The position numbers were made by a program, and so were the translations under genes. The notes beneath the pieces are model-generated. The model did not search any database and had not been told where the DNA came from. It saw nothing but the letters and a program-made list of their open reading frames with translations. This document shows positions 1 to 64,000 of a stretch of DNA of 64,000 nt, one piece after another. The DNA is from an uncultured Bacteroidales bacterium (GTDB taxonomy: Bacteria; Bacteroidota; Bacteroidia; Bacteroidales; UBA932), in the NCBI GenBank assembly GCA_944325495.1, contig CALVAD010000003.1:62001-126000 (forward strand), written 5' to 3'. Each line of letters begins with the position of its first letter. Positions within the stretch are counted from its first letter, which is position 1.

Positions 1-165
1 GGTTCCGTAGAGCGCGCGGGTGTAGCGCCCGTCCCCGTTAAGGCAGACTATGTCCCTGCCGTCGGGGTAGTATTTCATCGTGCGCACGGTCTGTGCCGGT
101 GCGAGAACCGGCGTGAGAATCAGGGCGATTGTGGTCAAGGCCCTGCAGAAGTGAGAGACAATCAT
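1..165 (-). CDS. Secreted protein, N-terminal fragment (possibly DUF4450-like)
   Basis: An open frame of 55 codons runs from ATG at 165 off the left edge of the window. It starts with a hydrophobic signal peptide (about residues 8-25, ending APAQ) and continues with the segment VRTMKYYPDGRDIVCLNGD and then RYTRALYGT. The order 'YxPDG.D...NG..R.TRALYGT' recalls the start of large secreted DUF4450-type proteins of Bacteroidales that lie in polysaccharide loci. That assignment is from memory of the family and only the N-terminus is visible. The gene is divergent from recQ, with about 100 bp between the two starts. Confidence 0.55.
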   Translation of the reverse strand, partial: MIVSHFCRALTTIALILTPVLAPAQTVRTMKYYPDGRDIVCLNGDGRYTRALYGT

Positions 166-253
166 AATCAACAAGTCAATAATCTTTCAAATTTACCGCA
201 TTAATTTCATTTGACAAAATCCGGAGGCGATGTCCTGATTCGCGGCAAAAATT

Positions 254-261
254 TAACTTTG
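254..261 (+). promoter_or_regulatory. -7 box of recQ promoter
   Basis: TAACTTTG matches the Bacteroidetes TAnnTTTG box exactly. It ends only 8 nt before the recQ ATG, so the transcript leader can be only a few nucleotides long. Confidence 0.7.
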
Positions 262-269
262 TATCCGTG

Positions 270-2156
270 ATGACCGCACTCGAGACATTGAAGAAATACT
301 GGGGTCATGACTCCTTCCGCCCCATGCAGGAGGAGATCGTGTCCGCCGTGCTGGAAGGGCGCGACGTGCTCGCCATTCTCCCTACGGGCGGCGGCAAGTC
401 GGTATGCTTTCAGGTCCCGGCGCTGATGAAGGAGGGGCTCGCCCTCGTGGTGACGCCTCTGATAGCGCTGATGAAGGACCAGGTCCAGAATCTTGAGGCC
501 CGCGGGATACGTGCGGTCGCCGTCCATGCCGGGATGAACCGCAGGGAGGTGGACATCGCCCTCAACAATGCGGCCTACGGCGGCTTCAAGTTCCTTTATG
601 TGTCGCCTGAACGGCTTTCCACCCGACTTTTCCAGTCCTATCTCGACGTGCTCGGCGTCAGCATGATAGTTGTGGACGAGGCGCACTGCATCTCCCAGTG
701 GGGTTACGACTTCCGTCCCGACTATCTCGAGATCGGAAGGCTCAGGGAACGGCTGGACGTACCTCTGATAGCGCTGACCGCCACAGCGACACCCAAGGTG
801 GCCGAAGACATAATGGAGAAGCTCGCCCGTCCGGCGGCACCCGGGACGAAGACCGAGGGCTTCGTGCTGCTGCGCAGCGGTTTCGAGCGGCCCAACCTTT
901 CATATATAGTGCGCCGCTGCGAGGACAAGACCGGCCAGCTGCTGAACATCTGCCGCGGAGTCGCCGGCACCGGCATAGTCTACATGCGCAACCGCCGCAG
1001 ATGCGAGGAGACCGCCGCCGTCCTGCAGGCCGGGGGCGTGAGCGCGTCGTTCTACCACGCCGGCCTCGGCTCCGCGCTGCGCACCGAGCGTCAGGATGCC
1101 TGGAAAAGGGGGGAGATACGCGTGATGGTGTGCACCAACGCGTTCGGAATGGGCATCGACAAGCCTGACGTGCGCTTCGTGGTGCATCTGGCTCCGCCCG
1201 ACAGTCCGGAGGCGTATTTCCAGGAGGCCGGCCGGGCGGGCCGTGACGGGAAGCGCTCCTACGCGGTGCTGCTCTGGAACGAACGCGACATGGCCCGCGC
1301 CCGCCAGATGCTCTCGCTGTCGTTTCCGCCGCCGGAATATATAGAGGACATCTATCAGAAGATACATATCTTCCACCAGATAATCTACAATGCGGGCGAG
1401 GGTTTCCAGCTGCAGTTCAGCCTGGAGAAGTTCGCCTCGCATTTCTCGCTCAACATGGCGCAGGTGCGCTACGCGCTGCATTATCTCGAAGTCTCGGAGC
1501 ACATCAGCTACGCCGAGGATGTCACGATCGACACTCGCGTGAAGATTCTGGCCGACAGGGGCGAGCTGTACGACATCGCGCTCCCGGATCCGCGCATGCC
1601 TGCGGTTCTCGAATTCCTGATGCGCAAATATCCCGGCATATTCAGCTACGCGGTGCCGGTGGACGAGGAGATGCTCGCATCGGCTGCCGGCACCGGTGTT
1701 CCGCAGCTGCGCCAGTTGCTCTACCAGCTGTCCCTCGAACATGTGATAAAGTACATCCCGTCCGACCGCAGCGACATAATAACCCTTCACCACGGCCGCC
1801 TGATGCCCGGCAACCTCGACCTTCAGATGCCTAAATACGAGTTCCTGAAGCGTAACGCCGAGGAGCGCGCGGAGGCTATGGCGGAATATGTGTCCGAAGA
1901 AGACGAGTGCCGCTCGCGCTGGCTGCTGCGGTATTTCGGGCAGGAGGATTCCCGCGACTGCGGCACCTGCGACGTCTGCCGCGCCGAAGTGCCCGTGAAA
2001 CGCCGTCTGCTCGCGTTCGCCTCCGAACATCCCGGCTTCACCCTCCGGGAGCTGAAGGCCTGGTGCGACGACCCCTCGTGCGGCCTCCCGCGAAACGCTC
2101 TCGAAATCTATCGCTCCATGCTCGACGCCGGCGAAATCGCCGGACCGCGACTCTGA
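270..2156 (+). CDS. recQ: ATP-dependent DNA helicase RecQ
   Basis: This is a 3'-to-5' superfamily 2 DNA helicase acting in recombination and fork repair. Walker A TGGGKS lies at residues 39-44 and the DEAH box at 136-139, followed by the RecQ aromatic-rich loop (CISQWGYDFRPDY). The helicase C domain has the motif VI core QEAGRAGRDG, and the zinc-binding segment has four cysteines (ECRSRW, then DCGTCDVC). A short winged-helix-like tail follows, but I see no clear HRDC domain. I take ATG 270 as the start; the GTG at 267 just before it is in frame, but the -7 box at 254-261 leaves little room for either. The protein is 628 aa, normal for a Bacteroidales RecQ. Confidence 0.95.
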   Translation: MTALETLKKYWGHDSFRPMQEEIVSAVLEGRDVLAILPTGGGKSVCFQVPALMKEGLALVVTPLIALMKDQVQNLEARGIRAVAVHAGMNRREVDIALNNAAYGGFKFLYVSPERLSTRLFQSYLDVLGVSMIVVDEAHCISQWGYDFRPDYLEIGRLRERLDVPLIALTATATPKVAEDIMEKLARPAAPGTKTEGFVLLRSGFERPNLSYIVRRCEDKTGQLLNICRGVAGTGIVYMRNRRRCEETAAVLQAGGVSASFYHAGLGSALRTERQDAWKRGEIRVMVCTNAFGMGIDKPDVRFVVHLAPPDSPEAYFQEAGRAGRDGKRSYAVLLWNERDMARARQMLSLSFPPPEYIEDIYQKIHIFHQIIYNAGEGFQLQFSLEKFASHFSLNMAQVRYALHYLEVSEHISYAEDVTIDTRVKILADRGELYDIALPDPRMPAVLEFLMRKYPGIFSYAVPVDEEMLASAAGTGVPQLRQLLYQLSLEHVIKYIPSDRSDIITLHHGRLMPGNLDLQMPKYEFLKRNAEERAEAMAEYVSEEDECRSRWLLRYFGQEDSRDCGTCDVCRAEVPVKRRLLAFASEHPGFTLRELKAWCDDPSCGLPRNALEIYRSMLDAGEIAGPRL

Positions 2157-2164
2157 TTTTTTAG

Positions 2165-2172
2165 TATCTTTG
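2165..2172 (+). promoter_or_regulatory. -7 box upstream of PhnP-like gene
   Basis: TATCTTTG (TAnnTTTG) lies just after the recQ stop and 8 nt before the ATG at 2181. It suggests that this gene has its own, nearly leaderless transcript. Confidence 0.65.
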
Positions 2173-2180
2173 CTCCCGCA

Positions 2181-3041
2181 ATGGAAAAGGCAAGACTCAC
2201 TTTCCTGGGCTCCGGGACCTCCCAGGGCGTGCCTATGATAGGCTGCGACTGTCCCGTGTGCAAATCCGTCGACCCGAGGGACAGGCACCTGCGCTCCTCG
2301 GTGCTCGTGGAATACTGCGGACTCACCATCCTCGTCGACGCTGGCCCCGACTTCCGCTTCCAGATGCTGCGCGCCAATGTGCGCCACCTCGACGCCATCC
2401 TGCTGACCCATAACCACAAGGACCACACCGGCGGCCTCGACGACATCCGGGCATTCAATCTGATCGAGCGCCATCCCGTCAACATCTACTGCCAGAAATA
2501 TGTCGAGAACACCCTGCGCCTCGAATACGACTACGCCTTCGCGGAGCACAAGTATCCCGGCTCGCCCGAATGGCGGGTCCATATCATCGACCCGTCGAAG
2601 CCTCTGACCGTGCATTCCAACGCCAACGAGGAGGTGCTTGTCTGGGAGAGAGGTTTCGGCTACCATCATCTGGCAGCCGAATCGGCTGCTGACGCCACCG
2701 CCGAGGTCATCCCCATCCAGGGCTGGCACCTGAGCGACAAGTCCATCTCCGTGCTGGGCTACCGCTTCGGCAACATCGCCTACCTGACCGACATCAAGCA
2801 CATCGACGACTCGGAGTACGAAAAGCTCAGGGGGCTCGACTACATAACTCTGGGCTGCGTGAAGCCCGAGGAGCACCGTTCCCATCCCTCGCTGCAGCAG
2901 TGCCTCGACTTCTTCGGGAAGGTCGGCGCCCGCGAGTCCTACATCACCCATGTCTCGCACCTGCTTCCGAAATACGAGGACTTCTGCAGGATTCTTCCGC
3001 CCCATGTGCATCCCGCCTACGACGGGCTCGTGCTCGAATAG
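2181..3041 (+). CDS. MBL-fold metallo-hydrolase, PhnP/RNase Z-like
   Basis: A 286-aa metallo-beta-lactamase-fold hydrolase. The N-terminus has FLGSGTSQGVP and a CDCPVC cysteine pair as in PhnP-type cyclic phosphodiesterases, and the metal-binding motif is THNHKDHTGG. Later ligands are the D of YLTDIKHID and the H of YITHVSH. Family members hydrolyse phosphodiesters such as cyclic nucleotide or phosphoribosyl cyclic phosphates, or tRNA 3' ends. The substrate here cannot be read from the sequence. No phn genes lie nearby, so a C-P lyase role is unlikely. The next gene starts 3 nt after its stop. Confidence 0.85.
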   Translation: MEKARLTFLGSGTSQGVPMIGCDCPVCKSVDPRDRHLRSSVLVEYCGLTILVDAGPDFRFQMLRANVRHLDAILLTHNHKDHTGGLDDIRAFNLIERHPVNIYCQKYVENTLRLEYDYAFAEHKYPGSPEWRVHIIDPSKPLTVHSNANEEVLVWERGFGYHHLAAESAADATAEVIPIQGWHLSDKSISVLGYRFGNIAYLTDIKHIDDSEYEKLRGLDYITLGCVKPEEHRSHPSLQQCLDFFGKVGARESYITHVSHLLPKYEDFCRILPPHVHPAYDGLVLE

Positions 3042-3044
3042 CCT

Positions 3045-3395
3045 ATGAAGCTCCGGCTGCTCCTGTTTTCCGCCCTTGCCGTCCTTGTCTCCGCCGTTCC
3101 TTCAGGCGCGATAGGGGGGGGTGGTGAAAATGAACCTGCGTCCCTGCCGGACAGCATCCTGAACGAGGAGCATGTCTACAGATATCTCTTCACCGACCGC
3201 AGTCTGTCCGAGCGCATCATGTCCGAGATGCGCCGTCGCGCCATTCTTCCGGACTGGGAGCTCGACTACCTCGAAGGCGACTGGACGGAAGCCATGAACG
3301 CCATGAACGCGGCATTGACCAACGCAGGTACAGGCTGGCGGTATGCGACCGGCAGCGGGGATGATATTCCGCTCACATTGCAGCGTCAAAACTGA
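3045..3395 (+). CDS. Small secreted protein, probably a truncated gene
   Basis: A 116-aa frame with a clear signal peptide (residues 1-22, ending PSGA). The following part (NEEHVYRYLFTDRSLSERI, then MRRR, LPDWELDYLEGDW) reads like the start of a longer tetratricopeptide-type periplasmic protein. After 'EGDW' (around 3290) the sequence becomes low in order (NAMNAALTNAGTG) and ends at 3395, exactly where the repeat-rich non-coding island begins. I infer that the 3' part was lost or replaced when the island formed. Alternatively it is a genuine short protein. It probably shares a transcript with the upstream hydrolase. Confidence 0.5.
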   Translation: MKLRLLLFSALAVLVSAVPSGAIGGGGENEPASLPDSILNEEHVYRYLFTDRSLSERIMSEMRRRAILPDWELDYLEGDWTEAMNAMNAALTNAGTGWRYATGSGDDIPLTLQRQN

Positions 3396-3416
3396 AACTG
3401 TTCCGCTCCGTCCCGA

Positions 3417-3431
3417 CAGATTTGCAATCTG
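3417..3431. repeat. Palindrome CAGATT-TGC-AATCTG, copy 1
   Basis: Six-base arms around a TGC centre. The same palindrome recurs at 3687-3701 and, extended to nine-base arms, at 15323-15343, always in non-coding sequence. Confidence 0.6.
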
Positions 3432-3606
3432 CCGGCGATTCCTGAAATTCACCTGCTCTACGGAACAGCTACGCAGGCCATCTCAAGGCAAGTGCTCCGC
3501 GCAGGTGATTACACCGGACAGACGCTGCGGGGAGCTCCACGGAGGGCTCTCCTCGCACCCGCCCGGCGCAGCATCTTTGAAACAATAGAAGCCTGCCGTG
3601 GCGGAG

Positions 3607-3659
3607 CCGGTCTGCCGGCAGTATAGGGCAGTGCGGTGGTTCCTACTGCCGGAGACCGG
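3607..3659 (+). repeat. Class C hairpin element, copy C1
   Basis: Arms 3607-3623 and 3644-3659 are complementary apart from one bulged base. They enclose a loop of exactly 20 nt, TAGGGCAGTGCGGTGGTTCC. Loops with the same frame (TAGGGynGTGCGnnGG) occur at 19524-19543 and, on the other strand, at 19208-19227, while the arms are unrelated among the three copies. Confidence 0.7.
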
Positions 3660-3686
3660 ACTCCGCCCGCGGCAGGCAGACAGCAA

Positions 3687-3701
3687 CAGATTGCAAATCT
3701 G
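3687..3701. repeat. Palindrome CAGATT-GCA-AATCTG, copy 2
   Basis: Second copy of the short palindrome in the same intergenic block, 28 nt after the class C hairpin. Confidence 0.6.
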
Positions 3702-3720
3702 CTGCAACGGAGAATTACCC

Positions 3721-3867
3721 GTGAAATTCATCGGCTACGGCGCCGGGCTCTTAATGGCGCTGTACGTGGGGGTGGCGTAGCAAATGGACAGAATTCCTTT
3801 CCATTGGGCGCACCTCGCCCTCACGGACGCATTCCAGTTGGTCATGGCCGTAGCTGATGAATTTCAC
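3721..3867. repeat. Inverted repeat with 107-bp spacer
   Basis: GTGAAATTCATCGGCTACGG (3721-3740) pairs with the reverse complement of 3848-3867 with a single mismatch. The spacer holds no gene. The arms could be the ends of a small non-autonomous element. I see no clear target-site duplication. Confidence 0.55.
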
Positions 3868-3989
3868 GAAAAATGTGAGGACTGGCTGGCAGTCTGTCAG
3901 AGGCCCGCAGTTCCGACAAATTGGACCCCGAGGCTTGCTCGGAAAAGAAGTAAACCGTAACTTTACCCAAAACAAAAACTGAACTGACT

Positions 3990-4850
3990 ATGAAGAAGGA
4001 GGGCGAAATCATTCTTTACCAGCCCGACAACGAGGTGAAGCTGGAAGTGCGCATTGAGGATGAAACCGTGTGGCTCAACAGGCAGCAACTTTCTGAATTG
4101 TTCAATCGTGATGTCAAGACAATAGGCAAACACGTGAACAATGCGCTGAAAGAAGAATTGGCAGGAATTTCAGTTGTCGCAAATTTTGCGACAACTGCCG
4201 CAGACGGAAAAACCTACCAAGTGGAATATTATAATCTGGACATGGTGCTGTCAGTCGGTTACAGAGTAAAATCCAACCGGGGCATTGAGTTCAGACGTTG
4301 GGCGAACAAAGTGCTGAAGGAATATCTGCTGAAGGGTTATTCCATGAATCAGCGGTTGATTCAATTGGAACGACGGGTAGATGCCGGGTTCATGGAACAC
4401 GGTCAGCGTCTGAACAACATCGACAAGAAGATTGACTTCTTCGTGCGCACCTCGCTGCCGCCCGTAGAAGGCATATTCTACGACGGCCAGCTGTTCGATG
4501 CCTACAAGTTCGCCATAGACCTGATTCGTTCGGCAAAGAAATCAATCCTGCTGATAGATAACTATGTGGACGAGTCGGTGCTGCTGATGCTCAGCAAACG
4601 CAATATCGGCGTGAAGGCCGACATCTACACGCGGACTGTCAGCCACCAGCTGCAACTGGACCTGCAGAAGCACGACAGCCAATACCCACCGATAGGCATC
4701 CATACCTGCAAGAAGTGTCACGACCGCTTCCTGATAATCGACGGAGCGGAGGTCTGGCACATTGGCGCTTCGCTGAAAGACCTCGGCAAGAGGATGTTTG
4801 CTTTCTCAAGACTGGGTATCCCGGCGGAAGCCGTCACAAGCTTGTTGTAA
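3990..4850 (+). CDS. RhuM-family protein with C-terminal PLD-like motif
   Basis: 286 aa. Residues about 1-120 are the RhuM ('virulence protein RhuM'/KilA-N-like) domain: LYQPDNEVKLEVRIEDETVW, LNRQQLSELFNRD, the YYNLDMVLSVGYRVKS block and FRRWA..VLKEYLLKGY. A predicted helical linker follows (RRVDAGFMEHGQ). Residues about 160-286 form a second domain with the block SILLIDNYVDESVL, a TR..S..L repeat, then CHDRFLIIDG and WHIGASLKDLGKR, which resembles one half of a phospholipase-D/nuclease fold (H..R/K....D, with the downstream G.S). Such domains occur in mobile-element and defence-type genes. The AT-richer codon use and repeats around it argue for horizontal origin. No partner gene is attached; the next gene is 530 bp away. 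Function is not established. Confidence 0.75.
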   Translation: MKKEGEIILYQPDNEVKLEVRIEDETVWLNRQQLSELFNRDVKTIGKHVNNALKEELAGISVVANFATTAADGKTYQVEYYNLDMVLSVGYRVKSNRGIEFRRWANKVLKEYLLKGYSMNQRLIQLERRVDAGFMEHGQRLNNIDKKIDFFVRTSLPPVEGIFYDGQLFDAYKFAIDLIRSAKKSILLIDNYVDESVLLMLSKRNIGVKADIYTRTVSHQLQLDLQKHDSQYPPIGIHTCKKCHDRFLIIDGAEVWHIGASLKDLGKRMFAFSRLGIPAEAVTSLL

Positions 4851-5380
4851 AATGCTCCCCCCGTTCTGACAGATGAAAAAAAATTGTGCGGAGTCTTTAC
4901 TTAAATGGTTGGTTATGAAATGTTTGTGAATTCAGTCTGCCCACAGGTAGCCTCAAGAACATTGACTTGTGTGCAGGCCTTTCAGCAGAATCTGCCATAC
5001 GGGCCGCTGCAGGGCCATTTTTGTAATAACCGCCGCACAGGGTTTTTTATACGCAGCGGCGGAGTGAAAGACTGCAAATCTACCAACACGGAAGTCTACC
5101 GCGGCGTCGGCCTTCGGCGACAGACTTTTTACCGGCGAGAGATAAGTTTTGTCCGTCAGCGTCTTTTGCGGAAATTTTATTATATTTGATTTGGCGGTCA
5201 TATATGCTGTTGCGTCTCGGCATTGCAAGCAAGTTTGCATTGCTTTTGACTTCTTCTATATATTTGTCGCTAACGCGCCACATATACGGTTGCGCCTCGG
5301 CAGAGCAAATAAATTTGTTCTGCACTCGGCTTCTGCGTATATTTGAAACCGAATTAAGTATAACATTAATCTAAACTGCT
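4851..5380. other. Non-coding AT-rich spacer with promoter repeats
   Basis: 530 bp. The frames here (for example 4905-5189 plus and 4953-5240 minus) lack any recognisable protein features. The right half holds two degenerate direct copies of a roughly 65-bp promoter-type repeat (5205-5272 and 5281-5345); the left half shows nothing I can name. Confidence 0.55.
5205..5345 (+). promoter_or_regulatory. Two tandem degenerate promoter repeats ending in a -7 box
   Basis: Copy 1 contains GTTGCGTCTCGGCATTGCAA and ends TATATATTTG. Copy 2 contains GTTGCGCCTCGGCAGAGCAA and ends GTATATTTG, with the exact -7 box TATATTTG at 5338-5345. Each copy also holds a small inverted repeat (GCAGAGCAAA paired with TTTGTTCTGC in copy 2). 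This layout, a 'GCCTCGGC ... CTCGGCTT ... TATnTTTG' module, is one I recognise as a repeated promoter module of Bacteroidales. It would drive the toxin-antitoxin-like pair 36 nt downstream. Confidence 0.6.
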
Positions 5381-5560
5381 ATGGCACGACCGATCAAAGA
5401 GACACCGATTCTGTTCGGTGAAGACGCCAGGCGTTTCGAGGAGCGGATGAAACAGGTCCGCCGCGAGTCGCCCGAGGAAAAAGAAAGAAGGCTGGCAAAT
5501 TTCGAGCTCGGAATGAAGATGCTCGAGATAGGCGAACGAACAAAAAAGAGAAGCTTATGA
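5381..5560 (+). CDS. Small antitoxin-like protein (59 aa)
   Basis: The frame starts at ATG 5381 and encodes 59 aa beginning MARPIKETPILFGEDARRF, followed by a highly charged predicted helix (EERMKQVRRESPEEKERR). Its stop overlaps the start of the GNAT gene (ATGA at 5557-5560), so the two are translationally coupled. A short charged protein in front of a GNAT acetyltransferase is the classic layout of GNAT toxin-antitoxin pairs, but this protein has no obvious ribbon-helix-helix (DUF1778) signature. I infer an antitoxin or DNA-binding partner. The gene is easily missed because of its length. Confidence 0.75.
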   Translation: MARPIKETPILFGEDARRFEERMKQVRRESPEEKERRLANFELGMKMLEIGERTKKRSL

Positions 5561-6120
5561 AAGTCAGTCTTCGAGAACAGTTTTCATCTTACACCATTCG
5601 TAAGCTGGAAATAGGAGAGAGAGTAAAATCGTTCGACTGCGGTGACGCTGATCTGAACGATTTTATTTTAAACTCTTCCAATGATTACCGTAAATCCCTG
5701 CTTGCTGTTACTTATGTGTTCGAATCCATTGATGACGTGCATCATGATAGAGTTGCTGCATATTTCAGCCTGGCAAACGACAGGGTGTCGTTGACTGACT
5801 TCCCGAGCAAGACAGAGTTCAACCGTTTCCGCAGGCGTCGCTTTGTCAACGAGAAGAGGCTGAAAAGTTATCCGGCGGCAAAGATATGCCGTCTGGCAGT
5901 CAACAGAGAATTCAAAGGAATGCGAATAGGGGAGTTCTTGTCAGATTTCATTAAGAGTTATTTCCTGACCGACAATAAGACAGGATGCCGTTTCCTGACC
6001 GTGGATGCATATTCAGCGGCGATTCCTTTTTATGTCAAGCAGAAGTTCATTCCGCTTGACACCGAAGACGGAAACCAGGTCACCCGCCTCCTGTACTTCG
6101 ACCTTAACGACATCGCATAA
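5557..6120 (+). CDS. GNAT-family N-acetyltransferase, possible toxin
   Basis: 187 aa. The start has KLEIGERVKSFDCGDADLND, typical of the TacT/AtaT-like GNAT group ('F.CG...LN.FL'). The acetyl-CoA binding loop RLAVNREFKGMRIGEFL matches the R/Q-x-x-G-x-G/A pattern, and the C-terminal part has LTVDAYSAAIPFYVKQKF (the usual 'A...FY...GF'). TacT-type members acetylate charged aminoacyl-tRNA and block translation. Coupling to the 59-aa upstream gene and the accessory surroundings support this. A plain small-molecule acetyltransferase is the alternative. Confidence 0.8.
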   Translation: MKVSLREQFSSYTIRKLEIGERVKSFDCGDADLNDFILNSSNDYRKSLLAVTYVFESIDDVHHDRVAAYFSLANDRVSLTDFPSKTEFNRFRRRRFVNEKRLKSYPAAKICRLAVNREFKGMRIGEFLSDFIKSYFLTDNKTGCRFLTVDAYSAAIPFYVKQKFIPLDTEDGNQVTRLLYFDLNDIA

Positions 6121-6129
6121 GCCGAAAGC

Positions 6130-7422
6130 CTACAGCACCACCTCCGTCAGCCTTCCCACGAGAGAGGGGTCGAACGCCCGCGAAACGCGGATGTAGTTGC
6201 CCGTATAGCCAGCCATGAGGCCGTTCCGGTCGGTGGACTCGAACAGCACCTTCTCGCGGACGCCGTGGTTGGCTTCGAGGAATTCGGTGTGCAGTCGGGC
6301 GCACAGAGCCTCCACGACCGCGACGCGGCGGTGCTTCTCGGCTTCGGGAACCTGGCCGGACATCGAGGCCGCGGGAGTGCCCGGCCGCCTTGAGTAGGGG
6401 AATACATGGATGAACGCCGGGCGTATCCTTTCAAGAAAGCCGCAACTCTCCATGAACAGCTCTTCCGTCTCTCCGGGCAGCCCGACCATCAGGTCGATGC
6501 CGAAGAACACCTTAGGCGAACCGGGAGTCTCCATGCGGCTGCGTATGTACTCCAGCTTCCCGGCGAACAGGGCGGTGTCGTACTTGCGGCCCATGCGGTA
6601 CAGCAGCTCGTCGGACCCCGTCTGCAGGGGGATGTGGAAATGCGGCTGGAACTTCGTGCCGGAGGCGATCCAGTCGATGATATCCTCGCCCAGCAGGTTC
6701 GGCTCGATGCTCGAAATACGGTATCTCTCGATGCCGGGGACCTCGTTCAGCGCCTTCAGCAGATCGAGGAAACTTTCTCCGGTGGTGCGCCCGAAGTCTC
6801 CGGTGTTCACTCCGGTCAGCACGATCTCCTTCACTCCCTCGGCGGCTATCTTGCGGGCGTTCTCCACGCATTCGGCTATGGGCACGTTGCGGCTGCGGCC
6901 GCGGGCGTAGGGTACGGTGCAGTAGGCGCAGAAATTGTCGCAGCCGTCCTGCACCCTGAGGAACGAACGGGTGCGCTCGCCGGTGCTGTATGCCGCGAAG
7001 ACGCCGCCACCTGAAGCCGACGCTCCGCCCCCGGCAATTCCAGCCGCGGACCGGGCCGTATCACTGTGGGCAGCGCCTCCGATGCCCGCCACCTTCAGCG
7101 TCTCCGGCACCACCAGCGTCTTCTCTTCCGCGCCGAACACCCGCGTCACCCCCTCAATTTTCTCGATTTCCCGGCGTCTGAGCTCCGCGCTGCATCCCGT
7201 CACCACCACCAGCGCCCCGGGATTCATCCTGTGGACGCGGCGCACGAGATTCCGGGATTTCCTGTCCGAAACCGCGGTCACGCTGCATGTGTTCACCAGA
7301 TATATGTCGGCTTTCTCGTTCCAGGGGACTGCTTCCAGTCCGGCCGCCTTGAAGCCGCGTTCGTAGGTCGAGGTTTCGGCATAGTTGAGTTTGCAGCCGA
7401 GGGTGAGGAATGCTATCTTCAT
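6130..7422 (-). CDS. mtaB: tRNA (N6-threonylcarbamoyladenosine) methylthiotransferase MtaB
   Basis: 430-aa radical-SAM methylthiotransferase that converts t6A to ms2t6A at position 37 of ANN-decoding tRNAs. The N-terminal UPF0004 domain supplies three cluster cysteines (LGCKLNYAET, NTCSVT, VTGCSAE). The radical-SAM CxxxCxxC is in CDNFCAYCTVPYARG. The C-terminal TRAM-like end is short. 'GCKLNYAET' separates MtaB from MiaB and RimO. It is the last gene of a minus-strand operon after tamB and the RsmI-like gene (4-nt gap). A low-complexity Gly/Ser/Ala stretch (about residues 117-145) between the two domains is longer than usual. Confidence 0.92.
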   Translation of the reverse strand: MKIAFLTLGCKLNYAETSTYERGFKAAGLEAVPWNEKADIYLVNTCSVTAVSDRKSRNLVRRVHRMNPGALVVVTGCSAELRRREIEKIEGVTRVFGAEEKTLVVPETLKVAGIGGAAHSDTARSAAGIAGGGASASGGGVFAAYSTGERTRSFLRVQDGCDNFCAYCTVPYARGRSRNVPIAECVENARKIAAEGVKEIVLTGVNTGDFGRTTGESFLDLLKALNEVPGIERYRISSIEPNLLGEDIIDWIASGTKFQPHFHIPLQTGSDELLYRMGRKYDTALFAGKLEYIRSRMETPGSPKVFFGIDLMVGLPGETEELFMESCGFLERIRPAFIHVFPYSRRPGTPAASMSGQVPEAEKHRRVAVVEALCARLHTEFLEANHGVREKVLFESTDRNGLMAGYTGNYIRVSRAFDPSLVGRLTEVVL

Positions 7423-7426
7423 AAGT

Positions 7427-8131
7427 CTACGCGAGTATTATGAACACGCACGGCCGCTTTCCGATGGTCGGGACCGCCTTCTGCCAGCCTGCGATGCTGT
7501 CTGTCCTTATGAACTGCGTGGGGAGGGTGATGTCGGCGGCGATGCAGAGCCGCGTGCGCGGCGAGAGCGTCCGGAGCATGTCGGCGAGCAGGGCGTCATT
7601 GCGGTAGGGAGTTTCTATTATGATCTGGCTGCGCCGGGCCGCCGCCGACTGTTTTTCCAGCGACTTCAGCGCGGAGCGCCGTTCTTCCGTCTTTGCGGGC
7701 ACATATCCGCAGAAGGCGAATGACTGCCCGTTGAGACCTGACGCCATCAGCGCGAGCATCAGTGACGACGGGCCGACCAGTGGCACGACTTCTATGCCCC
7801 GTCTGTGGCAGAGGGCGACGAGGTCCGCGCCGGGATCGGCCACCGCCGGCAGTCCGGCTTCGGAAAGCAGCCCCACATCCCCGCGCTCGAACAGCTCCAC
7901 CAGAGCCTCGACGTCGGCGGAACTGCTGTGCTCGTTGAGTTCGTGCAGCTCCAGTTCGCCGATGCGCCCCTTCAGTCCGTATCTGGACAGGAAGCGCCTC
8001 GCTGTCCGAAGCTCCTCCGCCACGAATATGCGCAGCGAGCATGCCCGCTCAAGCACGCTCGCCGGAAGCACTTCGGCGGGGTCATTGTCTCCCAGCGGAG
8101 CCGGTATCAGATATAGTTTCCCCTTGTTCAT
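7427..8131 (-). CDS. RsmI-like SAM-dependent methyltransferase (tetrapyrrole methylase fold)
   Basis: 234 aa. The start GKLYLIPAPLGDNDP matches the short RsmI paralogue found in Bacteroidetes. The SAM-site segments are visible: DVGLLSEAGLPAVADPG, LVGPSSLMLALMASGLNG and the IIIETPYRN block. RsmI 2'-O-methylates C1402 of 16S rRNA, but this shorter form lacks the C-terminal extension and its substrate is uncertain. The start at 8131 overlaps the tamB 3' end by 50 bp. I keep this start because the N-terminal motif needs it. Confidence 0.85.
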   Translation of the reverse strand: MNKGKLYLIPAPLGDNDPAEVLPASVLERACSLRIFVAEELRTARRFLSRYGLKGRIGELELHELNEHSSSADVEALVELFERGDVGLLSEAGLPAVADPGADLVALCHRRGIEVVPLVGPSSLMLALMASGLNGQSFAFCGYVPAKTEERRSALKSLEKQSAAARRSQIIIETPYRNDALLADMLRTLSPRTRLCIAADITLPTQFIRTDSIAGWQKAVPTIGKRPCVFIILA

Positions 8132-11100
8132 CTTCTTCGATTCTTATCACGGCTTGAGCTTTTTCCGACGGCTGTCCGCCCGTGTCCGAGGCTTCATTGT
8201 CCGCCTGGTGGAAAAGGCTGCCGAATCTCGCGAATTCCTTCTGGTAGCTCACTCCTACGCCGTTGCGCTGCGAGTAGTCAAGGTAGTTGGAATATTCGTC
8301 GGCGGAGTGGGAGAACAGGTTGAGCCTGAACTTCCCTTCGGGGTCGAGCTTGATCTGTATGTCGAGATCCCCGACCACGTCGCCTCCGGCATCGGCCGAG
8401 CTTCCGTAGCGACGGTTGCCCACATTGCCTCCGACTATCACCCGGTTGTTGAACAGCTGGGTCGAGATGGCCACGTCGAAGACGTTCGTTCCGCTTGCGG
8501 CGCCCTGGTAGCCTATGCCCACGTCGAGCGGAATGTCGAGTTTCTGCAGTATGGAGTTGAGCTGGTTTGACATGAGCTCGGTCACGTTCGAGAGCAGGAT
8601 GTCGGAGCCGTTGACCACTCCGGACTGTTCGTCAGGGATGAAGGAGCCCAGGAGCAGCAGTGCCAGGAACTGTTTCTGGACCTTGTCGTCGGTATTGAGC
8701 GCGCTCTCCACCTGTGACTTGACGGTGGGATTGAGGTCCGGTACGTCTATGCTGAACGACAGCCTGGGGTTCCTGACCCTGTCCGATATGTTGATTCCGC
8801 ACTCGACCTCCCTCGAAGTGCCGAGCGACTGGTCGGAGTCCGATTCCGCGATGAGCGACGAGAGTGAGGTCTTCAGCCGGTAGATGGCGTCTATGTCAAG
8901 TTCGCTGTCCGGGATGCTGCCGCTGAACATGACTCTGCTGCCTTCCTGGATTTCGAAGTCCCGGCTCAGGATGCCCGGAATGGAGAAGGTGTAGTTCCCT
9001 TCGCTTATGTTGTATTCGCCGTTGATGTCGAAGATCGCCGCGGACGGCCTGAGGTGGAGGTTCACGCTGCCTTCGCCGCTGAACGAGGCCAGGCTGCCGG
9101 CCGATTTGTCGAGCTCAATGTACGCGGTGACTCCGGGATGTGCGGTGATTCTCGCCTGGATGTCCATGTCGCCGCCCGGCGCCGTGACGCCGGAATAGTC
9201 CGACAGCATTTCGTCATAGGGGTCGACTGGTTTCGCCGCCTCCGTGAAGGTGAGCAGATTGCTGGTGCTGCTGGAAATGCTTTCCGACGCGGGGATATGG
9301 ATGTTGCCCGTGCCGCTGGTGCGTATCGCCGCGTTGACGCCCAGGGCGTTCAGGGGGCCGTTGACATCGGCGTATCCGCTGGCTCTCAACAGCCCGTAGA
9401 TGCCGCTGCTGCCGCCTTCGGGGGCGTCCACTACCTTGAGGTTGTCCAGGCTCAGCCTCGAACTGAGTTCGAAATCCTCGAGCTGCCTGTGCGTCAGCGT
9501 CCCGGAAATGGTTCCGCTGCCTTCCGACATGTCGCTGACGAGCATGTCGTCGAAATGCAGACCGCCGTCGTCGAGCCTCATCGGACCGCTGATGACATAG
9601 TCCACGCCGGTGAACGCCAGTCCGAGCCTGACGTCGTTGAGATGCAGCCCGTCGCCGGAGACCGAGAATCCTCCCGAGTTCCTGGCCATGCTGACGCCGC
9701 CGCTGACGCTTCCTCCGAGTTCGTCGAAGACCTCGGACAGGAAGGGCGCGGCGATGGAGAGGGGGAGGCTGTCGAGCCTGGCGTCGAGGCTCAGGTCCCC
9801 GCTCTCGAGGCTGTAGTCTCCGTCGGCGTACAATGCGGTTCTTCCTTCTATGCTGTGCCTGAGCAGTATGCTGACGTCCTCGCGCTCTTCGCCGAGGGCG
9901 CTCGCTATCCTTATCTGGCCGGCGTCCGTCGTTCCGATTCCGAGCGAGTCGAGCCGGAAGTTCACGAGCATGCCCGGCAGCAGCCCGTCGCCGGAAGTCA
10001 GCAGGACGCGTCCTCCCGCCCGGCCGCGTATGCCCAGGCTCTCCGGCAGGAATTCGTCGATGATCGAGAGGTCTATGTCCTTCGCCACCAGCGAGAGGGT
10101 GTCGGCTTTCTCCCTGGACCATCCTCCTTCGAGACTTATCATCTGCCCGCCCTTGCTGAGCTTGAAGCCGCTTATCTTCAGTTCGCTTCCGTTGTAGCTT
10201 ATCTGCGATTCATCGAACACCCACATCCCGTCCGCGGTGGCGAGATAGGAGTCGAGAGGGTGGGCGTCGAGCATGAATGTTCCCGTCGAGTCCCGGGCGA
10301 TGCCGCCTTCCATGAGCAGTCGTCCGTCCCTGCCTCCGCCGGCGAAGCTGTCGAAATTCAGCGCGACATTGAAGCGGTCGTCACTTGCCGAGGCGGCGAG
10401 AGCCGGTCTGCCGACCATTATGTTGCCAGCCCGGAGCTCGCTTCCGGACAGGCCGGCCTCCATGTATTCCTGCATGCTGCTGAGGCTCATGTCCACATCC
10501 TTCAGATAGTCGCGGCCGAATGCCAGCCTGGGCGAGCGGAGACTGCCCTCCAGAATCCCGTCATCCGATATCGAGAGCGACAGACGGGTGCTGTCGGAGA
10601 TGTAGAGTCCCGGCATCACGAAGCTCATGAGCTTCCTGGTGTCGTGGAAAACGGCGTCGAGCCTGTAGGCTCCGGTTCCGGCGGCGCTTGAATCCGTATC
10701 ATATACCGACGGCAGATGGCGCCGCAGCGAAACCTCCTGCACGGCCGAGACGAAATCCGCGACTGTGCCCCCTCCGGAGAAGGAGACGGCGGCGAAGGGA
10801 GAGTCCAGACCGATATGCTGGATTCCGTCCCTGGTGAAGGCCAGGAAGTCTATGTCGCCCACTTCCGTCGTCCCGTTGCCGTTCTCGACTCTGATGCCTC
10901 CCAGTCCGGCGAAGCCGTCGAGCAGGTCGTCGACGGCGGAAATATCGGCGTCGATGCTGTCAATCGCGATTCTGGAGACGCCTTTGCGCGTGTCTATCCC
11001 GAGCTTGTGCAGGTCTATGTTCTCTATGTTCCCTGAGACGCGGAAGCCGCTGCGGCCGTCCTCTCCTCCGATGCGGGCGAGAGCGGCGAGCTTCAGCCGC

Positions 11101-12659
11101 AATGTGGGGTCGGTGCTTTCCACTCTGCAGTTCAGCGTGTTGTCCATGAAGCTGCCGCTCGCATGGATGCTCGAGTATTCCCGCCCGCGGAAGTCCACGC
11201 TGCTTATTCCGAGCGTGTCGATGCGTATGCGGCTCATGCCGTTGTCGAGCCGTGCGGAGGCCCTGGCTTCGAGCGTGCAGTCCCCGAAGGGCAGACCGGG
11301 CACTATGCTGCCGAACCCGAGGCCGTCGGTGTCCACGGCGCCCGATATCTCGATTCCCCTGGAGCTTTCCATGAGATTGCGGATGTCGGTGCCGATTCTG
11401 ATGTCTCCGGCGGAGGAATGGAGCAGGGCGTCGAGCCGCAGCCTGTCCGGAGGACCTTCGATGTCGGCGTCAAGCGAGAACCTGACTCCGGGTGCATATT
11501 CCGACAGGTCAGGCAGCCCGGCGTCCGGCAGCCACTGCGACAGCATCGAGGTCAGCCCGGCCGAATCGAATTCAAGGTCCTTTATCTTCAGCGACGCCAT
11601 CATGCGGCCGATGTCGGGCAGGCCTATGGCGTCGCCGCCGATCTCTCCGGAGACTCCCGACGCCATGTCGGTGAAATTGAGTCCGTCGAATCTGAAGTCG
11701 TTGACATAGCCTTTGAAACGGCATCCGCGCACATCGAGCCTGGCATCGATTCCGTCGGCCATGCCCGCGAGGTATTTCAGCGTGGGGACGCCTATCTCCG
11801 AGCGGCGCAGCTCGCATTCCATCAGGACTTCCTCGATGAAGTTATTGAAGGCGGCGGGCGAGTCGTATGTCATCGAGAAGGACTTGACGTTCAGCTTCGA
11901 CCAGGGGTCCAGCAGCCTGAAATTCTCGACGAGCGTCTTGCCCTGGCCCGCGACGCAGCGCCCGCTGGCCCTCAGGAGCCTGTAGCCGGATTTCTCGGTC
12001 AGGGTCACCTTGTCGGCCACGCCGTACATTCGCCCTCCGGAGAACCTCAGCGAATGTCCGTTGATGTCCGCGGTGAGGTCGATGTCGTCGTAGTTGATTC
12101 CGTAGCCGGGATACACGCTCAACGCCTCCATGAAATTGCTGAGCCGGAAGCGGAAGTTCCTTATCCTGACCTTCCGTATCCTGAAAATCTCCGGGCCGGG
12201 CTCGGGAGTCTCCGTCTGCGCGGGCATCCTGAACATGCGCTCCAGATTGGTCGGGTATTCGCCCGGCTCGGCTGCGATGTGCAGCATTGCGTCGCTGACG
12301 TTGACCCGGTTGATATGTATCCCGCCTCCTCCGAACAGGCTCGAAAGGCTGAATGTGGCCGTGACGGTCCGGGCCCTGAACAGAGTGTCGGCCCTCTCCC
12401 AGCCCCTGCCGTAGATGTCTTCCGTATAGGGATTGTCGTCCAGAACCACCGCGTCCTTGAGCAGCAGCACGCCCGACGGCATGACGCGGAGCTCGCCGTA
12501 TTCTATCCGGCCGTCCATGGCGGCGGTGAGCCTGTCGAGCACCTTCAGGGTGATTCTGGTCTGGACGAAGGGCGTCTGCACGGCCACGGCGCACCCCAAC
12601 AGCACGATGGCGAAGAAACCGGCTATCCTGGCCGCTATGTAACTGCCCTTTCTATACAT
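8082..12659 (-). CDS. tamB: Translocation and assembly module protein TamB
   Basis: A 1525-aa inner-membrane-anchored protein with one N-terminal membrane segment (about residues 8-28) and a very long periplasmic part made of repeated beta-strands (alternating 'L.L.G...D..L...' units). It ends in the conserved TamB C-terminal domain (IPGILSRDFEIQEGSRVMFSG, DAIYRLKTSLSSL, then DVGIGYQG and RVIVGGNVGNRRYG). TamB-family proteins form a hydrophobic groove that bridges the periplasm for phospholipid transport and outer-membrane protein assembly. It is the first gene of the minus operon; tsaD is divergent, and a -7 box (TATCTTTG on the minus strand) lies 10 nt before the start. Confidence 0.9.
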   Translation of the reverse strand: MYRKGSYIAARIAGFFAIVLLGCAVAVQTPFVQTRITLKVLDRLTAAMDGRIEYGELRVMPSGVLLLKDAVVLDDNPYTEDIYGRGWERADTLFRARTVTATFSLSSLFGGGGIHINRVNVSDAMLHIAAEPGEYPTNLERMFRMPAQTETPEPGPEIFRIRKVRIRNFRFRLSNFMEALSVYPGYGINYDDIDLTADINGHSLRFSGGRMYGVADKVTLTEKSGYRLLRASGRCVAGQGKTLVENFRLLDPWSKLNVKSFSMTYDSPAAFNNFIEEVLMECELRRSEIGVPTLKYLAGMADGIDARLDVRGCRFKGYVNDFRFDGLNFTDMASGVSGEIGGDAIGLPDIGRMMASLKIKDLEFDSAGLTSMLSQWLPDAGLPDLSEYAPGVRFSLDADIEGPPDRLRLDALLHSSAGDIRIGTDIRNLMESSRGIEISGAVDTDGLGFGSIVPGLPFGDCTLEARASARLDNGMSRIRIDTLGISSVDFRGREYSSIHASGSFMDNTLNCRVESTDPTLRLKLAALARIGGEDGRSGFRVSGNIENIDLHKLGIDTRKGVSRIAIDSIDADISAVDDLLDGFAGLGGIRVENGNGTTEVGDIDFLAFTRDGIQHIGLDSPFAAVSFSGGGTVADFVSAVQEVSLRRHLPSVYDTDSSAAGTGAYRLDAVFHDTRKLMSFVMPGLYISDSTRLSLSISDDGILEGSLRSPRLAFGRDYLKDVDMSLSSMQEYMEAGLSGSELRAGNIMVGRPALAASASDDRFNVALNFDSFAGGGRDGRLLMEGGIARDSTGTFMLDAHPLDSYLATADGMWVFDESQISYNGSELKISGFKLSKGGQMISLEGGWSREKADTLSLVAKDIDLSIIDEFLPESLGIRGRAGGRVLLTSGDGLLPGMLVNFRLDSLGIGTTDAGQIRIASALGEEREDVSILLRHSIEGRTALYADGDYSLESGDLSLDARLDSLPLSIAAPFLSEVFDELGGSVSGGVSMARNSGGFSVSGDGLHLNDVRLGLAFTGVDYVISGPMRLDDGGLHFDDMLVSDMSEGSGTISGTLTHRQLEDFELSSRLSLDNLKVVDAPEGGSSGIYGLLRASGYADVNGPLNALGVNAAIRTSGTGNIHIPASESISSSTSNLLTFTEAAKPVDPYDEMLSDYSGVTAPGGDMDIQARITAHPGVTAYIELDKSAGSLASFSGEGSVNLHLRPSAAIFDINGEYNISEGNYTFSIPGILSRDFEIQEGSRVMFSGSIPDSELDIDAIYRLKTSLSSLIAESDSDQSLGTSREVECGINISDRVRNPRLSFSIDVPDLNPTVKSQVESALNTDDKVQKQFLALLLLGSFIPDEQSGVVNGSDILLSNVTELMSNQLNSILQKLDIPLDVGIGYQGAASGTNVFDVAISTQLFNNRVIVGGNVGNRRYGSSADAGGDVVGDLDIQIKLDPEGKFRLNLFSHSADEYSNYLDYSQRNGVGVSYQKEFARFGSLFHQADNEASDTGGQPSEKAQAVIRIEEDEQGETISDTGSAGRQ

Positions 12660-12669
12660 ACGTAACTTA

Positions 12670-12677
12670 CAAAGATA
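12670..12677 (-). promoter_or_regulatory. -7 box of tamB operon
   Basis: TATCTTTG on the minus strand (CAAAGATA on plus). It ends 10 nt from the tamB ATG, giving a leader of about 5 nt. Confidence 0.65.
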
Positions 12678-12710
12678 ACATTATCTCCGGAGAAAGCAGG
12701 AAAAAATTCT

Positions 12711-12718
12711 TAACTTTG
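12711..12718 (+). promoter_or_regulatory. -7 box of tsaD
   Basis: TAACTTTG, 19 nt before the tsaD ATG. It stands back to back with the tamB promoter, only 33 bp away. Confidence 0.65.
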
Positions 12719-12737
12719 CGAACTTCAGTTCAGAATC

Positions 12738-13760
12738 ATGTCAGACATAATACTCGGAATAGAATCTTCCTGCGATGACACTTCCGCCGCGGTGATCCGC
12801 GACGGCTATCTGCTCTCCAACGTGATAGCGAGCCAGGACGTGCACAAGGCCTACGGCGGCGTGGTGCCGGAACTCGCGTCCCGCGCCCATGAGCTCAACA
12901 TAGTGCCGGTGGTCAGCGAGGCTCTGTCGCGCGCCGGGGTCAAGGCCTCGGAACTCACGGCGATAGCCTTCACGCGCGGTCCCGGGCTTCTGGGCTCCCT
13001 GCTCGTGGGAACCTCGTTCGCCAAGGCCATGGGGGTCGCCCTGGACATTCCGATAATCATGGTCAACCATCTCCAGGGACATATACTGGCCGACTTCATC
13101 AAGCAGGAGGGCAGGGAGCCGCGCCAGCCGGAGTTCCCCTATCTCTGCCTGCTCGTGAGCGGAGGCAACTCGCAGATAGTGCGCGTCGATGACCCTCTGC
13201 ATTTCGAAATCCTGGGCCAGACCATAGACGACGCGGTGGGGGAGGCTTTCGACAAATGCTCGAAGATGATGGGCCTCGGCTATCCCGGCGGCCCCGTGAT
13301 CGACAGGCTCGCGAAGCAGGGCGATCCTGAGCGTTTCAAATTCGCGAAACCGCATGTGCCGGGGCTGGACTACAGCTTCAGCGGCATCAAGACATCGCTG
13401 CTCTACTTCGTGCGCGACGAGCTCCGCAAGGACCCCGAGTTCATGGAGAAGAACAAGGAGGACATCTGCGCGTCGTTCCAGAAGGCGCTGATAGACATTC
13501 TGCTGGACAAGCTGATAAAGGCCGCGAAGCAGACCGGCATCCGCGAGATCACCATAGGCGGCGGCGTGTCGGCCAACAGCGGTCTGCGCGCCCGCATCGA
13601 GGAGGAGGGCCGCAGACGCGGCTGGAACACCTATCTTCCGGAATTCAAGTTCACTACGGACAATGCGGCCATGATAGCGATCGCCGGCTACTATCATTAC
13701 CTTGCCGGCGAGCGCACCCCGCTCGACGTGGCCCCCGTGTCCAGAATGGCCGACTTTTAG
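12738..13760 (+). CDS. tsaD: tRNA threonylcarbamoyltransferase subunit TsaD
   Basis: 340 aa, the standard length. TsaD transfers the threonylcarbamoyl group to A37 of ANN-decoding tRNAs together with TsaB and TsaE. Seen are the ASKHA nucleotide-binding start GIESSCDDTSAAV, the metal-binding histidines in MVNHLQGHI, the LVSGGNSQIV loop, and GGGVSANSGLR with the late DNAAMIA motif. MtaB, encoded across the divergent promoter region, acts on the same t6A base, so the two opposing operons both serve position 37. Confidence 0.97.
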   Translation: MSDIILGIESSCDDTSAAVIRDGYLLSNVIASQDVHKAYGGVVPELASRAHELNIVPVVSEALSRAGVKASELTAIAFTRGPGLLGSLLVGTSFAKAMGVALDIPIIMVNHLQGHILADFIKQEGREPRQPEFPYLCLLVSGGNSQIVRVDDPLHFEILGQTIDDAVGEAFDKCSKMMGLGYPGGPVIDRLAKQGDPERFKFAKPHVPGLDYSFSGIKTSLLYFVRDELRKDPEFMEKNKEDICASFQKALIDILLDKLIKAAKQTGIREITIGGGVSANSGLRARIEEEGRRRGWNTYLPEFKFTTDNAAMIAIAGYYHYLAGERTPLDVAPVSRMADF

Positions 13761-13761
13761 C

Positions 13762-15276
13762 ATGAGAGAATTCGAGATCGTCTGCCCGTTGACGCGCGAG
13801 CCGCGTCTCAAGGAAATCGAAGCCAAGGCCGGCGGCCTGCCGTGGGTGCTCAAGAAACGCTCGATCGACGCCCGCAGGGAGCCTGTATGGCGCTACCGCT
13901 ATGAGGCGTACTCACCCGAGGACAATTATCAGCCGTACCGCCTTCCCGAGGACCGCGATGTCCGCGGAGCCGACCCGGTGCTGATAGTCGGCGCCGGCCC
14001 GGCCGGAATGTTCGCCGCCCTCAAGCTCATCACCCTGGGGCTGCGGCCCGTGATTCTCGAGCGCGGCAAGGATGTCCATGCCCGCAAGGCGGACATGGCC
14101 GCGATCAACCTCCGCGGCGAAGTCAACCCCGACTCCAACTATTGCTACGGCGAAGGCGGCGCCGGCGCGTTCTCTGATGGCAAGCTCTACACCCGCTCCT
14201 CCAAGCGCGGCGACATACGCGAGGTGCTCCACAATCTCGTGAGGTTCGGTGCGTCTTCCGACATTCTGATAGACGCGCATCCGCACATCGGCTCCGACAA
14301 GCTGCCCGCCGTGGTCGAGAACATACGCAAGTTCATCGTCGGGGCGGGCGGCGAATATCATTTCAATTCGCGCGTCACCGCGGTCAGGAGTCTGGAGGAC
14401 GGAAGCTTCGAGGCCGTGACGGCGTCAGGGGAGAGCTATTCGGGAGCGCGGCTGGTCATGGCGACCGGACATTCGGCGCGCGACATCTATGAGATGCTGG
14501 CCGGCATGGGAGGGGCGCTGGAAGCCAAGGGCTTCGCTCTCGGCGTGCGCGTGGAACACCAGCAGGAGAAGATAAACTGGAACCAGTATCACGGGCAGTG
14601 GAAACCGGGGATGCCCGCGGCGGAGTATTCTTTCGTCGAGCAGATCGACGGCAGGGGAGCCTTCTCGTTCTGCATGTGTCCGGGCGGCATACTCGTGCCT
14701 TCGTCGACCGAAGCGGGCACGGTGGTGCTCAACGGCATGTCCAACTCGGCGCGCTCCGGCAAGTTCGCCAACGCGGGCGTGGTGGTGCAGATCGAACCGG
14801 AGGATGTCCCCGGCGACGGACCGTTCAGACTCATGGACTTCCAGCACTCGGTGGAGCGCTCGATGTTCGACTGGAGCTTCTCGGCGGGCGCGGCCAATCC
14901 CATGACCGCCCCGGCGCAGCGTATGGAGGATTTCTGCAACGGAAGGATGTCGAAGAGCCTGCCGGAGACCACCTACCGCCCCGGCGTGGTCAGCGCCCCG
15001 CTGCATGAACTGCTGCCTCCGATGGTGGCCGGAAGGCTGCGCAAGCTGTTCCCGCGCGTGAAGATGCGCAGCTACTACACGAACGCCGCGCTGCTGCTCG
15101 GAGTGGAGTCGCGCACTTCCTCACCTGTGCGCATCCCGCGCGATCCGGAGACTCTCGAATATGTGTCCGTGCCCGGACTTTTCCCCTGCGGCGAAGGTGC
15201 GGGGTATGCCGGCGGCATCGTCTCCAGCGCGCTCGACGGCATCAATGTCGCCGTGGCCGTGGCCGCTTCGCTGTAG
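13762..15276 (+). CDS. FAD-dependent oxidoreductase
   Basis: 504 aa when started at ATG 13762, one base after the tsaD stop. The open frame extends back inside tsaD, but residues there are out-of-frame tsaD sequence. The N-terminal about 65 residues form a small domain found ahead of the flavin domain in this family (EIVCPLTREPRLKEIEAKAG). The dinucleotide-binding motif is VLIVGAGPAGMFAALKL, a conserved block reads NYCYGEGGAGAFSDGKLYT, and the C-terminal FAD contact is GAGYAGGIVSSALDG. The family is widespread in Bacteroidetes and Firmicutes without a proven substrate. Co-transcription with tsaD is likely. Confidence 0.88.
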   Translation: MREFEIVCPLTREPRLKEIEAKAGGLPWVLKKRSIDARREPVWRYRYEAYSPEDNYQPYRLPEDRDVRGADPVLIVGAGPAGMFAALKLITLGLRPVILERGKDVHARKADMAAINLRGEVNPDSNYCYGEGGAGAFSDGKLYTRSSKRGDIREVLHNLVRFGASSDILIDAHPHIGSDKLPAVVENIRKFIVGAGGEYHFNSRVTAVRSLEDGSFEAVTASGESYSGARLVMATGHSARDIYEMLAGMGGALEAKGFALGVRVEHQQEKINWNQYHGQWKPGMPAAEYSFVEQIDGRGAFSFCMCPGGILVPSSTEAGTVVLNGMSNSARSGKFANAGVVVQIEPEDVPGDGPFRLMDFQHSVERSMFDWSFSAGAANPMTAPAQRMEDFCNGRMSKSLPETTYRPGVVSAPLHELLPPMVAGRLRKLFPRVKMRSYYTNAALLLGVESRTSSPVRIPRDPETLEYVSVPGLFPCGEGAGYAGGIVSSALDGINVAVAVAASL

Positions 15277-15448
15277 CGGTCCTTCTCGTTCATCGTTGCA
15301 GTAGAGTTGCAATTCATTGTTTCAGCAGATTTGCAATCTGCTGCCTGCAGAACTTTGCCGCCTGCGGCCATAAGCATCCCTCGCAGGCGAGAAGGGCCTG
15401 CTCGTGGATGATATGGCCCTCCGGCGGCCGCGCTCCCCGCAGGTGTTT
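15277..15448. other. Convergent intergenic region with palindromes
   Basis: 172 bp between two genes whose 3' ends face each other. It holds the extended palindrome at 15323-15343 (CAGCAGATT-TGC-AATCTGCTG) and an imperfect ~31-bp hairpin (15358-15388 against 15395-15427) with a 6-nt loop. The hairpin lacks a T-tract and is not a standard terminator. Confidence 0.6.
15323..15343. repeat. Palindrome CAGATT-TGC-AATCTG, copy 3 (extended)
   Basis: Nine-base perfect arms around TGC. It shares the inner 15 bases with the two copies near 3.4-3.7 kb, 12 kb away. Confidence 0.65.
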
Positions 15449-16762
15449 TCAGATGACCCCGCTGCCGAGCATTTCGCCGTCGGATGCGTACCACACTGCG
15501 AACTGGCCGGGCGTGATGCTGCGCTGCGGCCGGTCGAACAGGATGAACAGGCCGTTCGCCCTCATCAGCAGGGTTGCGTCTTCGAGCGGCTGGCGGTAGC
15601 GTATGCGCACGCGGTAGCGCCTGACCTCGCCGGCCTCCATCGTCTCGGACGGCCTTATCCAGTGAATATCCTTTGGCGCGATGCGCAGGCAGCTCCGCAT
15701 CAGACCCTTGTGGCTCTCGCCTTCTCCGACATATATGCGGTTTGCTTCTATGTCTGTGGCTATCACGAACAGCGGGCTGGCGTGCCCTCCTATCGCGAGG
15801 CCTCGGCGCTGGCCTATGGTGTAGAACTGGGCGCCCTCGTGCCGTCCGGCTATCGCCCCGAAGGGGTTCGGCTTCCAGCGCGTCTTCCTGACATGGTGCT
15901 TTCCGGAGCGGTAGGTCTCGGTCTCGAAGCGGATGTCGGAATAGTCGGGCGCCTGCGAGATCTCCTCCAGTTCGGCGTCGGTGATTCCGTCCGCATCGGG
16001 AAACCGTCCGTCCGGACTTTCCGTCAGACATTCATGCGCCTTTTCCACCAGCGCGCGGCAGCGCAGGTATCTCTCCGACTGCTGATAATATGCGTCGAAG
16101 ACTTCCACGACGTCGCCCTCCACGGACTTGAGTTTCTGCTGGAGGAACACCGGCAGGTCTACCTTCCCCACGAAGCAGATGCCCTGCGAGTCCTTCTTGT
16201 CGGCCGACGGAAGACCGGCTTCATGCGCCAGCCTGCGGACTTCGGGCTTCAGCAGATGTCCTATCGGGAACATCGCCGCCTTGAGCTGCTCCTGGTCGAG
16301 CTGGCACAGGAAGTAGCTCTGGTCCTTGTTGGGGTCGCTGCCTTCGAGTATGCGGCAGGTCCCGTCGGGAAGCGTTTCCTTCCGGCAGTAGTGACCGGTC
16401 GCCACCATGTCGGCGCCGAGGCTGCGCGCAGCCTTGAGGAAGGCGTCGAACTTGATCTCCCGGTTGCACAGCACGTCGGGGTTCGGCGTGCGTCCGCGGG
16501 CGTATTCGTCGAACATGTAGTCGACCACGCGCCTGCGGTATTCCTTGCTGAGGTCCACGAAGTAGAAGGGGATGCCTATCTTCCTGGCGACGAGTTCCGC
16601 CACGAACCTGTCCTCCTCCCATTCGCAGTCGCCGTGCAGGGTGCCCTCGGTGTCATGCCAGTTCTGCATGAACATGGCGAACACATCGTAACCCTGGCTT
16701 TTGAGCAGCAGCGCGGCGACGCTGGAGTCCACGCCTCCTGAAAGTCCAACGCATATCTTCAT
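15449..16762 (-). CDS. mnmA: tRNA-specific 2-thiouridylase MnmA, with internal insertion
   Basis: 437 aa. MnmA thiolates U34 of Lys, Glu and Gln tRNAs. The PP-loop is GLSGGVDSSVAA (residues 7-18). The catalytic pair is Cys99 (NPDVLCNREIKF) and Cys196 (DSQGICFVG). The C-terminal part has YTIGQRRGLAIGG. Typical MnmA is about 360-370 aa. The extra length is an insertion of about 70-80 residues (roughly 222-302, rich in charged and Tyr residues) between GDVVEVFDAYY and FGAIAGRHEGAQFYT. This is exactly the junction between the catalytic part and the beta-barrel domain that reads the tRNA. A -7 box (16770-16777, minus) ends only 7 nt before the start. Confidence 0.92.
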   Translation of the reverse strand: MKICVGLSGGVDSSVAALLLKSQGYDVFAMFMQNWHDTEGTLHGDCEWEEDRFVAELVARKIGIPFYFVDLSKEYRRRVVDYMFDEYARGRTPNPDVLCNREIKFDAFLKAARSLGADMVATGHYCRKETLPDGTCRILEGSDPNKDQSYFLCQLDQEQLKAAMFPIGHLLKPEVRRLAHEAGLPSADKKDSQGICFVGKVDLPVFLQQKLKSVEGDVVEVFDAYYQQSERYLRCRALVEKAHECLTESPDGRFPDADGITDAELEEISQAPDYSDIRFETETYRSGKHHVRKTRWKPNPFGAIAGRHEGAQFYTIGQRRGLAIGGHASPLFVIATDIEANRIYVGEGESHKGLMRSCLRIAPKDIHWIRPSETMEAGEVRRYRVRIRYRQPLEDATLLMRANGLFILFDRPQRSITPGQFAVWYASDGEMLGSGVI

Positions 16763-16769
16763 ATCGCGG

Positions 16770-16777
16770 CAAAGTTA
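16770..16777 (-). promoter_or_regulatory. -7 box of mnmA
   Basis: TAACTTTG on the minus strand. Only 7 nt separate it from the ATG, so transcription must begin at or almost at the start codon. Confidence 0.7.
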
Positions 16778-16831
16778 GAAGTTTTTGGCAATAATTATCG
16801 GAATTGCCTTCATTTCACTGTCGGGCATATG

Positions 16832-16961
16832 TGTCGCCGGCCGGGGAGCCTCCGGGGAGGCTTGCCGGCCGCGGCAGTGAGCGGGCAATGCTCCATAGCG
16901 AAGCGAAGGAGCATTGATGAAGCGTAGCGGAACCTCCCCGGAGGCTCCCCGGCCGGCGACA
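16832..16961 (+). repeat. Class A hairpin element, copy A1
   Basis: Perfect 29-bp arms (16832-16860 and 16933-16961) flank a 72-nt core. The core starts CTTGCCGGCC, has a small stem around the loop GGCAGTGA (GGCCGC and GCGGGC, one mismatch), then an inner stem CAATGCTCC/GGAGCATTG, and ends GATGAAGCGTAGCGGAA. The element lies between the divergent mnmA and cdd genes. No T-tract follows. Confidence 0.85.
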
Positions 16962-17020
16962 TGGTTGCTGAAATATGATTTAAAAGGCGGGCATTGGCTT
17001 GAAATTCAAAAACAGTTTTT

Positions 17021-17028
17021 TATATTTG
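17021..17028 (+). promoter_or_regulatory. -7 box of cdd
   Basis: TATATTTG, 22 nt before the ATG chosen for cdd at 17051. It makes the ATG at 17030 an unlikely start because that would sit upstream of the transcription start. Confidence 0.65.
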
Positions 17029-17050
17029 AATGATTTATAACCACATTTTG

Positions 17051-17524
17051 ATGACCGAGAAAGAAATAAGAATCGTCTATACCGAGTATTCCTCACTTGA
17101 AGAGCTGGGTCCGGAGGACCGCGAACTGGCCGAGGCCGCCGTCGATGCGATGGGCGGCGCCTACGCTCCATATTCGCATTTCCATGTCGGGGCTGCGGTG
17201 CGGCTTTCCGACGGCAGGATAGTCAGGGGTGCGAATCAGGAGAACGCCGCCTTCCCGTCCGGGCTGTGTGCGGAAAGGACTGCGATGTTCGCCGCGAGTG
17301 CGCAGTTTCCGGGCAAGGACATGCTGAGCATCGCGATCGCCGGCGGTCCGCTGGGCAGGCTCGGGCCGAACCCCGCGGCCCCCTGCGGCGCCTGCCGTCA
17401 GGTCATGGCCCAGTACCAGGCCAAGTCCGGGAAACCCATGAGCGTCCTTTTCGTGGCTTCGGGCAAGATTCTGAAATTCAACAGGGTCGATGACATCCTG
17501 CCGTTCATTTTCAACAATATATAG
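17051..17524 (+). CDS. cdd: Cytidine deaminase
   Basis: 157 aa from ATG 17051. The zinc-dependent deaminase signature is complete: substrate segment YAPYSHFHVGAAV, NQENAAFPSGLCAERTA (catalytic Glu and first Cys ligand), and PCGACRQVMAQY (two Cys ligands). It converts cytidine and deoxycytidine to uridine forms in pyrimidine salvage. It is monocistronic: a promoter precedes it and the SRP RNA promoter follows 52 nt after its stop. Confidence 0.95.
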   Translation: MTEKEIRIVYTEYSSLEELGPEDRELAEAAVDAMGGAYAPYSHFHVGAAVRLSDGRIVRGANQENAAFPSGLCAERTAMFAASAQFPGKDMLSIAIAGGPLGRLGPNPAAPCGACRQVMAQYQAKSGKPMSVLFVASGKILKFNRVDDILPFIFNNI

Positions 17525-17576
17525 CCTCCGATTCGTCCTCCGCGGTCAGTCGGTATGGATATTTATGAAATTTTAC

Positions 17577-17584
17577 TAACTTTG
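17577..17584 (+). promoter_or_regulatory. -7 box of SRP RNA gene
   Basis: TAACTTTG placed 4 nt before the first paired base of the SRP RNA, exactly where the box should be for transcription to start at 17589-17590. Confidence 0.8.
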
Positions 17585-17588
17585 CGGC

Positions 17589-17692
17589 GGGGAAAGTCGT
17601 ACACGACCAGCTCCCTCCGAACTCCCCCAGGGCCGGAAGGCAGCAAGGGTAGGAGGTTGTAGCGGTGCGATGTGCTAAGCTTTCCCTTTTTT
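17589..17692 (+). ncRNA. ffs: Signal recognition particle RNA, small bacterial type (4.5S)
   Basis: The conserved Ffh-binding hairpin is visible as GGCCGGAAGGCAGCAAGGGTA at about 17631-17650 (GGAA tetraloop and the asymmetric A-rich bulge). The ends pair as GGGAAAG (17590-17596) with CTTTCCC (17680-17686), followed by a run of six T (17687-17692) acting as terminator. The length of about 100 nt fits the short SRP RNA. The next gene begins 10 nt further on, so read-through could reach it. Confidence 0.95.
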
Positions 17693-17702
17693 GTATTCAG
17701 TC

Positions 17703-19085
17703 ATGAAATCAGATATCGTGGTGGTCGGAGGCGGGGCTTCCGGACTCATGGCCGCGTATGCGGCGGCCGACTGTCTCGTGGGCGCAGGTTCCGGCGCCCA
17801 GGTGCTCCTGCTGGAGAAGATGCCCAGACCGGCGCGCAAGATAATGATTACCGGCAAGGGCCGGTGCAATTTCACCAATGTCAAGGACTGGACGGACTTC
17901 TCGTCCCATCTGCGGGCCAATGCCGCCGCTGTGAGGCCTGCCTTCTACAATCTGACGCCGGAGGCGCTGATGCGCTTCTTCGATGAATTCGGCATGAAGT
18001 CGGTCGTGGAGAGGGGTGACCGCGCCTTCCCGGAATCGCATCTGGCTTCGGATGTGGTCGACACGCTCGTGCTGGCATGCAATTCCAAGGGAGTCAAGAT
18101 AATGTGCGGCGCCGAGGTTTCCTCTGCCGGGCGCAGGGGAGAGAAGTTCCGGCTGGAGCTTGCGTCGGGCGAAAGCTGCGAGTGCGCGAAACTGGTTCTC
18201 GCCACTGGCGGTCTCAGCTATCCCGCCACTGGCTCCACCGGCGACGGCTATGCCTGGGCTGAGGCCTTCGGCCACGGGGTAGTGAGGACCTTTCCCTCGC
18301 TCACGGCTCTCGTGCCGGTCGGGTACAAGCAGCCCGCAGGTCCGGATCCCGCCTTGCCGCGTCATGTCGACCGCGCCGTTCCGCTTGCCGAACTGGGGGA
18401 GAAGCTCTGCGGAGTTCATCTGAAGAATGTCGGAATGTCCCTCGAGGTCGACGGCAATACGGTGGATTCGGAGTTCGGCGACGTGGATTTCACCGACGGA
18501 GGCATTGAAGGGCCTCTCGGCTTCCGCTTCAGCCGCAGGGCGGTCAAGGCTCTGCTCAACGGAGGCCGTGCGGCACTGGTGCTCGACCTGAAATCCGCAG
18601 TCGGCGAGGAGGAGCTGTCGGAACGCGTCAGGCAGCTGTATTCGGAGATTGAGTCTGACCCCCGCTCGCAGCGCATCCGGGAGAAGGAAAGATGCCGCAT
18701 TCTGCTCGGAAAGCTCATGCCCTGGGACCTTATCCCCGGTTTCACGGCGATGCATCCGCGGATTTTTTTCGTCTCGCGGCTCCGCAACGGCAGACAGCTG
18801 GTCAAGGTCAATCTCGACGTGATAGCGCGGGCTCTCAAGAACTGGCGTTTCCCGCTCGACGGCTATGTGGGCTATGAGCGCGCGGTAGTGACGGCCGGAG
18901 GGGTCTCCATCGACGGAATCGTGCCCAAGAGCATGGAATCCAGGCTCGTTCCGGGTTTGTACTTCTGCGGCGAACTGCTCGATATCGATGCCGATACGGG
19001 AGGTTACAATCTGCATTCCGCCTTCGCGACAGGCGCACTGGCGGGGCTCAATGCCGCCAAGGCGCTGCTGGCTGCCGGGGCCTGA
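17703..19085 (+). CDS. BaiN/HI0933-family NAD(P)/FAD-dependent flavoprotein
   Basis: 460 aa from ATG 17703. The frame is open to 17691 with a TTG, but the ATG directly precedes the flavin motif. Motifs in order: IVVVGGGASGLMAAYAA (FAD-binding), ARKIMITGKGRCNFTN (family hallmark), ATGGLSYPATGSTGDGY, and the C-terminal block CGELLDIDADTGGYNLHSAFATGALAG. Members include BaiN-like and YhiN-type proteins, whose substrates are mostly unknown, so no pathway is assigned here. It follows the SRP RNA directly and has no separate visible promoter. Confidence 0.88.
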   Translation: MKSDIVVVGGGASGLMAAYAAADCLVGAGSGAQVLLLEKMPRPARKIMITGKGRCNFTNVKDWTDFSSHLRANAAAVRPAFYNLTPEALMRFFDEFGMKSVVERGDRAFPESHLASDVVDTLVLACNSKGVKIMCGAEVSSAGRRGEKFRLELASGESCECAKLVLATGGLSYPATGSTGDGYAWAEAFGHGVVRTFPSLTALVPVGYKQPAGPDPALPRHVDRAVPLAELGEKLCGVHLKNVGMSLEVDGNTVDSEFGDVDFTDGGIEGPLGFRFSRRAVKALLNGGRAALVLDLKSAVGEEELSERVRQLYSEIESDPRSQRIREKERCRILLGKLMPWDLIPGFTAMHPRIFFVSRLRNGRQLVKVNLDVIARALKNWRFPLDGYVGYERAVVTAGGVSIDGIVPKSMESRLVPGLYFCGELLDIDADTGGYNLHSAFATGALAGLNAAKALLAAGA

Positions 19086-19177
19086 AACTGATCCTGCCGG
19101 GGCTTGAAGCCGGGGCTGCCAGGCTGCGTCATGATTTATCTATAAGCGGCAGCAGTTGTGGAAATGAGGAGCTGAGC

Positions 19178-19258
19178 GTCTGCTGACGGAGTTGCCCCGA
19201 CGCTGTAGCAGCCGGCGCACGACCCTATACAGCATCGGGGCAAGCTCCGTCAGCAGAC
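19178..19258 (-). repeat. Class C hairpin element, copy C3
   Basis: Arms 19178-19207 and 19228-19258 are complementary apart from one bulge and one G-T pair. The loop is exactly 20 nt, and on the minus strand reads TAGGGTCGTGCGCCGGCTGC, matching C1 and C2. Confidence 0.75.
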
Positions 19259-19262
19259 TCCA

Positions 19263-19485
19263 CATGCAGGTCGGGTTGCCATATTAAACCAAGGTCGTCG
19301 CATGCAGGTCAGGTTGCCATATTAAACCAAGGCCGTCGCATTCCGGCAGGTCAGCCATGTAAAGCCAACGCGTCTCATGCAGATAGAGCCGCCATATTAA
19401 GCCATGGCCGCCGCATTCCGGCAGGGTAACCATGTAAAGCCAACCCGTCTCATGCGGATAGAGCCGCCATATGAAATTGCCGTCG
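19263..19485. repeat. Six imperfect 37/38-bp tandem repeats
   Basis: Units start at 19263, 19301, 19339, 19376, 19414 and 19451, each opening with CATGC or CATTCC and containing GCCAT(A/G)T.AA. Two forms alternate. Units 1, 2, 4 and 6 have GCCATATTAAR or a variant, and units 3 and 5 have CATTCCGGCAGG with CCATGTAAAGCCAAC, so the later part looks like a duplicated 75-bp pair. No stable hairpin is evident in a unit, and the units are adjacent without spacers, which excludes CRISPR. Confidence 0.8.
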
Positions 19486-19495
19486 CATGCAATCC

Positions 19496-19571
19496 GTCCT
19501 CCGGGACCTTCCCTCCGGCCGTATAGGGTTGTGCGCAGGTCCTTACGGCCGGAGGGAAGGCCCCGGAGGAC
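19496..19571 (+). repeat. Class C hairpin element, copy C2
   Basis: 28-bp arms (19496-19523 and 19544-19571) with one mismatch of G-T type. The loop is exactly 20 nt, TAGGGTTGTGCGCAGGTCCT. It shares the loop frame with C1 and C3, with arms unrelated to theirs. Confidence 0.8.
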
Positions 19572-19637
19572 AATTCCAAGCCGTCCTGCTTCACCAACCC
19601 TGCCGGCGGGCGATTTTGACCACGGAATAAATATTCG

Positions 19638-19645
19638 TAATTTTG
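19638..19645 (+). promoter_or_regulatory. -7 box upstream of GNAT gene
   Basis: TAATTTTG, 24 nt before the ATG at 19670. It places the in-frame upstream codons from 19643 before the transcript start, which supports ATG 19670. Confidence 0.6.
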
Positions 19646-19669
19646 CCTGATTTGATAAAAACAACAGCA

Positions 19670-20230
19670 ATGGAACTCAGAAAAATACTCCCCGGCAGCC
19701 CCGACGCCGCCCTGATGGACGAAGTCAACCTCGAATCCTTCCCTCCCGAAGAACAGATGAGCACCGCCATGCAGACCGGTCTCTGTGAAAAGGGAGAGCT
19801 CGAAGTCTGGGCGATATATGACGGAGAGGACTTCGTGGGTTTCACCACCGTGTTCCCGGGGACGAAACTCGCATATGTGTTCTTCCTCGCGATCAGCAGC
19901 AATGTGCGCTCCAAGGGTTACGGCACGAAGGTGCTCGACCTGCTCCGCCGCCAGTACGCCGGCAGGCGGGTGGTGCTCGACATAGAGCCGGACGATCCTT
20001 CAGTCCCGGACAACGAGCTGCGCCGGCGCAGGAAGCAGTTCTATCTTCGCAACGGTTTCCTCGAAAGCGGCTACCTGCTGGAATACTGCGGGCTGAGCTT
20101 CGAGATACTCTACGACGGGCCAGGAAGTTTCAGCCTCGCCGACTACGAGGAGCTCATGGGCGGCATATCGTCCATGATCAGGTCCTGCGGCTTCGAAGTC
20201 TTCAAGCCGGAAATTTCTCCGATTGCCTGA
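19670..20230 (+). CDS. GNAT-family N-acetyltransferase
   Basis: 186 aa. The core GNAT fold is visible: FFLAISSNVRSKGYGTKVLDLL carries the acetyl-CoA loop (R-S-K-G-Y-G), followed by VVLDIEPDD and the C-terminal FYLRNGFLESG. The acceptor side is not recognisable. It has its own -7 box and a 59-bp gap before the lipoprotein gene, so it is probably transcribed alone. Unlike the GNAT at 5.6 kb it has no small partner gene and its codon use resembles the surrounding core genes, so I see no reason to call it a toxin. Confidence 0.85.
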   Translation: MELRKILPGSPDAALMDEVNLESFPPEEQMSTAMQTGLCEKGELEVWAIYDGEDFVGFTTVFPGTKLAYVFFLAISSNVRSKGYGTKVLDLLRRQYAGRRVVLDIEPDDPSVPDNELRRRRKQFYLRNGFLESGYLLEYCGLSFEILYDGPGSFSLADYEELMGGISSMIRSCGFEVFKPEISPIA

Positions 20231-20289
20231 TGCAAGGTTTCTGCGGAAACTGCATTATGTCAATGGAAAGAATTTAAAACGACCTGATT

Positions 20290-21057
20290 ATGAAACGATT
20301 CATCTTACCGATTGCATTGATCGCCGCGGCGGGACTCATGTCGACCGCCTGCTTCAAGGACCTTGAGGGCTACGACGGGACATTGTTCTATCCCAACGCC
20401 ATAGTGACCGCCAGGACTTCGGATGCCGGGGAATTCTATCTCCAGCTCGACGACGAGACATCGCTGAAGCCCGACAACATGGTCAAGTCCCCCTACGACA
20501 AGGAGGTGCGGGCGCTCGTCAATTTTACCGACAAGGGACCCTGGACGGCCTCTGAAGACGGCGGCATGACCTTCGACAGGACGGTGACGGTCAACGCCAT
20601 CGACAGCGTGCGCACCAAGGACGCCGTCCCGACCAAGGGTGACAAGGACGACGAGGTCTACGGCACCGCGCCCATATCCATCATCACCAACAGCTGGACG
20701 GTGCTGGAGGACGGATATCTGACGCTGACATTCTGCGCATACTGGGGCAATCCGTACATTTATCACGAGATCAATCTCGTGACCGGAACCGATCCGGAGA
20801 ATCCCTATCTCGTGGAATTCCGCCACGACCCTCTCGATGACACCCTGTATTATCCCGGAGGGCTCAAGGCCACGGGCATAATAGCCTTCCGTCTCGACGG
20901 GGAGCTTGCGGACGCCGACCACCTCGACATCAAGTTCAACTCCCTCTACGGTGGCGACAAGGTCTGGACCATCGAGAGGAACGACAACTACTATGTCGGC
21001 GACGGCTCCGGGAGCCGCTCCACGACGCAGCTGACGGACGAACTCGCCGTCAGGTAA
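20290..21057 (+). CDS. NigD-like lipoprotein
   Basis: 255 aa with a lipoprotein signal (STAC at residues 18-21). The block EFYLQLDDETSLKPDN followed by DKEVRALVNFTDKG matches the N-terminal OB-like domain of NigD-like proteins, and the C-terminal half (VLEDGYLTLTFCAYWG ... HEINLVTGTDPENPY) is the NigD-like beta domain. NigD proteins are surface or periplasmic lipoproteins of Bacteroidales, first named in a bacteriocin locus, and their biochemical role is unknown. The ECF sigma gene follows 14 nt downstream, suggesting a shared transcript. Confidence 0.85.
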   Translation: MKRFILPIALIAAAGLMSTACFKDLEGYDGTLFYPNAIVTARTSDAGEFYLQLDDETSLKPDNMVKSPYDKEVRALVNFTDKGPWTASEDGGMTFDRTVTVNAIDSVRTKDAVPTKGDKDDEVYGTAPISIITNSWTVLEDGYLTLTFCAYWGNPYIYHEINLVTGTDPENPYLVEFRHDPLDDTLYYPGGLKATGIIAFRLDGELADADHLDIKFNSLYGGDKVWTIERNDNYYVGDGSGSRSTTQLTDELAVR

Positions 21058-21071
21058 TTTCCGAAGTCCGG

Positions 21072-21638
21072 ATGAACGGCAGCGGCAAGCCGGCGGAGGC
21101 GGAACTTGTCCGCAGGGCAAGGCTCAAGGATACTGCCGCGGTCAGAGCGATCTATGACTCTTACGCGCAGTATCTTTTTGCCGTATGCCGCCGTTATACC
21201 GGAGATTCCGAATCCGCAGCCGATGTCCTTCAGGACAGTTTCGTGAAGATTTTCACCTCTCTCGACAGATTCGAATGGAGGGGAGAAGGTTCTCTCAGGT
21301 CATGGATGAGACGCATCGCCGTCAACGAGGCGCTGATGTACCTGCGCTCCAGAAAGCGCGACGAGGGGTTCGTCTCCTCCGTCCGGCCGCCGGAGAATGT
21401 TCCGGACGAGGAGCCTGAGGTTGACGACATACCGATGCCTGAACTTCAGAGGATGATAGCGGAGCTTCCCGAGGGCTACAGGACGGTATTCAATCTGTAT
21501 GTGTTCGAGAACATGAGCCATAAGGAGATAGCCGCGGCTCTCGGAATCAGTGAGAACACTTCATATTCCCAGTTCAGCAGGGCCAAGACTCTGCTCGCCA
21601 AGAAGATAAAAGAATATAGAGCGAATGGTCAACAATGA
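21072..21638 (+). CDS. ECF-type RNA polymerase sigma factor
   Basis: 188 aa. Region 2 is seen in IYDSYAQYLFAVCRRYTGD...AADVLQDSFVKIF with the DNA-melting segment FEWRGEGSLRSWMRRIAVNEAL. Region 4 has LPEGYRTVFNLYVFENMSHKEIAAALGISENTSYSQFSRAK. A negatively charged linker (PDEEPEVDD) lies between. The 3' end overlaps the next gene by 14 bp, the normal arrangement for a sigma factor and its membrane-bound regulator. The signal sensed is unknown. Confidence 0.93.
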   Translation: MNGSGKPAEAELVRRARLKDTAAVRAIYDSYAQYLFAVCRRYTGDSESAADVLQDSFVKIFTSLDRFEWRGEGSLRSWMRRIAVNEALMYLRSRKRDEGFVSSVRPPENVPDEEPEVDDIPMPELQRMIAELPEGYRTVFNLYVFENMSHKEIAAALGISENTSYSQFSRAKTLLAKKIKEYRANGQQ

Positions 21639-22875
21639 CTGGCAGGACAAATTGAGGTCCGGAATGGAGAATTATTCCGAGCCCGTTCCGGATTCGGTCT
21701 GGAACGCGGTTTCGGCCGGAGTGTCCGGAGCCTGGGACCGGCAGCGGAGGCTGAGACGCCGCCGGCGCATGTATGCGGCCGCCGTCTCCGTTTCGGCTGC
21801 CGCGGCGCTTGTGCTCGCGCTTCTTCCTTCCGGGTCCGGGGATATTCGTCCCGTTTCGCCCGAACGGCGCATAGCCTATGCCTCGGCGCCGGCATTCCCG
21901 TCCGGAATGTTTTCTCCGGCGAAAGCCCGTGAGCTCGTGGATCTTCCCTCCCGTAGCGGAGAGGCGTCCGCCGGGCCCGACGGAAATGCCGGAACTCAGG
22001 CGGGCTTGTCCGGTGTCCGTGCTTCCGCTGACGAAGAAGCCGGGACAGAGCGGGCGTCCCTGCCTTCGGGAGAGGCTGAATTGCCTGGAGCTCCGTCCGG
22101 AGAAACCTCGGGAGCCGCACCGGCAGTGCCGGAAGGAGCGGAGGAGTTCTTCCCGCTTTTCGCCGATGATGCGGGGCGGCGTTCCGGACCGCGTGTCGCC
22201 CTGAATTTCAGGGCTTCGAATCTGGCTTCCGGCGCTTCCGGCTCGGCGGGCTACAGCGGCATGTTCGGTTCGACGGTCATGCCTTCCGCCGCCGGTTCGA
22301 GAGACCAGGTCGACGGCTATTCGTCCGTCCTGATGAACAATAATTCGATGGAGGTCGCCACCAGCACCAGATACTGGCAGCCGGTGAGCGTCGGAGTCAC
22401 GGCTTCATTGAGCCTGACCGACAATCTGGCCGTCGAGAGCGGACTGAACTATTCGTGTCTGATTTCCGACCTCTCGTCCGGAACCGCCGAGAACCGCTAT
22501 GACATACGCCAGACTCTCCATTATATAGGCGTTCCGCTGAGACTGAGGCTGTCGCTGTGGACTCCCGGAAACTTCGACATCTATCTTAGCGCCGGCGGAG
22601 AGGTGGAGAAATGTGTCTACGGAACGACTTCCACGACCTATTTCGTGGATTCGTCGCCTCTGTCCTCCGCTTCTGCGCGGATTGATGACGACAGGCTGCA
22701 ATGGTCCGCAGGCGCTTCCGTAGGACTCGGTTACCGTTTCAATGATTTTCTCGGCATTTATGCGGAGCCCGGCGTCAGCTGGCATTTCAGCAACGGGAGC
22801 TTCGTCGAGAGCGTGTACAGCCGGAAGCCTTTCAATTTCAGCCTCGCCCTGGGCCTGCGTTTCTATCTCAATTGA
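21625..22875 (+). CDS. Membrane-anchored regulator fused to outer-membrane-type beta-barrel
   Basis: 416 aa. Residues 1-47 are cytoplasmic with the motif EPVPDSVWNAV, common in anti-sigma-like proteins of Bacteroidetes. A strongly basic stretch (RQRRLRRRRRMY) precedes one membrane segment (about 49-66). Then comes a 120-residue Pro/Ala/Gly/Glu-rich linker, and from about 225 a beta-barrel-type domain with amphipathic strands ending in FNFSLALGLRFYLN, the usual C-terminal strand of PorT-like barrels. Overlap with the ECF sigma gene suggests that it binds and controls that sigma factor. How a barrel-type domain tied to the inner membrane works is not clear. It may fold as a soluble periplasmic sensor. 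Confidence 0.8.
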   Translation: MVNNDWQDKLRSGMENYSEPVPDSVWNAVSAGVSGAWDRQRRLRRRRRMYAAAVSVSAAAALVLALLPSGSGDIRPVSPERRIAYASAPAFPSGMFSPAKARELVDLPSRSGEASAGPDGNAGTQAGLSGVRASADEEAGTERASLPSGEAELPGAPSGETSGAAPAVPEGAEEFFPLFADDAGRRSGPRVALNFRASNLASGASGSAGYSGMFGSTVMPSAAGSRDQVDGYSSVLMNNNSMEVATSTRYWQPVSVGVTASLSLTDNLAVESGLNYSCLISDLSSGTAENRYDIRQTLHYIGVPLRLRLSLWTPGNFDIYLSAGGEVEKCVYGTTSTTYFVDSSPLSSASARIDDDRLQWSAGASVGLGYRFNDFLGIYAEPGVSWHFSNGSFVESVYSRKPFNFSLALGLRFYLN

Positions 22876-22939
22876 CGGCCGGCGCGGGACATGGCCTGCG
22901 CGGGTGAAGTGCGGATTTTGCCGAATACAAATTTTGCGG

Positions 22940-22947
22940 TAATTTTG
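22940..22947 (+). promoter_or_regulatory. -7 box of fabK-fabF unit
   Basis: TAATTTTG, giving a leader of about 50 nt that contains a GC-rich imperfect hairpin (around 22951-22982). Confidence 0.6.
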
Positions 22948-23002
22948 CAGGCCGTGCCGGCGGAAAGGCTGCCGTGCACGGCATGCTAAAACCAGACAAT
23001 CC

Positions 23003-23950
23003 ATGATCAAGAGCAAAATCTGCGACATGCTCGGCATCCGTCACCCCCTGTTCCAGGGCGGCATGGCCTGGATAGCCGACGCACGCCTTGCCGCCGCGGT
23101 TTCGGAAGCAGGCGGTCTTGGCCTGATCTCATCCGTCAATTTCGGGACGGAGGCCGTAAGAGAGGAAATACGCAAGTGCCGTGAACTCACGGACAAGCCT
23201 TTCGGCGTGAACATCATGCTCCAGGCCCCCAACGCTGGGGAAGTCGCCGACATGGTCATCGAGGAAGGCGTGAAGATACTCACCACGGGCGCCGGTTCTC
23301 CGGCTTCGTACATGCCGAAGTGGAAGGCCGCCGGCATCAGGGTGATTCCCGTGGTCGCATCCGTGGCGTATGCCGTCAGGATGCAGGAATGCGGCGCCGA
23401 CGCCGTGATTGCGGAAGGCGCCGAGTCCGGAGGGCATGTGGGGGACAACCATACCATGGCCCTCGTGCCCCAGATAGTCGACGCTCTCGATATCCCCGTG
23501 ATGGCGGCGGGAGGAATATTCGACGGCAGGGGAGCGGCCGCGGCCTTCATGCTCGGAGCCTGCGGCGTCCAGGTGGGCACGAGATTCCTGATGGCCGACG
23601 AATGCCATATCCACGATAATTACAAGGAGAAGCTCATCAAGGCTTCGGACGTGTCCACCATGGTGACCGGAAAGTCCATGGGGGATGCCGTGCGCTGCCT
23701 CAAGACTCCGTTCTCGAAGAAATTCTTCAAGATGGAATATGATCCCGCGGTGCCGGAGGAAGAGGTGCGCCGCTTCGGCACCGGTTCGCTGCGCAAGGCC
23801 GTGTTCGACGGCGACGGTTCCGGCGGCAGCTTCCTCGCGGGGGAGGTCGCGGGAATGATCACCAGGCGCGAGACGGCGGCTGAAATAGTCAATGACATCA
23901 TCTCCGGTGCGGAGAAGCTCCTTTCCTCCGCTCCGGAACTTATGGGATAG
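23003..23950 (+). CDS. fabK: Enoyl-[acyl-carrier-protein] reductase II (FabK-type flavoprotein)
   Basis: 315 aa FMN TIM-barrel protein of the nitronate monooxygenase/FabK family. Characteristic parts are HPLFQGGMAWIADARLAAAVSEAGGLGLI, FGVNIMLQAPN, the catalytic-type His segment AEGAESGGHVGDNH, and the FMN phosphate loop MAAGGIFDGRGAAAAFMLGACGVQVGTRF. Nitronate monooxygenase is the main alternative. The following fabF gene, 6 nt downstream, favours a fatty-acid role: NAD(P)H-dependent reduction of the enoyl-ACP double bond. Confidence 0.85.
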   Translation: MIKSKICDMLGIRHPLFQGGMAWIADARLAAAVSEAGGLGLISSVNFGTEAVREEIRKCRELTDKPFGVNIMLQAPNAGEVADMVIEEGVKILTTGAGSPASYMPKWKAAGIRVIPVVASVAYAVRMQECGADAVIAEGAESGGHVGDNHTMALVPQIVDALDIPVMAAGGIFDGRGAAAAFMLGACGVQVGTRFLMADECHIHDNYKEKLIKASDVSTMVTGKSMGDAVRCLKTPFSKKFFKMEYDPAVPEEEVRRFGTGSLRKAVFDGDGSGGSFLAGEVAGMITRRETAAEIVNDIISGAEKLLSSAPELMG

Positions 23951-23956
23951 AAGAAA

Positions 23957-25210
23957 ATGCAGCATAGAGTAGCAATAACCGGCATGGGCGTGATATCGCC
24001 TGTCGGCAATGACGTGGCGGCCTTCTGGGACTCGCTCGTCCACGGCGTCTGCGGTATAGATTTCATCAGGGATTTCCCTGCCGAAGGTCTGCCCGTCAGG
24101 ATAGCCGGTATGATAAGGGACTTCAACGGAGAAGCCTTCGGCATGGACAAGGCCTTCCTGCGCAAGCAGGACAAGTTCGTGCAGTACGGCATGGCGGCCG
24201 CGGTGCAGGCGATGGAGCAGTCCGGCCTGCGTGCCGACGGCGATGACGCCAACATCGATCCCTTCCGCCTCGGAGTCTATGTGGGGTCCGGAATCGGCGG
24301 TTTCGAAACCCAGTTCCGCGAGAGCGCCAAGATGGTCGAGGACCCGAGCGGACGCTGGGTGTCTCCCATGCTGATACCTTCCGTGATATCCAACATGGCG
24401 GCCGGACAGATAGCCATACGCTTTCATGCCGAAGGCCCCTGCATCGACGTCGTGACCGCGTGCGCGACCTCCACCAATGCGCTCGGCGAAGCGTTCAGGG
24501 CGATACGCCACGGCTATGCCGACGCGATCATAGCCGGCGGCTGCGAACACATGACCACGCCGCTCGGGATAGCCGGTTTCGCCAACGCCAAGGCTCTTTC
24601 CCGCTCGGAGGATCCGGACTACGCTTCGCTGCCGTTCAGCGCGGACCGCAAAGGCTTCGTCATGGGCGACGGAGGCGCGGTGCTCATACTTGAGGAGATG
24701 GAACATGCCCGCGCGCGCGGGGCGAGAATCTATGCCGAGATGGTGGGCTACGGCAACACCTGCGACGCCTATCATGCCACGGCGCCCAGACCTGACGGCA
24801 GCACGCAGTCGCGGTGCATGACGGAAGCCCTGAAGCAGGCCGGGTACGACAGCGGCAGGGACAGGCTCTACATCAATGCCCACGGCACGGGCACCAGACT
24901 CAATGATTCGGCCGAGACTCTGGCATGCAAGCTCGCTCTCGGCGATGCCGCATATCAGGCTCACATCACTTCGATAAAGTCGATGACCGGCCACATGTTC
25001 GGAGCTGCCGGGGCGGCTGAGGCCATAGCCACGGTGATGTCCCTGAACGAAGGAATCGTGACGCCGACCATCAATCTTACGGCTCCCGATCCGGAATGCG
25101 ATCTGGACTACACGCCCTGCGATGCCGTCAGGGCGGATCTCACTCTCGGCATCTCCAATTCGTTCGGTTTCGGCGGGCACAACGCCTGCGTGGCGTTCCG
25201 CAGATACTAA
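23957..25210 (+). CDS. fabF: 3-oxoacyl-ACP synthase II (FabF-type)
   Basis: 417 aa, the usual size. The start is VAITGMGVISPVGNDV. The nucleophile is in DVVTACATSTNALGEA, and the two histidines are in NAHGTGTRLND and KSMTGHMFGAAGAAEA, so the Cys-His-His triad is complete. The C-terminal NSFGFGGHNACV is typical. It condenses malonyl-ACP with acyl-ACP in chain elongation. It is paired with fabK, and a further KAS gene lies 3 kb away on the opposite strand. A class B hairpin follows the stop. Confidence 0.93.
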   Translation: MQHRVAITGMGVISPVGNDVAAFWDSLVHGVCGIDFIRDFPAEGLPVRIAGMIRDFNGEAFGMDKAFLRKQDKFVQYGMAAAVQAMEQSGLRADGDDANIDPFRLGVYVGSGIGGFETQFRESAKMVEDPSGRWVSPMLIPSVISNMAAGQIAIRFHAEGPCIDVVTACATSTNALGEAFRAIRHGYADAIIAGGCEHMTTPLGIAGFANAKALSRSEDPDYASLPFSADRKGFVMGDGGAVLILEEMEHARARGARIYAEMVGYGNTCDAYHATAPRPDGSTQSRCMTEALKQAGYDSGRDRLYINAHGTGTRLNDSAETLACKLALGDAAYQAHITSIKSMTGHMFGAAGAAEAIATVMSLNEGIVTPTINLTAPDPECDLDYTPCDAVRADLTLGISNSFGFGGHNACVAFRRY

Positions 25211-25224
25211 CTGATGTCCCGGCG

Positions 25225-25280
25225 GACAATGCCGGCACGGAGGTTTTCGCCGAATCAGGTGCCTCCGTGCCGGCATTGTC
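25225..25280 (-). repeat. Class B hairpin element, copy B1
   Basis: Perfect 19-bp arms (25225-25243 and 25262-25280), with a weaker outer extension, around an 18-nt loop TTTTCGCCGAATCAGGTG. The arms end AGG and begin CCT as in class A. The element lies between two convergent genes and lacks a T-tract on the distal side. Confidence 0.75.
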
Positions 25281-25326
25281 TGTCCGTGGGTAAGCCCGCT
25301 TGTACGGAAGGGCGGAGTCCGGTCGG

Positions 25327-26976
25327 CTATCTGTGCAGCAGTCCCGAAGCGAAGTCGATTACGGCCTGCTCCCTGACCACCGCCCTCTGCAGTTTGCCGG
25401 TGGCAGTGTGCGGAAGCTTGTCGCAGATGCGGTAATAGCGCGGCCGCTTGTATGCGGCGAGCATCTGGTGGCCGTTGACGAACTGTATCAGGTCCTTGAC
25501 GGTCAGCTTGTCGTCCTTGGGTACGACATACGCCACGGTGACCTGCTCCCTGAGCTTGTCCGGAAGGCCCACGACGCAGGCTTCCGCGACATCCGGATGT
25601 TCCAGCAGCACGCTCTCCACCTGCGCCGGGTAGATGTTCTCGCCGGCGGAGACTATCATGTCGTCCTTCCTGGTCACGATGGTGACGTATGAATCCTTGT
25701 CCCAGGTGCCGATGTCCCCGGTGTAGAAGAATCCGTCCTTGAACCTCATCCGGCTGAGCTCGTCATTGCCGAAATAATGCATTCCCGATTTCGTCGGCGA
25801 GGATATTATTATCTCCCCGGTCTCCTTGCCGTCCTTCCTGACGAGTTCGTCCGGTCCGGCGAGTCTGTCGGGATGGATTCTGACCACGCGCACATCGTCG
25901 TCGGTGCATGCCCTTCCGCAACTGCCGGCGTGTTCCGGCAGGTCTTCGGGACGAAGGAAGGTGTTCCAGAATGTCTCGGTGGTGCCGTAGCCGTTGAATA
26001 TCCTCGGCGTCAGCACTTTCATGAAGCGTATGCAGTTCTCCCTGTCGAGAGGGGCGCCCATGGTGACTATGCCCTTGAGGCTGCTCAGGTCCGCTCCGGT
26101 GTCTTCCTGCACCCGGCAGAGCAGGCTGAGCACCGCAGGGACTCCGATCAGGAAATTGATTCCGTAGTCCCGGGTGTACTGGAGCGTGAGCCCGGCGTTG
26201 AACTCCTTCATGACTATGACCTCGCCGCCCGCGTACAGAGTGGGGCAGGGGCCGCCGGAATGTATGCCGCCGCGGTGGAACCAGGGGGTCATGTTCATGG
26301 TCCTGTCCCCGTGGGTCAGGGGGAAATGCATTATGACGTCGTGGGCCGAGAGCACTTCGTTGACCGAATACAGGGGCACGCCCTTGGGACGGCTCGTGGT
26401 GCCCGAGGTGTAGAGGCGCGTGCATTCGTCGTAGATGTTCAGCGTCCATCCAACCGCCGGTTCGGCTTCGCTGCGGCCTTTCAGGAATTTCTCCAGGCCG
26501 ACATGGCCTTCCGGGGCCGGATGCTCGTTGCCCGTCACGAGCACGATGTCGGGCCGCCAGCTGCAGAGCTTCAGCGCCGTCGCGACTTTCTCCTGCATCG
26601 AGCTTTCATAGACGAATACCCGAGGTCTGGAGTCGTCGATGTTCAGCGCTATCTCTCCGGACGACATGTAGTAGTTTACGGGGCAGTTTATCGCCCCTAT
26701 CTTCTGCGGAGCGATATAGCAGAGCACGAACTCGCTGCTGTTGTGCAGCAGGTACATGACCACGTCGCCTTTGTGCAGCCCGCATTCGAGCAGCGCGTTC
26801 GCCAGACGGTTGACGCGGGCGTTCAGCTCCGCGTAGCTGAACTTCTCGCCGGTGGCCGGGGTGAATACCGCCGGCTGGTCGCCGTAGCGGCGTACATTGC
26901 GCATGAAGCCTTCTATCCAGGTGAATCTGCTTTCGAAAATCTCCTTGAAATTACCTTTGCTGTCCATAGCCGTCAT
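25327..26976 (-). CDS. AMP-dependent acyl-CoA synthetase/ligase
   Basis: 549 aa when started at ATG 26976; its ATG overlaps the stop of the upstream KAS gene (ATGA). The open frame extends further back only as a shadow of that gene. It is an ANL-superfamily enzyme. The P-loop is RLYTSGTTSRPKGVPL, followed by NGYGTTETFW, YTGDIGTWDKDSYVTIV, and RKDDMIVSAGENIYPAQVES, with the catalytic Lys in the C-terminal ATGKLQRAVV. It activates a carboxylic acid, probably a medium or long fatty acid, as acyl-AMP and then CoA (or ACP) thioester. Its coupling with a KAS suggests supply of primers to a dedicated chain-building system. Confidence 0.87.
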   Translation of the reverse strand: MTAMDSKGNFKEIFESRFTWIEGFMRNVRRYGDQPAVFTPATGEKFSYAELNARVNRLANALLECGLHKGDVVMYLLHNSSEFVLCYIAPQKIGAINCPVNYYMSSGEIALNIDDSRPRVFVYESSMQEKVATALKLCSWRPDIVLVTGNEHPAPEGHVGLEKFLKGRSEAEPAVGWTLNIYDECTRLYTSGTTSRPKGVPLYSVNEVLSAHDVIMHFPLTHGDRTMNMTPWFHRGGIHSGGPCPTLYAGGEVIVMKEFNAGLTLQYTRDYGINFLIGVPAVLSLLCRVQEDTGADLSSLKGIVTMGAPLDRENCIRFMKVLTPRIFNGYGTTETFWNTFLRPEDLPEHAGSCGRACTDDDVRVVRIHPDRLAGPDELVRKDGKETGEIIISSPTKSGMHYFGNDELSRMRFKDGFFYTGDIGTWDKDSYVTIVTRKDDMIVSAGENIYPAQVESVLLEHPDVAEACVVGLPDKLREQVTVAYVVPKDDKLTVKDLIQFVNGHQMLAAYKRPRYYRICDKLPHTATGKLQRAVVREQAVIDFASGLLHR

Positions 26977-28196
26977 TCTGCTGATACGATTATGCTGGAA
27001 TTCTGCCCTCCGAAGCCGAAGGCGTTGGACATCGCCGCCCTTATGCCGCTCCTCCTCGCGCTGCCGGTGATTATGTCGACCCCCGCGCATGCGAGATCGA
27101 GCTCGCTGGTGTTCATCGTCGCGGGAAGCACTCCTTCGCGGCAGGCGAGCAGGCAGGTGATCACTTCGGTGATGCCTCCGGCCCCCATCATGTGACCGGT
27201 CGCCGCCTTCGTGGAGCTGACCGCGGTCCTGCATCCCTCGAAGACTTCCTTAATGGCCGCGATCTCTATGCTGTCTCCGACAGGAGTCGAGGTGCCGTGC
27301 GCGTTGATGTAGCCTATGTCCGAGGCCTTGAGTCCGGAACGTTCGAGAGCTGCTTCCATGCACGCCCTGGCTCCGTGGCCGTCGGGGGCGGGAGAGGTCA
27401 CATGGTATGCGTCGTTGTTGTTGGCTGCCGCGAGCACATATCCGAGTATCTCGGCGCCCCTGGCTTTCGCATGCTCCTCGGTTTCGAGAACCAGGGCCCC
27501 GCCGCCTTCGCCCATCACGAAGCCGTTCCTCCTGATGTCGAAGGGGCAGCAGGCGAGTCCGGGGTCCTCCTCGCGGCTCAGCGCCTTGGCCATGGAGAGC
27601 GAGGAGGTGACGAGGGGGCAGATTATGCTTTCCGCACCCACTGCCAGCATGGTGTCGGCTTCTCCGGCCTGCAGCATCATGGCTGCGATCTTTATCGCGT
27701 CGCCGCCGGACGAGCAGGCGGTGCTGACGGTCATGCTCGGGCCTTTCAGGCCGTACTCTATGGCTATCTGGGCCGCCGCTATGTTGCCGAGAATCCTTGG
27801 AACGAATCTCGGGCTGACCTTGCTCTCGCCGCTGAGGCTCATTTCCTCCTGTGTCTTCGCAATGTCCGTCACTCCGCTCATCGCCGTCCCCATCACTATG
27901 CCCGTTCTCCATGCCTCCGCCGCGGTGTCGAGTCCGCTCTGCCGCAGGGCTTCCGCCGCCGCCGCGAATGCATACTGGGAAAACAGCGAAGAATCTTTGG
28001 CGAGGCGTCTGGGCATGTGCTCCTCGGGGTGGAAATCATTTATCAGCGCGGCGACCCTGACCGGAATCTCCGCGTTGTCGAAGCGTGTGAGTTTTCCGAT
28101 TCCGGACATTCCGGCTGTCAGGTTCTTCCAGAAATCGGCGACGCATCCGCCTATCGGCGTTACGGCTCCCATGCCGCTTATGACTATTCTTTTCAT
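26973..28196 (-). CDS. Beta-ketoacyl-[acyl-carrier-protein] synthase family protein
   Basis: 407 aa. It starts RIVISGMGAVTPIGGCV. The nucleophile is in MTVSTACSSGGDAIK, and the histidines are in NAHGTSTPVGDSIE and KAATGHMMGAGGITE, so it is expected to be active. The ending NAFGFGGQNSS has Gln where the neighbouring FabF has His. It is translationally coupled to the acyl-CoA ligase. Together with the fabK-fabF pair facing it, this makes a small second fatty-acid-like cluster. No ACP, ketoreductase or dehydratase is present in the cluster. Confidence 0.9.
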   Translation of the reverse strand: MKRIVISGMGAVTPIGGCVADFWKNLTAGMSGIGKLTRFDNAEIPVRVAALINDFHPEEHMPRRLAKDSSLFSQYAFAAAAEALRQSGLDTAAEAWRTGIVMGTAMSGVTDIAKTQEEMSLSGESKVSPRFVPRILGNIAAAQIAIEYGLKGPSMTVSTACSSGGDAIKIAAMMLQAGEADTMLAVGAESIICPLVTSSLSMAKALSREEDPGLACCPFDIRRNGFVMGEGGGALVLETEEHAKARGAEILGYVLAAANNNDAYHVTSPAPDGHGARACMEAALERSGLKASDIGYINAHGTSTPVGDSIEIAAIKEVFEGCRTAVSSTKAATGHMMGAGGITEVITCLLACREGVLPATMNTSELDLACAGVDIITGSARRSGIRAAMSNAFGFGGQNSSIIVSAE

Positions 28197-28254
28197 ATTC
28201 AGGTTTTAGTTCGGTTGCAAAACTTTTCGGGAAGGCGTCCCTTCCGCATGCGTA

Positions 28255-28300
28255 CAAAACAAAACCCGGACTCCGCCTCCGTGTGGAGGCGCGATTCCGG
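28255..28300 (-). terminator. Terminator after tRNA-Thr
   Basis: On the minus strand a GC-rich stem (CCGG...CGCCTCC, loop ACAC, GGAGGCG...TCCGG) is followed by GTTTTGTTTTG. It begins 13 nt after the tRNA 3' end and lies before the KAS gene start. Confidence 0.7.
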
Positions 28301-28312
28301 ATTAAGTCTTTG

Positions 28313-28385
28313 AGCCACTCACGAGACTCGAACTCGCGACCTGCGCGTTACGAATGCGCTGCTCTACCGACTGAGCTAAAGTGGC
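28313..28385 (-). tRNA. tRNA-Thr (anticodon CGT)
   Basis: On the minus strand the acceptor GCCACTT pairs with GAGTGGC. The D-arm region is TAGCTCAGTCGGTAGAGCA, the anticodon stem-loop is GCGCA-TTCGTAA-CGCGC, giving anticodon CGT for ACG codons, and the T-arm contains GTTCGAGTC. The CCA end is not encoded. A -7 box stands just upstream. Confidence 0.95.
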
Positions 28386-28394
28386 TTGGGACTG

Positions 28395-28402
28395 CAAAGA
28401 TA
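28395..28402 (-). promoter_or_regulatory. -7 box of tRNA-Thr
   Basis: TATCTTTG on the minus strand, ending 10 nt before the mature 5' end of the tRNA. Confidence 0.7.
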
Positions 28403-28448
28403 GAAAAAATATCCGAAGCGGCAATATTCTTCGTCAGAATCGGGCTCA

Positions 28449-29879
28449 TTAATCGGACTCCTGAGGAATGCGGCGCGCTTTCTCCCTTCTGCCCGAGAGC
28501 ATTATCATGAGGCTGCCGAAGATGCCGGAGCAGATGGAGGCCAGAAGCACCGCTATCTTACCCGCATCCCTTAGGGCCAGCATCACGGCTTCCGGCTGCT
28601 CTCCGAACGAAAGGGTGTCTATGAATATCGACATGGTGAAGCCTATGCCGCCGAGACATGCGACAGCCGCAAGCATCCTCCAGCTGCCGTTCTCGGGCAT
28701 CGCGGCTATGCGGAACTTCACGGCGAGCCAGCTGAAGAGCATTATGCCGAGAGGTTTCCCGACGAGCAGGCCGAAGAACACGCCCATGGACACGCTGCCG
28801 AGCGTGCTGTCGTAGCGGAAGATGTTCAGCAGGGAGGCGTCGCCGATCGTGACTCCGGCGTTGGCGAGCGCGAACAACGGAACGATCAGGAAGTTGACCC
28901 AGGGGCCGAGAGCGTGCTCGATCCTATAGCTCATGTCGAGAGTCCCGTGCGCTACTGATTCCAGACGCCTGAGGCAGGATCTCTGCGCGTGGTTCGGGAA
29001 AGGTTCCCCGCTGCTTTCGGCAAGTTCGTCGAGCCTGGCGATCAGCCTGTTCCTCTTATGGTAGTACTGCGCCTTGTTGTAAAGCGGGGCGGACGGGATC
29101 AGGAAGGCCATGACCACTCCGGACATGGTGGCGTGTACGCCGCTGTAGTAGAAAAGCACCCACACGAGCAGCGTGCAGGCTATGTAGGGGAACATGCGCT
29201 TCTCTCCCAGTCTCCGCATCAGGAATACGAAGGCTATCACCGCGAGCGAAAGTCCGAGCAGGCCGGGATTGACGCCTCCGCCATAGAACAGTATGACCAC
29301 GAGTATAGCTATGAGGTCGTCCGTGACCGCCAGGGCGGTGAGGAATATCTTCAGCGACACGGGTACCTTGCCGCCCATCATGGAGATGATGCAGACGGCG
29401 AAAGCTATGTCGGTGGCCGTGGGTATGCCCCATCCTCCCGCGGAGGCGGTGCCTGCGTTGATGGCCGTATATATCAGTGCGGGAGCCAGAACCCCTCCGA
29501 AGGCTGCGATTACCGGCAGCATCGCCTTCCTTGTCGATGAGAGGGCGCCTTTCGCGAATTCCCTCTTGATTTCCAGGCCTACTACGAAGAAGAAGAGCAC
29601 CATCAGAATGTCGTTGATGAACTTCTCCACCGTCATGTCTTTGGGAAACAGCACATTGACCCGGCCGTCGTCGCTGAACAGGTGCAGCTGGATGTTGGTC
29701 TCGAGGACGGCGTGATAGTGGTGGCCGGTGGCGGGAAGGTTCGCGAGCAGCATCGCCACCGCGACGCAGACCATGAGGATGACCCCCAGCAGCCACGGCT
29801 TGTGGGCCAGCCTGCTGCTGCTCTGGTTGAACTTGAGTATGCCCTTGTTCCAGGTGTAGATCGGAGGAATGATTCTCAT
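28449..29879 (-). CDS. nhaA: Na+/H+ antiporter NhaA
   Basis: 476 aa, longer than E. coli NhaA (388 aa), with extensions in the periplasmic loop and the mid-loop as in other Bacteroidetes members. Recognisable parts are VGLEIKREFAKGALSSTRKAMLPVIAAFGGV, WGIPTATDIAFAVCIISMMG (the paired-helix TATDIAF motif), FLTALAVTDDLIAILVV with the conserved Asp-Asp pair, and IGFTMSIFIDTLSF. It exchanges cytoplasmic Na+ for protons at the inner membrane. It is the last gene of a four-gene minus operon starting at dnaN and lies 9 nt after the previous stop. Confidence 0.95.
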   Translation of the reverse strand: MRIIPPIYTWNKGILKFNQSSSRLAHKPWLLGVILMVCVAVAMLLANLPATGHHYHAVLETNIQLHLFSDDGRVNVLFPKDMTVEKFINDILMVLFFFVVGLEIKREFAKGALSSTRKAMLPVIAAFGGVLAPALIYTAINAGTASAGGWGIPTATDIAFAVCIISMMGGKVPVSLKIFLTALAVTDDLIAILVVILFYGGGVNPGLLGLSLAVIAFVFLMRRLGEKRMFPYIACTLLVWVLFYYSGVHATMSGVVMAFLIPSAPLYNKAQYYHKRNRLIARLDELAESSGEPFPNHAQRSCLRRLESVAHGTLDMSYRIEHALGPWVNFLIVPLFALANAGVTIGDASLLNIFRYDSTLGSVSMGVFFGLLVGKPLGIMLFSWLAVKFRIAAMPENGSWRMLAAVACLGGIGFTMSIFIDTLSFGEQPEAVMLALRDAGKIAVLLASICSGIFGSLMIMLSGRREKARRIPQESD

Positions 29880-29888
29880 TCCCCTAAT

Positions 29889-30455
29889 TTAGAAAATAAT
29901 CTTGAAATCCAGAAGATAGTTGCCGCAGCAGCTGCCTTCGATGCTGCATGAGCCGTCCTCCCTGGTGCACAGGGGCTCCCGGCTCCGCAGTTCGACGCAT
30001 ACGAGGTCGCCGGTGCGCAGGTAGCAGTATTTCGAGACTTCCTCAAGGGCGTGCTCCACGGTTTCCGCGGACGCGAAGGATGTGCCGAAGAGCGGTTGTC
30101 CGTCCTTCAGCAGCTCCGCCCTGTTGCCTTCCCGCCCCAGCGTCACCTTGTTGTACATCGGCGACGGCAGGAACGAGGTATGGTCCAGGCAGCACGCGCG
30201 GGCGTAACCGTCCTCGCCTCCGTCGATGAAGTCTTCGGGATACAGCAGCAGGCCGTAGTTCACGCTGTCGTAATGGCGCGTGGCGAATTTTGCAGCTATG
30301 TACTTTCCCGGCTTGCTGACCCTGGCGAAAAGCACAGGGCTCCAGCATATCCTGTCGATGAAGTCCGGAACATAGAAGTCGTCGCTGCTCTTCTTCAGCG
30401 TGGTGTCCGGACGGACGATGGTCCTTCCGGCGGAGTTGAGCACGACGATGTTCAT
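29889..30455 (-). CDS. Conserved protein, possibly fumarylacetoacetate-hydrolase-like fold
   Basis: 188 aa. The frame start overlaps the exonuclease stop (ATGA). Segments such as YVPDFIDRICWSPVLFAR, SKPGKYIAAKFATRHYDSV and GQPLFGTSFASAETVEHA recall the FAH/2-oxo-hepta-3-ene-dioate fold, but the usual E..E..D metal triad is not evident, so I leave the function open. The C-terminus is rich in cysteine (CTREDGSCSIEGSCCGNY), a possible metal site. It is always read together with a DnaQ-like exonuclease and dnaN here, although no DNA-related motif is seen in it. Confidence 0.6.
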   Translation of the reverse strand: MNIVVLNSAGRTIVRPDTTLKKSSDDFYVPDFIDRICWSPVLFARVSKPGKYIAAKFATRHYDSVNYGLLLYPEDFIDGGEDGYARACCLDHTSFLPSPMYNKVTLGREGNRAELLKDGQPLFGTSFASAETVEHALEEVSKYCYLRTGDLVCVELRSREPLCTREDGSCSIEGSCCGNYLLDFKIIF

Positions 30456-31285
30456 CTCTTCCAGTTGAATTTCTCCTTCAGATTCTCAAGCTTGTATTCC
30501 TCCTGGAGCCTGGTGAACTGGGCCTTGGTGTCGAGGGGGAAATTGCCCTGGAGCACCCACGCGAAATAAGATGGCTCGGCGTTGAACACGTCCCGGAGCC
30601 TCTTGCCCTTGTGCTTGCCGAAGTTGACCGTCACCTCCCCGTCCTTGTCGTAGATCAGGTAGCCGCTGAAGTCCACGTTCTTCTTCATGCACGAGAAGGA
30701 CGACAGGAACTTGACGTCGTTCTTGAGTTCGGGATACCGGTCCAGCTGCGCCTTCAGCACTTCGCAGGTCGCCACCGTGTCGGCTTCGGCCGTGTGGGCG
30801 TTGTCGAAGTCTCCGCCGCAGTAGAACCTGTATGCGGCCTTGAGGTTGCGCGGCTCCATCATGTGGTATATGTTCTGCACGTCCACCATGAGAGGGGAAT
30901 GCAGGTCCACTCCGAGGTCCTTGCCCGCGAGCCTGGCCCGTTCGAACTCCTCGGCCAGCATGGGCAGGTCGAACTTTGAGGAATTGAATCCGGCGAGGTC
31001 GCAGTCCCTGAGCCATTCGGCCACCTCGTCCGCGACATCGTAGAAGGTGGGGCAGTCCCTGACCATGTCGTCTGTGATGCCGTTGACCTTCGAGGCCTCG
31101 GGGTTGATGGGTATCTGCCTGCGCCGCACATAGTCCCACGGCCTTATCTTCCAGGTCTTGATTCTCTGCTCTCCTCCGGGGAGCACCTTGACGAAGCTGA
31201 GCTCTATGATTCCGTCGGACGAAATGTTCAGGCCGGTGCTCTCGATGTCGAAGAACAGCAGCGGCCGTTTCAGTTCCAGCTGCAT
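30452..31285 (-). CDS. DnaQ-family 3'-5' exonuclease
   Basis: 277 aa. The DEDDh exonuclease motifs are complete: FFDIESTGLN (D and E), GFNSSKFDLPML (motif II, N..KFD), and HTAEADTVATCEV (H....D). The C-terminal 80 residues carry a short domain, KDGEVTVNFGKHKGKRLRDV followed by YFAWVLQG, known from many Bacteroidetes DnaQ-like proteins ('F.FGK.KG....V'). Position 5 nt after dnaN suggests a link with replication fidelity or repair. It could be the proofreading subunit or an accessory nuclease. Confidence 0.9.
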   Translation of the reverse strand: MQLELKRPLLFFDIESTGLNISSDGIIELSFVKVLPGGEQRIKTWKIRPWDYVRRRQIPINPEASKVNGITDDMVRDCPTFYDVADEVAEWLRDCDLAGFNSSKFDLPMLAEEFERARLAGKDLGVDLHSPLMVDVQNIYHMMEPRNLKAAYRFYCGGDFDNAHTAEADTVATCEVLKAQLDRYPELKNDVKFLSSFSCMKKNVDFSGYLIYDKDGEVTVNFGKHKGKRLRDVFNAEPSYFAWVLQGNFPLDTKAQFTRLQEEYKLENLKEKFNWKR

Positions 31286-31290
31286 GGCTC

Positions 31291-32412
31291 CTATGAAATC
31301 ATTATGGGCATCATGATTCCGCAGATCTTCCCGCTCTCCTCTTCCTCCTCGGAAGGCACTATGAGCACGGCTCTCCGCTCGTCCGCGAACTTCATGACTA
31401 TCGTCGAGCTTTCCATGTTGCCGAGCATGTCGAGAATGTGGGAGGACTTGAAGCCTATCGTGAGTCCGTCGCCGCTGTAGTCGCAGCTGATCTTCTCATA
31501 GGCCGCCAGTGCGAAGCCCAGGTCCTGGGCCGTGATTTCGAGCTGGCCAGGACGGAGTTCGAACTTCACATGGTTGGACGCCTTGTTTGCGCACACGGAA
31601 ACCCGGCGCACGGCGTTGAAGAGCTGCAGTCTGTCTATCTTGAGCACGTTGGAGTTGTTCTGGGGGATGACGCGCCTGTAGTCCGGGAACTTGCCCACGA
31701 TGAGCCGGTAGATCATGAGATTGTCGCCGAAGCTGAACTCGACGGTGTTGCTGTCGAAGGATGCGGTCACGTCGCCGTCCTTCCTCTCGATGACGTTCCG
31801 GAGCACGTTGGCGGCCTTCTTGTGAAGTACGAACGAGGCTTTCTCCGCGACCTTGCATTCGGTGGTGTGATAGGTTATGAGTTTTTGCGCGTCGGTCGCC
31901 ACGAGCGTCGTCCCGTCGGAGTCCATGTCGAAATAGATTCCGTTCATCACCGGACGCATCTCCTCGTCGGCAGTCGCGAACACGGTATACCTTATGCCCT
32001 CGGAGAGCACGGCCGCCGGGAAGACGGCCCTGGCGGCGTCCTGGCCCGCGCCCTTGATCTCGGGGAAGTCCTCCGCGGGGAAATAGGGCAGGGAGGAATT
32101 ACCGTTGCTCCAGACGCATTCGAACGAGCCGTCCGACGTGGTCCTGATGCTTATGGGCTGGTCCGGAAGGGTCTTGAGCAGTTCGGTCATCTGGCGCGAA
32201 GGCACGGCTATGCTGCCGTTCTCCCCGGCGCTCTGGACCGCCACCGCGGTGCGCAGGGTCAGCTCCTGATCGGATGCGGTTATCCACAGCTTGTCTCCGT
32301 CGAGCGCGAAGAGGAAATTCTCGAGTATGGGGAGCGTGGTTTTTGCCGGTATGGCCTTGGCTACGTCTGACAGACCCTTCAGCAGGTCGGCGCTTGAAAC
32401 ATTGAATTCCAT
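31291..32412 (-). CDS. dnaN: DNA polymerase III beta subunit (sliding clamp)
   Basis: 373 aa with the three repeated clamp domains. Seen are MEFNVSSADLLKGL, the first-domain pair ITASDQELTLRT and PSRQMTELLKTLPDQPI, the middle YTVFATADEEMRPVMNGIYF, and the conserved end MKFADERRAVLIVP followed by CGIMMPIMI. The clamp tethers DNA polymerase to its template. It heads the operon dnaN, exonuclease, FAH-like gene, nhaA. dnaA is not in this window, so this is not evidence for the chromosome origin. Confidence 0.97.
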   Translation of the reverse strand: MEFNVSSADLLKGLSDVAKAIPAKTTLPILENFLFALDGDKLWITASDQELTLRTAVAVQSAGENGSIAVPSRQMTELLKTLPDQPISIRTTSDGSFECVWSNGNSSLPYFPAEDFPEIKGAGQDAARAVFPAAVLSEGIRYTVFATADEEMRPVMNGIYFDMDSDGTTLVATDAQKLITYHTTECKVAEKASFVLHKKAANVLRNVIERKDGDVTASFDSNTVEFSFGDNLMIYRLIVGKFPDYRRVIPQNNSNVLKIDRLQLFNAVRRVSVCANKASNHVKFELRPGQLEITAQDLGFALAAYEKISCDYSGDGLTIGFKSSHILDMLGNMESSTIVMKFADERRAVLIVPSEEEEESGKICGIMMPIMIS

Positions 32413-32447
32413 ATATGTCGTCTTGTTTTAGTATTCGTTTCAGTTCT

Positions 32448-32455
32448 CAAATATA
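32448..32455 (-). promoter_or_regulatory. -7 box of dnaN operon
   Basis: TATATTTG on the minus strand, 35 nt before the dnaN start. Confidence 0.65.
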
Positions 32456-32541
32456 GTACAAAAAGTCATATTTCGGAAGACAATTGTTTGGCATGTAATT
32501 TGACTGAACACCCCTCCGGAAATTTTTAAACCACGGCATAT

Positions 32542-33957
32542 ATGAAAAAAGGTATTTTAATTGTATTGGTTTCCGTCCTTCTCAGCGGACTTACGGCTTT
32601 CGCCATAGTCAGGACCGCCGGGCCGGCGGAAAGCGGCGCGCAGGTGGTGTACAGCCCCGACGGACAGATGGTCAGGACTGTCAATCTGTCAATGTCGGAT
32701 TATCCCGACTTCACCTATGCGGCGGAGAATGCGGTTGAGGCGGTGGTGTATGTGCAGGTTACCTCGAAGACCCAGCAGCAATACTATATCGACCCCTTCT
32801 TCCGCTTCTTCTTCGGCGATGAAGGCCAGCCCCGCGAGAACATCCGCAGGGGCAGCGGCTCCGGAGTCATAATCCGTCCGGACGGCTACATCGTGACCAA
32901 CAACCATGTAGTGGCGAACGCCACCGAGGTCAAGGTCACCCTGAACAACAACAAGACCTACGACGCCACCGTAGTGGGGACCGACCCCGCCACGGACGTG
33001 GCCCTGATCAAGATAGAGGAGAAGAATCTCCCGGTGCTGCAGTTTGCCGATTCCGACAAGCTGAGGCTCGGTGAATGGGTGCTCGCCATCGGTTCTCCTC
33101 TCGGAGAGCAGCTGCGTTCCACCATCACTGCCGGCATAGTCAGCGCCAAGGGGCGCTCGATGCCCAGCGACGACGGTGAATTCAGGATAGAGTCGTTCAT
33201 CCAGACCGATGCGGCCGTGAATCCCGGCAATTCCGGCGGTGCGCTCGTGAACAAGACGGGTGAGCTTGTCGGCATCAACACGGCGATAGTCTCAACGACC
33301 GGCTCCTACACGGGCTATTCCTTCGCGGTTCCTTCCAATATCGTGAAGAAGGTGGTTTCGGACCTCATAGACTTCGGTTCCGTGAAGCGCGCCACGCTCG
33401 GCGTCACCATGAGCAGAATAGACGAGAAGACAGCCAGGGATCTCAAGCTCGACTCTCTCGACGGCGTGCTCATCCATGAGGTTCTTCCGGGCAGCGCTGC
33501 GCAGAAGGCCGGAGTCAAGGAGGGAGACATCCTCACGGCGATAGATTCCACGCTTATCAAGACTCCTGCCGGGCTGCAGGAGAAGGTCAACGGCTTCCAT
33601 CCCGGCGACAAGGCCGTTCTCAAGGTGCTGCGCGACGGCAAGGAGCATGAACTGAAAGTGACCTTCCAGGAGGGTGCCGACCAGATAGGCAGCATCGAGG
33701 AGGACGGGACGGTGATGTTCTACGGAGCCAAGCTGGCGCCGGCCGAAAGAGGCGTGAAGATCGTGGACGCCGGCGACGGAAGGCTTGCGGAGGCGGGCGG
33801 AATCGACGGATTCATCATCCTCTATGTCAACGACCAGAAGGTCAGCAAGCCCGAGGACGTGATAGAGATCGCCAAGAAGAGCAGGCGCTCGATCTTCATC
33901 GAGGGCGTGACGTCCACCGGCCGTCCGGGATACTTCGGCTTCGGAAAGGATGACTGA
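32542..33957 (+). CDS. degP: DegP/HtrA periplasmic serine protease
   Basis: 471 aa. An N-terminal membrane or signal segment (residues 3-23) directs it to the periplasm. The catalytic triad is seen in TNNHVVANATEV (His), DPATDVALIKI (Asp) and NPGNSGGALVN (Ser). Two PDZ domains follow; the first has the block RATLGVTMSRID ... GVLIHEVLPGSAAQKAGVKEGD and the second, shorter one starts around residue 395. It degrades or refolds misfolded envelope proteins. A strong terminator follows, so the gene is a separate unit from rpoD. Confidence 0.95.
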   Translation: MKKGILIVLVSVLLSGLTAFAIVRTAGPAESGAQVVYSPDGQMVRTVNLSMSDYPDFTYAAENAVEAVVYVQVTSKTQQQYYIDPFFRFFFGDEGQPRENIRRGSGSGVIIRPDGYIVTNNHVVANATEVKVTLNNNKTYDATVVGTDPATDVALIKIEEKNLPVLQFADSDKLRLGEWVLAIGSPLGEQLRSTITAGIVSAKGRSMPSDDGEFRIESFIQTDAAVNPGNSGGALVNKTGELVGINTAIVSTTGSYTGYSFAVPSNIVKKVVSDLIDFGSVKRATLGVTMSRIDEKTARDLKLDSLDGVLIHEVLPGSAAQKAGVKEGDILTAIDSTLIKTPAGLQEKVNGFHPGDKAVLKVLRDGKEHELKVTFQEGADQIGSIEEDGTVMFYGAKLAPAERGVKIVDAGDGRLAEAGGIDGFIILYVNDQKVSKPEDVIEIAKKSRRSIFIEGVTSTGRPGYFGFGKDD

Positions 33958-34003
33958 AACTGACGACAGTCTCTCATACGGCAGTTTTCTGATATTTGGT
34001 TTT

Positions 34004-34034
34004 CCGGCGGGGCTTCGGCTCCGCCGGTTTTTTT
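34004..34034 (+). terminator. Rho-independent terminator of degP
   Basis: Stem CCGGCGGGGC and GCTCCGCCGG (one G-T pair) with the stable TTCG loop, followed by seven T. Confidence 0.9.
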
Positions 34035-34047
34035 GATGCTTCGGCCG

Positions 34048-34165
34048 TTTCGTCATGCGGGCGGGCTGCGCTGAAAGGCTTGCCGTCCGCGGCAGTGAGC
34101 GGACGATGCGCAGCATCGATGAAGCGTAGCGGAACCTTTCAGCGCAGCCCGCCCGCATGACGAAA
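34048..34165 (+). repeat. Class A hairpin element, copy A2
   Basis: Perfect 31-bp arms (34048-34078 and 34135-34165) around the shortest core, 56 nt. The core begins CTTGCC, and its small stem GTCCGC/GCGGAC around GGCAGTGA is perfectly paired with a base-pair change relative to A3. The inner stem CGATGC/GCATCG has a 3-nt loop. The core ends GATGAAGCGTAGCGGAA. It lies right after the degP terminator and about 80 bp before rpoD. Confidence 0.85.
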
Positions 34166-34245
34166 GTTTCAGGGAAAATTGAAACTTTTTAAAAAGTCGG
34201 CCGTATATATACACGAAAAGTTTCCAGAAATCACGAGACTCGAAC

Positions 34246-35106
34246 ATGAGACAACTTAAGATCACCAAGTCGATCACCAACCGCGAAAGCGCCTCCCTCG
34301 ACAAATACCTTCAGGAAATAGGCCGCGAAGAGTTGGTTTCCCCCGAAGAAGAAGTAGAACTTGCCCAGCGCATACGAAAGGGTGACCAGGAGGCCCTCGA
34401 AAAACTGACGAGAGCCAACCTGCGCTTCGTCGTCTCAGTGGCGAAGCAGTACCAGAACCAGGGACTCAGCCTTCCCGACCTCATCAACGAAGGCAACCTG
34501 GGCCTCATCAAGGCGGCCGAGAAATTCGACGAGACCAGAGGTTTCAAGTTCATTTCATACGCCGTATGGTGGATACGCCAGTCGATACTCCAGGCCCTCG
34601 CGGAGCAGAGCCGCATCGTCAGGCTCCCGCTCAACCAGGTCGGTTCGCTCAACAAGATAAACAAGGCCCTCGGAAAGTTCGAGCAGGAGAACGAGCGCCA
34701 GCCGTCCACCGAGGAGCTCGCCGAGATGATAGACATCCCCAAGGACAAGATAGCCGACACCCTGAGGGTTTCCGGCCGCCACGTGAGCGTGGACGCACCC
34801 TTCGTGGAGGGCGAGGACAACAGTCTGCTCGACGTGCTGCCCAATGAGGACTCTCCGAGCGCCGACAGGGGACTGACCAACGAATCCCTGAGCACCGAGA
34901 TTGAAAGGGCTCTCCAGATACTCACTCCGCGCGAGCGCGAGATCATCAAGTCCTTCTTCGGGATAGGCTGCCAGGAGATGACGCTCGAGGAGATAGGCGA
35001 GCGTCTCGACCTCACGCGCGAGAGAGTGCGCCAGATAAAGGAGAAGGCGATCCGCAAGCTCAAGAAGCCCGCCGCAAGCAAACTGCTCAAGACATACCTC
35101 GGCTGA
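34246..35106 (+). CDS. rpoD: Primary RNA polymerase sigma factor RpoD/SigA
   Basis: 286 aa, the short housekeeping sigma typical of Bacteroidetes without a long region 1.1. Region 1.2 is [20 protein letters not shown]. Region 2 has [39 protein letters not shown], region 3 follows, and region 4 has [29 protein letters not shown]. This factor recognises the TAnnTTTG boxes listed elsewhere. No exact -7 box of that type is visible before its own start. The class A element A2 ends 80 bp upstream. The stop overlaps the argS start by one base. Confidence 0.97.
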
Positions 35107-36836
35107 TGACTGCGGAACAGCTCATAGCTGCGAAGGCCTCAGAGGCCGTCAAGGCAATCTACGGCGCCGACATCGATGCCGCGGCGCTTCAGGTGCAGCC
35201 TACGCGCAAGGAATTCGAAGGGGACTATACGCTGGTCGTGTTCCCGCTGCTGAAGATTTCCCGCCAGGCTCCGGACGTCACCGGCAACGCAATAGGCGGG
35301 TGGCTGCTTGAGAACTGCGCGGAGATAGCGGCGTTCAATTCGGTGAAAGGTTTCCTGAACCTTTCGCTCTCCGGCGTCTACTGGCAGGAGCAGCTGGCCG
35401 CTGTCTCCTCCGATCCGGAATTCGGCCGCCTGCCGTCTACCGGCCGCAGGATCATGGTCGAATTCTCTTCTCCCAACACCAACAAGCCGCTGCATCTCGG
35501 ACATGTGCGCAACAACCTGCTCGGAGCTTCGGTTTCCGACCTGCTCAAGGCGGCCGGAAACGAGGTGATCAAGGTGACTCTCGTCAACGACAGGGGCGTG
35601 CATATCTGCAAGTCCATGTACGCCTGGCAGCAGAGATTCGACGGGGCGACCCCCGAGAGCACCGGCAAGAAGGGCGACCATCTCGTCGGGGACTGCTATG
35701 TGGAGTATGCCAGGATGGAGAAGGAGGATCCTTCGGTCATCGACAAGGTCCACGAGATGCTCGTGAAGTGGGAGGAGGGCGATCCTGAAGTCCGCGCCCT
35801 CTGGGAGAAGATGAACTCATGGGTGTTCGACGGCTTCGACAAGACCTACAAGGCCCTCGGCATCACTTTCGACAAGACCTATTACGAGCATGACACCTAC
35901 CTGCTCGGCAAGGAGCTCGTGCAGCGCGGCCTCGACATGGGCGTGTTCCAGCGGGACCCCGACGGTTCGGTATGGTGCGACCTCACCGCCGACGGCCTCG
36001 ACCGCAAGCTGCTGCTGCGCTCCGACGGCACTTCCGTCTATATCACCCAGGATCTCGGGACCGCGGAGAAGCGTTTCGAGGAATATCACCTCGATTCCCA
36101 CATCTATGTCGTCGGCGACGAGCAGAACTATCACTTCCAGGTGCTCAAGCTGATTCTGAAGAAGCTCGGTTTCGACTGGGCGGACCAGATATACCATCTT
36201 TCATACGGTATGGTGGAGCTCCCGGAAGGCAAGATGAAGTCCAGGGAAGGGACCGTGGTGGACGCCGACGACCTTATCGAGAAGATGTACGAGGAGGCGA
36301 AGGCGACTTCCGACGAGAGCGGCAAGCTGGCCGAGCTGCCCGAGGAGGAGAAGGACAGGCTCTATCATGTCATAGGGCTCGGGGCGCTCAAGTATTTCAT
36401 CCTCAAGGTCGATCCCAGGAAGAAGATGCTCTTCAACCCCAAGGAGTCCATCGACTTCAACGGCAATACGGGGCCTTTCATCCAGTACACCCACGCGAGG
36501 ATCATGTCCATCCTGCGCAAGGCGGACGAGCGCGGCATAAGCGCGGTGCTGGACAAGGACGCCGTCCTCAGCCCCAAGGAGGTGCGGCTGGTCAAGCTGG
36601 TTTCGGCATATCCGCAGAAGGTGGCCGAAGCGGCCGAAGCCCTTTCCCCGGCCCTGATTGCGAATTACTGCTATGAGCTCTCCAAGGAGTTCAACCAGTA
36701 CTACCACGACACGGTCATTCTGCGCGAAGCGGACAGGAAGCTGCTCGAGATGCGTCTCGTGCTCATTTCCACCCTGGCTTCCGTTCTGCGCAGAGCGATG
36801 AACATACTCGGAATTGAACTGCCTGACAGAATGTGA
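35106..36836 (+). CDS. argS: Arginyl-tRNA synthetase
   Basis: 576 aa class I synthetase. The HIGH motif is in NTNKPLHLGHVRNNLLG, the KMSKS-like site reads GKMKSREGTVV, and the N-terminal additional domain and C-terminal DALR anticodon domain (YELSKEFNQYYHD ... LRRAMNILGIELPDRM) are present. It charges tRNA-Arg. It is coupled to rpoD by an ATGA-type one-base overlap (TGATG), an unusual operon pairing of sigma factor and synthetase, and overlaps the start of ygiQ by 23 bp. Confidence 0.97.
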   Translation: MTAEQLIAAKASEAVKAIYGADIDAAALQVQPTRKEFEGDYTLVVFPLLKISRQAPDVTGNAIGGWLLENCAEIAAFNSVKGFLNLSLSGVYWQEQLAAVSSDPEFGRLPSTGRRIMVEFSSPNTNKPLHLGHVRNNLLGASVSDLLKAAGNEVIKVTLVNDRGVHICKSMYAWQQRFDGATPESTGKKGDHLVGDCYVEYARMEKEDPSVIDKVHEMLVKWEEGDPEVRALWEKMNSWVFDGFDKTYKALGITFDKTYYEHDTYLLGKELVQRGLDMGVFQRDPDGSVWCDLTADGLDRKLLLRSDGTSVYITQDLGTAEKRFEEYHLDSHIYVVGDEQNYHFQVLKLILKKLGFDWADQIYHLSYGMVELPEGKMKSREGTVVDADDLIEKMYEEAKATSDESGKLAELPEEEKDRLYHVIGLGALKYFILKVDPRKKMLFNPKESIDFNGNTGPFIQYTHARIMSILRKADERGISAVLDKDAVLSPKEVRLVKLVSAYPQKVAEAAEALSPALIANYCYELSKEFNQYYHDTVILREADRKLLEMRLVLISTLASVLRRAMNILGIELPDRM

Positions 36837-38541
36837 CATACCTACTTCCGTCAAGGAGGTCGGGAAACTCGGATGGGACTACATAGACGTCATCATGTTC
36901 ACCGGTGACGCCTTTGTGGACCATCCGAGTTTCGGCACTGCGTGCATCGCCCGCTGGCTCCAGAAACACGGCTACCGGGTGGCGGTGGTGCCTCAGCCGA
37001 ACTGGCGGGACGATCTTCGCGATTTCCGCAAGCTCGGAGCCCCGAGGCTGTATTTCGCGGTGAACGCCGGCGCCATGGATTCCATGGTGAACCATTATAC
37101 CGCGGCTAAGCGGCTGCGCCACGACGATGCATATACGCCCGAAGGACGCGCCGGACAGCGGCCGGACAGGGCCGTGACGGTTTACACACGGATACTGAAG
37201 CGGCTGTGGCCCGACATCCCCGTGGTAATCGGGGGAGTCGAGGCTTCGCTGCGCCGTCTATCCCACTACGACTACTGGGACGACCGCATATATCCTTCGG
37301 TGCTGGTCGACAGCGGGGCTGACTGGCTGTGCTACGGCATGGGGGAGAGGCCAATGCTGGAACTTACCAGGGCCATCGAGAGCGGACGCAACCTCAGGCA
37401 GATCGAACGCATCCCGCAGCTGGCCTTCCTGCGCAAGGGCAGATGCCGGGTGGAGAATCCCCTGATGCTGCATTCCTACGAACTCTGCTGCAGCGACGGA
37501 AGGGCTTTCGCCGAGAATTTCCACGAGATAGAGACGCATGCCAACATGCTTCACCCGCAGACGATGGTCGAACCCGTGGGCGACGGCTATGTTCAGGTGA
37601 ATCCTCCGTATCCGCCAGCGACGACGGAGGAGATGGATTCTTTCTGGGACCTTCCGTTCACGAAACGTCCGCATCCGCGCTACAAGGACAAGAGGATACC
37701 TGCGTATGACATGATACGCGATTCGATAATAACCCACCGCGGCTGTTTCGGAGGCTGTAATTTCTGCACTATCGCCGCACATCAGGGCAAGTTCATACAG
37801 TCGCGTTCCGAAGAGTCGATACTCGAGGAGGTGCGCGCCCTTGCGGCGATGCCCGAGTTCCGCGGCAACATATCCGATCTCGGGGCCCCTACGGCGAATA
37901 TGTACGGCCTGCACGGCAGGGACCTGTCGCGCTGCGCGTCATGCAGGCGCAAGTCCTGCCTCTATCCCTCGCGCTGCCCCAACATGGAGACCAGCCACGA
38001 AAGGCTGCTGCAGCTCTACAGAAAGGTGGATGCGGTCAAGGGGGTGCGGCATTCCTACATAGGGAGCGGCATACGCTATGACCTTTTCCTGGACGAACGC
38101 GGTTTCATCGACGGCAGCGGCAGGAAATACCTGAAGGAGCTCATGCTCCATCATACTTCCGGAAGGCTCAAGGTCGCTCCGGAACATACCGAAGACAAGG
38201 TCCTCGCCTGCATGGCCAAGCCCTCGTTCCGGCTTTTCGAGCGGTTGAGAAAGGAGTTCGACGGCATCAACAGGGAGAGCGGCACGCATACCGAGCTCGT
38301 GCCGTACTTCATCTCCTCACATCCTGGCTGCACGATGCAGGACATGCTCAGGCTGCGCTCGAATCCATGTCTTCACGGTATCTGGATGGACCAGGTGCAG
38401 GACTTCATGCCCACACCGATGACCACATCCTCCGTGATGTTCTGCACTGGGCTCGATCCCCGCACCATGAAGCCCGTCTTTGTGGAGCGCGACCCCGACA
38501 GAAAAAAAGCGCAGAAGGCGGTTTTTTTTCAAAAAAAATAA
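36814..38541 (+). CDS. ygiQ: YgiQ-family radical SAM protein
   Basis: 575 aa if started at TTG 36814. The conserved N-terminus (IPTSVKEVGKLGWDYIDVIM followed by FTGDAFVDHPSFG) has to be included, and no ATG lies before it; the first in-frame ATG (36895) would cut it. TTG 36814, inside argS, or a nearby CTG is therefore the likely start. The radical-SAM cysteines are in HRGCFGGCNFCTIAAHQGKF (CxxxCxxC). A further cysteine cluster lies in RCASCRRKSCLYPSRCPN, typical of YgiQ. The reaction is unknown. Confidence 0.88.
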   Translation: MNCLTECDIPTSVKEVGKLGWDYIDVIMFTGDAFVDHPSFGTACIARWLQKHGYRVAVVPQPNWRDDLRDFRKLGAPRLYFAVNAGAMDSMVNHYTAAKRLRHDDAYTPEGRAGQRPDRAVTVYTRILKRLWPDIPVVIGGVEASLRRLSHYDYWDDRIYPSVLVDSGADWLCYGMGERPMLELTRAIESGRNLRQIERIPQLAFLRKGRCRVENPLMLHSYELCCSDGRAFAENFHEIETHANMLHPQTMVEPVGDGYVQVNPPYPPATTEEMDSFWDLPFTKRPHPRYKDKRIPAYDMIRDSIITHRGCFGGCNFCTIAAHQGKFIQSRSEESILEEVRALAAMPEFRGNISDLGAPTANMYGLHGRDLSRCASCRRKSCLYPSRCPNMETSHERLLQLYRKVDAVKGVRHSYIGSGIRYDLFLDERGFIDGSGRKYLKELMLHHTSGRLKVAPEHTEDKVLACMAKPSFRLFERLRKEFDGINRESGTHTELVPYFISSHPGCTMQDMLRLRSNPCLHGIWMDQVQDFMPTPMTTSSVMFCTGLDPRTMKPVFVERDPDRKKAQKAVFFQKK

Positions 38542-38575
38542 TACTATTATTGCAGTCGCAAATTCAAGAGATATT

Positions 38576-38950
38576 ATGGCAGCCGATAACAAGAAGCGTC
38601 ACATTGTAAGCTATGAGAACATGTCCCGGGAACTTGCCGAGGCATTCGCGGAGAAATATCCCAAAGGATTCAACGACTATCTTCCCGACATCGTCAAATA
38701 CACCAAGCCGGACGGGACGCCGTTCTATGCGGTCATGATAGAAGTCCCCGATGCCATCTACCTTGTGAAGATAAAGGTCAAGATAGATGATGCGGACGAC
38801 ATCGAGCGCTGGCTCGAGGGCGAGGAGGACGCCGAGAACGAGCAGGTTGCAGGCGCGACCGCGGTCGGCGGCGAGGAAGGCGGACCTCTGCCCGACGACA
38901 ATATCTCCCAGTACGGGGCGGACGACGAAGCTCAGGACGCAAGTGAGTAA
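38576..38950 (+). CDS. Small acidic conserved protein
   Basis: 124 aa from ATG 38576. The N-terminal 80 residues are well ordered (KKRHIVSYENMSRELAEAF, KYPKGFNDYLPDIVKYTK, PFYAVMIEVPDAIYLVKIKV), followed by an acidic tail (DDADDIERWLEGEEDAENE ... DDEAQDASE). Similar short proteins occur widely in Bacteroidetes without known function. The tail is overlapped by the GTG start of the ClC channel gene, so both are probably translated together. Confidence 0.75.
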   Translation: MAADNKKRHIVSYENMSRELAEAFAEKYPKGFNDYLPDIVKYTKPDGTPFYAVMIEVPDAIYLVKIKVKIDDADDIERWLEGEEDAENEQVAGATAVGGEEGGPLPDDNISQYGADDEAQDASE

Positions 38951-40691
38951 TCCTTTCTGGAAATTGTCTGAACATAGCAGGCTTCTGCTGCTCAGTTTCA
39001 TAGTCGGCGTACTCTCCGGGTGCGCCGCTGTCATTCTTGACGGGGCCATAGAACTGATAAGCCGTCTGCTCATGGGAGGAAGCATTCTCGAGGACAGGGG
39101 AGGCTGGCGTTTTCTGGTGCTGCCGGGAGTCGGAATGCTGATATCTCTCTTCATGCTGAAATATGTCGTCAGGGACAATATAGGCCACGGTGTGACCAAG
39201 GTTCTTCTTGCCGTGTCCAGGAACGAATCCAAGATACGGCCGCACAACATGTGGTCATCGGTGCTCACTTCATCGTTCACCATAGGCTTCGGAGGTTCCG
39301 TGGGAGCCGAAGCTCCGATAGTGTACACGGGGGCCGCGATAGGCTCGAACATAGGCCGGGTCTGCGGGCTCTCCTATCGCAGCATAACCATACTTCTGGG
39401 CTGCGGCGCCGCCGGAGCTGTCGCCGGCATCTTCAAGGCTCCGCTCGCGGGCGTGCTCTTCACGATGGAGATACTGCTTTTCAATGTCTCCATGAACTCG
39501 ATGCTCCCGCTGCTGATCTCGACGATTTCCGCGACCGTGGTGTCGTATGTGTTCCGCGGGGCGACGCCGGTGTTCGCCTGCGCCCTGACGCCTTTCTCGC
39601 TGGGGAACATTCCGTATTATGTGGTCCTCGGGGTCGCTGCGGGCGTGTTTTCGCTTTATTTCACCAACGGCACGCTCTGGCTGGAGGACAGGCTGGGGCA
39701 CATACGGAACGTCTACCTGCGCTGGTTCCTGTGCGCTTTCGGGCTGGGGGTCCTGATATTCCTGTTCCCTCCTCTCTATGGACAGGGATATGATTCCCTG
39801 AACGCGCTGCTGGCGGGGCAGGACATCGCGGTGGAGGGCAGTTCGGTGCTCGGGTTCATGATGCGTTCCTCGTGGGGTGTGCCTCTGTTCTTCCTGCTAG
39901 TGCTCTTCTTCAAGATAGTGGCGATGACTCTGACCAATTCCGGGGGCGGTGTCGGAGGGACATTCGGTCCGACTCTGTTCGCCGGGGCGATTCTGGGTTT
40001 CGTGGTGAGCCGCTGTCTGAATCTCGCCGGCGCCGATGTCCCGGAGCAGAACTTCGTGCTCGTGGGCATGGCCGCCCTGATGGCTTCGGTCATGCAGTCT
40101 CCGATGACAGCCATCTTCCTTATCGCCGAGATCTCCGGAGGCTATGAGCTGCTGATTCCGCTCATACTCACGGCTACCGTGTCTTTCGGCACTGTGCGCA
40201 TATTCGAGCGATATTCCATCTATACCAAGCGCATAGCGCAGAGCGGCGATCTTCTGACGCACGACAGCGACCAGGCGGTCCTCACGCTGCTGGATACCAA
40301 CAGCCTGATACGTGACAAATATCCCAAGGTCCAGATAGACGCGACTCTCAGGGAGGTGGTGGACATCGTTTCGGAAACCGATGCGGCGGTGCTTGCGGTC
40401 ATCGATTCGCAGGGGCGTTTCCAGGGCATGGTGGATCTCGCCGCCGCGCGCAAGTATCTTTTCGATTCTGACAGATACGACTCGGTCCATGTCTACAATC
40501 TCATGGAGACTCCGCCGGAGTATATCTATTATGGGGAGAAGATGGGGTCGGTGATGAACAAGTTCGACAAGACCGGCGCCTGGCGTCTGCCGGTGATCGA
40601 CGAGAACCGCAGGTATCTCGGTTTCATCTCCAAATCGCGTCTGCTGACCGCCTATCGAGCGGAGCTCAAGGAGATTTCCCTCGACGATTAG
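38943..40691 (+). CDS. ClC-family chloride channel or Cl-/H+ antiporter with CBS domains
   Basis: 582 aa from GTG 38943; the open frame upstream of this is an out-of-frame reading of the small acidic gene. About ten membrane helices carry the ClC selectivity motifs: GGSVGAEAPIVYTGAAIGS (in the place of GK/REGP, with Ala-Glu-Ala-Pro keeping the gating glutamate) and GGGVGGTFGPTLFAGAI (GxFxP). Two CBS domains follow from about residue 440 (PKVQIDATLREVVDIV ... LPVIDENRRYLGFI), which usually bind adenine nucleotides and regulate transport. Confidence 0.92.
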   Translation: MSNPFWKLSEHSRLLLLSFIVGVLSGCAAVILDGAIELISRLLMGGSILEDRGGWRFLVLPGVGMLISLFMLKYVVRDNIGHGVTKVLLAVSRNESKIRPHNMWSSVLTSSFTIGFGGSVGAEAPIVYTGAAIGSNIGRVCGLSYRSITILLGCGAAGAVAGIFKAPLAGVLFTMEILLFNVSMNSMLPLLISTISATVVSYVFRGATPVFACALTPFSLGNIPYYVVLGVAAGVFSLYFTNGTLWLEDRLGHIRNVYLRWFLCAFGLGVLIFLFPPLYGQGYDSLNALLAGQDIAVEGSSVLGFMMRSSWGVPLFFLLVLFFKIVAMTLTNSGGGVGGTFGPTLFAGAILGFVVSRCLNLAGADVPEQNFVLVGMAALMASVMQSPMTAIFLIAEISGGYELLIPLILTATVSFGTVRIFERYSIYTKRIAQSGDLLTHDSDQAVLTLLDTNSLIRDKYPKVQIDATLREVVDIVSETDAAVLAVIDSQGRFQGMVDLAAARKYLFDSDRYDSVHVYNLMETPPEYIYYGEKMGSVMNKFDKTGAWRLPVIDENRRYLGFISKSRLLTAYRAELKEISLDD

Positions 40692-40720
40692 CCGCTCTGT
40701 ACGCGTCAAGATGCCGTAAT

Positions 40721-40851
40721 GAATGCGGAGCCGGCAGCCTCCGGGGAGGTTCCGCTACGCTCCATCAATGCTCTCTCCGCTTCGCTACGGAGCATTGCCC
40801 GCTCACTGCCGCGGGCGGCAAGCCTCCCCGGAGGCTGCCGGCTCCGCATTC
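40721..40851 (-). repeat. Class A hairpin element, copy A3
   Basis: Perfect 29-bp arms (40721-40749 and 40823-40851) around a 73-nt core in reverse orientation. Read on the minus strand the core has the perfect small stem GCCCGC/GCGGGC around GGCAGTGA, the inner stem CAATGCTC/GAGCATTG, and the end GATGGAGCGTAGCGGAA. It sits between convergent ClC and GH106-like genes. Confidence 0.87.
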
Positions 40852-40878
40852 GGCCGGAATGCCATTCTAAACAGCTTC

Positions 40879-40918
40879 AAAAAAGCAAAAGCAGACACCG
40901 GCGGGCATCTGCTTTTGC
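40879..40918 (-). terminator. Rho-independent terminator of the GH106-like gene
   Basis: On the minus strand GCAAAAGCAGA and TCTGCTTTTGC form an 11-bp stem with a 12-nt loop, followed by six T. Confidence 0.85.
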
Positions 40919-40936
40919 AATAGGATATATGTCGGA

Positions 40937-43810
40937 TTATTCTGCTATGGCAGCCATCGGGGTCAGCGTCACGGGGCCGAGCAGTCCGGAGTCTACCGTG
41001 TCCCAGCCGGCGGCGGTGAAATAGCCGTCAGCTCCGCGGTCTTCGGGCAGCCTCGCCTGCATGTTGGCGTTGTAGAATATCTTCCAGGGCTTGCCGTTCC
41101 TGTCCATCCAGGCGATGCGGTTCTCCATCGAGTTGGAGACCCTGACCGTGAGTCTGCCGCCGGTCTGAGCCTGCTCCTGGCTGAGCGTCACCGCGAAGGG
41201 CTGCTTGAACAGAGTTCCGAGACATTCGCCGTCGAGCCATACCGATGCGGTTTCACGCACGTCCCCGAGCTCGAGTTTCCATGCATCGGCGCTGCCTGTC
41301 ACTGCGGGGAGGTCGATGCTGTATTCGGCGGTTCCGCTGAAGACGGCGGCGTCGCTGCCGTATGAGGTCCAGCTGCCGAGCCTGTTCACGGTCCTGGAGG
41401 CAGGAAGTTCGGGGCCGCCCTTGACGAAGCTGACCGTCCAGGTGCCGCTGACGGCTTCAGCTTCGCCCGCTTCGGTGTAGAAACGGTATTCGTCGCCGCT
41501 GTAGCTTCCTGCGAAGGTCTCAAGCAGCAGAGCCTCGTCGGGGAGGAGACGCATGAAGACTTCCTTCCTGCCGTTTCCGGCATCGCGCACCTTTCCGTAG
41601 CCGAACGCGTCGGTCATCGGATTGTAGATTCCTACGGTACCGCATACTGCGTCGAGAGGAATCCAGCCCTGCACGGTCTCGTTTCCAGGATTCTTGACGA
41701 AATAGTATCTGCCACCGTCGTCCTTGATCCTGCTGATGCACTGCAGTCCGGCGTCATACATGGTCTCGCGGGTGATTCCGGCCGTTTCGAGCATTGCATC
41801 CAGATTGTCGGAAACAAAGATGCGTCCCTTGCCGCAGCGGGCTGAACTTATGCCGTTTTCGCTGGTGAATTCCAGGCCGTCCTTGAGCCCGGCGAGCGTC
41901 CTGCGGTTCTCCTCGAGATCCACGAGTCCGGGAACGTCCTCGGGCAGTTCATTCTCGATTATGACAGTCGCTCCCTTGCCGGCGAGTTCCACGAGCCTTG
42001 AGAAGGTTTCCACCAGCATCTGCTCGCATTCGGGTATTATGATGGCTGAGTAGCTGCTTCCTGCACCCGTGACTATCTTGCCGTCCTTGACGGACACATT
42101 CTCCGAAAGCATCCTGTCGCTGATGTAGTCCCAGGTGTAGCCCTTGTCGTAAAGATAGGAGGCGGATTCCCCGATAGCGCTCTGCGCCGGAGTGTTCTGG
42201 GTCATGTGGAAGAGCAGGGAGTTGCGCGCCGGCTGCGAAAGCAGGTCGGTCGCGTCGAAGAACAGGAGCAGGTCATTGTCGGGCTTTCCGGCCTGCATGA
42301 AGGACTGGCAGCGCGCGACATATTTGTTGAGCGCGGCGAAGTCTGTCCAGAAGCTGTTGTTGGGCTGGAAGTGCACGGCGGCATAGAAGAGCCAGCCCGG
42401 CCAGGGGGCGTCATTGGGCGACATGCAGGTGCCGTGGTAGAAGATATGGTTCACTCCCGAAAGCAGGTAGGTGTCCATGGCTGTCTTGACATCTCCGAGG
42501 TTCGAGCGGAAATGCTCGTTCAGCCATGTGGCGGATTCTGAAGAAGTCAGCTGCTTGTCGCAGACATGGGCGGCCGAAGAGGCGGTCTTCATTCCGATTA
42601 TGCTGCGTCCTTCGGTTTCGGGCACGTCGCTGACCGAATAGAGGTCGAGTATGTTGGCGGGGGAGCCGTGGGCCTGGTTGCGTATTCCCTTGCCCTGCTT
42701 CGCCGCCCATTCCTGCCACATCATCGAGTATTTCTCAAGCAGCAGTTCGCCTATCGTGGTACGGTAGTCGAAAAGAACGCGGCTCGCCAAATCCTTGTCA
42801 CCGCCCTTGCCGAGCAGGTCGAGCATGTAGGGCCTGAGGTCATAGCCGCGGCGGGCCTGGAATTCATCGAAGAAACCTTCGGTCCAGTCAGAGTCGCCGA
42901 CGGCATCGTCGACTTCGTAGGAGTCGTTGAAATAGTAGCGTATCCCGCTCACGTCGTAGCCTTTGAACGCCTCGTCGAACTTCGCGAGGTAGCGGGTGAT
43001 GGCGTCGCCCGAGAAATGGTCGATCACGTCTCCTTCACCTCCGGGGCCGGCGCGCTCTACCATCTTGCCGTGCCATCCGAGGAACATCGCGCAGACCGTC
43101 CAGTCGCCCTCGGGGGCTGTCCAGCCGAGGCTTCCGTCCTCTCCGACCAGGGAGGTCAGATCTTCATACTGCCCGTCGGCACCGTAGGCCGCCACCGCGA
43201 TGAGCGGCAGGGAGAGGGGATAGCGAACCTGTTCGAAGGCATACTGCTGGAGGCTGTCATTGGCGGCGATGGGATATTCGAGTTTCGAGATGTCCGTCTT
43301 CTTTCCGAGACTGCGCACCATGGGCTTCTCGACATATTCTATCTTGTCTTCGAGCCTTTCCCCGCCTTCGAGCTTCCATGTCCTGGTCGCGAGATAGCGG
43401 CAGGCATAGTCGGGAGTCACCCAGGGACCGCCGAACGGCCATCCGGAGGCGTTGGCGAGGTCGATGCCGAGACCTTTGCCGACGGCTTCGTCAAGGGTGT
43501 AGGTGAACAGTTCCATCCATTCGGGGGACAGGTAGTCGAGATATTTGTCCTCGTAGCCTTTGGCTCCGTAGATGGTGGTTACTTCCAGTCCTCCGAGACC
43601 GGCTTCGGAATATCTGGTGAGCATGGTGTCTATGTCGGCCTTGCCGACGGCGCTTGCCGGCCACCACCAGCGTGACCAGGGCTTGTTCTGCGCCGTGATT
43701 TCGGGCCAGCCGAGCTCTCCGGTTTCAGGAACGGACGAACCGCCTCTTCCGGAGCATGCGGCAAGAGCCAGAGACAGTCCGGCCGCAAGCACAAGGGGAA
43801 TCTTTTTCAT
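40937..43810 (-). CDS. GH106-type glycoside hydrolase lipoprotein (alpha-L-rhamnosidase-like)
   Basis: 957 aa. The lipoprotein signal ends LAAC (residues 16-19), so it is lipid-anchored, probably outward. The opening of the mature protein, WSRWWWPASAVGKADIDTML followed by GLGGLEVTTIYGAKGYE, and GIDLANASGWPFGGPWVTP are typical of GH106 rhamnosidase-like enzymes of Bacteroidetes, which have a TIM-barrel followed by beta-sandwich domains (the C-terminal part has WKLELGDVRETASVWLDG, a galactose-binding-like sandwich). It is expected to cleave alpha-L-rhamnose from plant polysaccharides such as RG-I or RG-II. No SusC/SusD pair or other glycosidases stand next to it. Confidence 0.83.
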   Translation of the reverse strand: MKKIPLVLAAGLSLALAACSGRGGSSVPETGELGWPEITAQNKPWSRWWWPASAVGKADIDTMLTRYSEAGLGGLEVTTIYGAKGYEDKYLDYLSPEWMELFTYTLDEAVGKGLGIDLANASGWPFGGPWVTPDYACRYLATRTWKLEGGERLEDKIEYVEKPMVRSLGKKTDISKLEYPIAANDSLQQYAFEQVRYPLSLPLIAVAAYGADGQYEDLTSLVGEDGSLGWTAPEGDWTVCAMFLGWHGKMVERAGPGGEGDVIDHFSGDAITRYLAKFDEAFKGYDVSGIRYYFNDSYEVDDAVGDSDWTEGFFDEFQARRGYDLRPYMLDLLGKGGDKDLASRVLFDYRTTIGELLLEKYSMMWQEWAAKQGKGIRNQAHGSPANILDLYSVSDVPETEGRSIIGMKTASSAAHVCDKQLTSSESATWLNEHFRSNLGDVKTAMDTYLLSGVNHIFYHGTCMSPNDAPWPGWLFYAAVHFQPNNSFWTDFAALNKYVARCQSFMQAGKPDNDLLLFFDATDLLSQPARNSLLFHMTQNTPAQSAIGESASYLYDKGYTWDYISDRMLSENVSVKDGKIVTGAGSSYSAIIIPECEQMLVETFSRLVELAGKGATVIIENELPEDVPGLVDLEENRRTLAGLKDGLEFTSENGISSARCGKGRIFVSDNLDAMLETAGITRETMYDAGLQCISRIKDDGGRYYFVKNPGNETVQGWIPLDAVCGTVGIYNPMTDAFGYGKVRDAGNGRKEVFMRLLPDEALLLETFAGSYSGDEYRFYTEAGEAEAVSGTWTVSFVKGGPELPASRTVNRLGSWTSYGSDAAVFSGTAEYSIDLPAVTGSADAWKLELGDVRETASVWLDGECLGTLFKQPFAVTLSQEQAQTGGRLTVRVSNSMENRIAWMDRNGKPWKIFYNANMQARLPEDRGADGYFTAAGWDTVDSGLLGPVTLTPMAAIAE

Positions 43811-43840
43811 GATTGAATGATTATTAGCGGATTATGGTGA

Positions 43841-45460
43841 TTATTCTTTTTTCCCTGCCTTGAGTTTCATGGCCGCTTTCACGAATGCCGTGAAGATGGG
43901 CTGCGGGTGCTCCGGAGTGCTCTTGAATTCGGGGTGGAACTGTACGCCGATGAAGAAAGGATGCGAGGGCAGTTCCATGACTTCGACGAGTCCGGTCTGC
44001 GGGTTGCGTCCGGAAGCGACCATGCCGGCCTTCTCGAATTCCGGAAGGAAGTCGGAATTGAATTCATAGCGGTGCCTGTGACGCTCGGAGATGAGCCCGG
44101 TTCCGTAGATGTCGTAGATTTTCGAGCCTTTCCTGAGTTCGCACTCATAGGCTCCGAGCCGCATCGTGCCGCCCTTTATGGTGGTGGACTTCTGGTCCTC
44201 CATGAGGTCGATTACCGGGTGCTCCGTCTTTGAGGTGACTTCGGTCGAGCAGGCGTCGCTCCATCCGAGCACGTGCCTTGCGAACTCGACCACGCACATC
44301 TGCATGCCGAGGCATATTCCGAAGAAGGGTATGCCGTTCTCCCTTGCATACTTGATTGCGGAAATCTTGCCTTCGAGCCCGCGCTCGCCGAATCCGGGCG
44401 CCACGAGGATTCCGTCGGCTTTTCCTATCACTTCGGCGGCGTTCTCGTCGTCGAGATGCTCGCTGTGCACCGTGTGGACGTTCACCTTGCACTCGTTTGC
44501 CGCTCCGGCGTGAACGAAGGATTCAAGTATGGACTTGTAGGCGTCCTGAAGTTCCACATATTTGCCTACGAGGGCTATGTCGATTTCGGACTTGGGGTTC
44601 TTGAGCTTGTCAAGGAAGGCGTTCCATGCGCGCATGTCGGGCTGCGCGAAGTTGTCGATCTGGAGATGGCGCACCACGAGCTCGTCGAGGTGTTCCTCGT
44701 GCATGTTGAGAGGTACCTGATAGATGCTCCATGCGTCGATGGATTGTATGACATGTCCGGGCTTCACGTTGCCGAACATTGCGATTTTCTTGCGTATTTC
44801 GGGGGTCAGCGGGTGCTCGGTGCGGCAGACGATGATGTCAGGCTGCACTCCGGACTGCTGGAGCATCTGCACGGAATGCTGGGTGGGCTTGGTCTTGAGC
44901 TCCTTTGCCGCGCTGAGGTAAGGCACGAGCGTCAGGTGGATGGACAGGCAGTCCTCCTCGGGCAGCTCCCACTGGAGCTGGCGCACCGCCTCGACGAAGG
45001 GCTGGGATTCCATATCGCCTATGGTTCCGCCGATTTCGGTGATGATCACGTCATATCTGCCGGTCTTGCCGAGCAGCAGCATGCGGCGCTTGATCTCATC
45101 GGTGATGTGGGGGATGATCTGCACGGTCTTGCCCAGATATGCGCCTTCGCGCTCCTTGGTTATGACGGTGTAGTATATCTTGCCCGTGGTGACATTGTTG
45201 GCCTTGGAAGTGTGGACTCCGAGGAAGCGCTCGTAGTGGCCGAGGTCGAGGTCGGTCTCGGCTCCGTCCTCCGTGACATAGCACTCGCCGTGCTCATAGG
45301 GATTCAGAGTCCCCGGATCGACGTTGATGTAGGGGTCGAACTTCTGGATCGTGACGCTCAGGCCTCTTGCCTGAAGGAGTTTTGCTAGAGATGCGGCGAT
45401 AATGCCCTTGCCCAGAGATGAGGCAACTCCGCCCGTGACGAAAATATACTTTGTGTCCAT
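43841..45460 (-). CDS. pyrG: CTP synthase
   Basis: 539 aa from ATG 45460 (MDTKYIFVTGGVASSLGKGI); the frame extends upstream only as non-coding sequence of the divergent gene. The amidoligase part carries TGGVASSLGKG, DPYINVDPGTLNPYEHGE and EIGGTIGDMES. The glutaminase domain has GFGERGLEGK, the nucleophile in FFGICLGMQM, and the His-Glu pair in GVQFHPEFKS. It makes CTP from UTP, ATP and glutamine. Confidence 0.97.
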   Translation of the reverse strand: MDTKYIFVTGGVASSLGKGIIAASLAKLLQARGLSVTIQKFDPYINVDPGTLNPYEHGECYVTEDGAETDLDLGHYERFLGVHTSKANNVTTGKIYYTVITKEREGAYLGKTVQIIPHITDEIKRRMLLLGKTGRYDVIITEIGGTIGDMESQPFVEAVRQLQWELPEEDCLSIHLTLVPYLSAAKELKTKPTQHSVQMLQQSGVQPDIIVCRTEHPLTPEIRKKIAMFGNVKPGHVIQSIDAWSIYQVPLNMHEEHLDELVVRHLQIDNFAQPDMRAWNAFLDKLKNPKSEIDIALVGKYVELQDAYKSILESFVHAGAANECKVNVHTVHSEHLDDENAAEVIGKADGILVAPGFGERGLEGKISAIKYARENGIPFFGICLGMQMCVVEFARHVLGWSDACSTEVTSKTEHPVIDLMEDQKSTTIKGGTMRLGAYECELRKGSKIYDIYGTGLISERHRHRYEFNSDFLPEFEKAGMVASGRNPQTGLVEVMELPSHPFFIGVQFHPEFKSTPEHPQPIFTAFVKAAMKLKAGKKE

Positions 45461-45469
45461 AACGGGATG

Positions 45470-45477
45470 CAAAGATA
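45470..45477 (-). promoter_or_regulatory. -7 box of pyrG
   Basis: TATCTTTG on the minus strand, 9 nt before the pyrG start. It lies back to back with the promoter of the next gene; the two boxes are only 11 bp apart. Confidence 0.7.
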
Positions 45478-45488
45478 ATAAAACTTCG

Positions 45489-45496
45489 TAACTTCG
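45489..45496 (+). promoter_or_regulatory. -7 box of glutamine cyclotransferase gene
   Basis: TAACTTCG, one base off consensus, with only 5 nt to the ATG. Its upstream (-33) region must overlap the pyrG promoter. Confidence 0.5.
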
Positions 45497-45501
45497 CGGA
45501 C

Positions 45502-46278
45502 ATGGAAATGAAAAGGATTTTTTGGGGTCTGCTGCTTCCGGCCGCCATCTGTCTCGGGAGCTGCGCCGGCTGCTCGGCAAGGACCAGGGAATATAAGGTC
45601 GAAGTCGTCAGGGAATATGCCCACGACACCGGGGCCTACACCCAGGGCCTTTTCTTTGACGGCGGCAAGCTCTACGAGAGCACGGGGCAGTACGGCGAGT
45701 CTTCGCTGCGGATCGTGGATCTGGAGTCGGGAAAGGTGGAGCGCCGCCTGGATTTCGCGCGCAAGTATTTCGTGGAGGGCTCGGTGGTTCTGGACGGAAA
45801 GCTTTATGTGCTGACATGGACCAACAGGGTCGCGTATGTCTATGACGCGGCGACCCTTGAATACGAGGGGGCGTATTCCTATCCGCGCGACGGCTGGGGG
45901 CTCACGACCGACGGGAAGTCGCTGATAGCTTCCGACGGCTCTTCGAGGCTGTATTTCCTGTCCCCGGAGCTCAAGCTGGAGCGCAGCCTGAATGTCAAGC
46001 TGGACGGCCGCCCGCTTCGCAATCTCAATGAGCTTGAGTGGGTGGAGGGAAAGATCTGGGCCAATGTCTACCTAACGGACATGATTGTGATAATCAATCC
46101 TGAAGACGGCACCGTCGAGGCTTCGGTGGACTGTTCGGGCCTGCTGCCAGGTAGCCTCCGCACCCGCGACACCGACGTGCTCAACGGCATCGCCCTCGAT
46201 CCGGCCACCGGCAAGATCTACCTTACCGGCAAGTACTGGCCGCGGCTCTACGAGGTGAAATTGAAAGAGAAGAAGTAA
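45502..46278 (+). CDS. Glutaminyl-peptide cyclotransferase, lipoprotein
   Basis: 258 aa with a lipoprotein signal (LGSC, residues 18-21). The five-bladed propeller fold of plant-type glutamine cyclotransferases is visible in EYAHDTGAYTQGLFFDGGKLYESTGQYGESS, VLTWTNRVAYVYDAATLE, GWGLTTDGKSLIASDGSSRL, NELEWVEGKIWANVYLTD and VLNGIALDPATGKIYLTGKYWPRLYEV. It turns N-terminal Gln of exported proteins into pyroglutamate. In Bacteroidales many proteins begin with Gln after signal peptidase cleavage, which fits a lipid-anchored envelope enzyme. Confidence 0.92.
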   Translation: MEMKRIFWGLLLPAAICLGSCAGCSARTREYKVEVVREYAHDTGAYTQGLFFDGGKLYESTGQYGESSLRIVDLESGKVERRLDFARKYFVEGSVVLDGKLYVLTWTNRVAYVYDAATLEYEGAYSYPRDGWGLTTDGKSLIASDGSSRLYFLSPELKLERSLNVKLDGRPLRNLNELEWVEGKIWANVYLTDMIVIINPEDGTVEASVDCSGLLPGSLRTRDTDVLNGIALDPATGKIYLTGKYWPRLYEVKLKEKK

Positions 46279-46296
46279 AAGTCATATTGCGATTGA

Positions 46297-46366
46297 CCGG
46301 AGGCAGTGTGCGCCGGAGGAGGCTTTTCCCTGTTTCATCGCCTCCTCCGGCGCACACTGCCTCCGG
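46297..46366 (-). repeat. Class B hairpin element, copy B2
   Basis: Perfect 26-bp arms (46297-46322 and 46341-46366) around an 18-nt loop. Read on the minus strand the loop is CGATGAAACAGGGAAAAG, close to the 3' end of the class A core (CGATGAAGCGTAGCGGAA). It lies between convergent genes, with no T-tract. Confidence 0.82.
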
Positions 46367-46379
46367 CTGCCGCACTTTA

Positions 46380-48119
46380 TTATGGTGTCTCGACTATCCG
46401 TTGTCTTTCCGACATTCTGGCGAACCAGCCGCCGGCCTTCCTGAGTTCTTCGGGAGAACCGCATTCGGTAACATGCCCGTCTTCGATGACAACGACTTTG
46501 TCGGTGTCGGCAATCGTGCGCATGCGGTGGGCTATGACGAGGACGGTCTTGTCTTTCACCAGTTCCGACAACCCGGCCTGTATTTTTGTTTCGTTCTCCA
46601 CGTCCAGAGATGCCGTGGCTTCGTCAAGCAGCACTATCGGAGCGTTCTTGAGCATGGCCCGTGCTATCGATATCCTCTGACGCTCGCCTCCGGAGAGCGT
46701 GTCGCCGTTCTCTCCGATCACTGTCCGGTAGCCGTCAGGCATCTTTGACACGAACTCGTCACATTGCGCGAGCCTTGCGGCCCGAAGCACCTCTTCGTCG
46801 CTGGCGCTCCGACGGCCGATGCGGATGTTTTCCATAACGGAAGCGTTGAAAAGCACGACGTCCTGGAATACCACGGAATAGTATTTCAGCAGAGTCTCGG
46901 GATCTATCTTGCTGATGTCCTGGCCGCCGAGGGTGATGACACCTCCGTTTATGTCCCAGAATCTTGCGGCAAGTTTCACGGCGGTGCTCTTTCCGCTTCC
47001 TGAGGGTCCGACAATGGCCGTAGTCTCTCCCTGCCGTGCGGTGAACGATACATTCTCGAGCACCTGCTTCCCCTCCTCGTATGCGAAGCTGACATTCCTG
47101 AATTCGATGTCGAAGTCTTCAGGGCTGAAGTCCCGGCTTCCTCCCTGGCTGGGCATGGCCTCCATCTCTTTCATCCGGTCTATGCGGACATCAAGGTAGA
47201 ACAGGGCGGCGAGATTGTTCAGGACCTCGTCGATCGGCGAGTAGATGCGTGAGCCGAGCACGAGTATCACGAGCCAGGTGAACAGATCCAGGGACCCTCG
47301 TGACAGCATGGCCGCACCGACGATGATGACGCTGGCGAGTCCAAGTTTAAGTACGCTCTGGGCTCCGTTCACAAGAACGCCAAGCAGGAGTTCTCCGCGG
47401 GTCTGGTCACGCTCGTATGTATCAATCTTGTCATAAAGCCCGTTTAGATATTCCGGTTCACGGTTGCATGCCTTGATTTCCTGAATGTTCTCGAGACCCT
47501 CCTGGATCTTTTCGCTGACCGCGCGTTTCTTCAGATAGTTCTCCCTGTTCCTGCGAGACATTGTCTTTTTTGACAGGAGCACCATCAGAAGAGCGACGGG
47601 AACAACCCAGAACAGAGCCAGGGCGAGCTGCCAGTTCCAGAAGAACATGGCCACGGCCACAAGCCCTATGCTGATTAGCGCTGCATATAGCTGGGGGACA
47701 GAATGCGAGAAAGTGTGCTCGAGATCCGTGCAGTCATCCATGATGGTGGATGTCAGGTCTGAGAGGTTCTTCTCTCCGAAGAAGGCCATGGGCAGTTTGC
47801 GCAGCTTCTCGGCGAGGGATACTCTTCTTGCCGCACTCTCGTCATATACTGACGTGTAGGTGCTGTTGTACTGCCGGACACCGATCAGGTAGGTCACCAG
47901 AATGAATGACAGACCAAGCACGACATAGTACACGATGTCTTTTTCCACTTGTGCCCCGGGGTTGAGCGCCGGTCGTATGTAGTCGTCCAGGAAGAGGAAC
48001 ACAAACACGAACGGCAACATGAGAGCAAGGTCGAGCAGAATCGTGAAGGCCACTCCCTTGCAGAAATCTTCGGCTCCCTTTCTGGAAAGCGCGAAACGTC
48101 TTTGAATTTTCCTAAGCAT
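46380..48119 (-). CDS. ABC transporter permease/ATPase, second half of heterodimer
   Basis: 579 aa: six-helix type IV exporter membrane domain (about 1-320) followed by the ATPase. Walker A is VGPSGSGKSTAV, the Q-loop is VVFQDVVLF, the signature is LSGGERQRISIARA, Walker B is IVLLDEATAS, and the H-loop is LVIAHRM. All catalytic residues are present. It overlaps the upstream ABC gene by 8 bp, so the two form a heterodimer. The pair lies opposite the hmu haem operon and shares its regulatory region. Related pairs next to iron-uptake genes move siderophores or porphyrin-type molecules, but the substrate is not known here. Confidence 0.88.
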   Translation of the reverse strand: MLRKIQRRFALSRKGAEDFCKGVAFTILLDLALMLPFVFVFLFLDDYIRPALNPGAQVEKDIVYYVVLGLSFILVTYLIGVRQYNSTYTSVYDESAARRVSLAEKLRKLPMAFFGEKNLSDLTSTIMDDCTDLEHTFSHSVPQLYAALISIGLVAVAMFFWNWQLALALFWVVPVALLMVLLSKKTMSRRNRENYLKKRAVSEKIQEGLENIQEIKACNREPEYLNGLYDKIDTYERDQTRGELLLGVLVNGAQSVLKLGLASVIIVGAAMLSRGSLDLFTWLVILVLGSRIYSPIDEVLNNLAALFYLDVRIDRMKEMEAMPSQGGSRDFSPEDFDIEFRNVSFAYEEGKQVLENVSFTARQGETTAIVGPSGSGKSTAVKLAARFWDINGGVITLGGQDISKIDPETLLKYYSVVFQDVVLFNASVMENIRIGRRSASDEEVLRAARLAQCDEFVSKMPDGYRTVIGENGDTLSGGERQRISIARAMLKNAPIVLLDEATASLDVENETKIQAGLSELVKDKTVLVIAHRMRTIADTDKVVVIEDGHVTECGSPEELRKAGGWFARMSERQRIVETP

Positions 48120-49887
48120 ATTCTGTTTCCTTTTTTCCTAATGTCCAGTTTACGCTGCGGCGGTACTCATCCCACATTCTTGAGTAGACGCCGCTTTGAT
48201 TTATGAGTTCGGCGTGCGTGCCCTGTTCTGCGATTTTTCCTTTGTCTATTACCAGAATCCTGTCGACGTCCGTCACGCTTGACAGCCTGTGTGCGATCAT
48301 CAGCACGGTTTTTCCTTTGGTAAGCCGGTGCAGCGCCTGCTGTATGAGGTGTTCGTTCTCCGGATCCGCGAAAGCCGTGGCTTCGTCAAGCACTATTATG
48401 GGCGCATTCTTCAGTATGGCGCGGGCGAGAGCTATCCGCTGCTGCTCGCCGCCGGAGAGCCAGGTGCCTTCGGTGCCTATCCTGGTGTCAAGTCCGTCCG
48501 GAAGCCTGTCGATTATCTCCCTGCATTGAGCGGCATCCACGGCCCGTTCAACCTCTTCGAGGCTTGCCTCGGGTCTTCCGTAGCGAATGTTTTCCAGCAG
48601 CGATGTCTTGAAGAGGCGAGTCTGCTGGAAGACGAAGGAGATGTTGTCCATCAGTTCCTGCGGCAATATGTCCCTGACATCGACCCCTCCTATCAGGATA
48701 TGGCCTTCGTCAGCCTCCCAGAATCGCGGGATCAGCCGTGCTATGGTTGTCTTGCCTCCTCCGGATTCGCCTACAAGGGCATAAGTCTTGCCTGCCGGCA
48801 GGCGGAAATCGATTCCGTCCACGGCCTTGACGCATGTTCCGGGATAAGAGAAGGAGACGTTGCGGAACTCTATGTCGCAGTTCTCGGGACTTTTCGGATG
48901 CATGCTGACGCTCAGTTTCGTGTATGACAGGAGATTCTCCAGCCGTCCGACGGCTTCGTCCGCCTGTCCGACCGCCTGGACCAGATACATGCTTTTCATG
49001 ATGCTTGACGAAAAGACGGGGGTGATGAGCACGTAGAACAGGAAGTCGGCGAGCACTGCGGCCCAGTCGTTCCCGTGAGTCATCATAAGAATGGCGACAG
49101 GTGCGAGAAAATATGCGAAGCCGTTGATCATCACGGTATAGAAAGTCATGGGGCGCGTCCAGTTGCGAGTGTAGGCCATGACCATACTGTTGTAGTTCTG
49201 AATGCTGCGGTGGAAGTTCTTGAAAGAATAGATGGTCTGCTGGAACACCTTGACCACAGGTATGCCGCGCACATATTCGACCGCTTCAGTGTTCATCTCC
49301 TCAAGGGAATTCATGTACTTGCGCATGAATTCGCGGCTGGAGGTGTTCATCATGTACATCATTGTCCCTCCTGCGATGATCAGCGGAATCATGCAGGCCA
49401 GTCCGAGCTGCCAGTTGATTGCGAAAATCAGAACCGCGGCGATCACCGGAACGAGCAGGGTAGCGGCGAGATCCGGCAGCTGGTGCGCCAGAAAGGAGTG
49501 GGTGATGCCTGCGTTGTCGTCGATAATCTTGCGTATGCGCCCGCTCGTGGTGCTTTCAAAGAATCCAAGGGGCATTTCTACCACCCTCTTCATAGCGTCC
49601 TTGCGTATGTTGGACTCCACGCGGAAGGCTGCGAGATGCGAGGACATCAGGGCGAGGAAGTATAGAACTACGCCGGAGACCGCTGATACGGCGGCCCATA
49701 CCGCGAAACTTGCGATTCCTCCGCCTTCGGGCAGACTGCCCGGGATAAGCAGCTCCCTGACTATGAACCATATCAGAATGTAGGGAACAAGTCCGGCCAG
49801 CGAGCTTGACGCCGACAGGAGCAGCGACAGAGGGAATAGTATTCTCCTCCCTCCCATATATCGCCTTAGTTTGGATAAGAGACTCAT
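48112..49887 (-). CDS. ABC transporter permease/ATPase, first half of heterodimer
   Basis: 591 aa with an N-terminal six-helix domain (first helix about 17-45) and an ATPase domain with Walker A VGESGGGKTTIA, Q-loop FVFQQTRLF, signature LSGGEQQRIALARA, Walker B IIVLDEATAF and H-loop LMIAHRL. The residue after the Walker B Glu region is FADPENEH, where most exporters have S.D. Its promoter region (a near-consensus -7 box at 49951-49958, minus) overlaps the repeated operator sites shared with the hmu operon. Confidence 0.88.
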   Translation of the reverse strand: MSLLSKLRRYMGGRRILFPLSLLLSASSSLAGLVPYILIWFIVRELLIPGSLPEGGGIASFAVWAAVSAVSGVVLYFLALMSSHLAAFRVESNIRKDAMKRVVEMPLGFFESTTSGRIRKIIDDNAGITHSFLAHQLPDLAATLLVPVIAAVLIFAINWQLGLACMIPLIIAGGTMMYMMNTSSREFMRKYMNSLEEMNTEAVEYVRGIPVVKVFQQTIYSFKNFHRSIQNYNSMVMAYTRNWTRPMTFYTVMINGFAYFLAPVAILMMTHGNDWAAVLADFLFYVLITPVFSSSIMKSMYLVQAVGQADEAVGRLENLLSYTKLSVSMHPKSPENCDIEFRNVSFSYPGTCVKAVDGIDFRLPAGKTYALVGESGGGKTTIARLIPRFWEADEGHILIGGVDVRDILPQELMDNISFVFQQTRLFKTSLLENIRYGRPEASLEEVERAVDAAQCREIIDRLPDGLDTRIGTEGTWLSGGEQQRIALARAILKNAPIIVLDEATAFADPENEHLIQQALHRLTKGKTVLMIAHRLSSVTDVDRILVIDKGKIAEQGTHAELINQSGVYSRMWDEYRRSVNWTLGKKETEYA

Positions 49888-49939
49888 GATATTATGTTTT
49901 TGTGATTTCCGGATGCGAAATTATCAGGCGGCCGCTTAT

Positions 49940-50009
49940 GTGTCAATCCTCAAATATTGTGATTTACGCCGCTGTATGGGCGAAAATACCAACATGTTGT
50001 GATTGACAC
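49940..50009. promoter_or_regulatory. Repeated operator-like sites between ABC and hmu operons
   Basis: Three related sites: GTGTCAATC (49940-49948, inverted), TTGTGATTTACGC (49957-49969) and TTGTGATTGACAC (49997-50009). Sites 1 and 3 form an inverted repeat, and sites 2 and 3 are direct repeats. Site 2 abuts the ABC -7 box and site 3 lies where the hmu -33 element should be. The regulator is not encoded next to them. A Fur- or Crp/Fnr-type factor is an inference. Confidence 0.55.
49951..49958 (-). promoter_or_regulatory. Probable -7 box of ABC transporter operon
   Basis: AATATTTG on the minus strand, one base off TAnnTTTG, about 64 nt before the first ABC gene and touching the second operator-like site. 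Confidence 0.4.
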
Positions 50010-50025
50010 GGCTCCCGGAAATCTT

Positions 50026-50033
50026 CAACTTTG
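50026..50033 (+). promoter_or_regulatory. Probable -7 box of hmu operon
   Basis: CAACTTTG, one base off consensus, 31 nt before the first hmu-operon start. Confidence 0.5.
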
Positions 50034-50063
50034 CAGCCGGAAAAAACATAAAACTCTCAGACC

Positions 50064-50519
50064 ATGAAAGCTAAATTTCTTTCAATCATCGCGCTGGCCG
50101 CTTTCGGAATCGTGGCGGCCGCGGCATGCAACAAACCCGAAACGGAAACCGACATCGCCGCCGAGGTGGCTGGCTCCTACACCGGAACCACTTCGGCATC
50201 CTTCCAGTACAGTCCCGGTCCCATGGTGACCGAGAACGAGACCTTCACTCTCACCGCAGCAGGCGAAGACAAGGTCAATGTCAGCTATGAATCCTCGACC
50301 TGGGGATCGTTCACATTCGAGGGAGTGGCCGTCAGCGGCGCCGACCCCTACACCCTGGAGGGCGAGGGAACCACTCTGATGGGCATGGGCGACACCAAGA
50401 ACGAATATGCCGCCACCTTCGAAGGCACGGTCGGCAAGAAGGCCGGCACTGCGGACTTCCTGATCACCGTTCCCGCCGTAATGGGCGGAATTACAATAGA
50501 ATTCACGCTCGCCGAATAG
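50064..50519 (+). CDS. Calycin-like lipoprotein, first gene of hmu operon
   Basis: 151 aa. The lipoprotein signal ends AAAC (residues 19-22). The mature part is a compact beta-rich domain starting AGSYTGTTSASFQ and ending MGGITIEFTLAE, with strands of alternating polar and hydrophobic residues, as in the calycin/lipocalin-like lipoproteins of Bacteroidales. It stands directly in front of hmuY (no gap; the next ATG follows the stop), which suggests a role in haem or porphyrin capture at the cell surface. No His or Met pair stands out as a haem ligand. Confidence 0.75.
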   Translation: MKAKFLSIIALAAFGIVAAAACNKPETETDIAAEVAGSYTGTTSASFQYSPGPMVTENETFTLTAAGEDKVNVSYESSTWGSFTFEGVAVSGADPYTLEGEGTTLMGMGDTKNEYAATFEGTVGKKAGTADFLITVPAVMGGITIEFTLAE

Positions 50520-51161
50520 ATGAAGAGGCTCTTTTTCTTGACATTCCTCGCGTTGCTGCCGTCCTGCAACGGGATTTTCCATGGGATTTACGATTCCGGC
50601 GAAGGGGAGCTCATAACCGAATACGGCTTTCTTGAATATAATCCCACGGACAATTCCGGCACCATATACATTGACGCTACTGACTACACGAAATGGATAT
50701 ATCTTGATTTCTCCGAAAGGACGGCGGTGACTGCGGGGATGTCTGAAGAAGAAGCTCCTGCCGAATGGGACATCGCGGTGCACCGCTACGATGTCAAGAC
50801 CAACGGCGCGGCCGCCCTGGAGACAGGCATGACAGGACTGGAGCTCTTCATGAGCTCCGGAGCCATGCCCGAGGGCGACTATGTCAGCGATGAATGGACT
50901 ACCGAACAGATAATAGTCGACATGTCCGGCATGATGGACGGCAATATCGGCTACAGCGAAAGCTGGTACAACCGCGAGCTCTCGAAGTGGCTCAAAGTGG
51001 ACACGGGCACGATGCCGCCGGTCTATTCCATGTCACAGAAAGTCTATGCGGTGAAGCTGGCAGACGGGACGCATCTCGCGCTCAAGCTTTCCAACTATAT
51101 GGACGCCACGGGAGTCAAGGGCTTCATGACCATAGATTATGTTTATCCGGTAGAATTCTGA
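50520..51161 (+). CDS. hmuY: HmuY-family haem-binding lipoprotein
   Basis: 213 aa with a lipoprotein signal (LPSC, residues 13-16). The HmuY core block WDIAVHRYDVKTNGAAALETG is intact (in the Porphyromonas family 'WDIAFHR.D..TN'), and the final strand FMTIDYVYPVEF is also typical. HmuY sits on the cell surface, takes haem from host proteins and hands it to HmuR. Haem ligands vary in this family (His in P. gingivalis, Met in relatives); I cannot tell which are used here. Five more hmu genes follow in the same order as the known hmuYRSTUV operon. Confidence 0.9.
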   Translation: MKRLFFLTFLALLPSCNGIFHGIYDSGEGELITEYGFLEYNPTDNSGTIYIDATDYTKWIYLDFSERTAVTAGMSEEEAPAEWDIAVHRYDVKTNGAAALETGMTGLELFMSSGAMPEGDYVSDEWTTEQIIVDMSGMMDGNIGYSESWYNRELSKWLKVDTGTMPPVYSMSQKVYAVKLADGTHLALKLSNYMDATGVKGFMTIDYVYPVEF

Positions 51162-51165
51162 GAAT

Positions 51166-53304
51166 ATGGGAAAACTTTTGTTCAGCGCCTGCCTTGCGTG
51201 TCTGGCGGCCGCATCCCTTCAGGCGCAGATAAGGATAAGCGGAAGCGTGCTCGACGAGAAGGGTGAGGCGATACCGGGAGCCGCGGTGACCGTGGACGGG
51301 ATGCCCGGAACCGGCGCGGCTACGGATCTCGACGGCAGCTATGGCTTTGAAATCCCGCAGACGGGACAGAACCGGATCGTCCTCGTCGCGTCGGCGGTGG
51401 GATACGAGAGCCAGCGCCGGCGTATCAGCGAGCCGCAGGGCTCATACGGGGAGGATTTCGTGCTCCGGGAATCGCAGGAGCTGCTTGAGACCGTGGTGGT
51501 CACCGCGACGCGCACTCCCAAGCCACTCAAGGACGTGCCCATCATCACGCGCGTCATCTCCGCCGAGGAGATCGCCCGCGCCGATGTCGTGCACATAGGT
51601 GAGCTGCTGGAGACCGAGCTGCCCGGTCTGGAGTTCTCGTATTCGATGGACCAGCAGGTGTCCCTGAACATGCAGGGTTTCGGAGGGAATTCGGTGCTTT
51701 TCCTGGTCGACGGCGAGAGGATGGCGGGCGAAACCCTCGACAACATCGACTACAACCGCCTGAATCTCGACAATGTGGAGAGGGTGGAGATAGTCAAGGG
51801 GGCCGCTTCCTCACTCTACGGCTCCAACGCCATTGGCGGAGTCGTGAACATCATCACCAGGGAGCCGGCGGAACCCTGGTCGGTCAGCATGAACACGCGC
51901 TACAGCACCTTGGGCCAGAAGGTAGGTTCGATTTCCGCCGGCTTCCGGGCGGGGAGACTTTCCGGCCTCACCAACGCCCAGTATGTCCAGAGCGACTCCA
52001 TCTCCCTGAAGAACGACGGCGACTATTCCAAAGTCTACGGCAGCTGGAACTACAATGTCAAGCAGCAGCTGGTCTACAGGCCGCTTGACAGGCTGAAGAT
52101 CACCGGCAAGGCCGGCTATTATTTCCGTCAGCGCGACGCGTCGCCGGACGTCAAGGACAACTACCGCGACTTCAGCGGCTCGCTCAAGGCGGAATACGAC
52201 TTCGCCGAAAGCGACAACCTCACTCTGGGCTATGCTTTCGACCAGTATGACAAGAGCAACTACATGGTCGCCGGAAGCCGCGACGTGCGCGAGTACAGCA
52301 ATGTGCAGCACAATGTGCGCGCCCTGTACACCCACAGCTTCGGCAAGAGCGACAACCTCGTGTTCGGCGGCGACTTCATGAGGGACTATCTGATGTCCTA
52401 CCAGTTCAGCGACGGCGCGAAAGCCCAGTACACCGGCGACCTGTTCGCCCAGCTTGACTGGAGCCCGACCGACAGGCTCAATTTCGTGAGCGGCCTGCGT
52501 TTCGACTATTTCTCCGACAGGAATCTCTTCCACGCCTCTCCCAAGCTCGGAGTCATGTACAAGATAAGCAACTGCTCCGTCAGAGCCTCATACGCCGGCG
52601 GATTCAGGGCACCGACGCTCAAGGAGATGTACATGAACTTCAACATGGCGAACATCTTCATGATCTACGGCAACCCGGACCTCGAAGCCGAGGAGAGCCA
52701 CAACTTCTCGCTTTCGGCGGAGTACATGACCCGGCGCCACAACCTCACGCTCACGGGATACTGGAACCTTGTGGACAACCGTATCACCACGGCGTGGAGC
52801 GACGCGCTCAAAGGGCAGCTCTACACCAACATGGCCCCGCTCCAGGTCGCCGGATTCGACCTCAACTTCTCGGCCGCATACGACTTCGGCCTCAAGTACA
52901 GGATCTCCTACACCTTCACGCACGAGAAGATAGAGAAGGGGCAGCCGATGACCTCCTCGACCCGTCCCCACAGCGCCACGGTCAAGATAGAATACGGCAA
53001 GGACTGGAGGACATACGGCTTCGACATCGCTCTGACCGGCCGCGTGATGTCGGCTGTCACGGCGGATGTCTACACCTCGCTCACCGATTACAGCCAGACT
53101 GAGAAGCAGACCTACCCGGGCTACACGATGTGGAAGCTTTCGATAGCTCAGCGGATATGGCACGGCATCAGGCTCAACGCCATAATCGACAACCTGTTCA
53201 ACTATGTCCCCGACTATTACTACAACAACAGTCCGGCGACCGTCGGCACGACCCTCTCGCTGGGGCTGTCGCTCGACTTCAATGAAATATTCAACAACAG
53301 ATAG
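51166..53304 (+). CDS. hmuR: TonB-dependent haem receptor HmuR
   Basis: 712 aa. Signal peptide 1-20 (ending LQAQ), a carboxypeptidase-regulatory-like domain (about 21-110: ISGSVLDEKGEAIPGAAVTV), a plug domain (IGELLETELPGLEFSYSMDQ ... VERVEIVKGAASSLYGSNAIGGVVNI) and a beta-barrel ending at a terminal phenylalanine-containing strand. The haem-receptor motifs are present as FRAP (GGFRAPTLKE) and NPDL (YGNPDLEAEESHN). It imports haem across the outer membrane using TonB-ExbBD energy. TonB itself is not in the window. Confidence 0.93.
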   Translation: MGKLLFSACLACLAAASLQAQIRISGSVLDEKGEAIPGAAVTVDGMPGTGAATDLDGSYGFEIPQTGQNRIVLVASAVGYESQRRRISEPQGSYGEDFVLRESQELLETVVVTATRTPKPLKDVPIITRVISAEEIARADVVHIGELLETELPGLEFSYSMDQQVSLNMQGFGGNSVLFLVDGERMAGETLDNIDYNRLNLDNVERVEIVKGAASSLYGSNAIGGVVNIITREPAEPWSVSMNTRYSTLGQKVGSISAGFRAGRLSGLTNAQYVQSDSISLKNDGDYSKVYGSWNYNVKQQLVYRPLDRLKITGKAGYYFRQRDASPDVKDNYRDFSGSLKAEYDFAESDNLTLGYAFDQYDKSNYMVAGSRDVREYSNVQHNVRALYTHSFGKSDNLVFGGDFMRDYLMSYQFSDGAKAQYTGDLFAQLDWSPTDRLNFVSGLRFDYFSDRNLFHASPKLGVMYKISNCSVRASYAGGFRAPTLKEMYMNFNMANIFMIYGNPDLEAEESHNFSLSAEYMTRRHNLTLTGYWNLVDNRITTAWSDALKGQLYTNMAPLQVAGFDLNFSAAYDFGLKYRISYTFTHEKIEKGQPMTSSTRPHSATVKIEYGKDWRTYGFDIALTGRVMSAVTADVYTSLTDYSQTEKQTYPGYTMWKLSIAQRIWHGIRLNAIIDNLFNYVPDYYYNNSPATVGTTLSLGLSLDFNEIFNNR

Positions 53305-53307
53305 CTT

Positions 53308-56300
53308 ATGAAAACTCGTTCACGGGTTCTGGTGACTGTCTCCATACTGGCCGTATGCGCCGCCATCTGCGCGATATGGTCAGTATGGCTTTCACCTGTG
53401 AGGATAGGGTTCGTCAACTACCAGACGATGACTCTCGGGCAGATTGCCAAAGCCAATACGAACAGATTCATCAGGATACGGCAGCTTGACGGCGAGAACC
53501 TCCGGAAGATTTCGCGCAGCGACTTCGTGTTCATCAACGGAATGGGCATGCGCATCACCGAAGACGAGCGCGCCCTCATCCGCAAGGCGGCCGAAAGGGG
53601 AGTGCCCATGATCACCACCATGGCGACGAATCCGGCCAACGACATCACTACGGTGGACTCCCTCCAGCGGGAGACCCTGTCGGCATATCTTTCCGGCGGT
53701 GACCGCGCCAATTATCACAACATGCTCGAATATGTGCGCGGGGAAGTCTGCGGCAGGCTGCTGTGGACCGACAAGCCGGGAGCGCCGACCGTGCCGGAAT
53801 ACGGTCTGCTGTACCATGCCGATCCGGACGACCCCGACGGCGGGGACATCCCCTTCGCCTCGGTCAGGGAATATGAGGGCTGGCTGCGCTCCGAAGGCCT
53901 TTTCAAGCCGGGGGCGCCGGGCGTCGTGGTCACCGGCCCCATGGGCGACCCCGCCGAGCTCATAGCCGCGCTGGAGAAGAGCGGCAAGAATGTCTATCCG
54001 GTGAACAACATGCGCCTTTTCATCCTGAAGCACCATGCCGATTCCGTGGATGTCTCCGCGCTCATCAACATGGCGCACGGAAGGATGGGGGACTATATAA
54101 CCGACTTCCTTGAGGAGAGGAACGCGCCGCTGTTCACTCCGCTGAACGTCAACACCCTGGTCAGCGAGTGGGAGGAGGACCGGATGGGCATGAGCGGAGG
54201 ATTCATGTCGCAGAGCGTCGTGACTCCGGAGATAGACGGGGCGATACGTCCTTTCGCCCTTTTCGGCCACTATGAGGGCAAGGACGGCCTCCAGTACCTC
54301 AAGGCGATTCCCGGCAGGCTGGAGGAGTTCGTTGAGACCGTGGACAGGTACATCGCGCTGAAGAAGCTTCCGGACAGCGAGAAGAAGGTCGCGATATTCT
54401 ACTACAAGGGACCCGGACAGAACAGCCTGACGGCCGCAGGCATGGAAGTGCTGCCGTCGCTCTACAATTTCCTGAAGGAGCTCCGTTCGGCCGGCTACAG
54501 GGTTGAAGGGCTTCCTGCCAGCGAGGCTGAATTCGGAAAACTCGTCCAGCGCCAGGGCGCCGTGTTCGGCACCTACGCCGAAGGGGCGATAGCCGATTTC
54601 ATCGAAAACGGGAATCCCGGGCTGGTTTCGGCAGCCGATTATGAGAAATGGAGTTCCGAGGCGCTCGGTCCGGAGATGGCCGCGGAGACTGCCGAGGTGA
54701 ACGGAGAATTCCCGGGAAGCTACCTTGCGACCGAAGACGGACGGCTTGCGATTCCGCGGGTGGAGCTCGGCAACATCGTGCTGCTTCCCCAGCTTGCGGC
54801 GGGCATGGGCGATGACGAATTCAAGATAGTCCACGGCACCGACAACGCCCCTCCTTATCCCTATATCGCCGAATACCTCTGGGCGCGCATGGGCTTCGGC
54901 GCGGATGTCATGATACACTTCGGCACTCACGGAAGCCTGGAGTTCACTCCTTCCAAGCAGGTCGCCCTGAGCAGCCGCGACTGGCCGGACAGGCTCGTGG
55001 GGACCACGCCGCATCTCTATGTCTACACGATATCCAACGTGGGTGAGGCCATGATCGCAAAGCGCCGCTCCTACGCGGGAATACAGTCCTACCTGACCCC
55101 TCCGTTCATGGAGAGCGGACTTCGCGGCACATACAGGGAACTCAAGGATGCGATAGGCCGGTATTATGACGCGGCGGCTCAGGGAGGCGATGCTGCCTCC
55201 GAGTCCCGCAAGGTCAAGGAGCTCGCGCTCGAAATGGGGCTGCATCGCGACCTGCGACTCGACTCGCTTTCGACATCCGGCTATACCGAGGAGGAGATCG
55301 CACGTATCGACAATTTCGCCGAGGAGCTCACCAACGAGAAGATCACCGGAGAGCTATACACCATGGGCGAGCCGTACGAGCCGGCAAGGATACGCAGCAG
55401 CGTCTTCGCGATGGCGAGCGACCCCATCGCATATGCTCTCTACGCCCTGGACAGGCAGCGCGGCATTGCGGATGCAGGACTGGAAGAAAACTCCCGCAAG
55501 TTCAACCGCGAGTATCTCGAACCTGCGAAGGAGATAGTGCGCCGCGTACTTGACAACCCCGGCCTGGCTGATGACGGATTCATCTGCGGTCTCGCCGGAA
55601 TCAGCCGCGACGAGCTTGCCGACGCAAGAAAGACGGTGGCGCGGCTCGACCGTCCTAAAAGCATGATGGAGCTGATGATGAACCCGGCCGGAAGTGCCCC
55701 TGAAACGGAAATCAGCGATGAACGGGAGGCGTATCTGCGTGCCGTGGTGCAGCTGGCGACGGCGGTGGAGAACATAGACAACTACTCCGTCGCTCTGCGC
55801 GAGAGTCCGCGTGAGGAGTTCCGTTCCTTGCTCAACGCCATGGATGGAGGTTATGTCGCTCCTTCTCCAGGAGGCGACCCGATAGTCAACCCCAACACCC
55901 TGCCCACGGGGCGCAACCTCTATGCGATAAACGCCGAGGCTACGCCTTCCGAGAAAGCCTGGGAGGAGGGCAGGAAGCTCGCTGAAAGAACCATCGAGAT
56001 GTACCGCCGCAACCACAACGACTCCATCCCGCGCAAGGTCAGCTATACGCTCTGGAGCGGGGAGTTCATCGAGACCGAAGGGGCCACGATAGCCCAGGTG
56101 CTCTATATGCTCGGCGTCGAACCGGTGCGTGACGCATTCGGCCGCGTGACCGATCTCAGGCTGATTCCCTCCGCTGAACTCGGGCGTCCGAGGATAGACG
56201 TCGTGGTGCAGACCAGCGGACAGCTGCGCGACATAGCCGCCTCGCGTCTCTTCCTGATAAGCCGCGCCGTGGAGATGGCCGCGGCGGCAAGGGATGACGA

Positions 56301-57405
56301 TTACCGGAATCTTGTCGCGGAAGGGGTCGTGGAGTCCGAGAAGATGCTGACCGAGAGGGGAGTGAGTCCAAGGGAAGCCCGCGAACTTTCGAGATACAGG
56401 GTGTTCGGCGGCGTGAACGGCGGCTACGGCACCGGCATCACCGGGATGATACAGAACGGCGACAGCTGGGAGGACAGCGGACAGATCGCCGACAGGTACA
56501 TGCGGAACATGGGCGCCTACTACGGCAGTGAGGACGAGTGGGAGAAGTACGGCGACTATGCGTTCGAGGCGGCTCTCGGCGGCACGGACGTGGTCATACA
56601 GCCGCGTCAGAGCAACACCTGGGGCGCATTGAGCCTCGACCATGTCTACGAGTTCATGGGAGGGATGAACCTCGCGGTGCGCAAGGTCACCGGCAAGGAC
56701 CCCGACGCCTACCTGAGCGACTACCGCAACCACAACAACATGCGCATGCAGGAACTCAGGGAGGCCATTGGCGTGGAGAGCCGCAGCACCATCTTCAATC
56801 CCGCATATATCAGCGAGAAGATGAAAGGCGGGGCGGGCGCCGCATCCGGATTCGCGGAGATAGTCCAGAACACCTACGGATGGAATGTCACGAAGCCTTC
56901 GGTCATCGACGACGAGATGTGGGACGAGATATACGATGTCTATGTCAAGGACAAATTCGGCCTGGGCGTGGAGGAGTATTTCGGAAACAGCAATCCGGCG
57001 GCTCTCGAGGAGATCACCGCCGTGATGATGGAGACTGCGCGCAAAGGCATGTGGGACGCCGGCGAGAGGCAGCTTCAGGACATAGCCGCCCTGCACTCGC
57101 GTCTCGTGGACGAGTACCTGCCTTCCTGCTCGGAGACAGTATGCGACAACGCTCCGCTGCGCAATTTCATAGCCTCGAAGCTTGACGCTCCGGCTGCCGT
57201 GCGCTACAATTCGAACATCGACAATATACGCGAGGCGAGAAGCTCCGGCAGTGACGGGGTCGTGATGAAACGGGAGACGCTGGACGAGGGGGCCGCACGG
57301 CGCACCGCGGTTCTCAGCAACACCGTAGTCGCAGTGTTCGCCGCCGCGGCACTCGTGGTTATCGTGCTTCTGGTCCGCAGAAGGCGCAGAAACAGTCCGC
57401 AGTAG
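53308..57405 (+). CDS. hmuS: HmuS, CobN-like chelatase subunit for haem iron removal
   Basis: 1365 aa, class II chelatase large-subunit (CobN/BchH) family. It has a membrane segment at each end: residues about 7-29, and 1336-1354 followed by RRRRR. The about 1300-residue catalytic part should therefore lie in the periplasm. Family segments include VHGTDNAPPYPYIAEYLWARMGFGAD, FGTHGSLEFTPSKQVALS, FGGVNGGYGTGITGMIQNGDSWED and DVVIQPRQSNTWGALSLDHVYEF. No CobS/CobT or cobalamin genes are near, which argues against cobalt insertion. In hmu operons this protein is proposed to take iron out of haem. Confidence 0.92.
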   Translation: MKTRSRVLVTVSILAVCAAICAIWSVWLSPVRIGFVNYQTMTLGQIAKANTNRFIRIRQLDGENLRKISRSDFVFINGMGMRITEDERALIRKAAERGVPMITTMATNPANDITTVDSLQRETLSAYLSGGDRANYHNMLEYVRGEVCGRLLWTDKPGAPTVPEYGLLYHADPDDPDGGDIPFASVREYEGWLRSEGLFKPGAPGVVVTGPMGDPAELIAALEKSGKNVYPVNNMRLFILKHHADSVDVSALINMAHGRMGDYITDFLEERNAPLFTPLNVNTLVSEWEEDRMGMSGGFMSQSVVTPEIDGAIRPFALFGHYEGKDGLQYLKAIPGRLEEFVETVDRYIALKKLPDSEKKVAIFYYKGPGQNSLTAAGMEVLPSLYNFLKELRSAGYRVEGLPASEAEFGKLVQRQGAVFGTYAEGAIADFIENGNPGLVSAADYEKWSSEALGPEMAAETAEVNGEFPGSYLATEDGRLAIPRVELGNIVLLPQLAAGMGDDEFKIVHGTDNAPPYPYIAEYLWARMGFGADVMIHFGTHGSLEFTPSKQVALSSRDWPDRLVGTTPHLYVYTISNVGEAMIAKRRSYAGIQSYLTPPFMESGLRGTYRELKDAIGRYYDAAAQGGDAASESRKVKELALEMGLHRDLRLDSLSTSGYTEEEIARIDNFAEELTNEKITGELYTMGEPYEPARIRSSVFAMASDPIAYALYALDRQRGIADAGLEENSRKFNREYLEPAKEIVRRVLDNPGLADDGFICGLAGISRDELADARKTVARLDRPKSMMELMMNPAGSAPETEISDEREAYLRAVVQLATAVENIDNYSVALRESPREEFRSLLNAMDGGYVAPSPGGDPIVNPNTLPTGRNLYAINAEATPSEKAWEEGRKLAERTIEMYRRNHNDSIPRKVSYTLWSGEFIETEGATIAQVLYMLGVEPVRDAFGRVTDLRLIPSAELGRPRIDVVVQTSGQLRDIAASRLFLISRAVEMAAAARDDDYRNLVAEGVVESEKMLTERGVSPREARELSRYRVFGGVNGGYGTGITGMIQNGDSWEDSGQIADRYMRNMGAYYGSEDEWEKYGDYAFEAALGGTDVVIQPRQSNTWGALSLDHVYEFMGGMNLAVRKVTGKDPDAYLSDYRNHNNMRMQELREAIGVESRSTIFNPAYISEKMKGGAGAASGFAEIVQNTYGWNVTKPSVIDDEMWDEIYDVYVKDKFGLGVEEYFGNSNPAALEEITAVMMETARKGMWDAGERQLQDIAALHSRLVDEYLPSCSETVCDNAPLRNFIASKLDAPAAVRYNSNIDNIREARSSGSDGVVMKRETLDEGAARRTAVLSNTVVAVFAAAALVVIVLLVRRRRRNSPQ

Positions 57406-57408
57406 GAT

Positions 57409-58092
57409 ATGGAGACGGTTGTCAAGGTCGCAATGGTGCTGGTGAGCTTCAGCTTCGTGCTCAAGCTCACGGGCTACAAGCTGCGCCAGCTGCTGCTGAT
57501 GTCCCTGCTGTGCGCACTGTTCGTGGGTTTCTCGTGGCAGTTCGCGGCGGAGCAGTCGAAGACCGCGATCGCTTCATGGCTGTCGGATCGGGAGCTGATG
57601 CAGGACATAGCCGTGCTGATGACCCTGGACGTCGCGTTGCAGATGGCATACTGCCTTATGGCGGTGAATCTGATGAACAGCGGCCCGCTCAAGAGACGTA
57701 CGATATTGGTGTACAAGTTTTTGCGTCTTTTCCCGGGTATAATGGTGTTTCTGGTTCTGTTCAGCCTGCTGGTCAGCTGCGTGTTCGCGTTTCCCGGAGT
57801 GTCGTTCTCGCTGATCTCGTGGTGCATGGCCGCTGCGGTGCTGGTGCTGCTGCCATTGGCGGTGCTTGGCGTCAGGAAGCTGCTCCCGGAGAAGGAGATA
57901 AGGCTGGAGCTGCTGTTTCTGTCGAACGCCCTGACCGCTGTGCTGGGAGTGATCGCGACCGTGAACGGCACGACGGCTTCCGAGAGCGTGGATTCGGTGG
58001 ACTATCCTGCCACCGCCGCCGTTTTCGGCATCGTCCTTCTCGGCGCCGCGCTTGGTTTTCTGCTGTACCGCATAAAATCCCGGAAGTCATGA
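57409..58092 (+). CDS. hmuT: HmuT, integral membrane protein of hmu system
   Basis: 227 aa with about six predicted membrane segments (for example VVKVAMVLVSFSFVLKL, LLLMSLLCALFVGFSW, PGIMVFLVLFSLLVSCVF, SLISWCMAAAVLVLLPLAVL, LFLSNALTAVLGVIATV, AAVFGIVLLGAALGFLLY). I see no transporter-family motif. The order hmuY-R-S-T-U-V identifies it. It starts 4 nt after hmuS. After its stop comes a 477-bp gap with two class A hairpins before hmuU, so the operon is interrupted at this point. Confidence 0.8.
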   Translation: METVVKVAMVLVSFSFVLKLTGYKLRQLLLMSLLCALFVGFSWQFAAEQSKTAIASWLSDRELMQDIAVLMTLDVALQMAYCLMAVNLMNSGPLKRRTILVYKFLRLFPGIMVFLVLFSLLVSCVFAFPGVSFSLISWCMAAAVLVLLPLAVLGVRKLLPEKEIRLELLFLSNALTAVLGVIATVNGTTASESVDSVDYPATAAVFGIVLLGAALGFLLYRIKSRKS

Positions 58093-58116
58093 CGAGTCTG
58101 ATTTATATTGTATCGG

Positions 58117-58248
58117 CCGTAGAGGTGACGGCTTCCTCACAGGAGGTTCCGCTGCGCTTCATTGATATTTCTTCGCTACGCTGCGAAATATCACCCGCTC
58201 ACGGCCGCGGGCGGCCAGCCTCCTGTGAGGAAGCCGCCACCTCTATGG
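58117..58248 (-). repeat. Class A hairpin element, copy A4
   Basis: 28-30-bp arms (58117-58146 and 58219-58248) with two wobble-type mismatches, around a 72-nt core in reverse orientation. Read on the minus strand it has the small stem GCCCGC/GCGGGT-type around GGCCGTGA, an inner stem GATATTTC/GAAATATC that is completely different in sequence from the other copies yet fully paired, and the end AATGAAGCGCAGCGGAA. Confidence 0.85.
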
Positions 58249-58406
58249 CGAAAGATACTCTTATATGAGTTTTTGATACCTTGGTTTGGGATTGACAGAA
58301 TATATAATAATGTGAGAATTAATGACAGTAGCCTTTGCGTCGTATGTTTGTATCAAGAAAATGATTCAAGATGCAAAAAGTTTATGGAAGTTGACGCGGG
58401 CAGGAG

Positions 58407-58540
58407 CCGTTCATGGACTGTTTGCCTCTGGAGAGGCTGGCCGCCCGCGGCTGTGAGCGGGCGATGCTCATAGTGAAACGGAGAGCATCGATGGAGCGCG
58501 AAGCGCGGAACCTCTCAGGAGGCAAACAGTCTATGAACGG
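58407..58540 (+). repeat. Class A hairpin element, copy A5
   Basis: 30-bp arms (58407-58436 and 58511-58540) with three to four mismatches, the most decayed pair, around a 74-nt core. The small stem GCCCGC/GCGGGC surrounds GGCTGTGA, the inner stem is CGATGCTC/GAGCATCG, and the end is GATGGAGCGCGAAGCGCGGAA. It ends 29 bp before the hmuU start. Confidence 0.83.
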
Positions 58541-58569
58541 TTAAAGCCAATTAATTAAAGATAAAGAAT

Positions 58570-59286
58570 ATGGAAACGATTTCAAATGTGTTGTTCTGGA
58601 TTTCGAACGGACTGCTGGTACCGGACATCGTGCTGCTGATACTGCTGTTCTGCAAGTCGCTGCTGCTTGTCGGCGGCTTCTTCGGCCAGTATATCGGAAT
58701 ACGCAGGACCAGCAGACTCGTCCACGACGAGATGGAGAAGCTTGAGGCCTCGGGCGTTGAGGAATTCCGGAAGAAACTGCCGGAGAAAAGCGGCATGGCG
58801 GTGATCGAATACGCCAGGAAGCTCATTGATGCAGGGAGCAACAGACCTCTCAAGGACAGACTGCTGTCCGAGTTCGAGATCTATGCCGATAAGGACATGG
58901 CCTGGTCACGCTACCTCGCCAAGCTCGGCCCCATGCTCGGACTCATGGGCACCCTGATTCCGATGGGCCCGGCACTCGTGGGCCTTTCGACGGGAGACAT
59001 AGGCTCGATGGCCTACAACATGCAGGTGGCGTTCGCCACGACCGTGGTCGGCATGGTGTCGGCGGCCATAGGCTATTTCACCGAGCAGGTCAAGCAGCGC
59101 TGGTACCTCCGCGACCTGACCTCGTTGCAGTATCTGGCGGATATTCTCGACCCGGTCCAGGCATCCGCGACGGTCGCGGAAACTTCCGTTCCTGTCCGTG
59201 ACCGTCGTCCTTCAAGGCCCGCCGTGGCGGCGGCCGGACGGCGCGGGCGCGAGGCGGCTGTTAAAGATGGAGGAAAGGCGGAATGA
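58570..59286 (+). CDS. hmuU: HmuU, MotA/TolQ/ExbB-type proton channel
   Basis: 238 aa. The MotA/TolQ/ExbB domain is visible: an N-terminal helix (VPDIVLLILLFCKSLLLVGGF), then KLGPMLGLMGTLIPMGPALVGLSTGD, and MQVAFATTVVGMVSAAIGYF, the paired helices that form the proton path. It should energise the hmu inner-membrane step together with HmuV. The C-terminal 40 residues are basic and low in order. The stop overlaps the hmuV start (ATGA). Confidence 0.9.
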   Translation: METISNVLFWISNGLLVPDIVLLILLFCKSLLLVGGFFGQYIGIRRTSRLVHDEMEKLEASGVEEFRKKLPEKSGMAVIEYARKLIDAGSNRPLKDRLLSEFEIYADKDMAWSRYLAKLGPMLGLMGTLIPMGPALVGLSTGDIGSMAYNMQVAFATTVVGMVSAAIGYFTEQVKQRWYLRDLTSLQYLADILDPVQASATVAETSVPVRDRRPSRPAVAAAGRRGREAAVKDGGKAE

Positions 59287-59609
59287 GACGGCATCTTCTG
59301 AAAGGCCGCGAGGAGAGCGACCCGATGGGAGTGGTCAGCAACCTCTTCGACGTGGCCATGGTCTTCGCCGTCGCTCTGATGGTGGCGCTCGTGACCCGTT
59401 ACAGCATGACCGAGATGTTCAGCCAGGAGGATTTCACGATAGTGAAGAACCCCGGCAAGGAAAACATGGAGATCATCACCAAGGAGGGAGGCAAGGTGAA
59501 CCGCTACACTCCTTCCGAGGACCAGAGTTCCAAGTCGGGTGCGAAAGGACGCCGCGTGGGCATAGCCTACGAACTCGAGAACGGCGAAATCATCTATGTT
59601 CCGGAGTAG
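59283..59609 (+). CDS. hmuV: HmuV, DUF2149 membrane protein
   Basis: 108 aa. DUF2149-type: a short cytoplasmic start with DPMGVVSNLFDVAMVFAVALMVALV (one membrane helix, about 17-37), then a periplasmic tail with EDFTIVKNPGKENMEIITKE and a C-terminal GRRVGIAYELENGEIIYVPE. It is comparable in layout to ExbD/TolR as partner of an ExbB-type channel, here HmuU. It is the last gene of the hmu operon; a class B hairpin follows at 59689 and an intrinsic terminator at 60092. Confidence 0.87.
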   Translation: MRRHLLKGREESDPMGVVSNLFDVAMVFAVALMVALVTRYSMTEMFSQEDFTIVKNPGKENMEIITKEGGKVNRYTPSEDQSSKSGAKGRRVGIAYELENGEIIYVPE

Positions 59610-59688
59610 CTTTGGTATAATTGACATTTTGGGTTGGTGCCAATGACAAAAGAGGCCGGTATATGGAGGTCGATGTTGAAAGTTGTGC

Positions 59689-59766
59689 GCCGGCTGTCGC
59701 AGCCTGCCCCTCGGGAGGCGGGAGATTCGGGAACAGCCTCCCGAGGGGCAGGCTGCGGCCGCCGGC
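59689..59766 (+). repeat. Class B hairpin element, copy B3
   Basis: 30-base arms (59689-59718 and 59737-59766) with two or three mismatches in the outer half and the inner 18 bp perfect, around an 18-nt loop CGGGAGATTCGGGAACAG. The arm borders are AGG and CCT again. It lies 80 bp after hmuV. Confidence 0.75.
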
Positions 59767-59873
59767 TCCCCAGGACTTGCGCAAACCACTGCTCTCAAGT
59801 CGCCACAAAAACACTGACTTAAGAGCATTATTCTTTCAGAACAGATTCTCAATCAACCTATTAAACTCGCACC

Positions 59874-59913
59874 ATGCTCCCAAATCGGCTTCCTTGGTCC
59901 GATCTGGGAGCAT
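59874..59913. repeat. Hairpin with 15-base arms
   Basis: ATGCTCCCAAATCGG and CCGATCTGGGAGCAT pair with one mismatch around a 10-nt loop (CTTCCTTGGT). The loop does not match classes A-C and no T-tract follows. Confidence 0.55.
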
Positions 59914-60082
59914 TAGGTTTCAGAAAAACGGCTTCCTATAGCTCTACAACGGCATTTTCCCAAAACATATTGCTCACAGATAATTTCATCCACCCTGACA
60001 TGACGGCTCCGCTCGTCCGGCTGACCTGGCAGCATAGCCGATGGAGACGCTTGGAGTGAATGTGGAGACTGCTTTCAGGAAC

Positions 60083-60195
60083 AAAAAAAAGGAGAGAACC
60101 CCATCGCCTAAGGTTCTCTCTTTTTTTGTAATCTGGAATGGCTCACTGATTGTCTGACGCGTTAAGCTATGTCGGGCGATGTCTTGCGTTTTTGT
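60083..60195 (-). ncRNA. Candidate small RNA (promoter-terminator unit)
   Basis: A minus-strand -7 box (TAACTTTG, 60209-60202) would start a transcript near 60195. It ends in the stem GAGAGAACC/GGTTCTCTC followed by eight T (60090-60083), giving about 113 nt. No start codon with a convincing frame lies inside. The upstream frame at 60300-60413 is on the same strand but ends before the promoter. It could alternatively be the leftover 3' region of a lost gene. Confidence 0.4.
60092..60127. terminator. Bidirectional intrinsic terminator
   Basis: Nine-bp stem GAGAGAACC (60092-60100) and GGTTCTCTC (60112-60120), with T x7 on the plus side (60121-60127) and A x8 (60083-60090) giving a T-run on the minus side. 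It can end the hmu transcript on one strand and the candidate small RNA on the other. Confidence 0.8.
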
Positions 60196-60201
60196 TCAGT
60201 G

Positions 60202-60209
60202 CAAAGTTA
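60202..60209 (-). promoter_or_regulatory. -7 box of candidate small RNA
   Basis: TAACTTTG on the minus strand, an exact match, with no coding frame behind it. Confidence 0.5.
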
Positions 60210-60299
60210 CGGTTTCCGCAGTCGTCTTTCAATACCAATATCTTGTGATTTTGCGTCAGCCTCCGTGGGCCTTCCGGGCGGTCAGTCAGTTCTGACCTT

Positions 60300-60413
60300 C
60301 TACGCAGTCACCAGCTTCTTGCCGGTCTTAGCGTTGCGTGCAGGCTTCTTCTCATAGATGTCCTGTGTGAAGAACCTGCATATTGTCGCCAAAGCAATGA
60401 AAAATGTTCTCAT
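60300..60413 (-). CDS. Possible small protein (37 aa)
   Basis: ATG 60413 to TAG 60300. The peptide is MRTFFIALATICRFFTQ followed by the basic tail IYEKKPARNAKTGKKLVTA. A hydrophobic N-terminus plus a Lys-rich tail and an A-rich sequence before the ATG would suit a short membrane peptide. No family is recognised and no -7 box of consensus type is visible upstream, so it may be a chance frame. Confidence 0.3.
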   Translation of the reverse strand: MRTFFIALATICRFFTQDIYEKKPARNAKTGKKLVTA

Positions 60414-60519
60414 ATTCTTGTGTTTTTGATTATCGGTTCCTGAAATCCATAAATAAGATGAAAAAACCTTTCTTTCCGTTGCGTCATTAGTGAATTATTT
60501 TCAGAATATTTCATGATTT

Positions 60520-60600
60520 TCAGAATCCATCCGGCGTCATCCGGCCGGCGTCCTTGAAATTGCGGCGGAATAAGGCGGCATTGGGGAAATTCCGTGCTTC
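60520..60600 (-). pseudogene. Remnant of an AraC-type regulator C-terminus
   Basis: On the minus strand the frame reads NFPNAALFRRNFKDAGRMTP followed by DGF and a stop. This fits the last helix-turn-helix of AraC/XylS regulators ('GF.....F.R.FK...G.TP..F'). Nothing of the family precedes it, so it appears to be a decayed 3' end. The match is short and could be coincidental. Confidence 0.3.
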
Positions 60601-60671
60601 GGAATCCGTTTGGCCGGGCCGAGCATGGCCTCGATCTCGCGGCTGAAAATTATAGTTGGGAACAACAATAC

Positions 60672-60705
60672 AAAAAAGGACGGAGGCCCGTATGAGCCTC
60701 CGTCC
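60672..60705 (-). terminator. Rho-independent terminator of gap
   Basis: On the minus strand GGACGGAGGC and GCCTCCGTCC form a perfect 10-bp stem with an 8-nt loop, followed by six T. It lies 24 bp after the gap stop. Confidence 0.9.
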
Positions 60706-60729
60706 CGTCTTATGCAATCGCTTGCGGAA

Positions 60730-61731
<1,002 letters not shown>

Positions 61732-61784
61732 TTAAAAAATTATAAGAAATATTAAACTTAAATTTCTAACCCTTTCAAGCGGTG

Positions 61785-61792
61785 CAAATTTA
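61785..61792 (-). promoter_or_regulatory. -7 box of gap
   Basis: TAAATTTG on the minus strand, about 56 nt before the gap start, giving a longer A/T-rich leader than most genes here. Confidence 0.6.
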
Positions 61793-61815
61793 TCAAAAAA
61801 ATAGGGAAAATCAAT

Positions 61816-61823
61816 TATCTTTG
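61816..61823 (+). promoter_or_regulatory. -7 box of surE-lpxB operon
   Basis: TATCTTTG, 14 nt before the surE ATG and 23 bp from the divergent gap box. Confidence 0.65.
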
Positions 61824-61837
61824 TAGAAAAAGTGTAG

Positions 61838-62662
61838 ATGAAAATTCTTGTGACGAACGACGACGGATTCGGGGCGAAAGGGCTTTCGGTTCTTGTTGAC
61901 ATACTGAAACCATATGGCGACATTACGGTGGTCGCACCGAAGAAACCGCAGAGCGGAATGTCCATGGCGGTCAGCATGGGGCTGAAGCCTCTGGCGGCAA
62001 GGAAACTCTCGGAGACTCCGGGAGAGAGCTGGTGGAGTTTCGACGCCTCGCCTGCGAGCTGCATCAAGTTCGGACTTGACAATGTGATGTATCCGGAGCG
62101 TCCGGATCTGGTGGTCAGCGGAATCAACCACGGCAGCAACGCCGCGACCGCCGCCCTGTACTCGGGAACGCTCGGTGCGGCGATGGAAGGTGCGGTGAAC
62201 GGCATCCCTTCGATCGGGGTGAGCCTTGACAGCTTTGCAAAGGACGCGGACTTCTCGGCCGTCGTCGACAGGTTCCCTGCGATTCTCGACCTGCTGCTTT
62301 CGCGCCCTCGCCGCTTCGGCATGTTCTACAATGTCAATTTTCCGGATGTGCCGTCGGGCGGCATAAAGGGCGTCAAGGTCTGCCATATGGGCAGGGCGCA
62401 TTGGGAGAGGGAATACCGCGATTTCAGGGAGTTCCTCGCGCAGTGCGGCCGGGAGCCTTCGCAGGAGGATCTCAGATACCTTGAGGCGGCGGAGCCCGGG
62501 GAGGAGATATTCGTGATGGCAGGGGACTTCACCGACAACGGCGACAGCCTCAATTTCCCCGACCACATATTCCTCGCCGACGGATGGATCACCGTGACGC
62601 CGCACAACATCGACAACACCGACTGCGCCGAGGAGAAGGCGCTTTCGGAAATTTTCGTATAG
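61838..62662 (+). CDS. surE: 5'/3'-nucleotidase SurE
   Basis: 274 aa. The metal site NDDGFGAKG at the N-terminus, SGMSMAVSMG, and the conserved ISGINHGSNAATAALYSGTLGAAMEGAVNGIPSIGVSL region are complete. SurE removes phosphate from nucleoside 5'- and 3'-monophosphates and is linked to stationary-phase survival. It is the first gene of an operon with lpxB (4-nt gap) and an SDR gene. surE next to lpxB is an arrangement I have seen in other Bacteroidetes. Confidence 0.95.
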   Translation: MKILVTNDDGFGAKGLSVLVDILKPYGDITVVAPKKPQSGMSMAVSMGLKPLAARKLSETPGESWWSFDASPASCIKFGLDNVMYPERPDLVVSGINHGSNAATAALYSGTLGAAMEGAVNGIPSIGVSLDSFAKDADFSAVVDRFPAILDLLLSRPRRFGMFYNVNFPDVPSGGIKGVKVCHMGRAHWEREYRDFREFLAQCGREPSQEDLRYLEAAEPGEEIFVMAGDFTDNGDSLNFPDHIFLADGWITVTPHNIDNTDCAEEKALSEIFV

Positions 62663-62666
62663 GGAC

Positions 62667-63815
62667 ATGCGCTACTATATCATAGCAGGGGAGGCTTCCG
62701 GCGACCTTCACGGCAGCAATCTGGTCCGCGGTCTCGCGGCCGAGGACCGCTCCGCCGAAATACGCTTCTGGGGCGGCGACATGATGCTGGCGGCGGCGGG
62801 CGAAAGCGGAGTCGGCGCCGAGCTTGTGAGGCATTATCGTGACGGAGCCGTGATGGGCTTCACCGAAGTGCTTGCGAAAGGGTTCAGGCTGCTCGGGAAC
62901 ATTGACTTCTGCAAGAAGGACATACTGGCATGGAGACCCGACGTGGTGATACTCATAGACTATCCGGGCTTCAACATGAAGATCGCCAGGTTCTGCCATG
63001 AGCACAACATAAAGGTGTTCTACTATATCGCACCCAAGACCTGGGCGTCGCGCGAAGGCCGGAACCGCAGGCTCAAGGCGTGGGTTGACCGGCTGTTCAT
63101 AGTTTTCCCGTTCGAGAAGGAGTATTTCTCCAGCCGTGGGATTCCGTATGTCTACGAAGGCAATCCTCTCGTCGACGCCGTCGACTCCCATGAGTTCGTG
63201 CGTCCAGTGGAGGGCCGTTACATCGCGTTGCTGGCCGGCTCGCGCAAAGCCGAGATCTCCCGCACCATGCCGGTGTGCATGGAGCTTGCCGACAGGCTCT
63301 CCGCCCTGCCCCGCTACCGGGACTACAGGTTCCTCGTCGCAGGCGCTCCGGCGAGAAGCCGCGAGGACTATCTTCCGTACATCGGAGAGCGGAAAAACGT
63401 GGATCTGCTGTTCGACAGGACATACGACATCCTGAAATTCGCGGATGCCGCCGTGGTCAATTCCGGGACGGCGTCGCTGGAGGCTGCGCTGATCGGCACC
63501 CCGCAGGTGGTCTGCTGGAGCACCTCACCGCTGACTTTCCTGGTGGCGAAGCATGTGCTCAGGGTCGGTGACCATATTAAATATATCTCGCTGGGCAACC
63601 TCTGCATCGACAGACTGGCTTTCCGCGAGCTGATTCAGGATGATTTCAACATCGAAGAGCTGCTTGCGGAGATGCGCAGGCTCAACGAGGATGAAGCATA
63701 CCGCGCGCGCATGCTGGCCGACTACGAGGCCATACGCGAGTCTCTCGGAGGCAGCGGCGCGTCGCGCAAGGTCGCCGCGGCGATGATCAGAGAACTGAAA
63801 GGAGAACGGATATGA
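62667..63815 (+). CDS. lpxB: Lipid-A-disaccharide synthase
   Basis: 382 aa GT19 glycosyltransferase. N-terminal IIAGEASGDLHGSNLVRGL, substrate region VVILIDYPGFNMKIARFCHE, YYIAPKTWASREGR, the donor loop LLAGSRKAEISRTMPVCMELA, and NSGTASLEAALIGTPQVVCWST. It joins UDP-diacylglucosamine and lipid X to make the lipid A disaccharide at the inner membrane. Its presence shows a Gram-negative outer membrane with LPS. The stop overlaps the start of the following SDR gene (ATGA). Confidence 0.96.
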   Translation: MRYYIIAGEASGDLHGSNLVRGLAAEDRSAEIRFWGGDMMLAAAGESGVGAELVRHYRDGAVMGFTEVLAKGFRLLGNIDFCKKDILAWRPDVVILIDYPGFNMKIARFCHEHNIKVFYYIAPKTWASREGRNRRLKAWVDRLFIVFPFEKEYFSSRGIPYVYEGNPLVDAVDSHEFVRPVEGRYIALLAGSRKAEISRTMPVCMELADRLSALPRYRDYRFLVAGAPARSREDYLPYIGERKNVDLLFDRTYDILKFADAAVVNSGTASLEAALIGTPQVVCWSTSPLTFLVAKHVLRVGDHIKYISLGNLCIDRLAFRELIQDDFNIEELLAEMRRLNEDEAYRARMLADYEAIRESLGGSGASRKVAAAMIRELKGERI

Positions 63816-64000
63816 ATGCATTGATTACCGGAGCGTCGCGCGGAATCGGCCGGACCATCGCGCTGGAGCTCGCCTCTCTCGGATACTGCGTGTCCCTCGT
63901 CGGACGGAGAAGGGAGACGCTGGACGCGGTGGTGTCGGAAGCGCTCGCGGCGGGCGCGCCCCGGGCTGTCGCCATACCTGCCGATCTGGGCGATGCGGCA
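63812..64000 (+). CDS. Short-chain dehydrogenase/reductase, N-terminal fragment
   Basis: 63 codons before the window ends. Start MNALITGASRGIGRTIALEL carries the NAD(P)-binding TGASRGIG motif, followed by VSLVGRRRETLDAVVSEAL with the Arg-Arg pair that favours NADPH. The catalytic Y..K lies beyond the window. It is translationally coupled to lpxB; the substrate is unknown. Confidence 0.9.
   Translation, partial: MNALITGASRGIGRTIALELASLGYCVSLVGRRRETLDAVVSEALAAGAPRAVAIPADLGDAA

What the first reader, a model, noticed from the sequence alone, without database searches (positions are those of the whole stretch)
16832..58540. Class A elements: five hairpins with a conserved core and locus-specific, compensating arms
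Seen directly: copies at 16832-16961, 34048-34165, 40721-40851, 58117-58248 and 58407-58540. All share a core beginning CTKGCCG and ending GATGRAGCGyAGCGGAA, with arm borders always ...AGG and CCT.... The 28-31-bp arms pair almost perfectly within each copy. They are otherwise different between copies, except that A1 and A3 share about 14 bp of GC-rich inner arm. Transposition of a unit would carry the same arms everywhere. Different arms that stay paired need either a core that inserts into existing palindromes, an inverted-duplication step at insertion, or strong selection on structure. Both orientations occur and all copies are intergenic. I know of no named family with this architecture.
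Basis: seen in the sequence. Interest (0 to 1): 0.88.

Follow-up and report, generated by a model that had tools for sequence, protein, structure and literature searches.

The report
Miniature palindromic insertions with self-matching arms
Some Bacteroidales bacteria carry dozens of small hairpin-shaped DNA insertions, in relatives even inside working genes, whose two arms change together over time, probably because DNA copying uses one arm as the template for the other.

Summary
The five hairpins are real and at the stated places. The window lies in a Bacteroidales genome, apparently Cryptobacteroides; a core model finds 43 copies there. Related cores with paired arms occur across the genus, some in frame inside conserved genes such as TilS and MazG. 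Orthologous copies in two relatives explain the puzzle. Arms of one locus differ between species, but changes are mostly matched: against G201, 28 two-sided, 16 one-sided and 4 other changes in 310 pairs. The core is inverted in 8 of 25 ortholog pairs, two of them doubtful matches. One TilS arm holds an inverted copy of adjacent conserved codons. These are the marks of replication template switching between inverted-repeat arms. Nine parsed TilS genes without the element have only 7-16 codons at the site, against 45-100 in ten with an insert, so a waiting palindrome is not supported. In G175, 12 copies share both arms, so core and arms can spread together. I read the family as an RPE/REP-like miniature insertion element, not found in the libraries and papers searched, whose arms are kept matched mainly by mutation. 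Its mobiliser is unknown.

The parts
16832..16860 (+). A1 left arm (29 bp)
16861..16932 (+). A1 core (72 nt, long-middle type)
16933..16961 (+). A1 right arm, perfect complement of the left arm
34048..34078 (+). A2 left arm (31 bp)
34079..34134 (+). A2 core (56 nt, short-middle type)
34135..34165 (+). A2 right arm, perfect complement
40721..40749 (-). A3 arm (29 bp); the G201 ortholog differs at 3 of 29 pairs, all changed on both sides
40750..40822 (-). A3 core (73 nt); its inner loop appears inverted in the G201 ortholog
40823..40851 (-). A3 arm, perfect complement
58117..58146 (-). A4 arm (30 bp, two mismatches with its partner)
58147..58218 (-). A4 core (72 nt)
58219..58248 (-). A4 arm
58407..58436 (+). 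A5 arm (30 bp, three mismatches); similar arms in G175 enclose a core in the opposite orientation
58437..58510 (+). A5 core (74 nt, variant 3' end)
58511..58540 (+). A5 arm

Best explanation
Class A elements are copies of a non-coding miniature palindromic insertion element of about 110-135 bp found in one Bacteroidales genus, similar in habit to Rickettsia palindromic elements. Core and arms can spread together (shown by shared arms in G175; in TilS the inserted length covers both). After insertion each copy's arms drift away from those of other copies but stay matched to each other, because replication template switching copies one arm onto the other in single events (inferred from the pattern of changes). 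The same process turns the core round between the arms and can extend the palindrome into neighbouring host DNA (inferred; one clear case). Cores are kept alike within a genome by exchange between copies or by selection (inferred). The enzyme that moves the unit is not identified.
For: G000-G201 orthologs, 11 loci, 310 arm pairs: 262 same, 28 changed on both sides and still Watson-Crick (21 transversions), 16 one-sided, 4 other; G000-G175, 7 loci, 181 pairs: 129, 38, 13, 1. Third codon positions of three genes differ by 20-40% between G000 and G201, so unlinked arms should show mainly one-sided changes; the third-position spectrum is 408 transversions to 268 transitions. Core orientation differs in 4 of 15 G201 and 4 of 10 G175 pairs; L060/L125 keeps 27 of 28 arm pairs round an inverted core, and at A3 the inner loop alone appears inverted. 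TilS: 10 genomes with 45-100 codons, one remnant with 23, nine with 7-16; 10 of 10 tested spacers (nine filled and the remnant; G194 not tested) pair beyond the best of 200 shuffles, and the G011 left arm holds CAACGGTCT, the reverse complement of conserved Arg-Pro-Leu codons on the right. Twelve G175 copies share both arms. In-frame copies lie in genes with Pfam matches. Arm homogenisation and spacer inversion are published marks of template switching (PMC8604942; PMC8794818).
Against: No strain-level pair was available, so no single event was caught; the genomes compared share roughly 75-95% of flanking DNA. Arms were defined by pairing, which hides one-sided changes at the outer ends. Four ortholog pairs with unlike arms were left out of the totals (G201: 61 pairs, 31 same, 21 matched, 4 one-sided, 5 other; G175: 60 pairs, 25, 29, 4, 2) and three were too short; nine further locus pairings gave no element by the finder. 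Two of the 25 ortholog pairs (L043/L151, L051/L168) are doubtful. Most of the 12 G175 copies also share sequence outside the arms, so a larger repeat may have moved; L166 is the clearest case of arms and core alone. Filled TilS sites are not clustered on a weakly resolved tree (7 changes, shuffled mean 7.2). Two filled TilS sites (G105, G194) have inserts whose core was not confirmed as this family. Target-site duplications were not sought. Core conservation could be selection.
Confidence: 0.72

Rival explanations
1. Selected structure: the long hairpin is needed, for example as a two-way transcription terminator or mRNA 3' end, and point mutations in one arm are compensated under selection.
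For: 11 of 29 fitted copies lie between convergent genes, and 16 of 39 distances to a neighbouring 3' end are under 40 nt. At two orthologous places one species has class A and another a hairpin of another kind (C1:95579 against G201; window 25225 against G175).
Against: Only 4 of 29 have a T-rich tail on either side; 21 of 28 matched changes are transversions, which cannot pass through G-U; copies sit in frame inside genes elsewhere in the genus; presence varies between relatives; core orientation is not kept.
Confidence: 0.13
2. A mobile core inserts into the loops of pre-existing long palindromes.
For: The genome also has long hairpins without the class A core; A5-like arms hold different cores in G000 and G175; L044/L157 have identical arms but different cores.
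Against: Nine parsed TilS genes without the element have 7-16 codons there; the two core-free hairpins seen at orthologous places have unrelated arms; unlike cores in like arms can come from exchange between copies.
Confidence: 0.06
3. A REP-like element moved by a Y1/RAYT transposase, now lost from the G000 group.
For: Y1_Tnp matches in 11 of 20 genus genomes tested, 9 over the family cut-off; one lies about 0.55 kb from an element (G153).
Against: None found in G000, G175 or G201, where the best-scoring copies are, though these assemblies are 82-93% complete; of 15 Y1 loci scanned one held an element, inside mazG; of five Y1 loci whose flanks were printed, at least two have small matched palindromes of their own (by eye).
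Confidence: 0.08

Closest known systems
Rickettsia palindromic elements (RPE)
   Same: Small palindromic repeats of about 150 bp in several families, many inserted in frame into unrelated protein genes (passages of PMC10969869, and PMC3733652).
   Different: Other phylum; no RPE sequence was compared. A constant core with locus-specific, co-evolving arms of 20-32 bp and frequent core inversion are not in the passages read.
GTAG- and CGTC-tagged REPs
   Same: Dispersed palindromes, mostly downstream of genes, with complementary stem variants, some intragenic; CGTC repeats are listed in Bacteroidetes and apparently lack a dedicated transposase (PMC3733652, abstract and passages).
   Different: Stems of 5-13 bp (GTAG) or 8-9 bp (CGTC) with a fixed unpaired tetranucleotide at one end; here arms of 21-32 bp and no fixed tag outside the core.
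Inverted repeats shaped by replication template switching
   Same: Arm homogenisation, stem extension and inversion of the spacer (PMC8604942, abstract and passages; PMC8794818, abstract and passages).
   Different: In the parts read these are single-locus inverted repeats or RNA genes with short spacers or loops; here the pattern is on a multicopy insertion family with cores of 47-74 nt.
Coding palindromes of Nematomorpha mitochondria
   Same: Long perfect inverted repeats inside working genes (PMC6649704, abstract only).
   Different: There both arms encode conserved protein; here the palindrome is an added peptide.

Membership tests
Rickettsia palindromic element (as a kind) | In-frame insertion of a palindromic unit into unrelated genes | tested here: met
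   In genus relatives: TilS/PP-loop, MazG, PurL (GATase_5), a THUMP-like protein, Fe-ADH, EamA. Not seen for the five window copies.
Rickettsia palindromic element (as a kind) | Sequence similarity to RPE families | not tested
   No RPE sequence was fetched.
REP/RAYT (GTAG) system | RAYT/Y1 transposase in the genome, flanked by the repeat | tested here: not met
   0 Y1_Tnp in G000, G175 and G201, all incomplete assemblies; 1 of 15 Y1 loci in relatives near an element.
REP/RAYT (GTAG) system | Short stem with unpaired GTAG at one end | tested here: not met
   Arms of 21-32 bp with borders AGG/CCT and no fixed outer tag in the copies.
CGTC REP | 8-9-bp stem starting AT, unpaired CGTC and short tail | tested here: not met
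   Arms and borders against the description read.
MITE | Terminal inverted repeats shared between copies | tested here: inconclusive
   Different in most G000 copies shown, shared by 12 copies in G175.
MITE | Target-site duplication | not tested
   No close empty/filled pair at DNA level.
Rfam family | Match at gathering score | tested here: not met
   Window: only SRP RNA and a tRNA. Five loci at E<=5: only matches below gathering score.
Intrinsic terminator | Hairpin followed by a run of T | tested here: not met
   25 of 29 fitted copies lack a T-rich tail on both sides; 4 have one.

The most novel reading that the evidence does not exclude
The palindrome is made at insertion: a core with short inverted ends lands, the growing strand folds back on it and copies 20-30 nt of the neighbouring host DNA in inverted form. 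Each insertion would thus build its own locus-specific arms from the target, an element that ends in inverted copies of its target instead of direct ones.
Probability: 0.2. Interest if true: 0.88.

Novelty: new variant of a known kind. Interest (0 to 1): 0.68.

Why it matters
Covarying stems are usually taken as proof of selection on RNA structure. Here is a dispersed natural family, with many orthologous copies between related genomes, in which near-perfect covariation appears to be produced by a mutation process, with core inversion and capture of host codons as its marks. It offers a replicated natural system for measuring template switching in bacteria, a caution for covariation-based RNA discovery, and another bacterial group, besides Rickettsia, in which palindromic elements appear to add peptides to conserved enzymes.

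Tried and rejected
Y1/RAYT mobiliser: looked for and not linked. Known RNA family: none at gathering score. Viral carriage: 0 exact matches of the core pattern in viral contigs. Of the 80 genome-contig loci listed, three are not from Bacteroidales or Bacteroidia (L220 Lachnospiraceae, L231 Solirubrobacterales, L233 Flavobacteriales); by eye they lack the left half of the core and I take them as chance. The one 17-mer hit in G009 reads as part of a coding frame that I recognise from memory as miaA and is taken as chance. G001/G130 (L068/L080) looked at first like a clean one-arm correction, but the left flanks beyond are unrelated, so it is not used. The TilS tree could not separate one insertion with losses from several insertions. 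In one search the partner base of the closing pair was indexed wrongly and is not used. Papers: full-text searches; judged by titles and abstract openings, none listed a paper on this family.

Rows dropped or missed before counts: four ortholog pairs with arm identity under 0.6 and three with arms under 15 bp are outside the totals (their counts), nine locus pairings gave no element by the finder, at least two of them places where or 29 shows an element that it missed, 9 of 30 fetched TilS loci were not parsed, and the frame match makes 'in frame' true by construction for the parsed ones; G004 has the element but no open frame to the RPLL anchor, 13 of 83 elements at contig edges were not assessed, 50 of 70 scored 12 or more against 4 of 350 controls (control maximum 29.5), 1 of 30 loci had no fit and one had no arm.

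Full report
What is there. The five class A hairpins are as described. The window is G000:C3:62001-126000 of a 2.02-Mb, 61-contig assembly and carries a Bacteroidales small SRP RNA. The genus is inferred: two contig lengths of G175 (50,106 and 34,850) equal those of Candidatus Cryptobacteroides avistercoris records, and G175 is listed as the same genus as the window. Long perfect hairpins are far beyond chance: 20 shuffles of the window gave no arm over 14 bp, while the window has 27, 29, 29 and 31 bp.

The family. An alignment of 22 cores and a model from it (R1) give 43 hits in this genome, 30 in G201 and 43 in G175, at E<=0.01. In a genus sample 41 of 400 genomes have a hit at E<=1e-4, strong in G000, G175 and G201 only, the others at about 31-41 bits, under stricter filters. 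None was found in viral contigs. By eye the wider family keeps GCCGnCCGyGGC, GTGARCGG and GATGRAGCGnAGCGGAA, while inner borders vary in matched pairs (AGG/CCT, AACC/GGTT, AGAG/CTCT, GACC/GGTC). Of 70 assessable copies 44 have a stem score of 15 or more; the inner 18 nt of these 44 arms have a median pairwise identity of 0.28, with 24 of 946 pairs at 0.85 or more.

Inside genes. In other species of the genus the element lies in frame inside genes with Pfam matches: TilS (PP-loop), MazG, PurL (GATase_5), a THUMP-like protein, an Fe-ADH and an EamA transporter. TilS gives empty and filled sites. Of 30 loci fetched, 21 were parsed. Between the conserved GLRGI-like and RPLL-like motifs nine genomes have 7-16 codons, ten have 45-100, and one (G160) has 23 with a remnant hairpin; G004 has the element without an open frame to the anchor. 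In two of the ten (G105, G194) the core was not confirmed as this family. The core occurs there in both orientations, for example G047 and G048. So the insertion covers core and arms; no palindrome was waiting in the nine parsed empty genes. Filled sites are not clustered on the tree (7 changes, shuffled mean 7.2), which leaves one old insertion with losses and repeated insertion both open. All 10 spacers tested, nine filled and the remnant, pair beyond the best of 200 shuffles.

How the arms stay matched. Orthologous copies in G000 and G201 (11 loci, 310 arm pairs) show 28 pairs changed on both sides and still Watson-Crick, 16 changed on one side, 4 other and 262 the same; G000-G175 (7 loci, 181 pairs) show 38, 13, 1 and 129. 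Four pairs with unlike arms, left out of these totals, show 50 matched, 8 one-sided and 7 other changes in 121 pairs. Third codon positions of three genes differ by 20-40% between G000 and G201, so unlinked arms would show mainly one-sided changes. Twenty-one of the 28 are transversions, compared with 408 of 676 third-position changes; G-U intermediates would favour transitions. The core is inverted in 4 of 15 and 4 of 10 pairs; two of the 25 pairs are doubtful matches, one of them among the G175 inversions. L060/L125 keeps 27 of 28 arm pairs round an inverted core, and at the A3 locus only the inner loop appears inverted. At the A5 locus G175 has similar arms with the core reversed.

Capture of host DNA. 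In G011 TilS the left arm begins CAACGGTCT, the reverse complement of the conserved codons AGA CCG TTG that follow the insertion, within a 61-column arm; in G111 the palindrome runs into the conserved Ile-Pro codons, a weaker case of six bases. In G201 the L038 ortholog has arms scored at 163 bp that include the end of the upstream gene, with a few mismatches; it lies at a contig end, so an assembly error is possible.

Moving as a unit. Twelve G175 copies at different places share both arms. Most also share sequence outside the arms, so a larger repeat may have moved; L166 shares little beyond the arms, and its arms are perfect where most others share the same mismatches. The G344/G112 type has nearly constant arms. 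In G000, A3 and two other copies share 24 bp of arm with one difference. Locus-specific arms are therefore best read as those of old copies. Cores are typed by species group: the third core base is A in 28 of 30 G175 cores, T in 20 of 32 G000 cores and T in 20 of 28 G201 cores. L044/L157 have identical arms over 26 pairs, mismatches included, but cores that differ at four bases. This suggests exchange between copies; selection on the core is not excluded.

Function. Of 29 fitted G000 copies 11 lie between convergent genes, 10 in tandem gaps, 6 overlap a mechanical ORF and 2 are at edges; 4 have a T-rich tail. The longest such ORF, in L062, has no Pfam match. I see no case for termination as the reason for the family, though some copies may act as terminators.

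Comparison with print. PMC8604942 (abstract, passages) and PMC8794818 (abstract, passages) describe arm homogenisation, stem extension and loop inversion by template switching. PMC3733652 (abstract, passages) and PMC10969869 (passages) describe REPs and RPEs; PMC6649704 was seen as abstract only. None of the searches listed a paper that by title or abstract opening treats this family. I therefore call it a new variant of a known kind: an RPE/REP-like element in Bacteroidales with long co-evolving arms and an invertible core.

Noticed in passing
window 59698-59757, 25225-25280, 46297-46366; C1 88275, 124871, 188484, 243846 (within L019-L032): A second hairpin class: locus-specific arms of 17-28 bp round a loop of mostly 16-18 nt resembling GGNGATTYGNGRAAA, inner arm often GGCAGGC/GCCTGCC. 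By eye absent from G201 and G175 at 46297 and 59698; a hairpin of this kind holds the place of a G201 class A element at C1:95579.
   Followed up: partly
window 19496-19571 and 19178-19258; C1 147292-147448; G175 copies: A third hairpin type with a loop like CCGCGCAGCCCTATACTGCC, next to several class A copies in G175.
   Followed up: no
window 58117-58540 against L082 (G201:C133): In G201 the A4 and A5 elements are fused into one, left half from A4 and right half from A5, with roughly 230 bp between gone.
   Followed up: partly
L112 (G201:C22, contig end): Palindrome with arms scored at 163 bp that include the end of the upstream gene; fold-back duplication or assembly error.
   Followed up: partly
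L300 (G011 TilS): A second palindrome of about 19-bp arms stands where the end of the core should be, inside the larger 61-column one.
   Followed up: no
L280-L287: Divergent ~310-aa Y1_Tnp proteins in genus relatives; L282 and L283 have small matched palindromes on both sides.
   Followed up: partly
C1 167239-167393: A hairpin followed by a further copy of its right arm, so that one arm sequence occurs three times.
   Followed up: no
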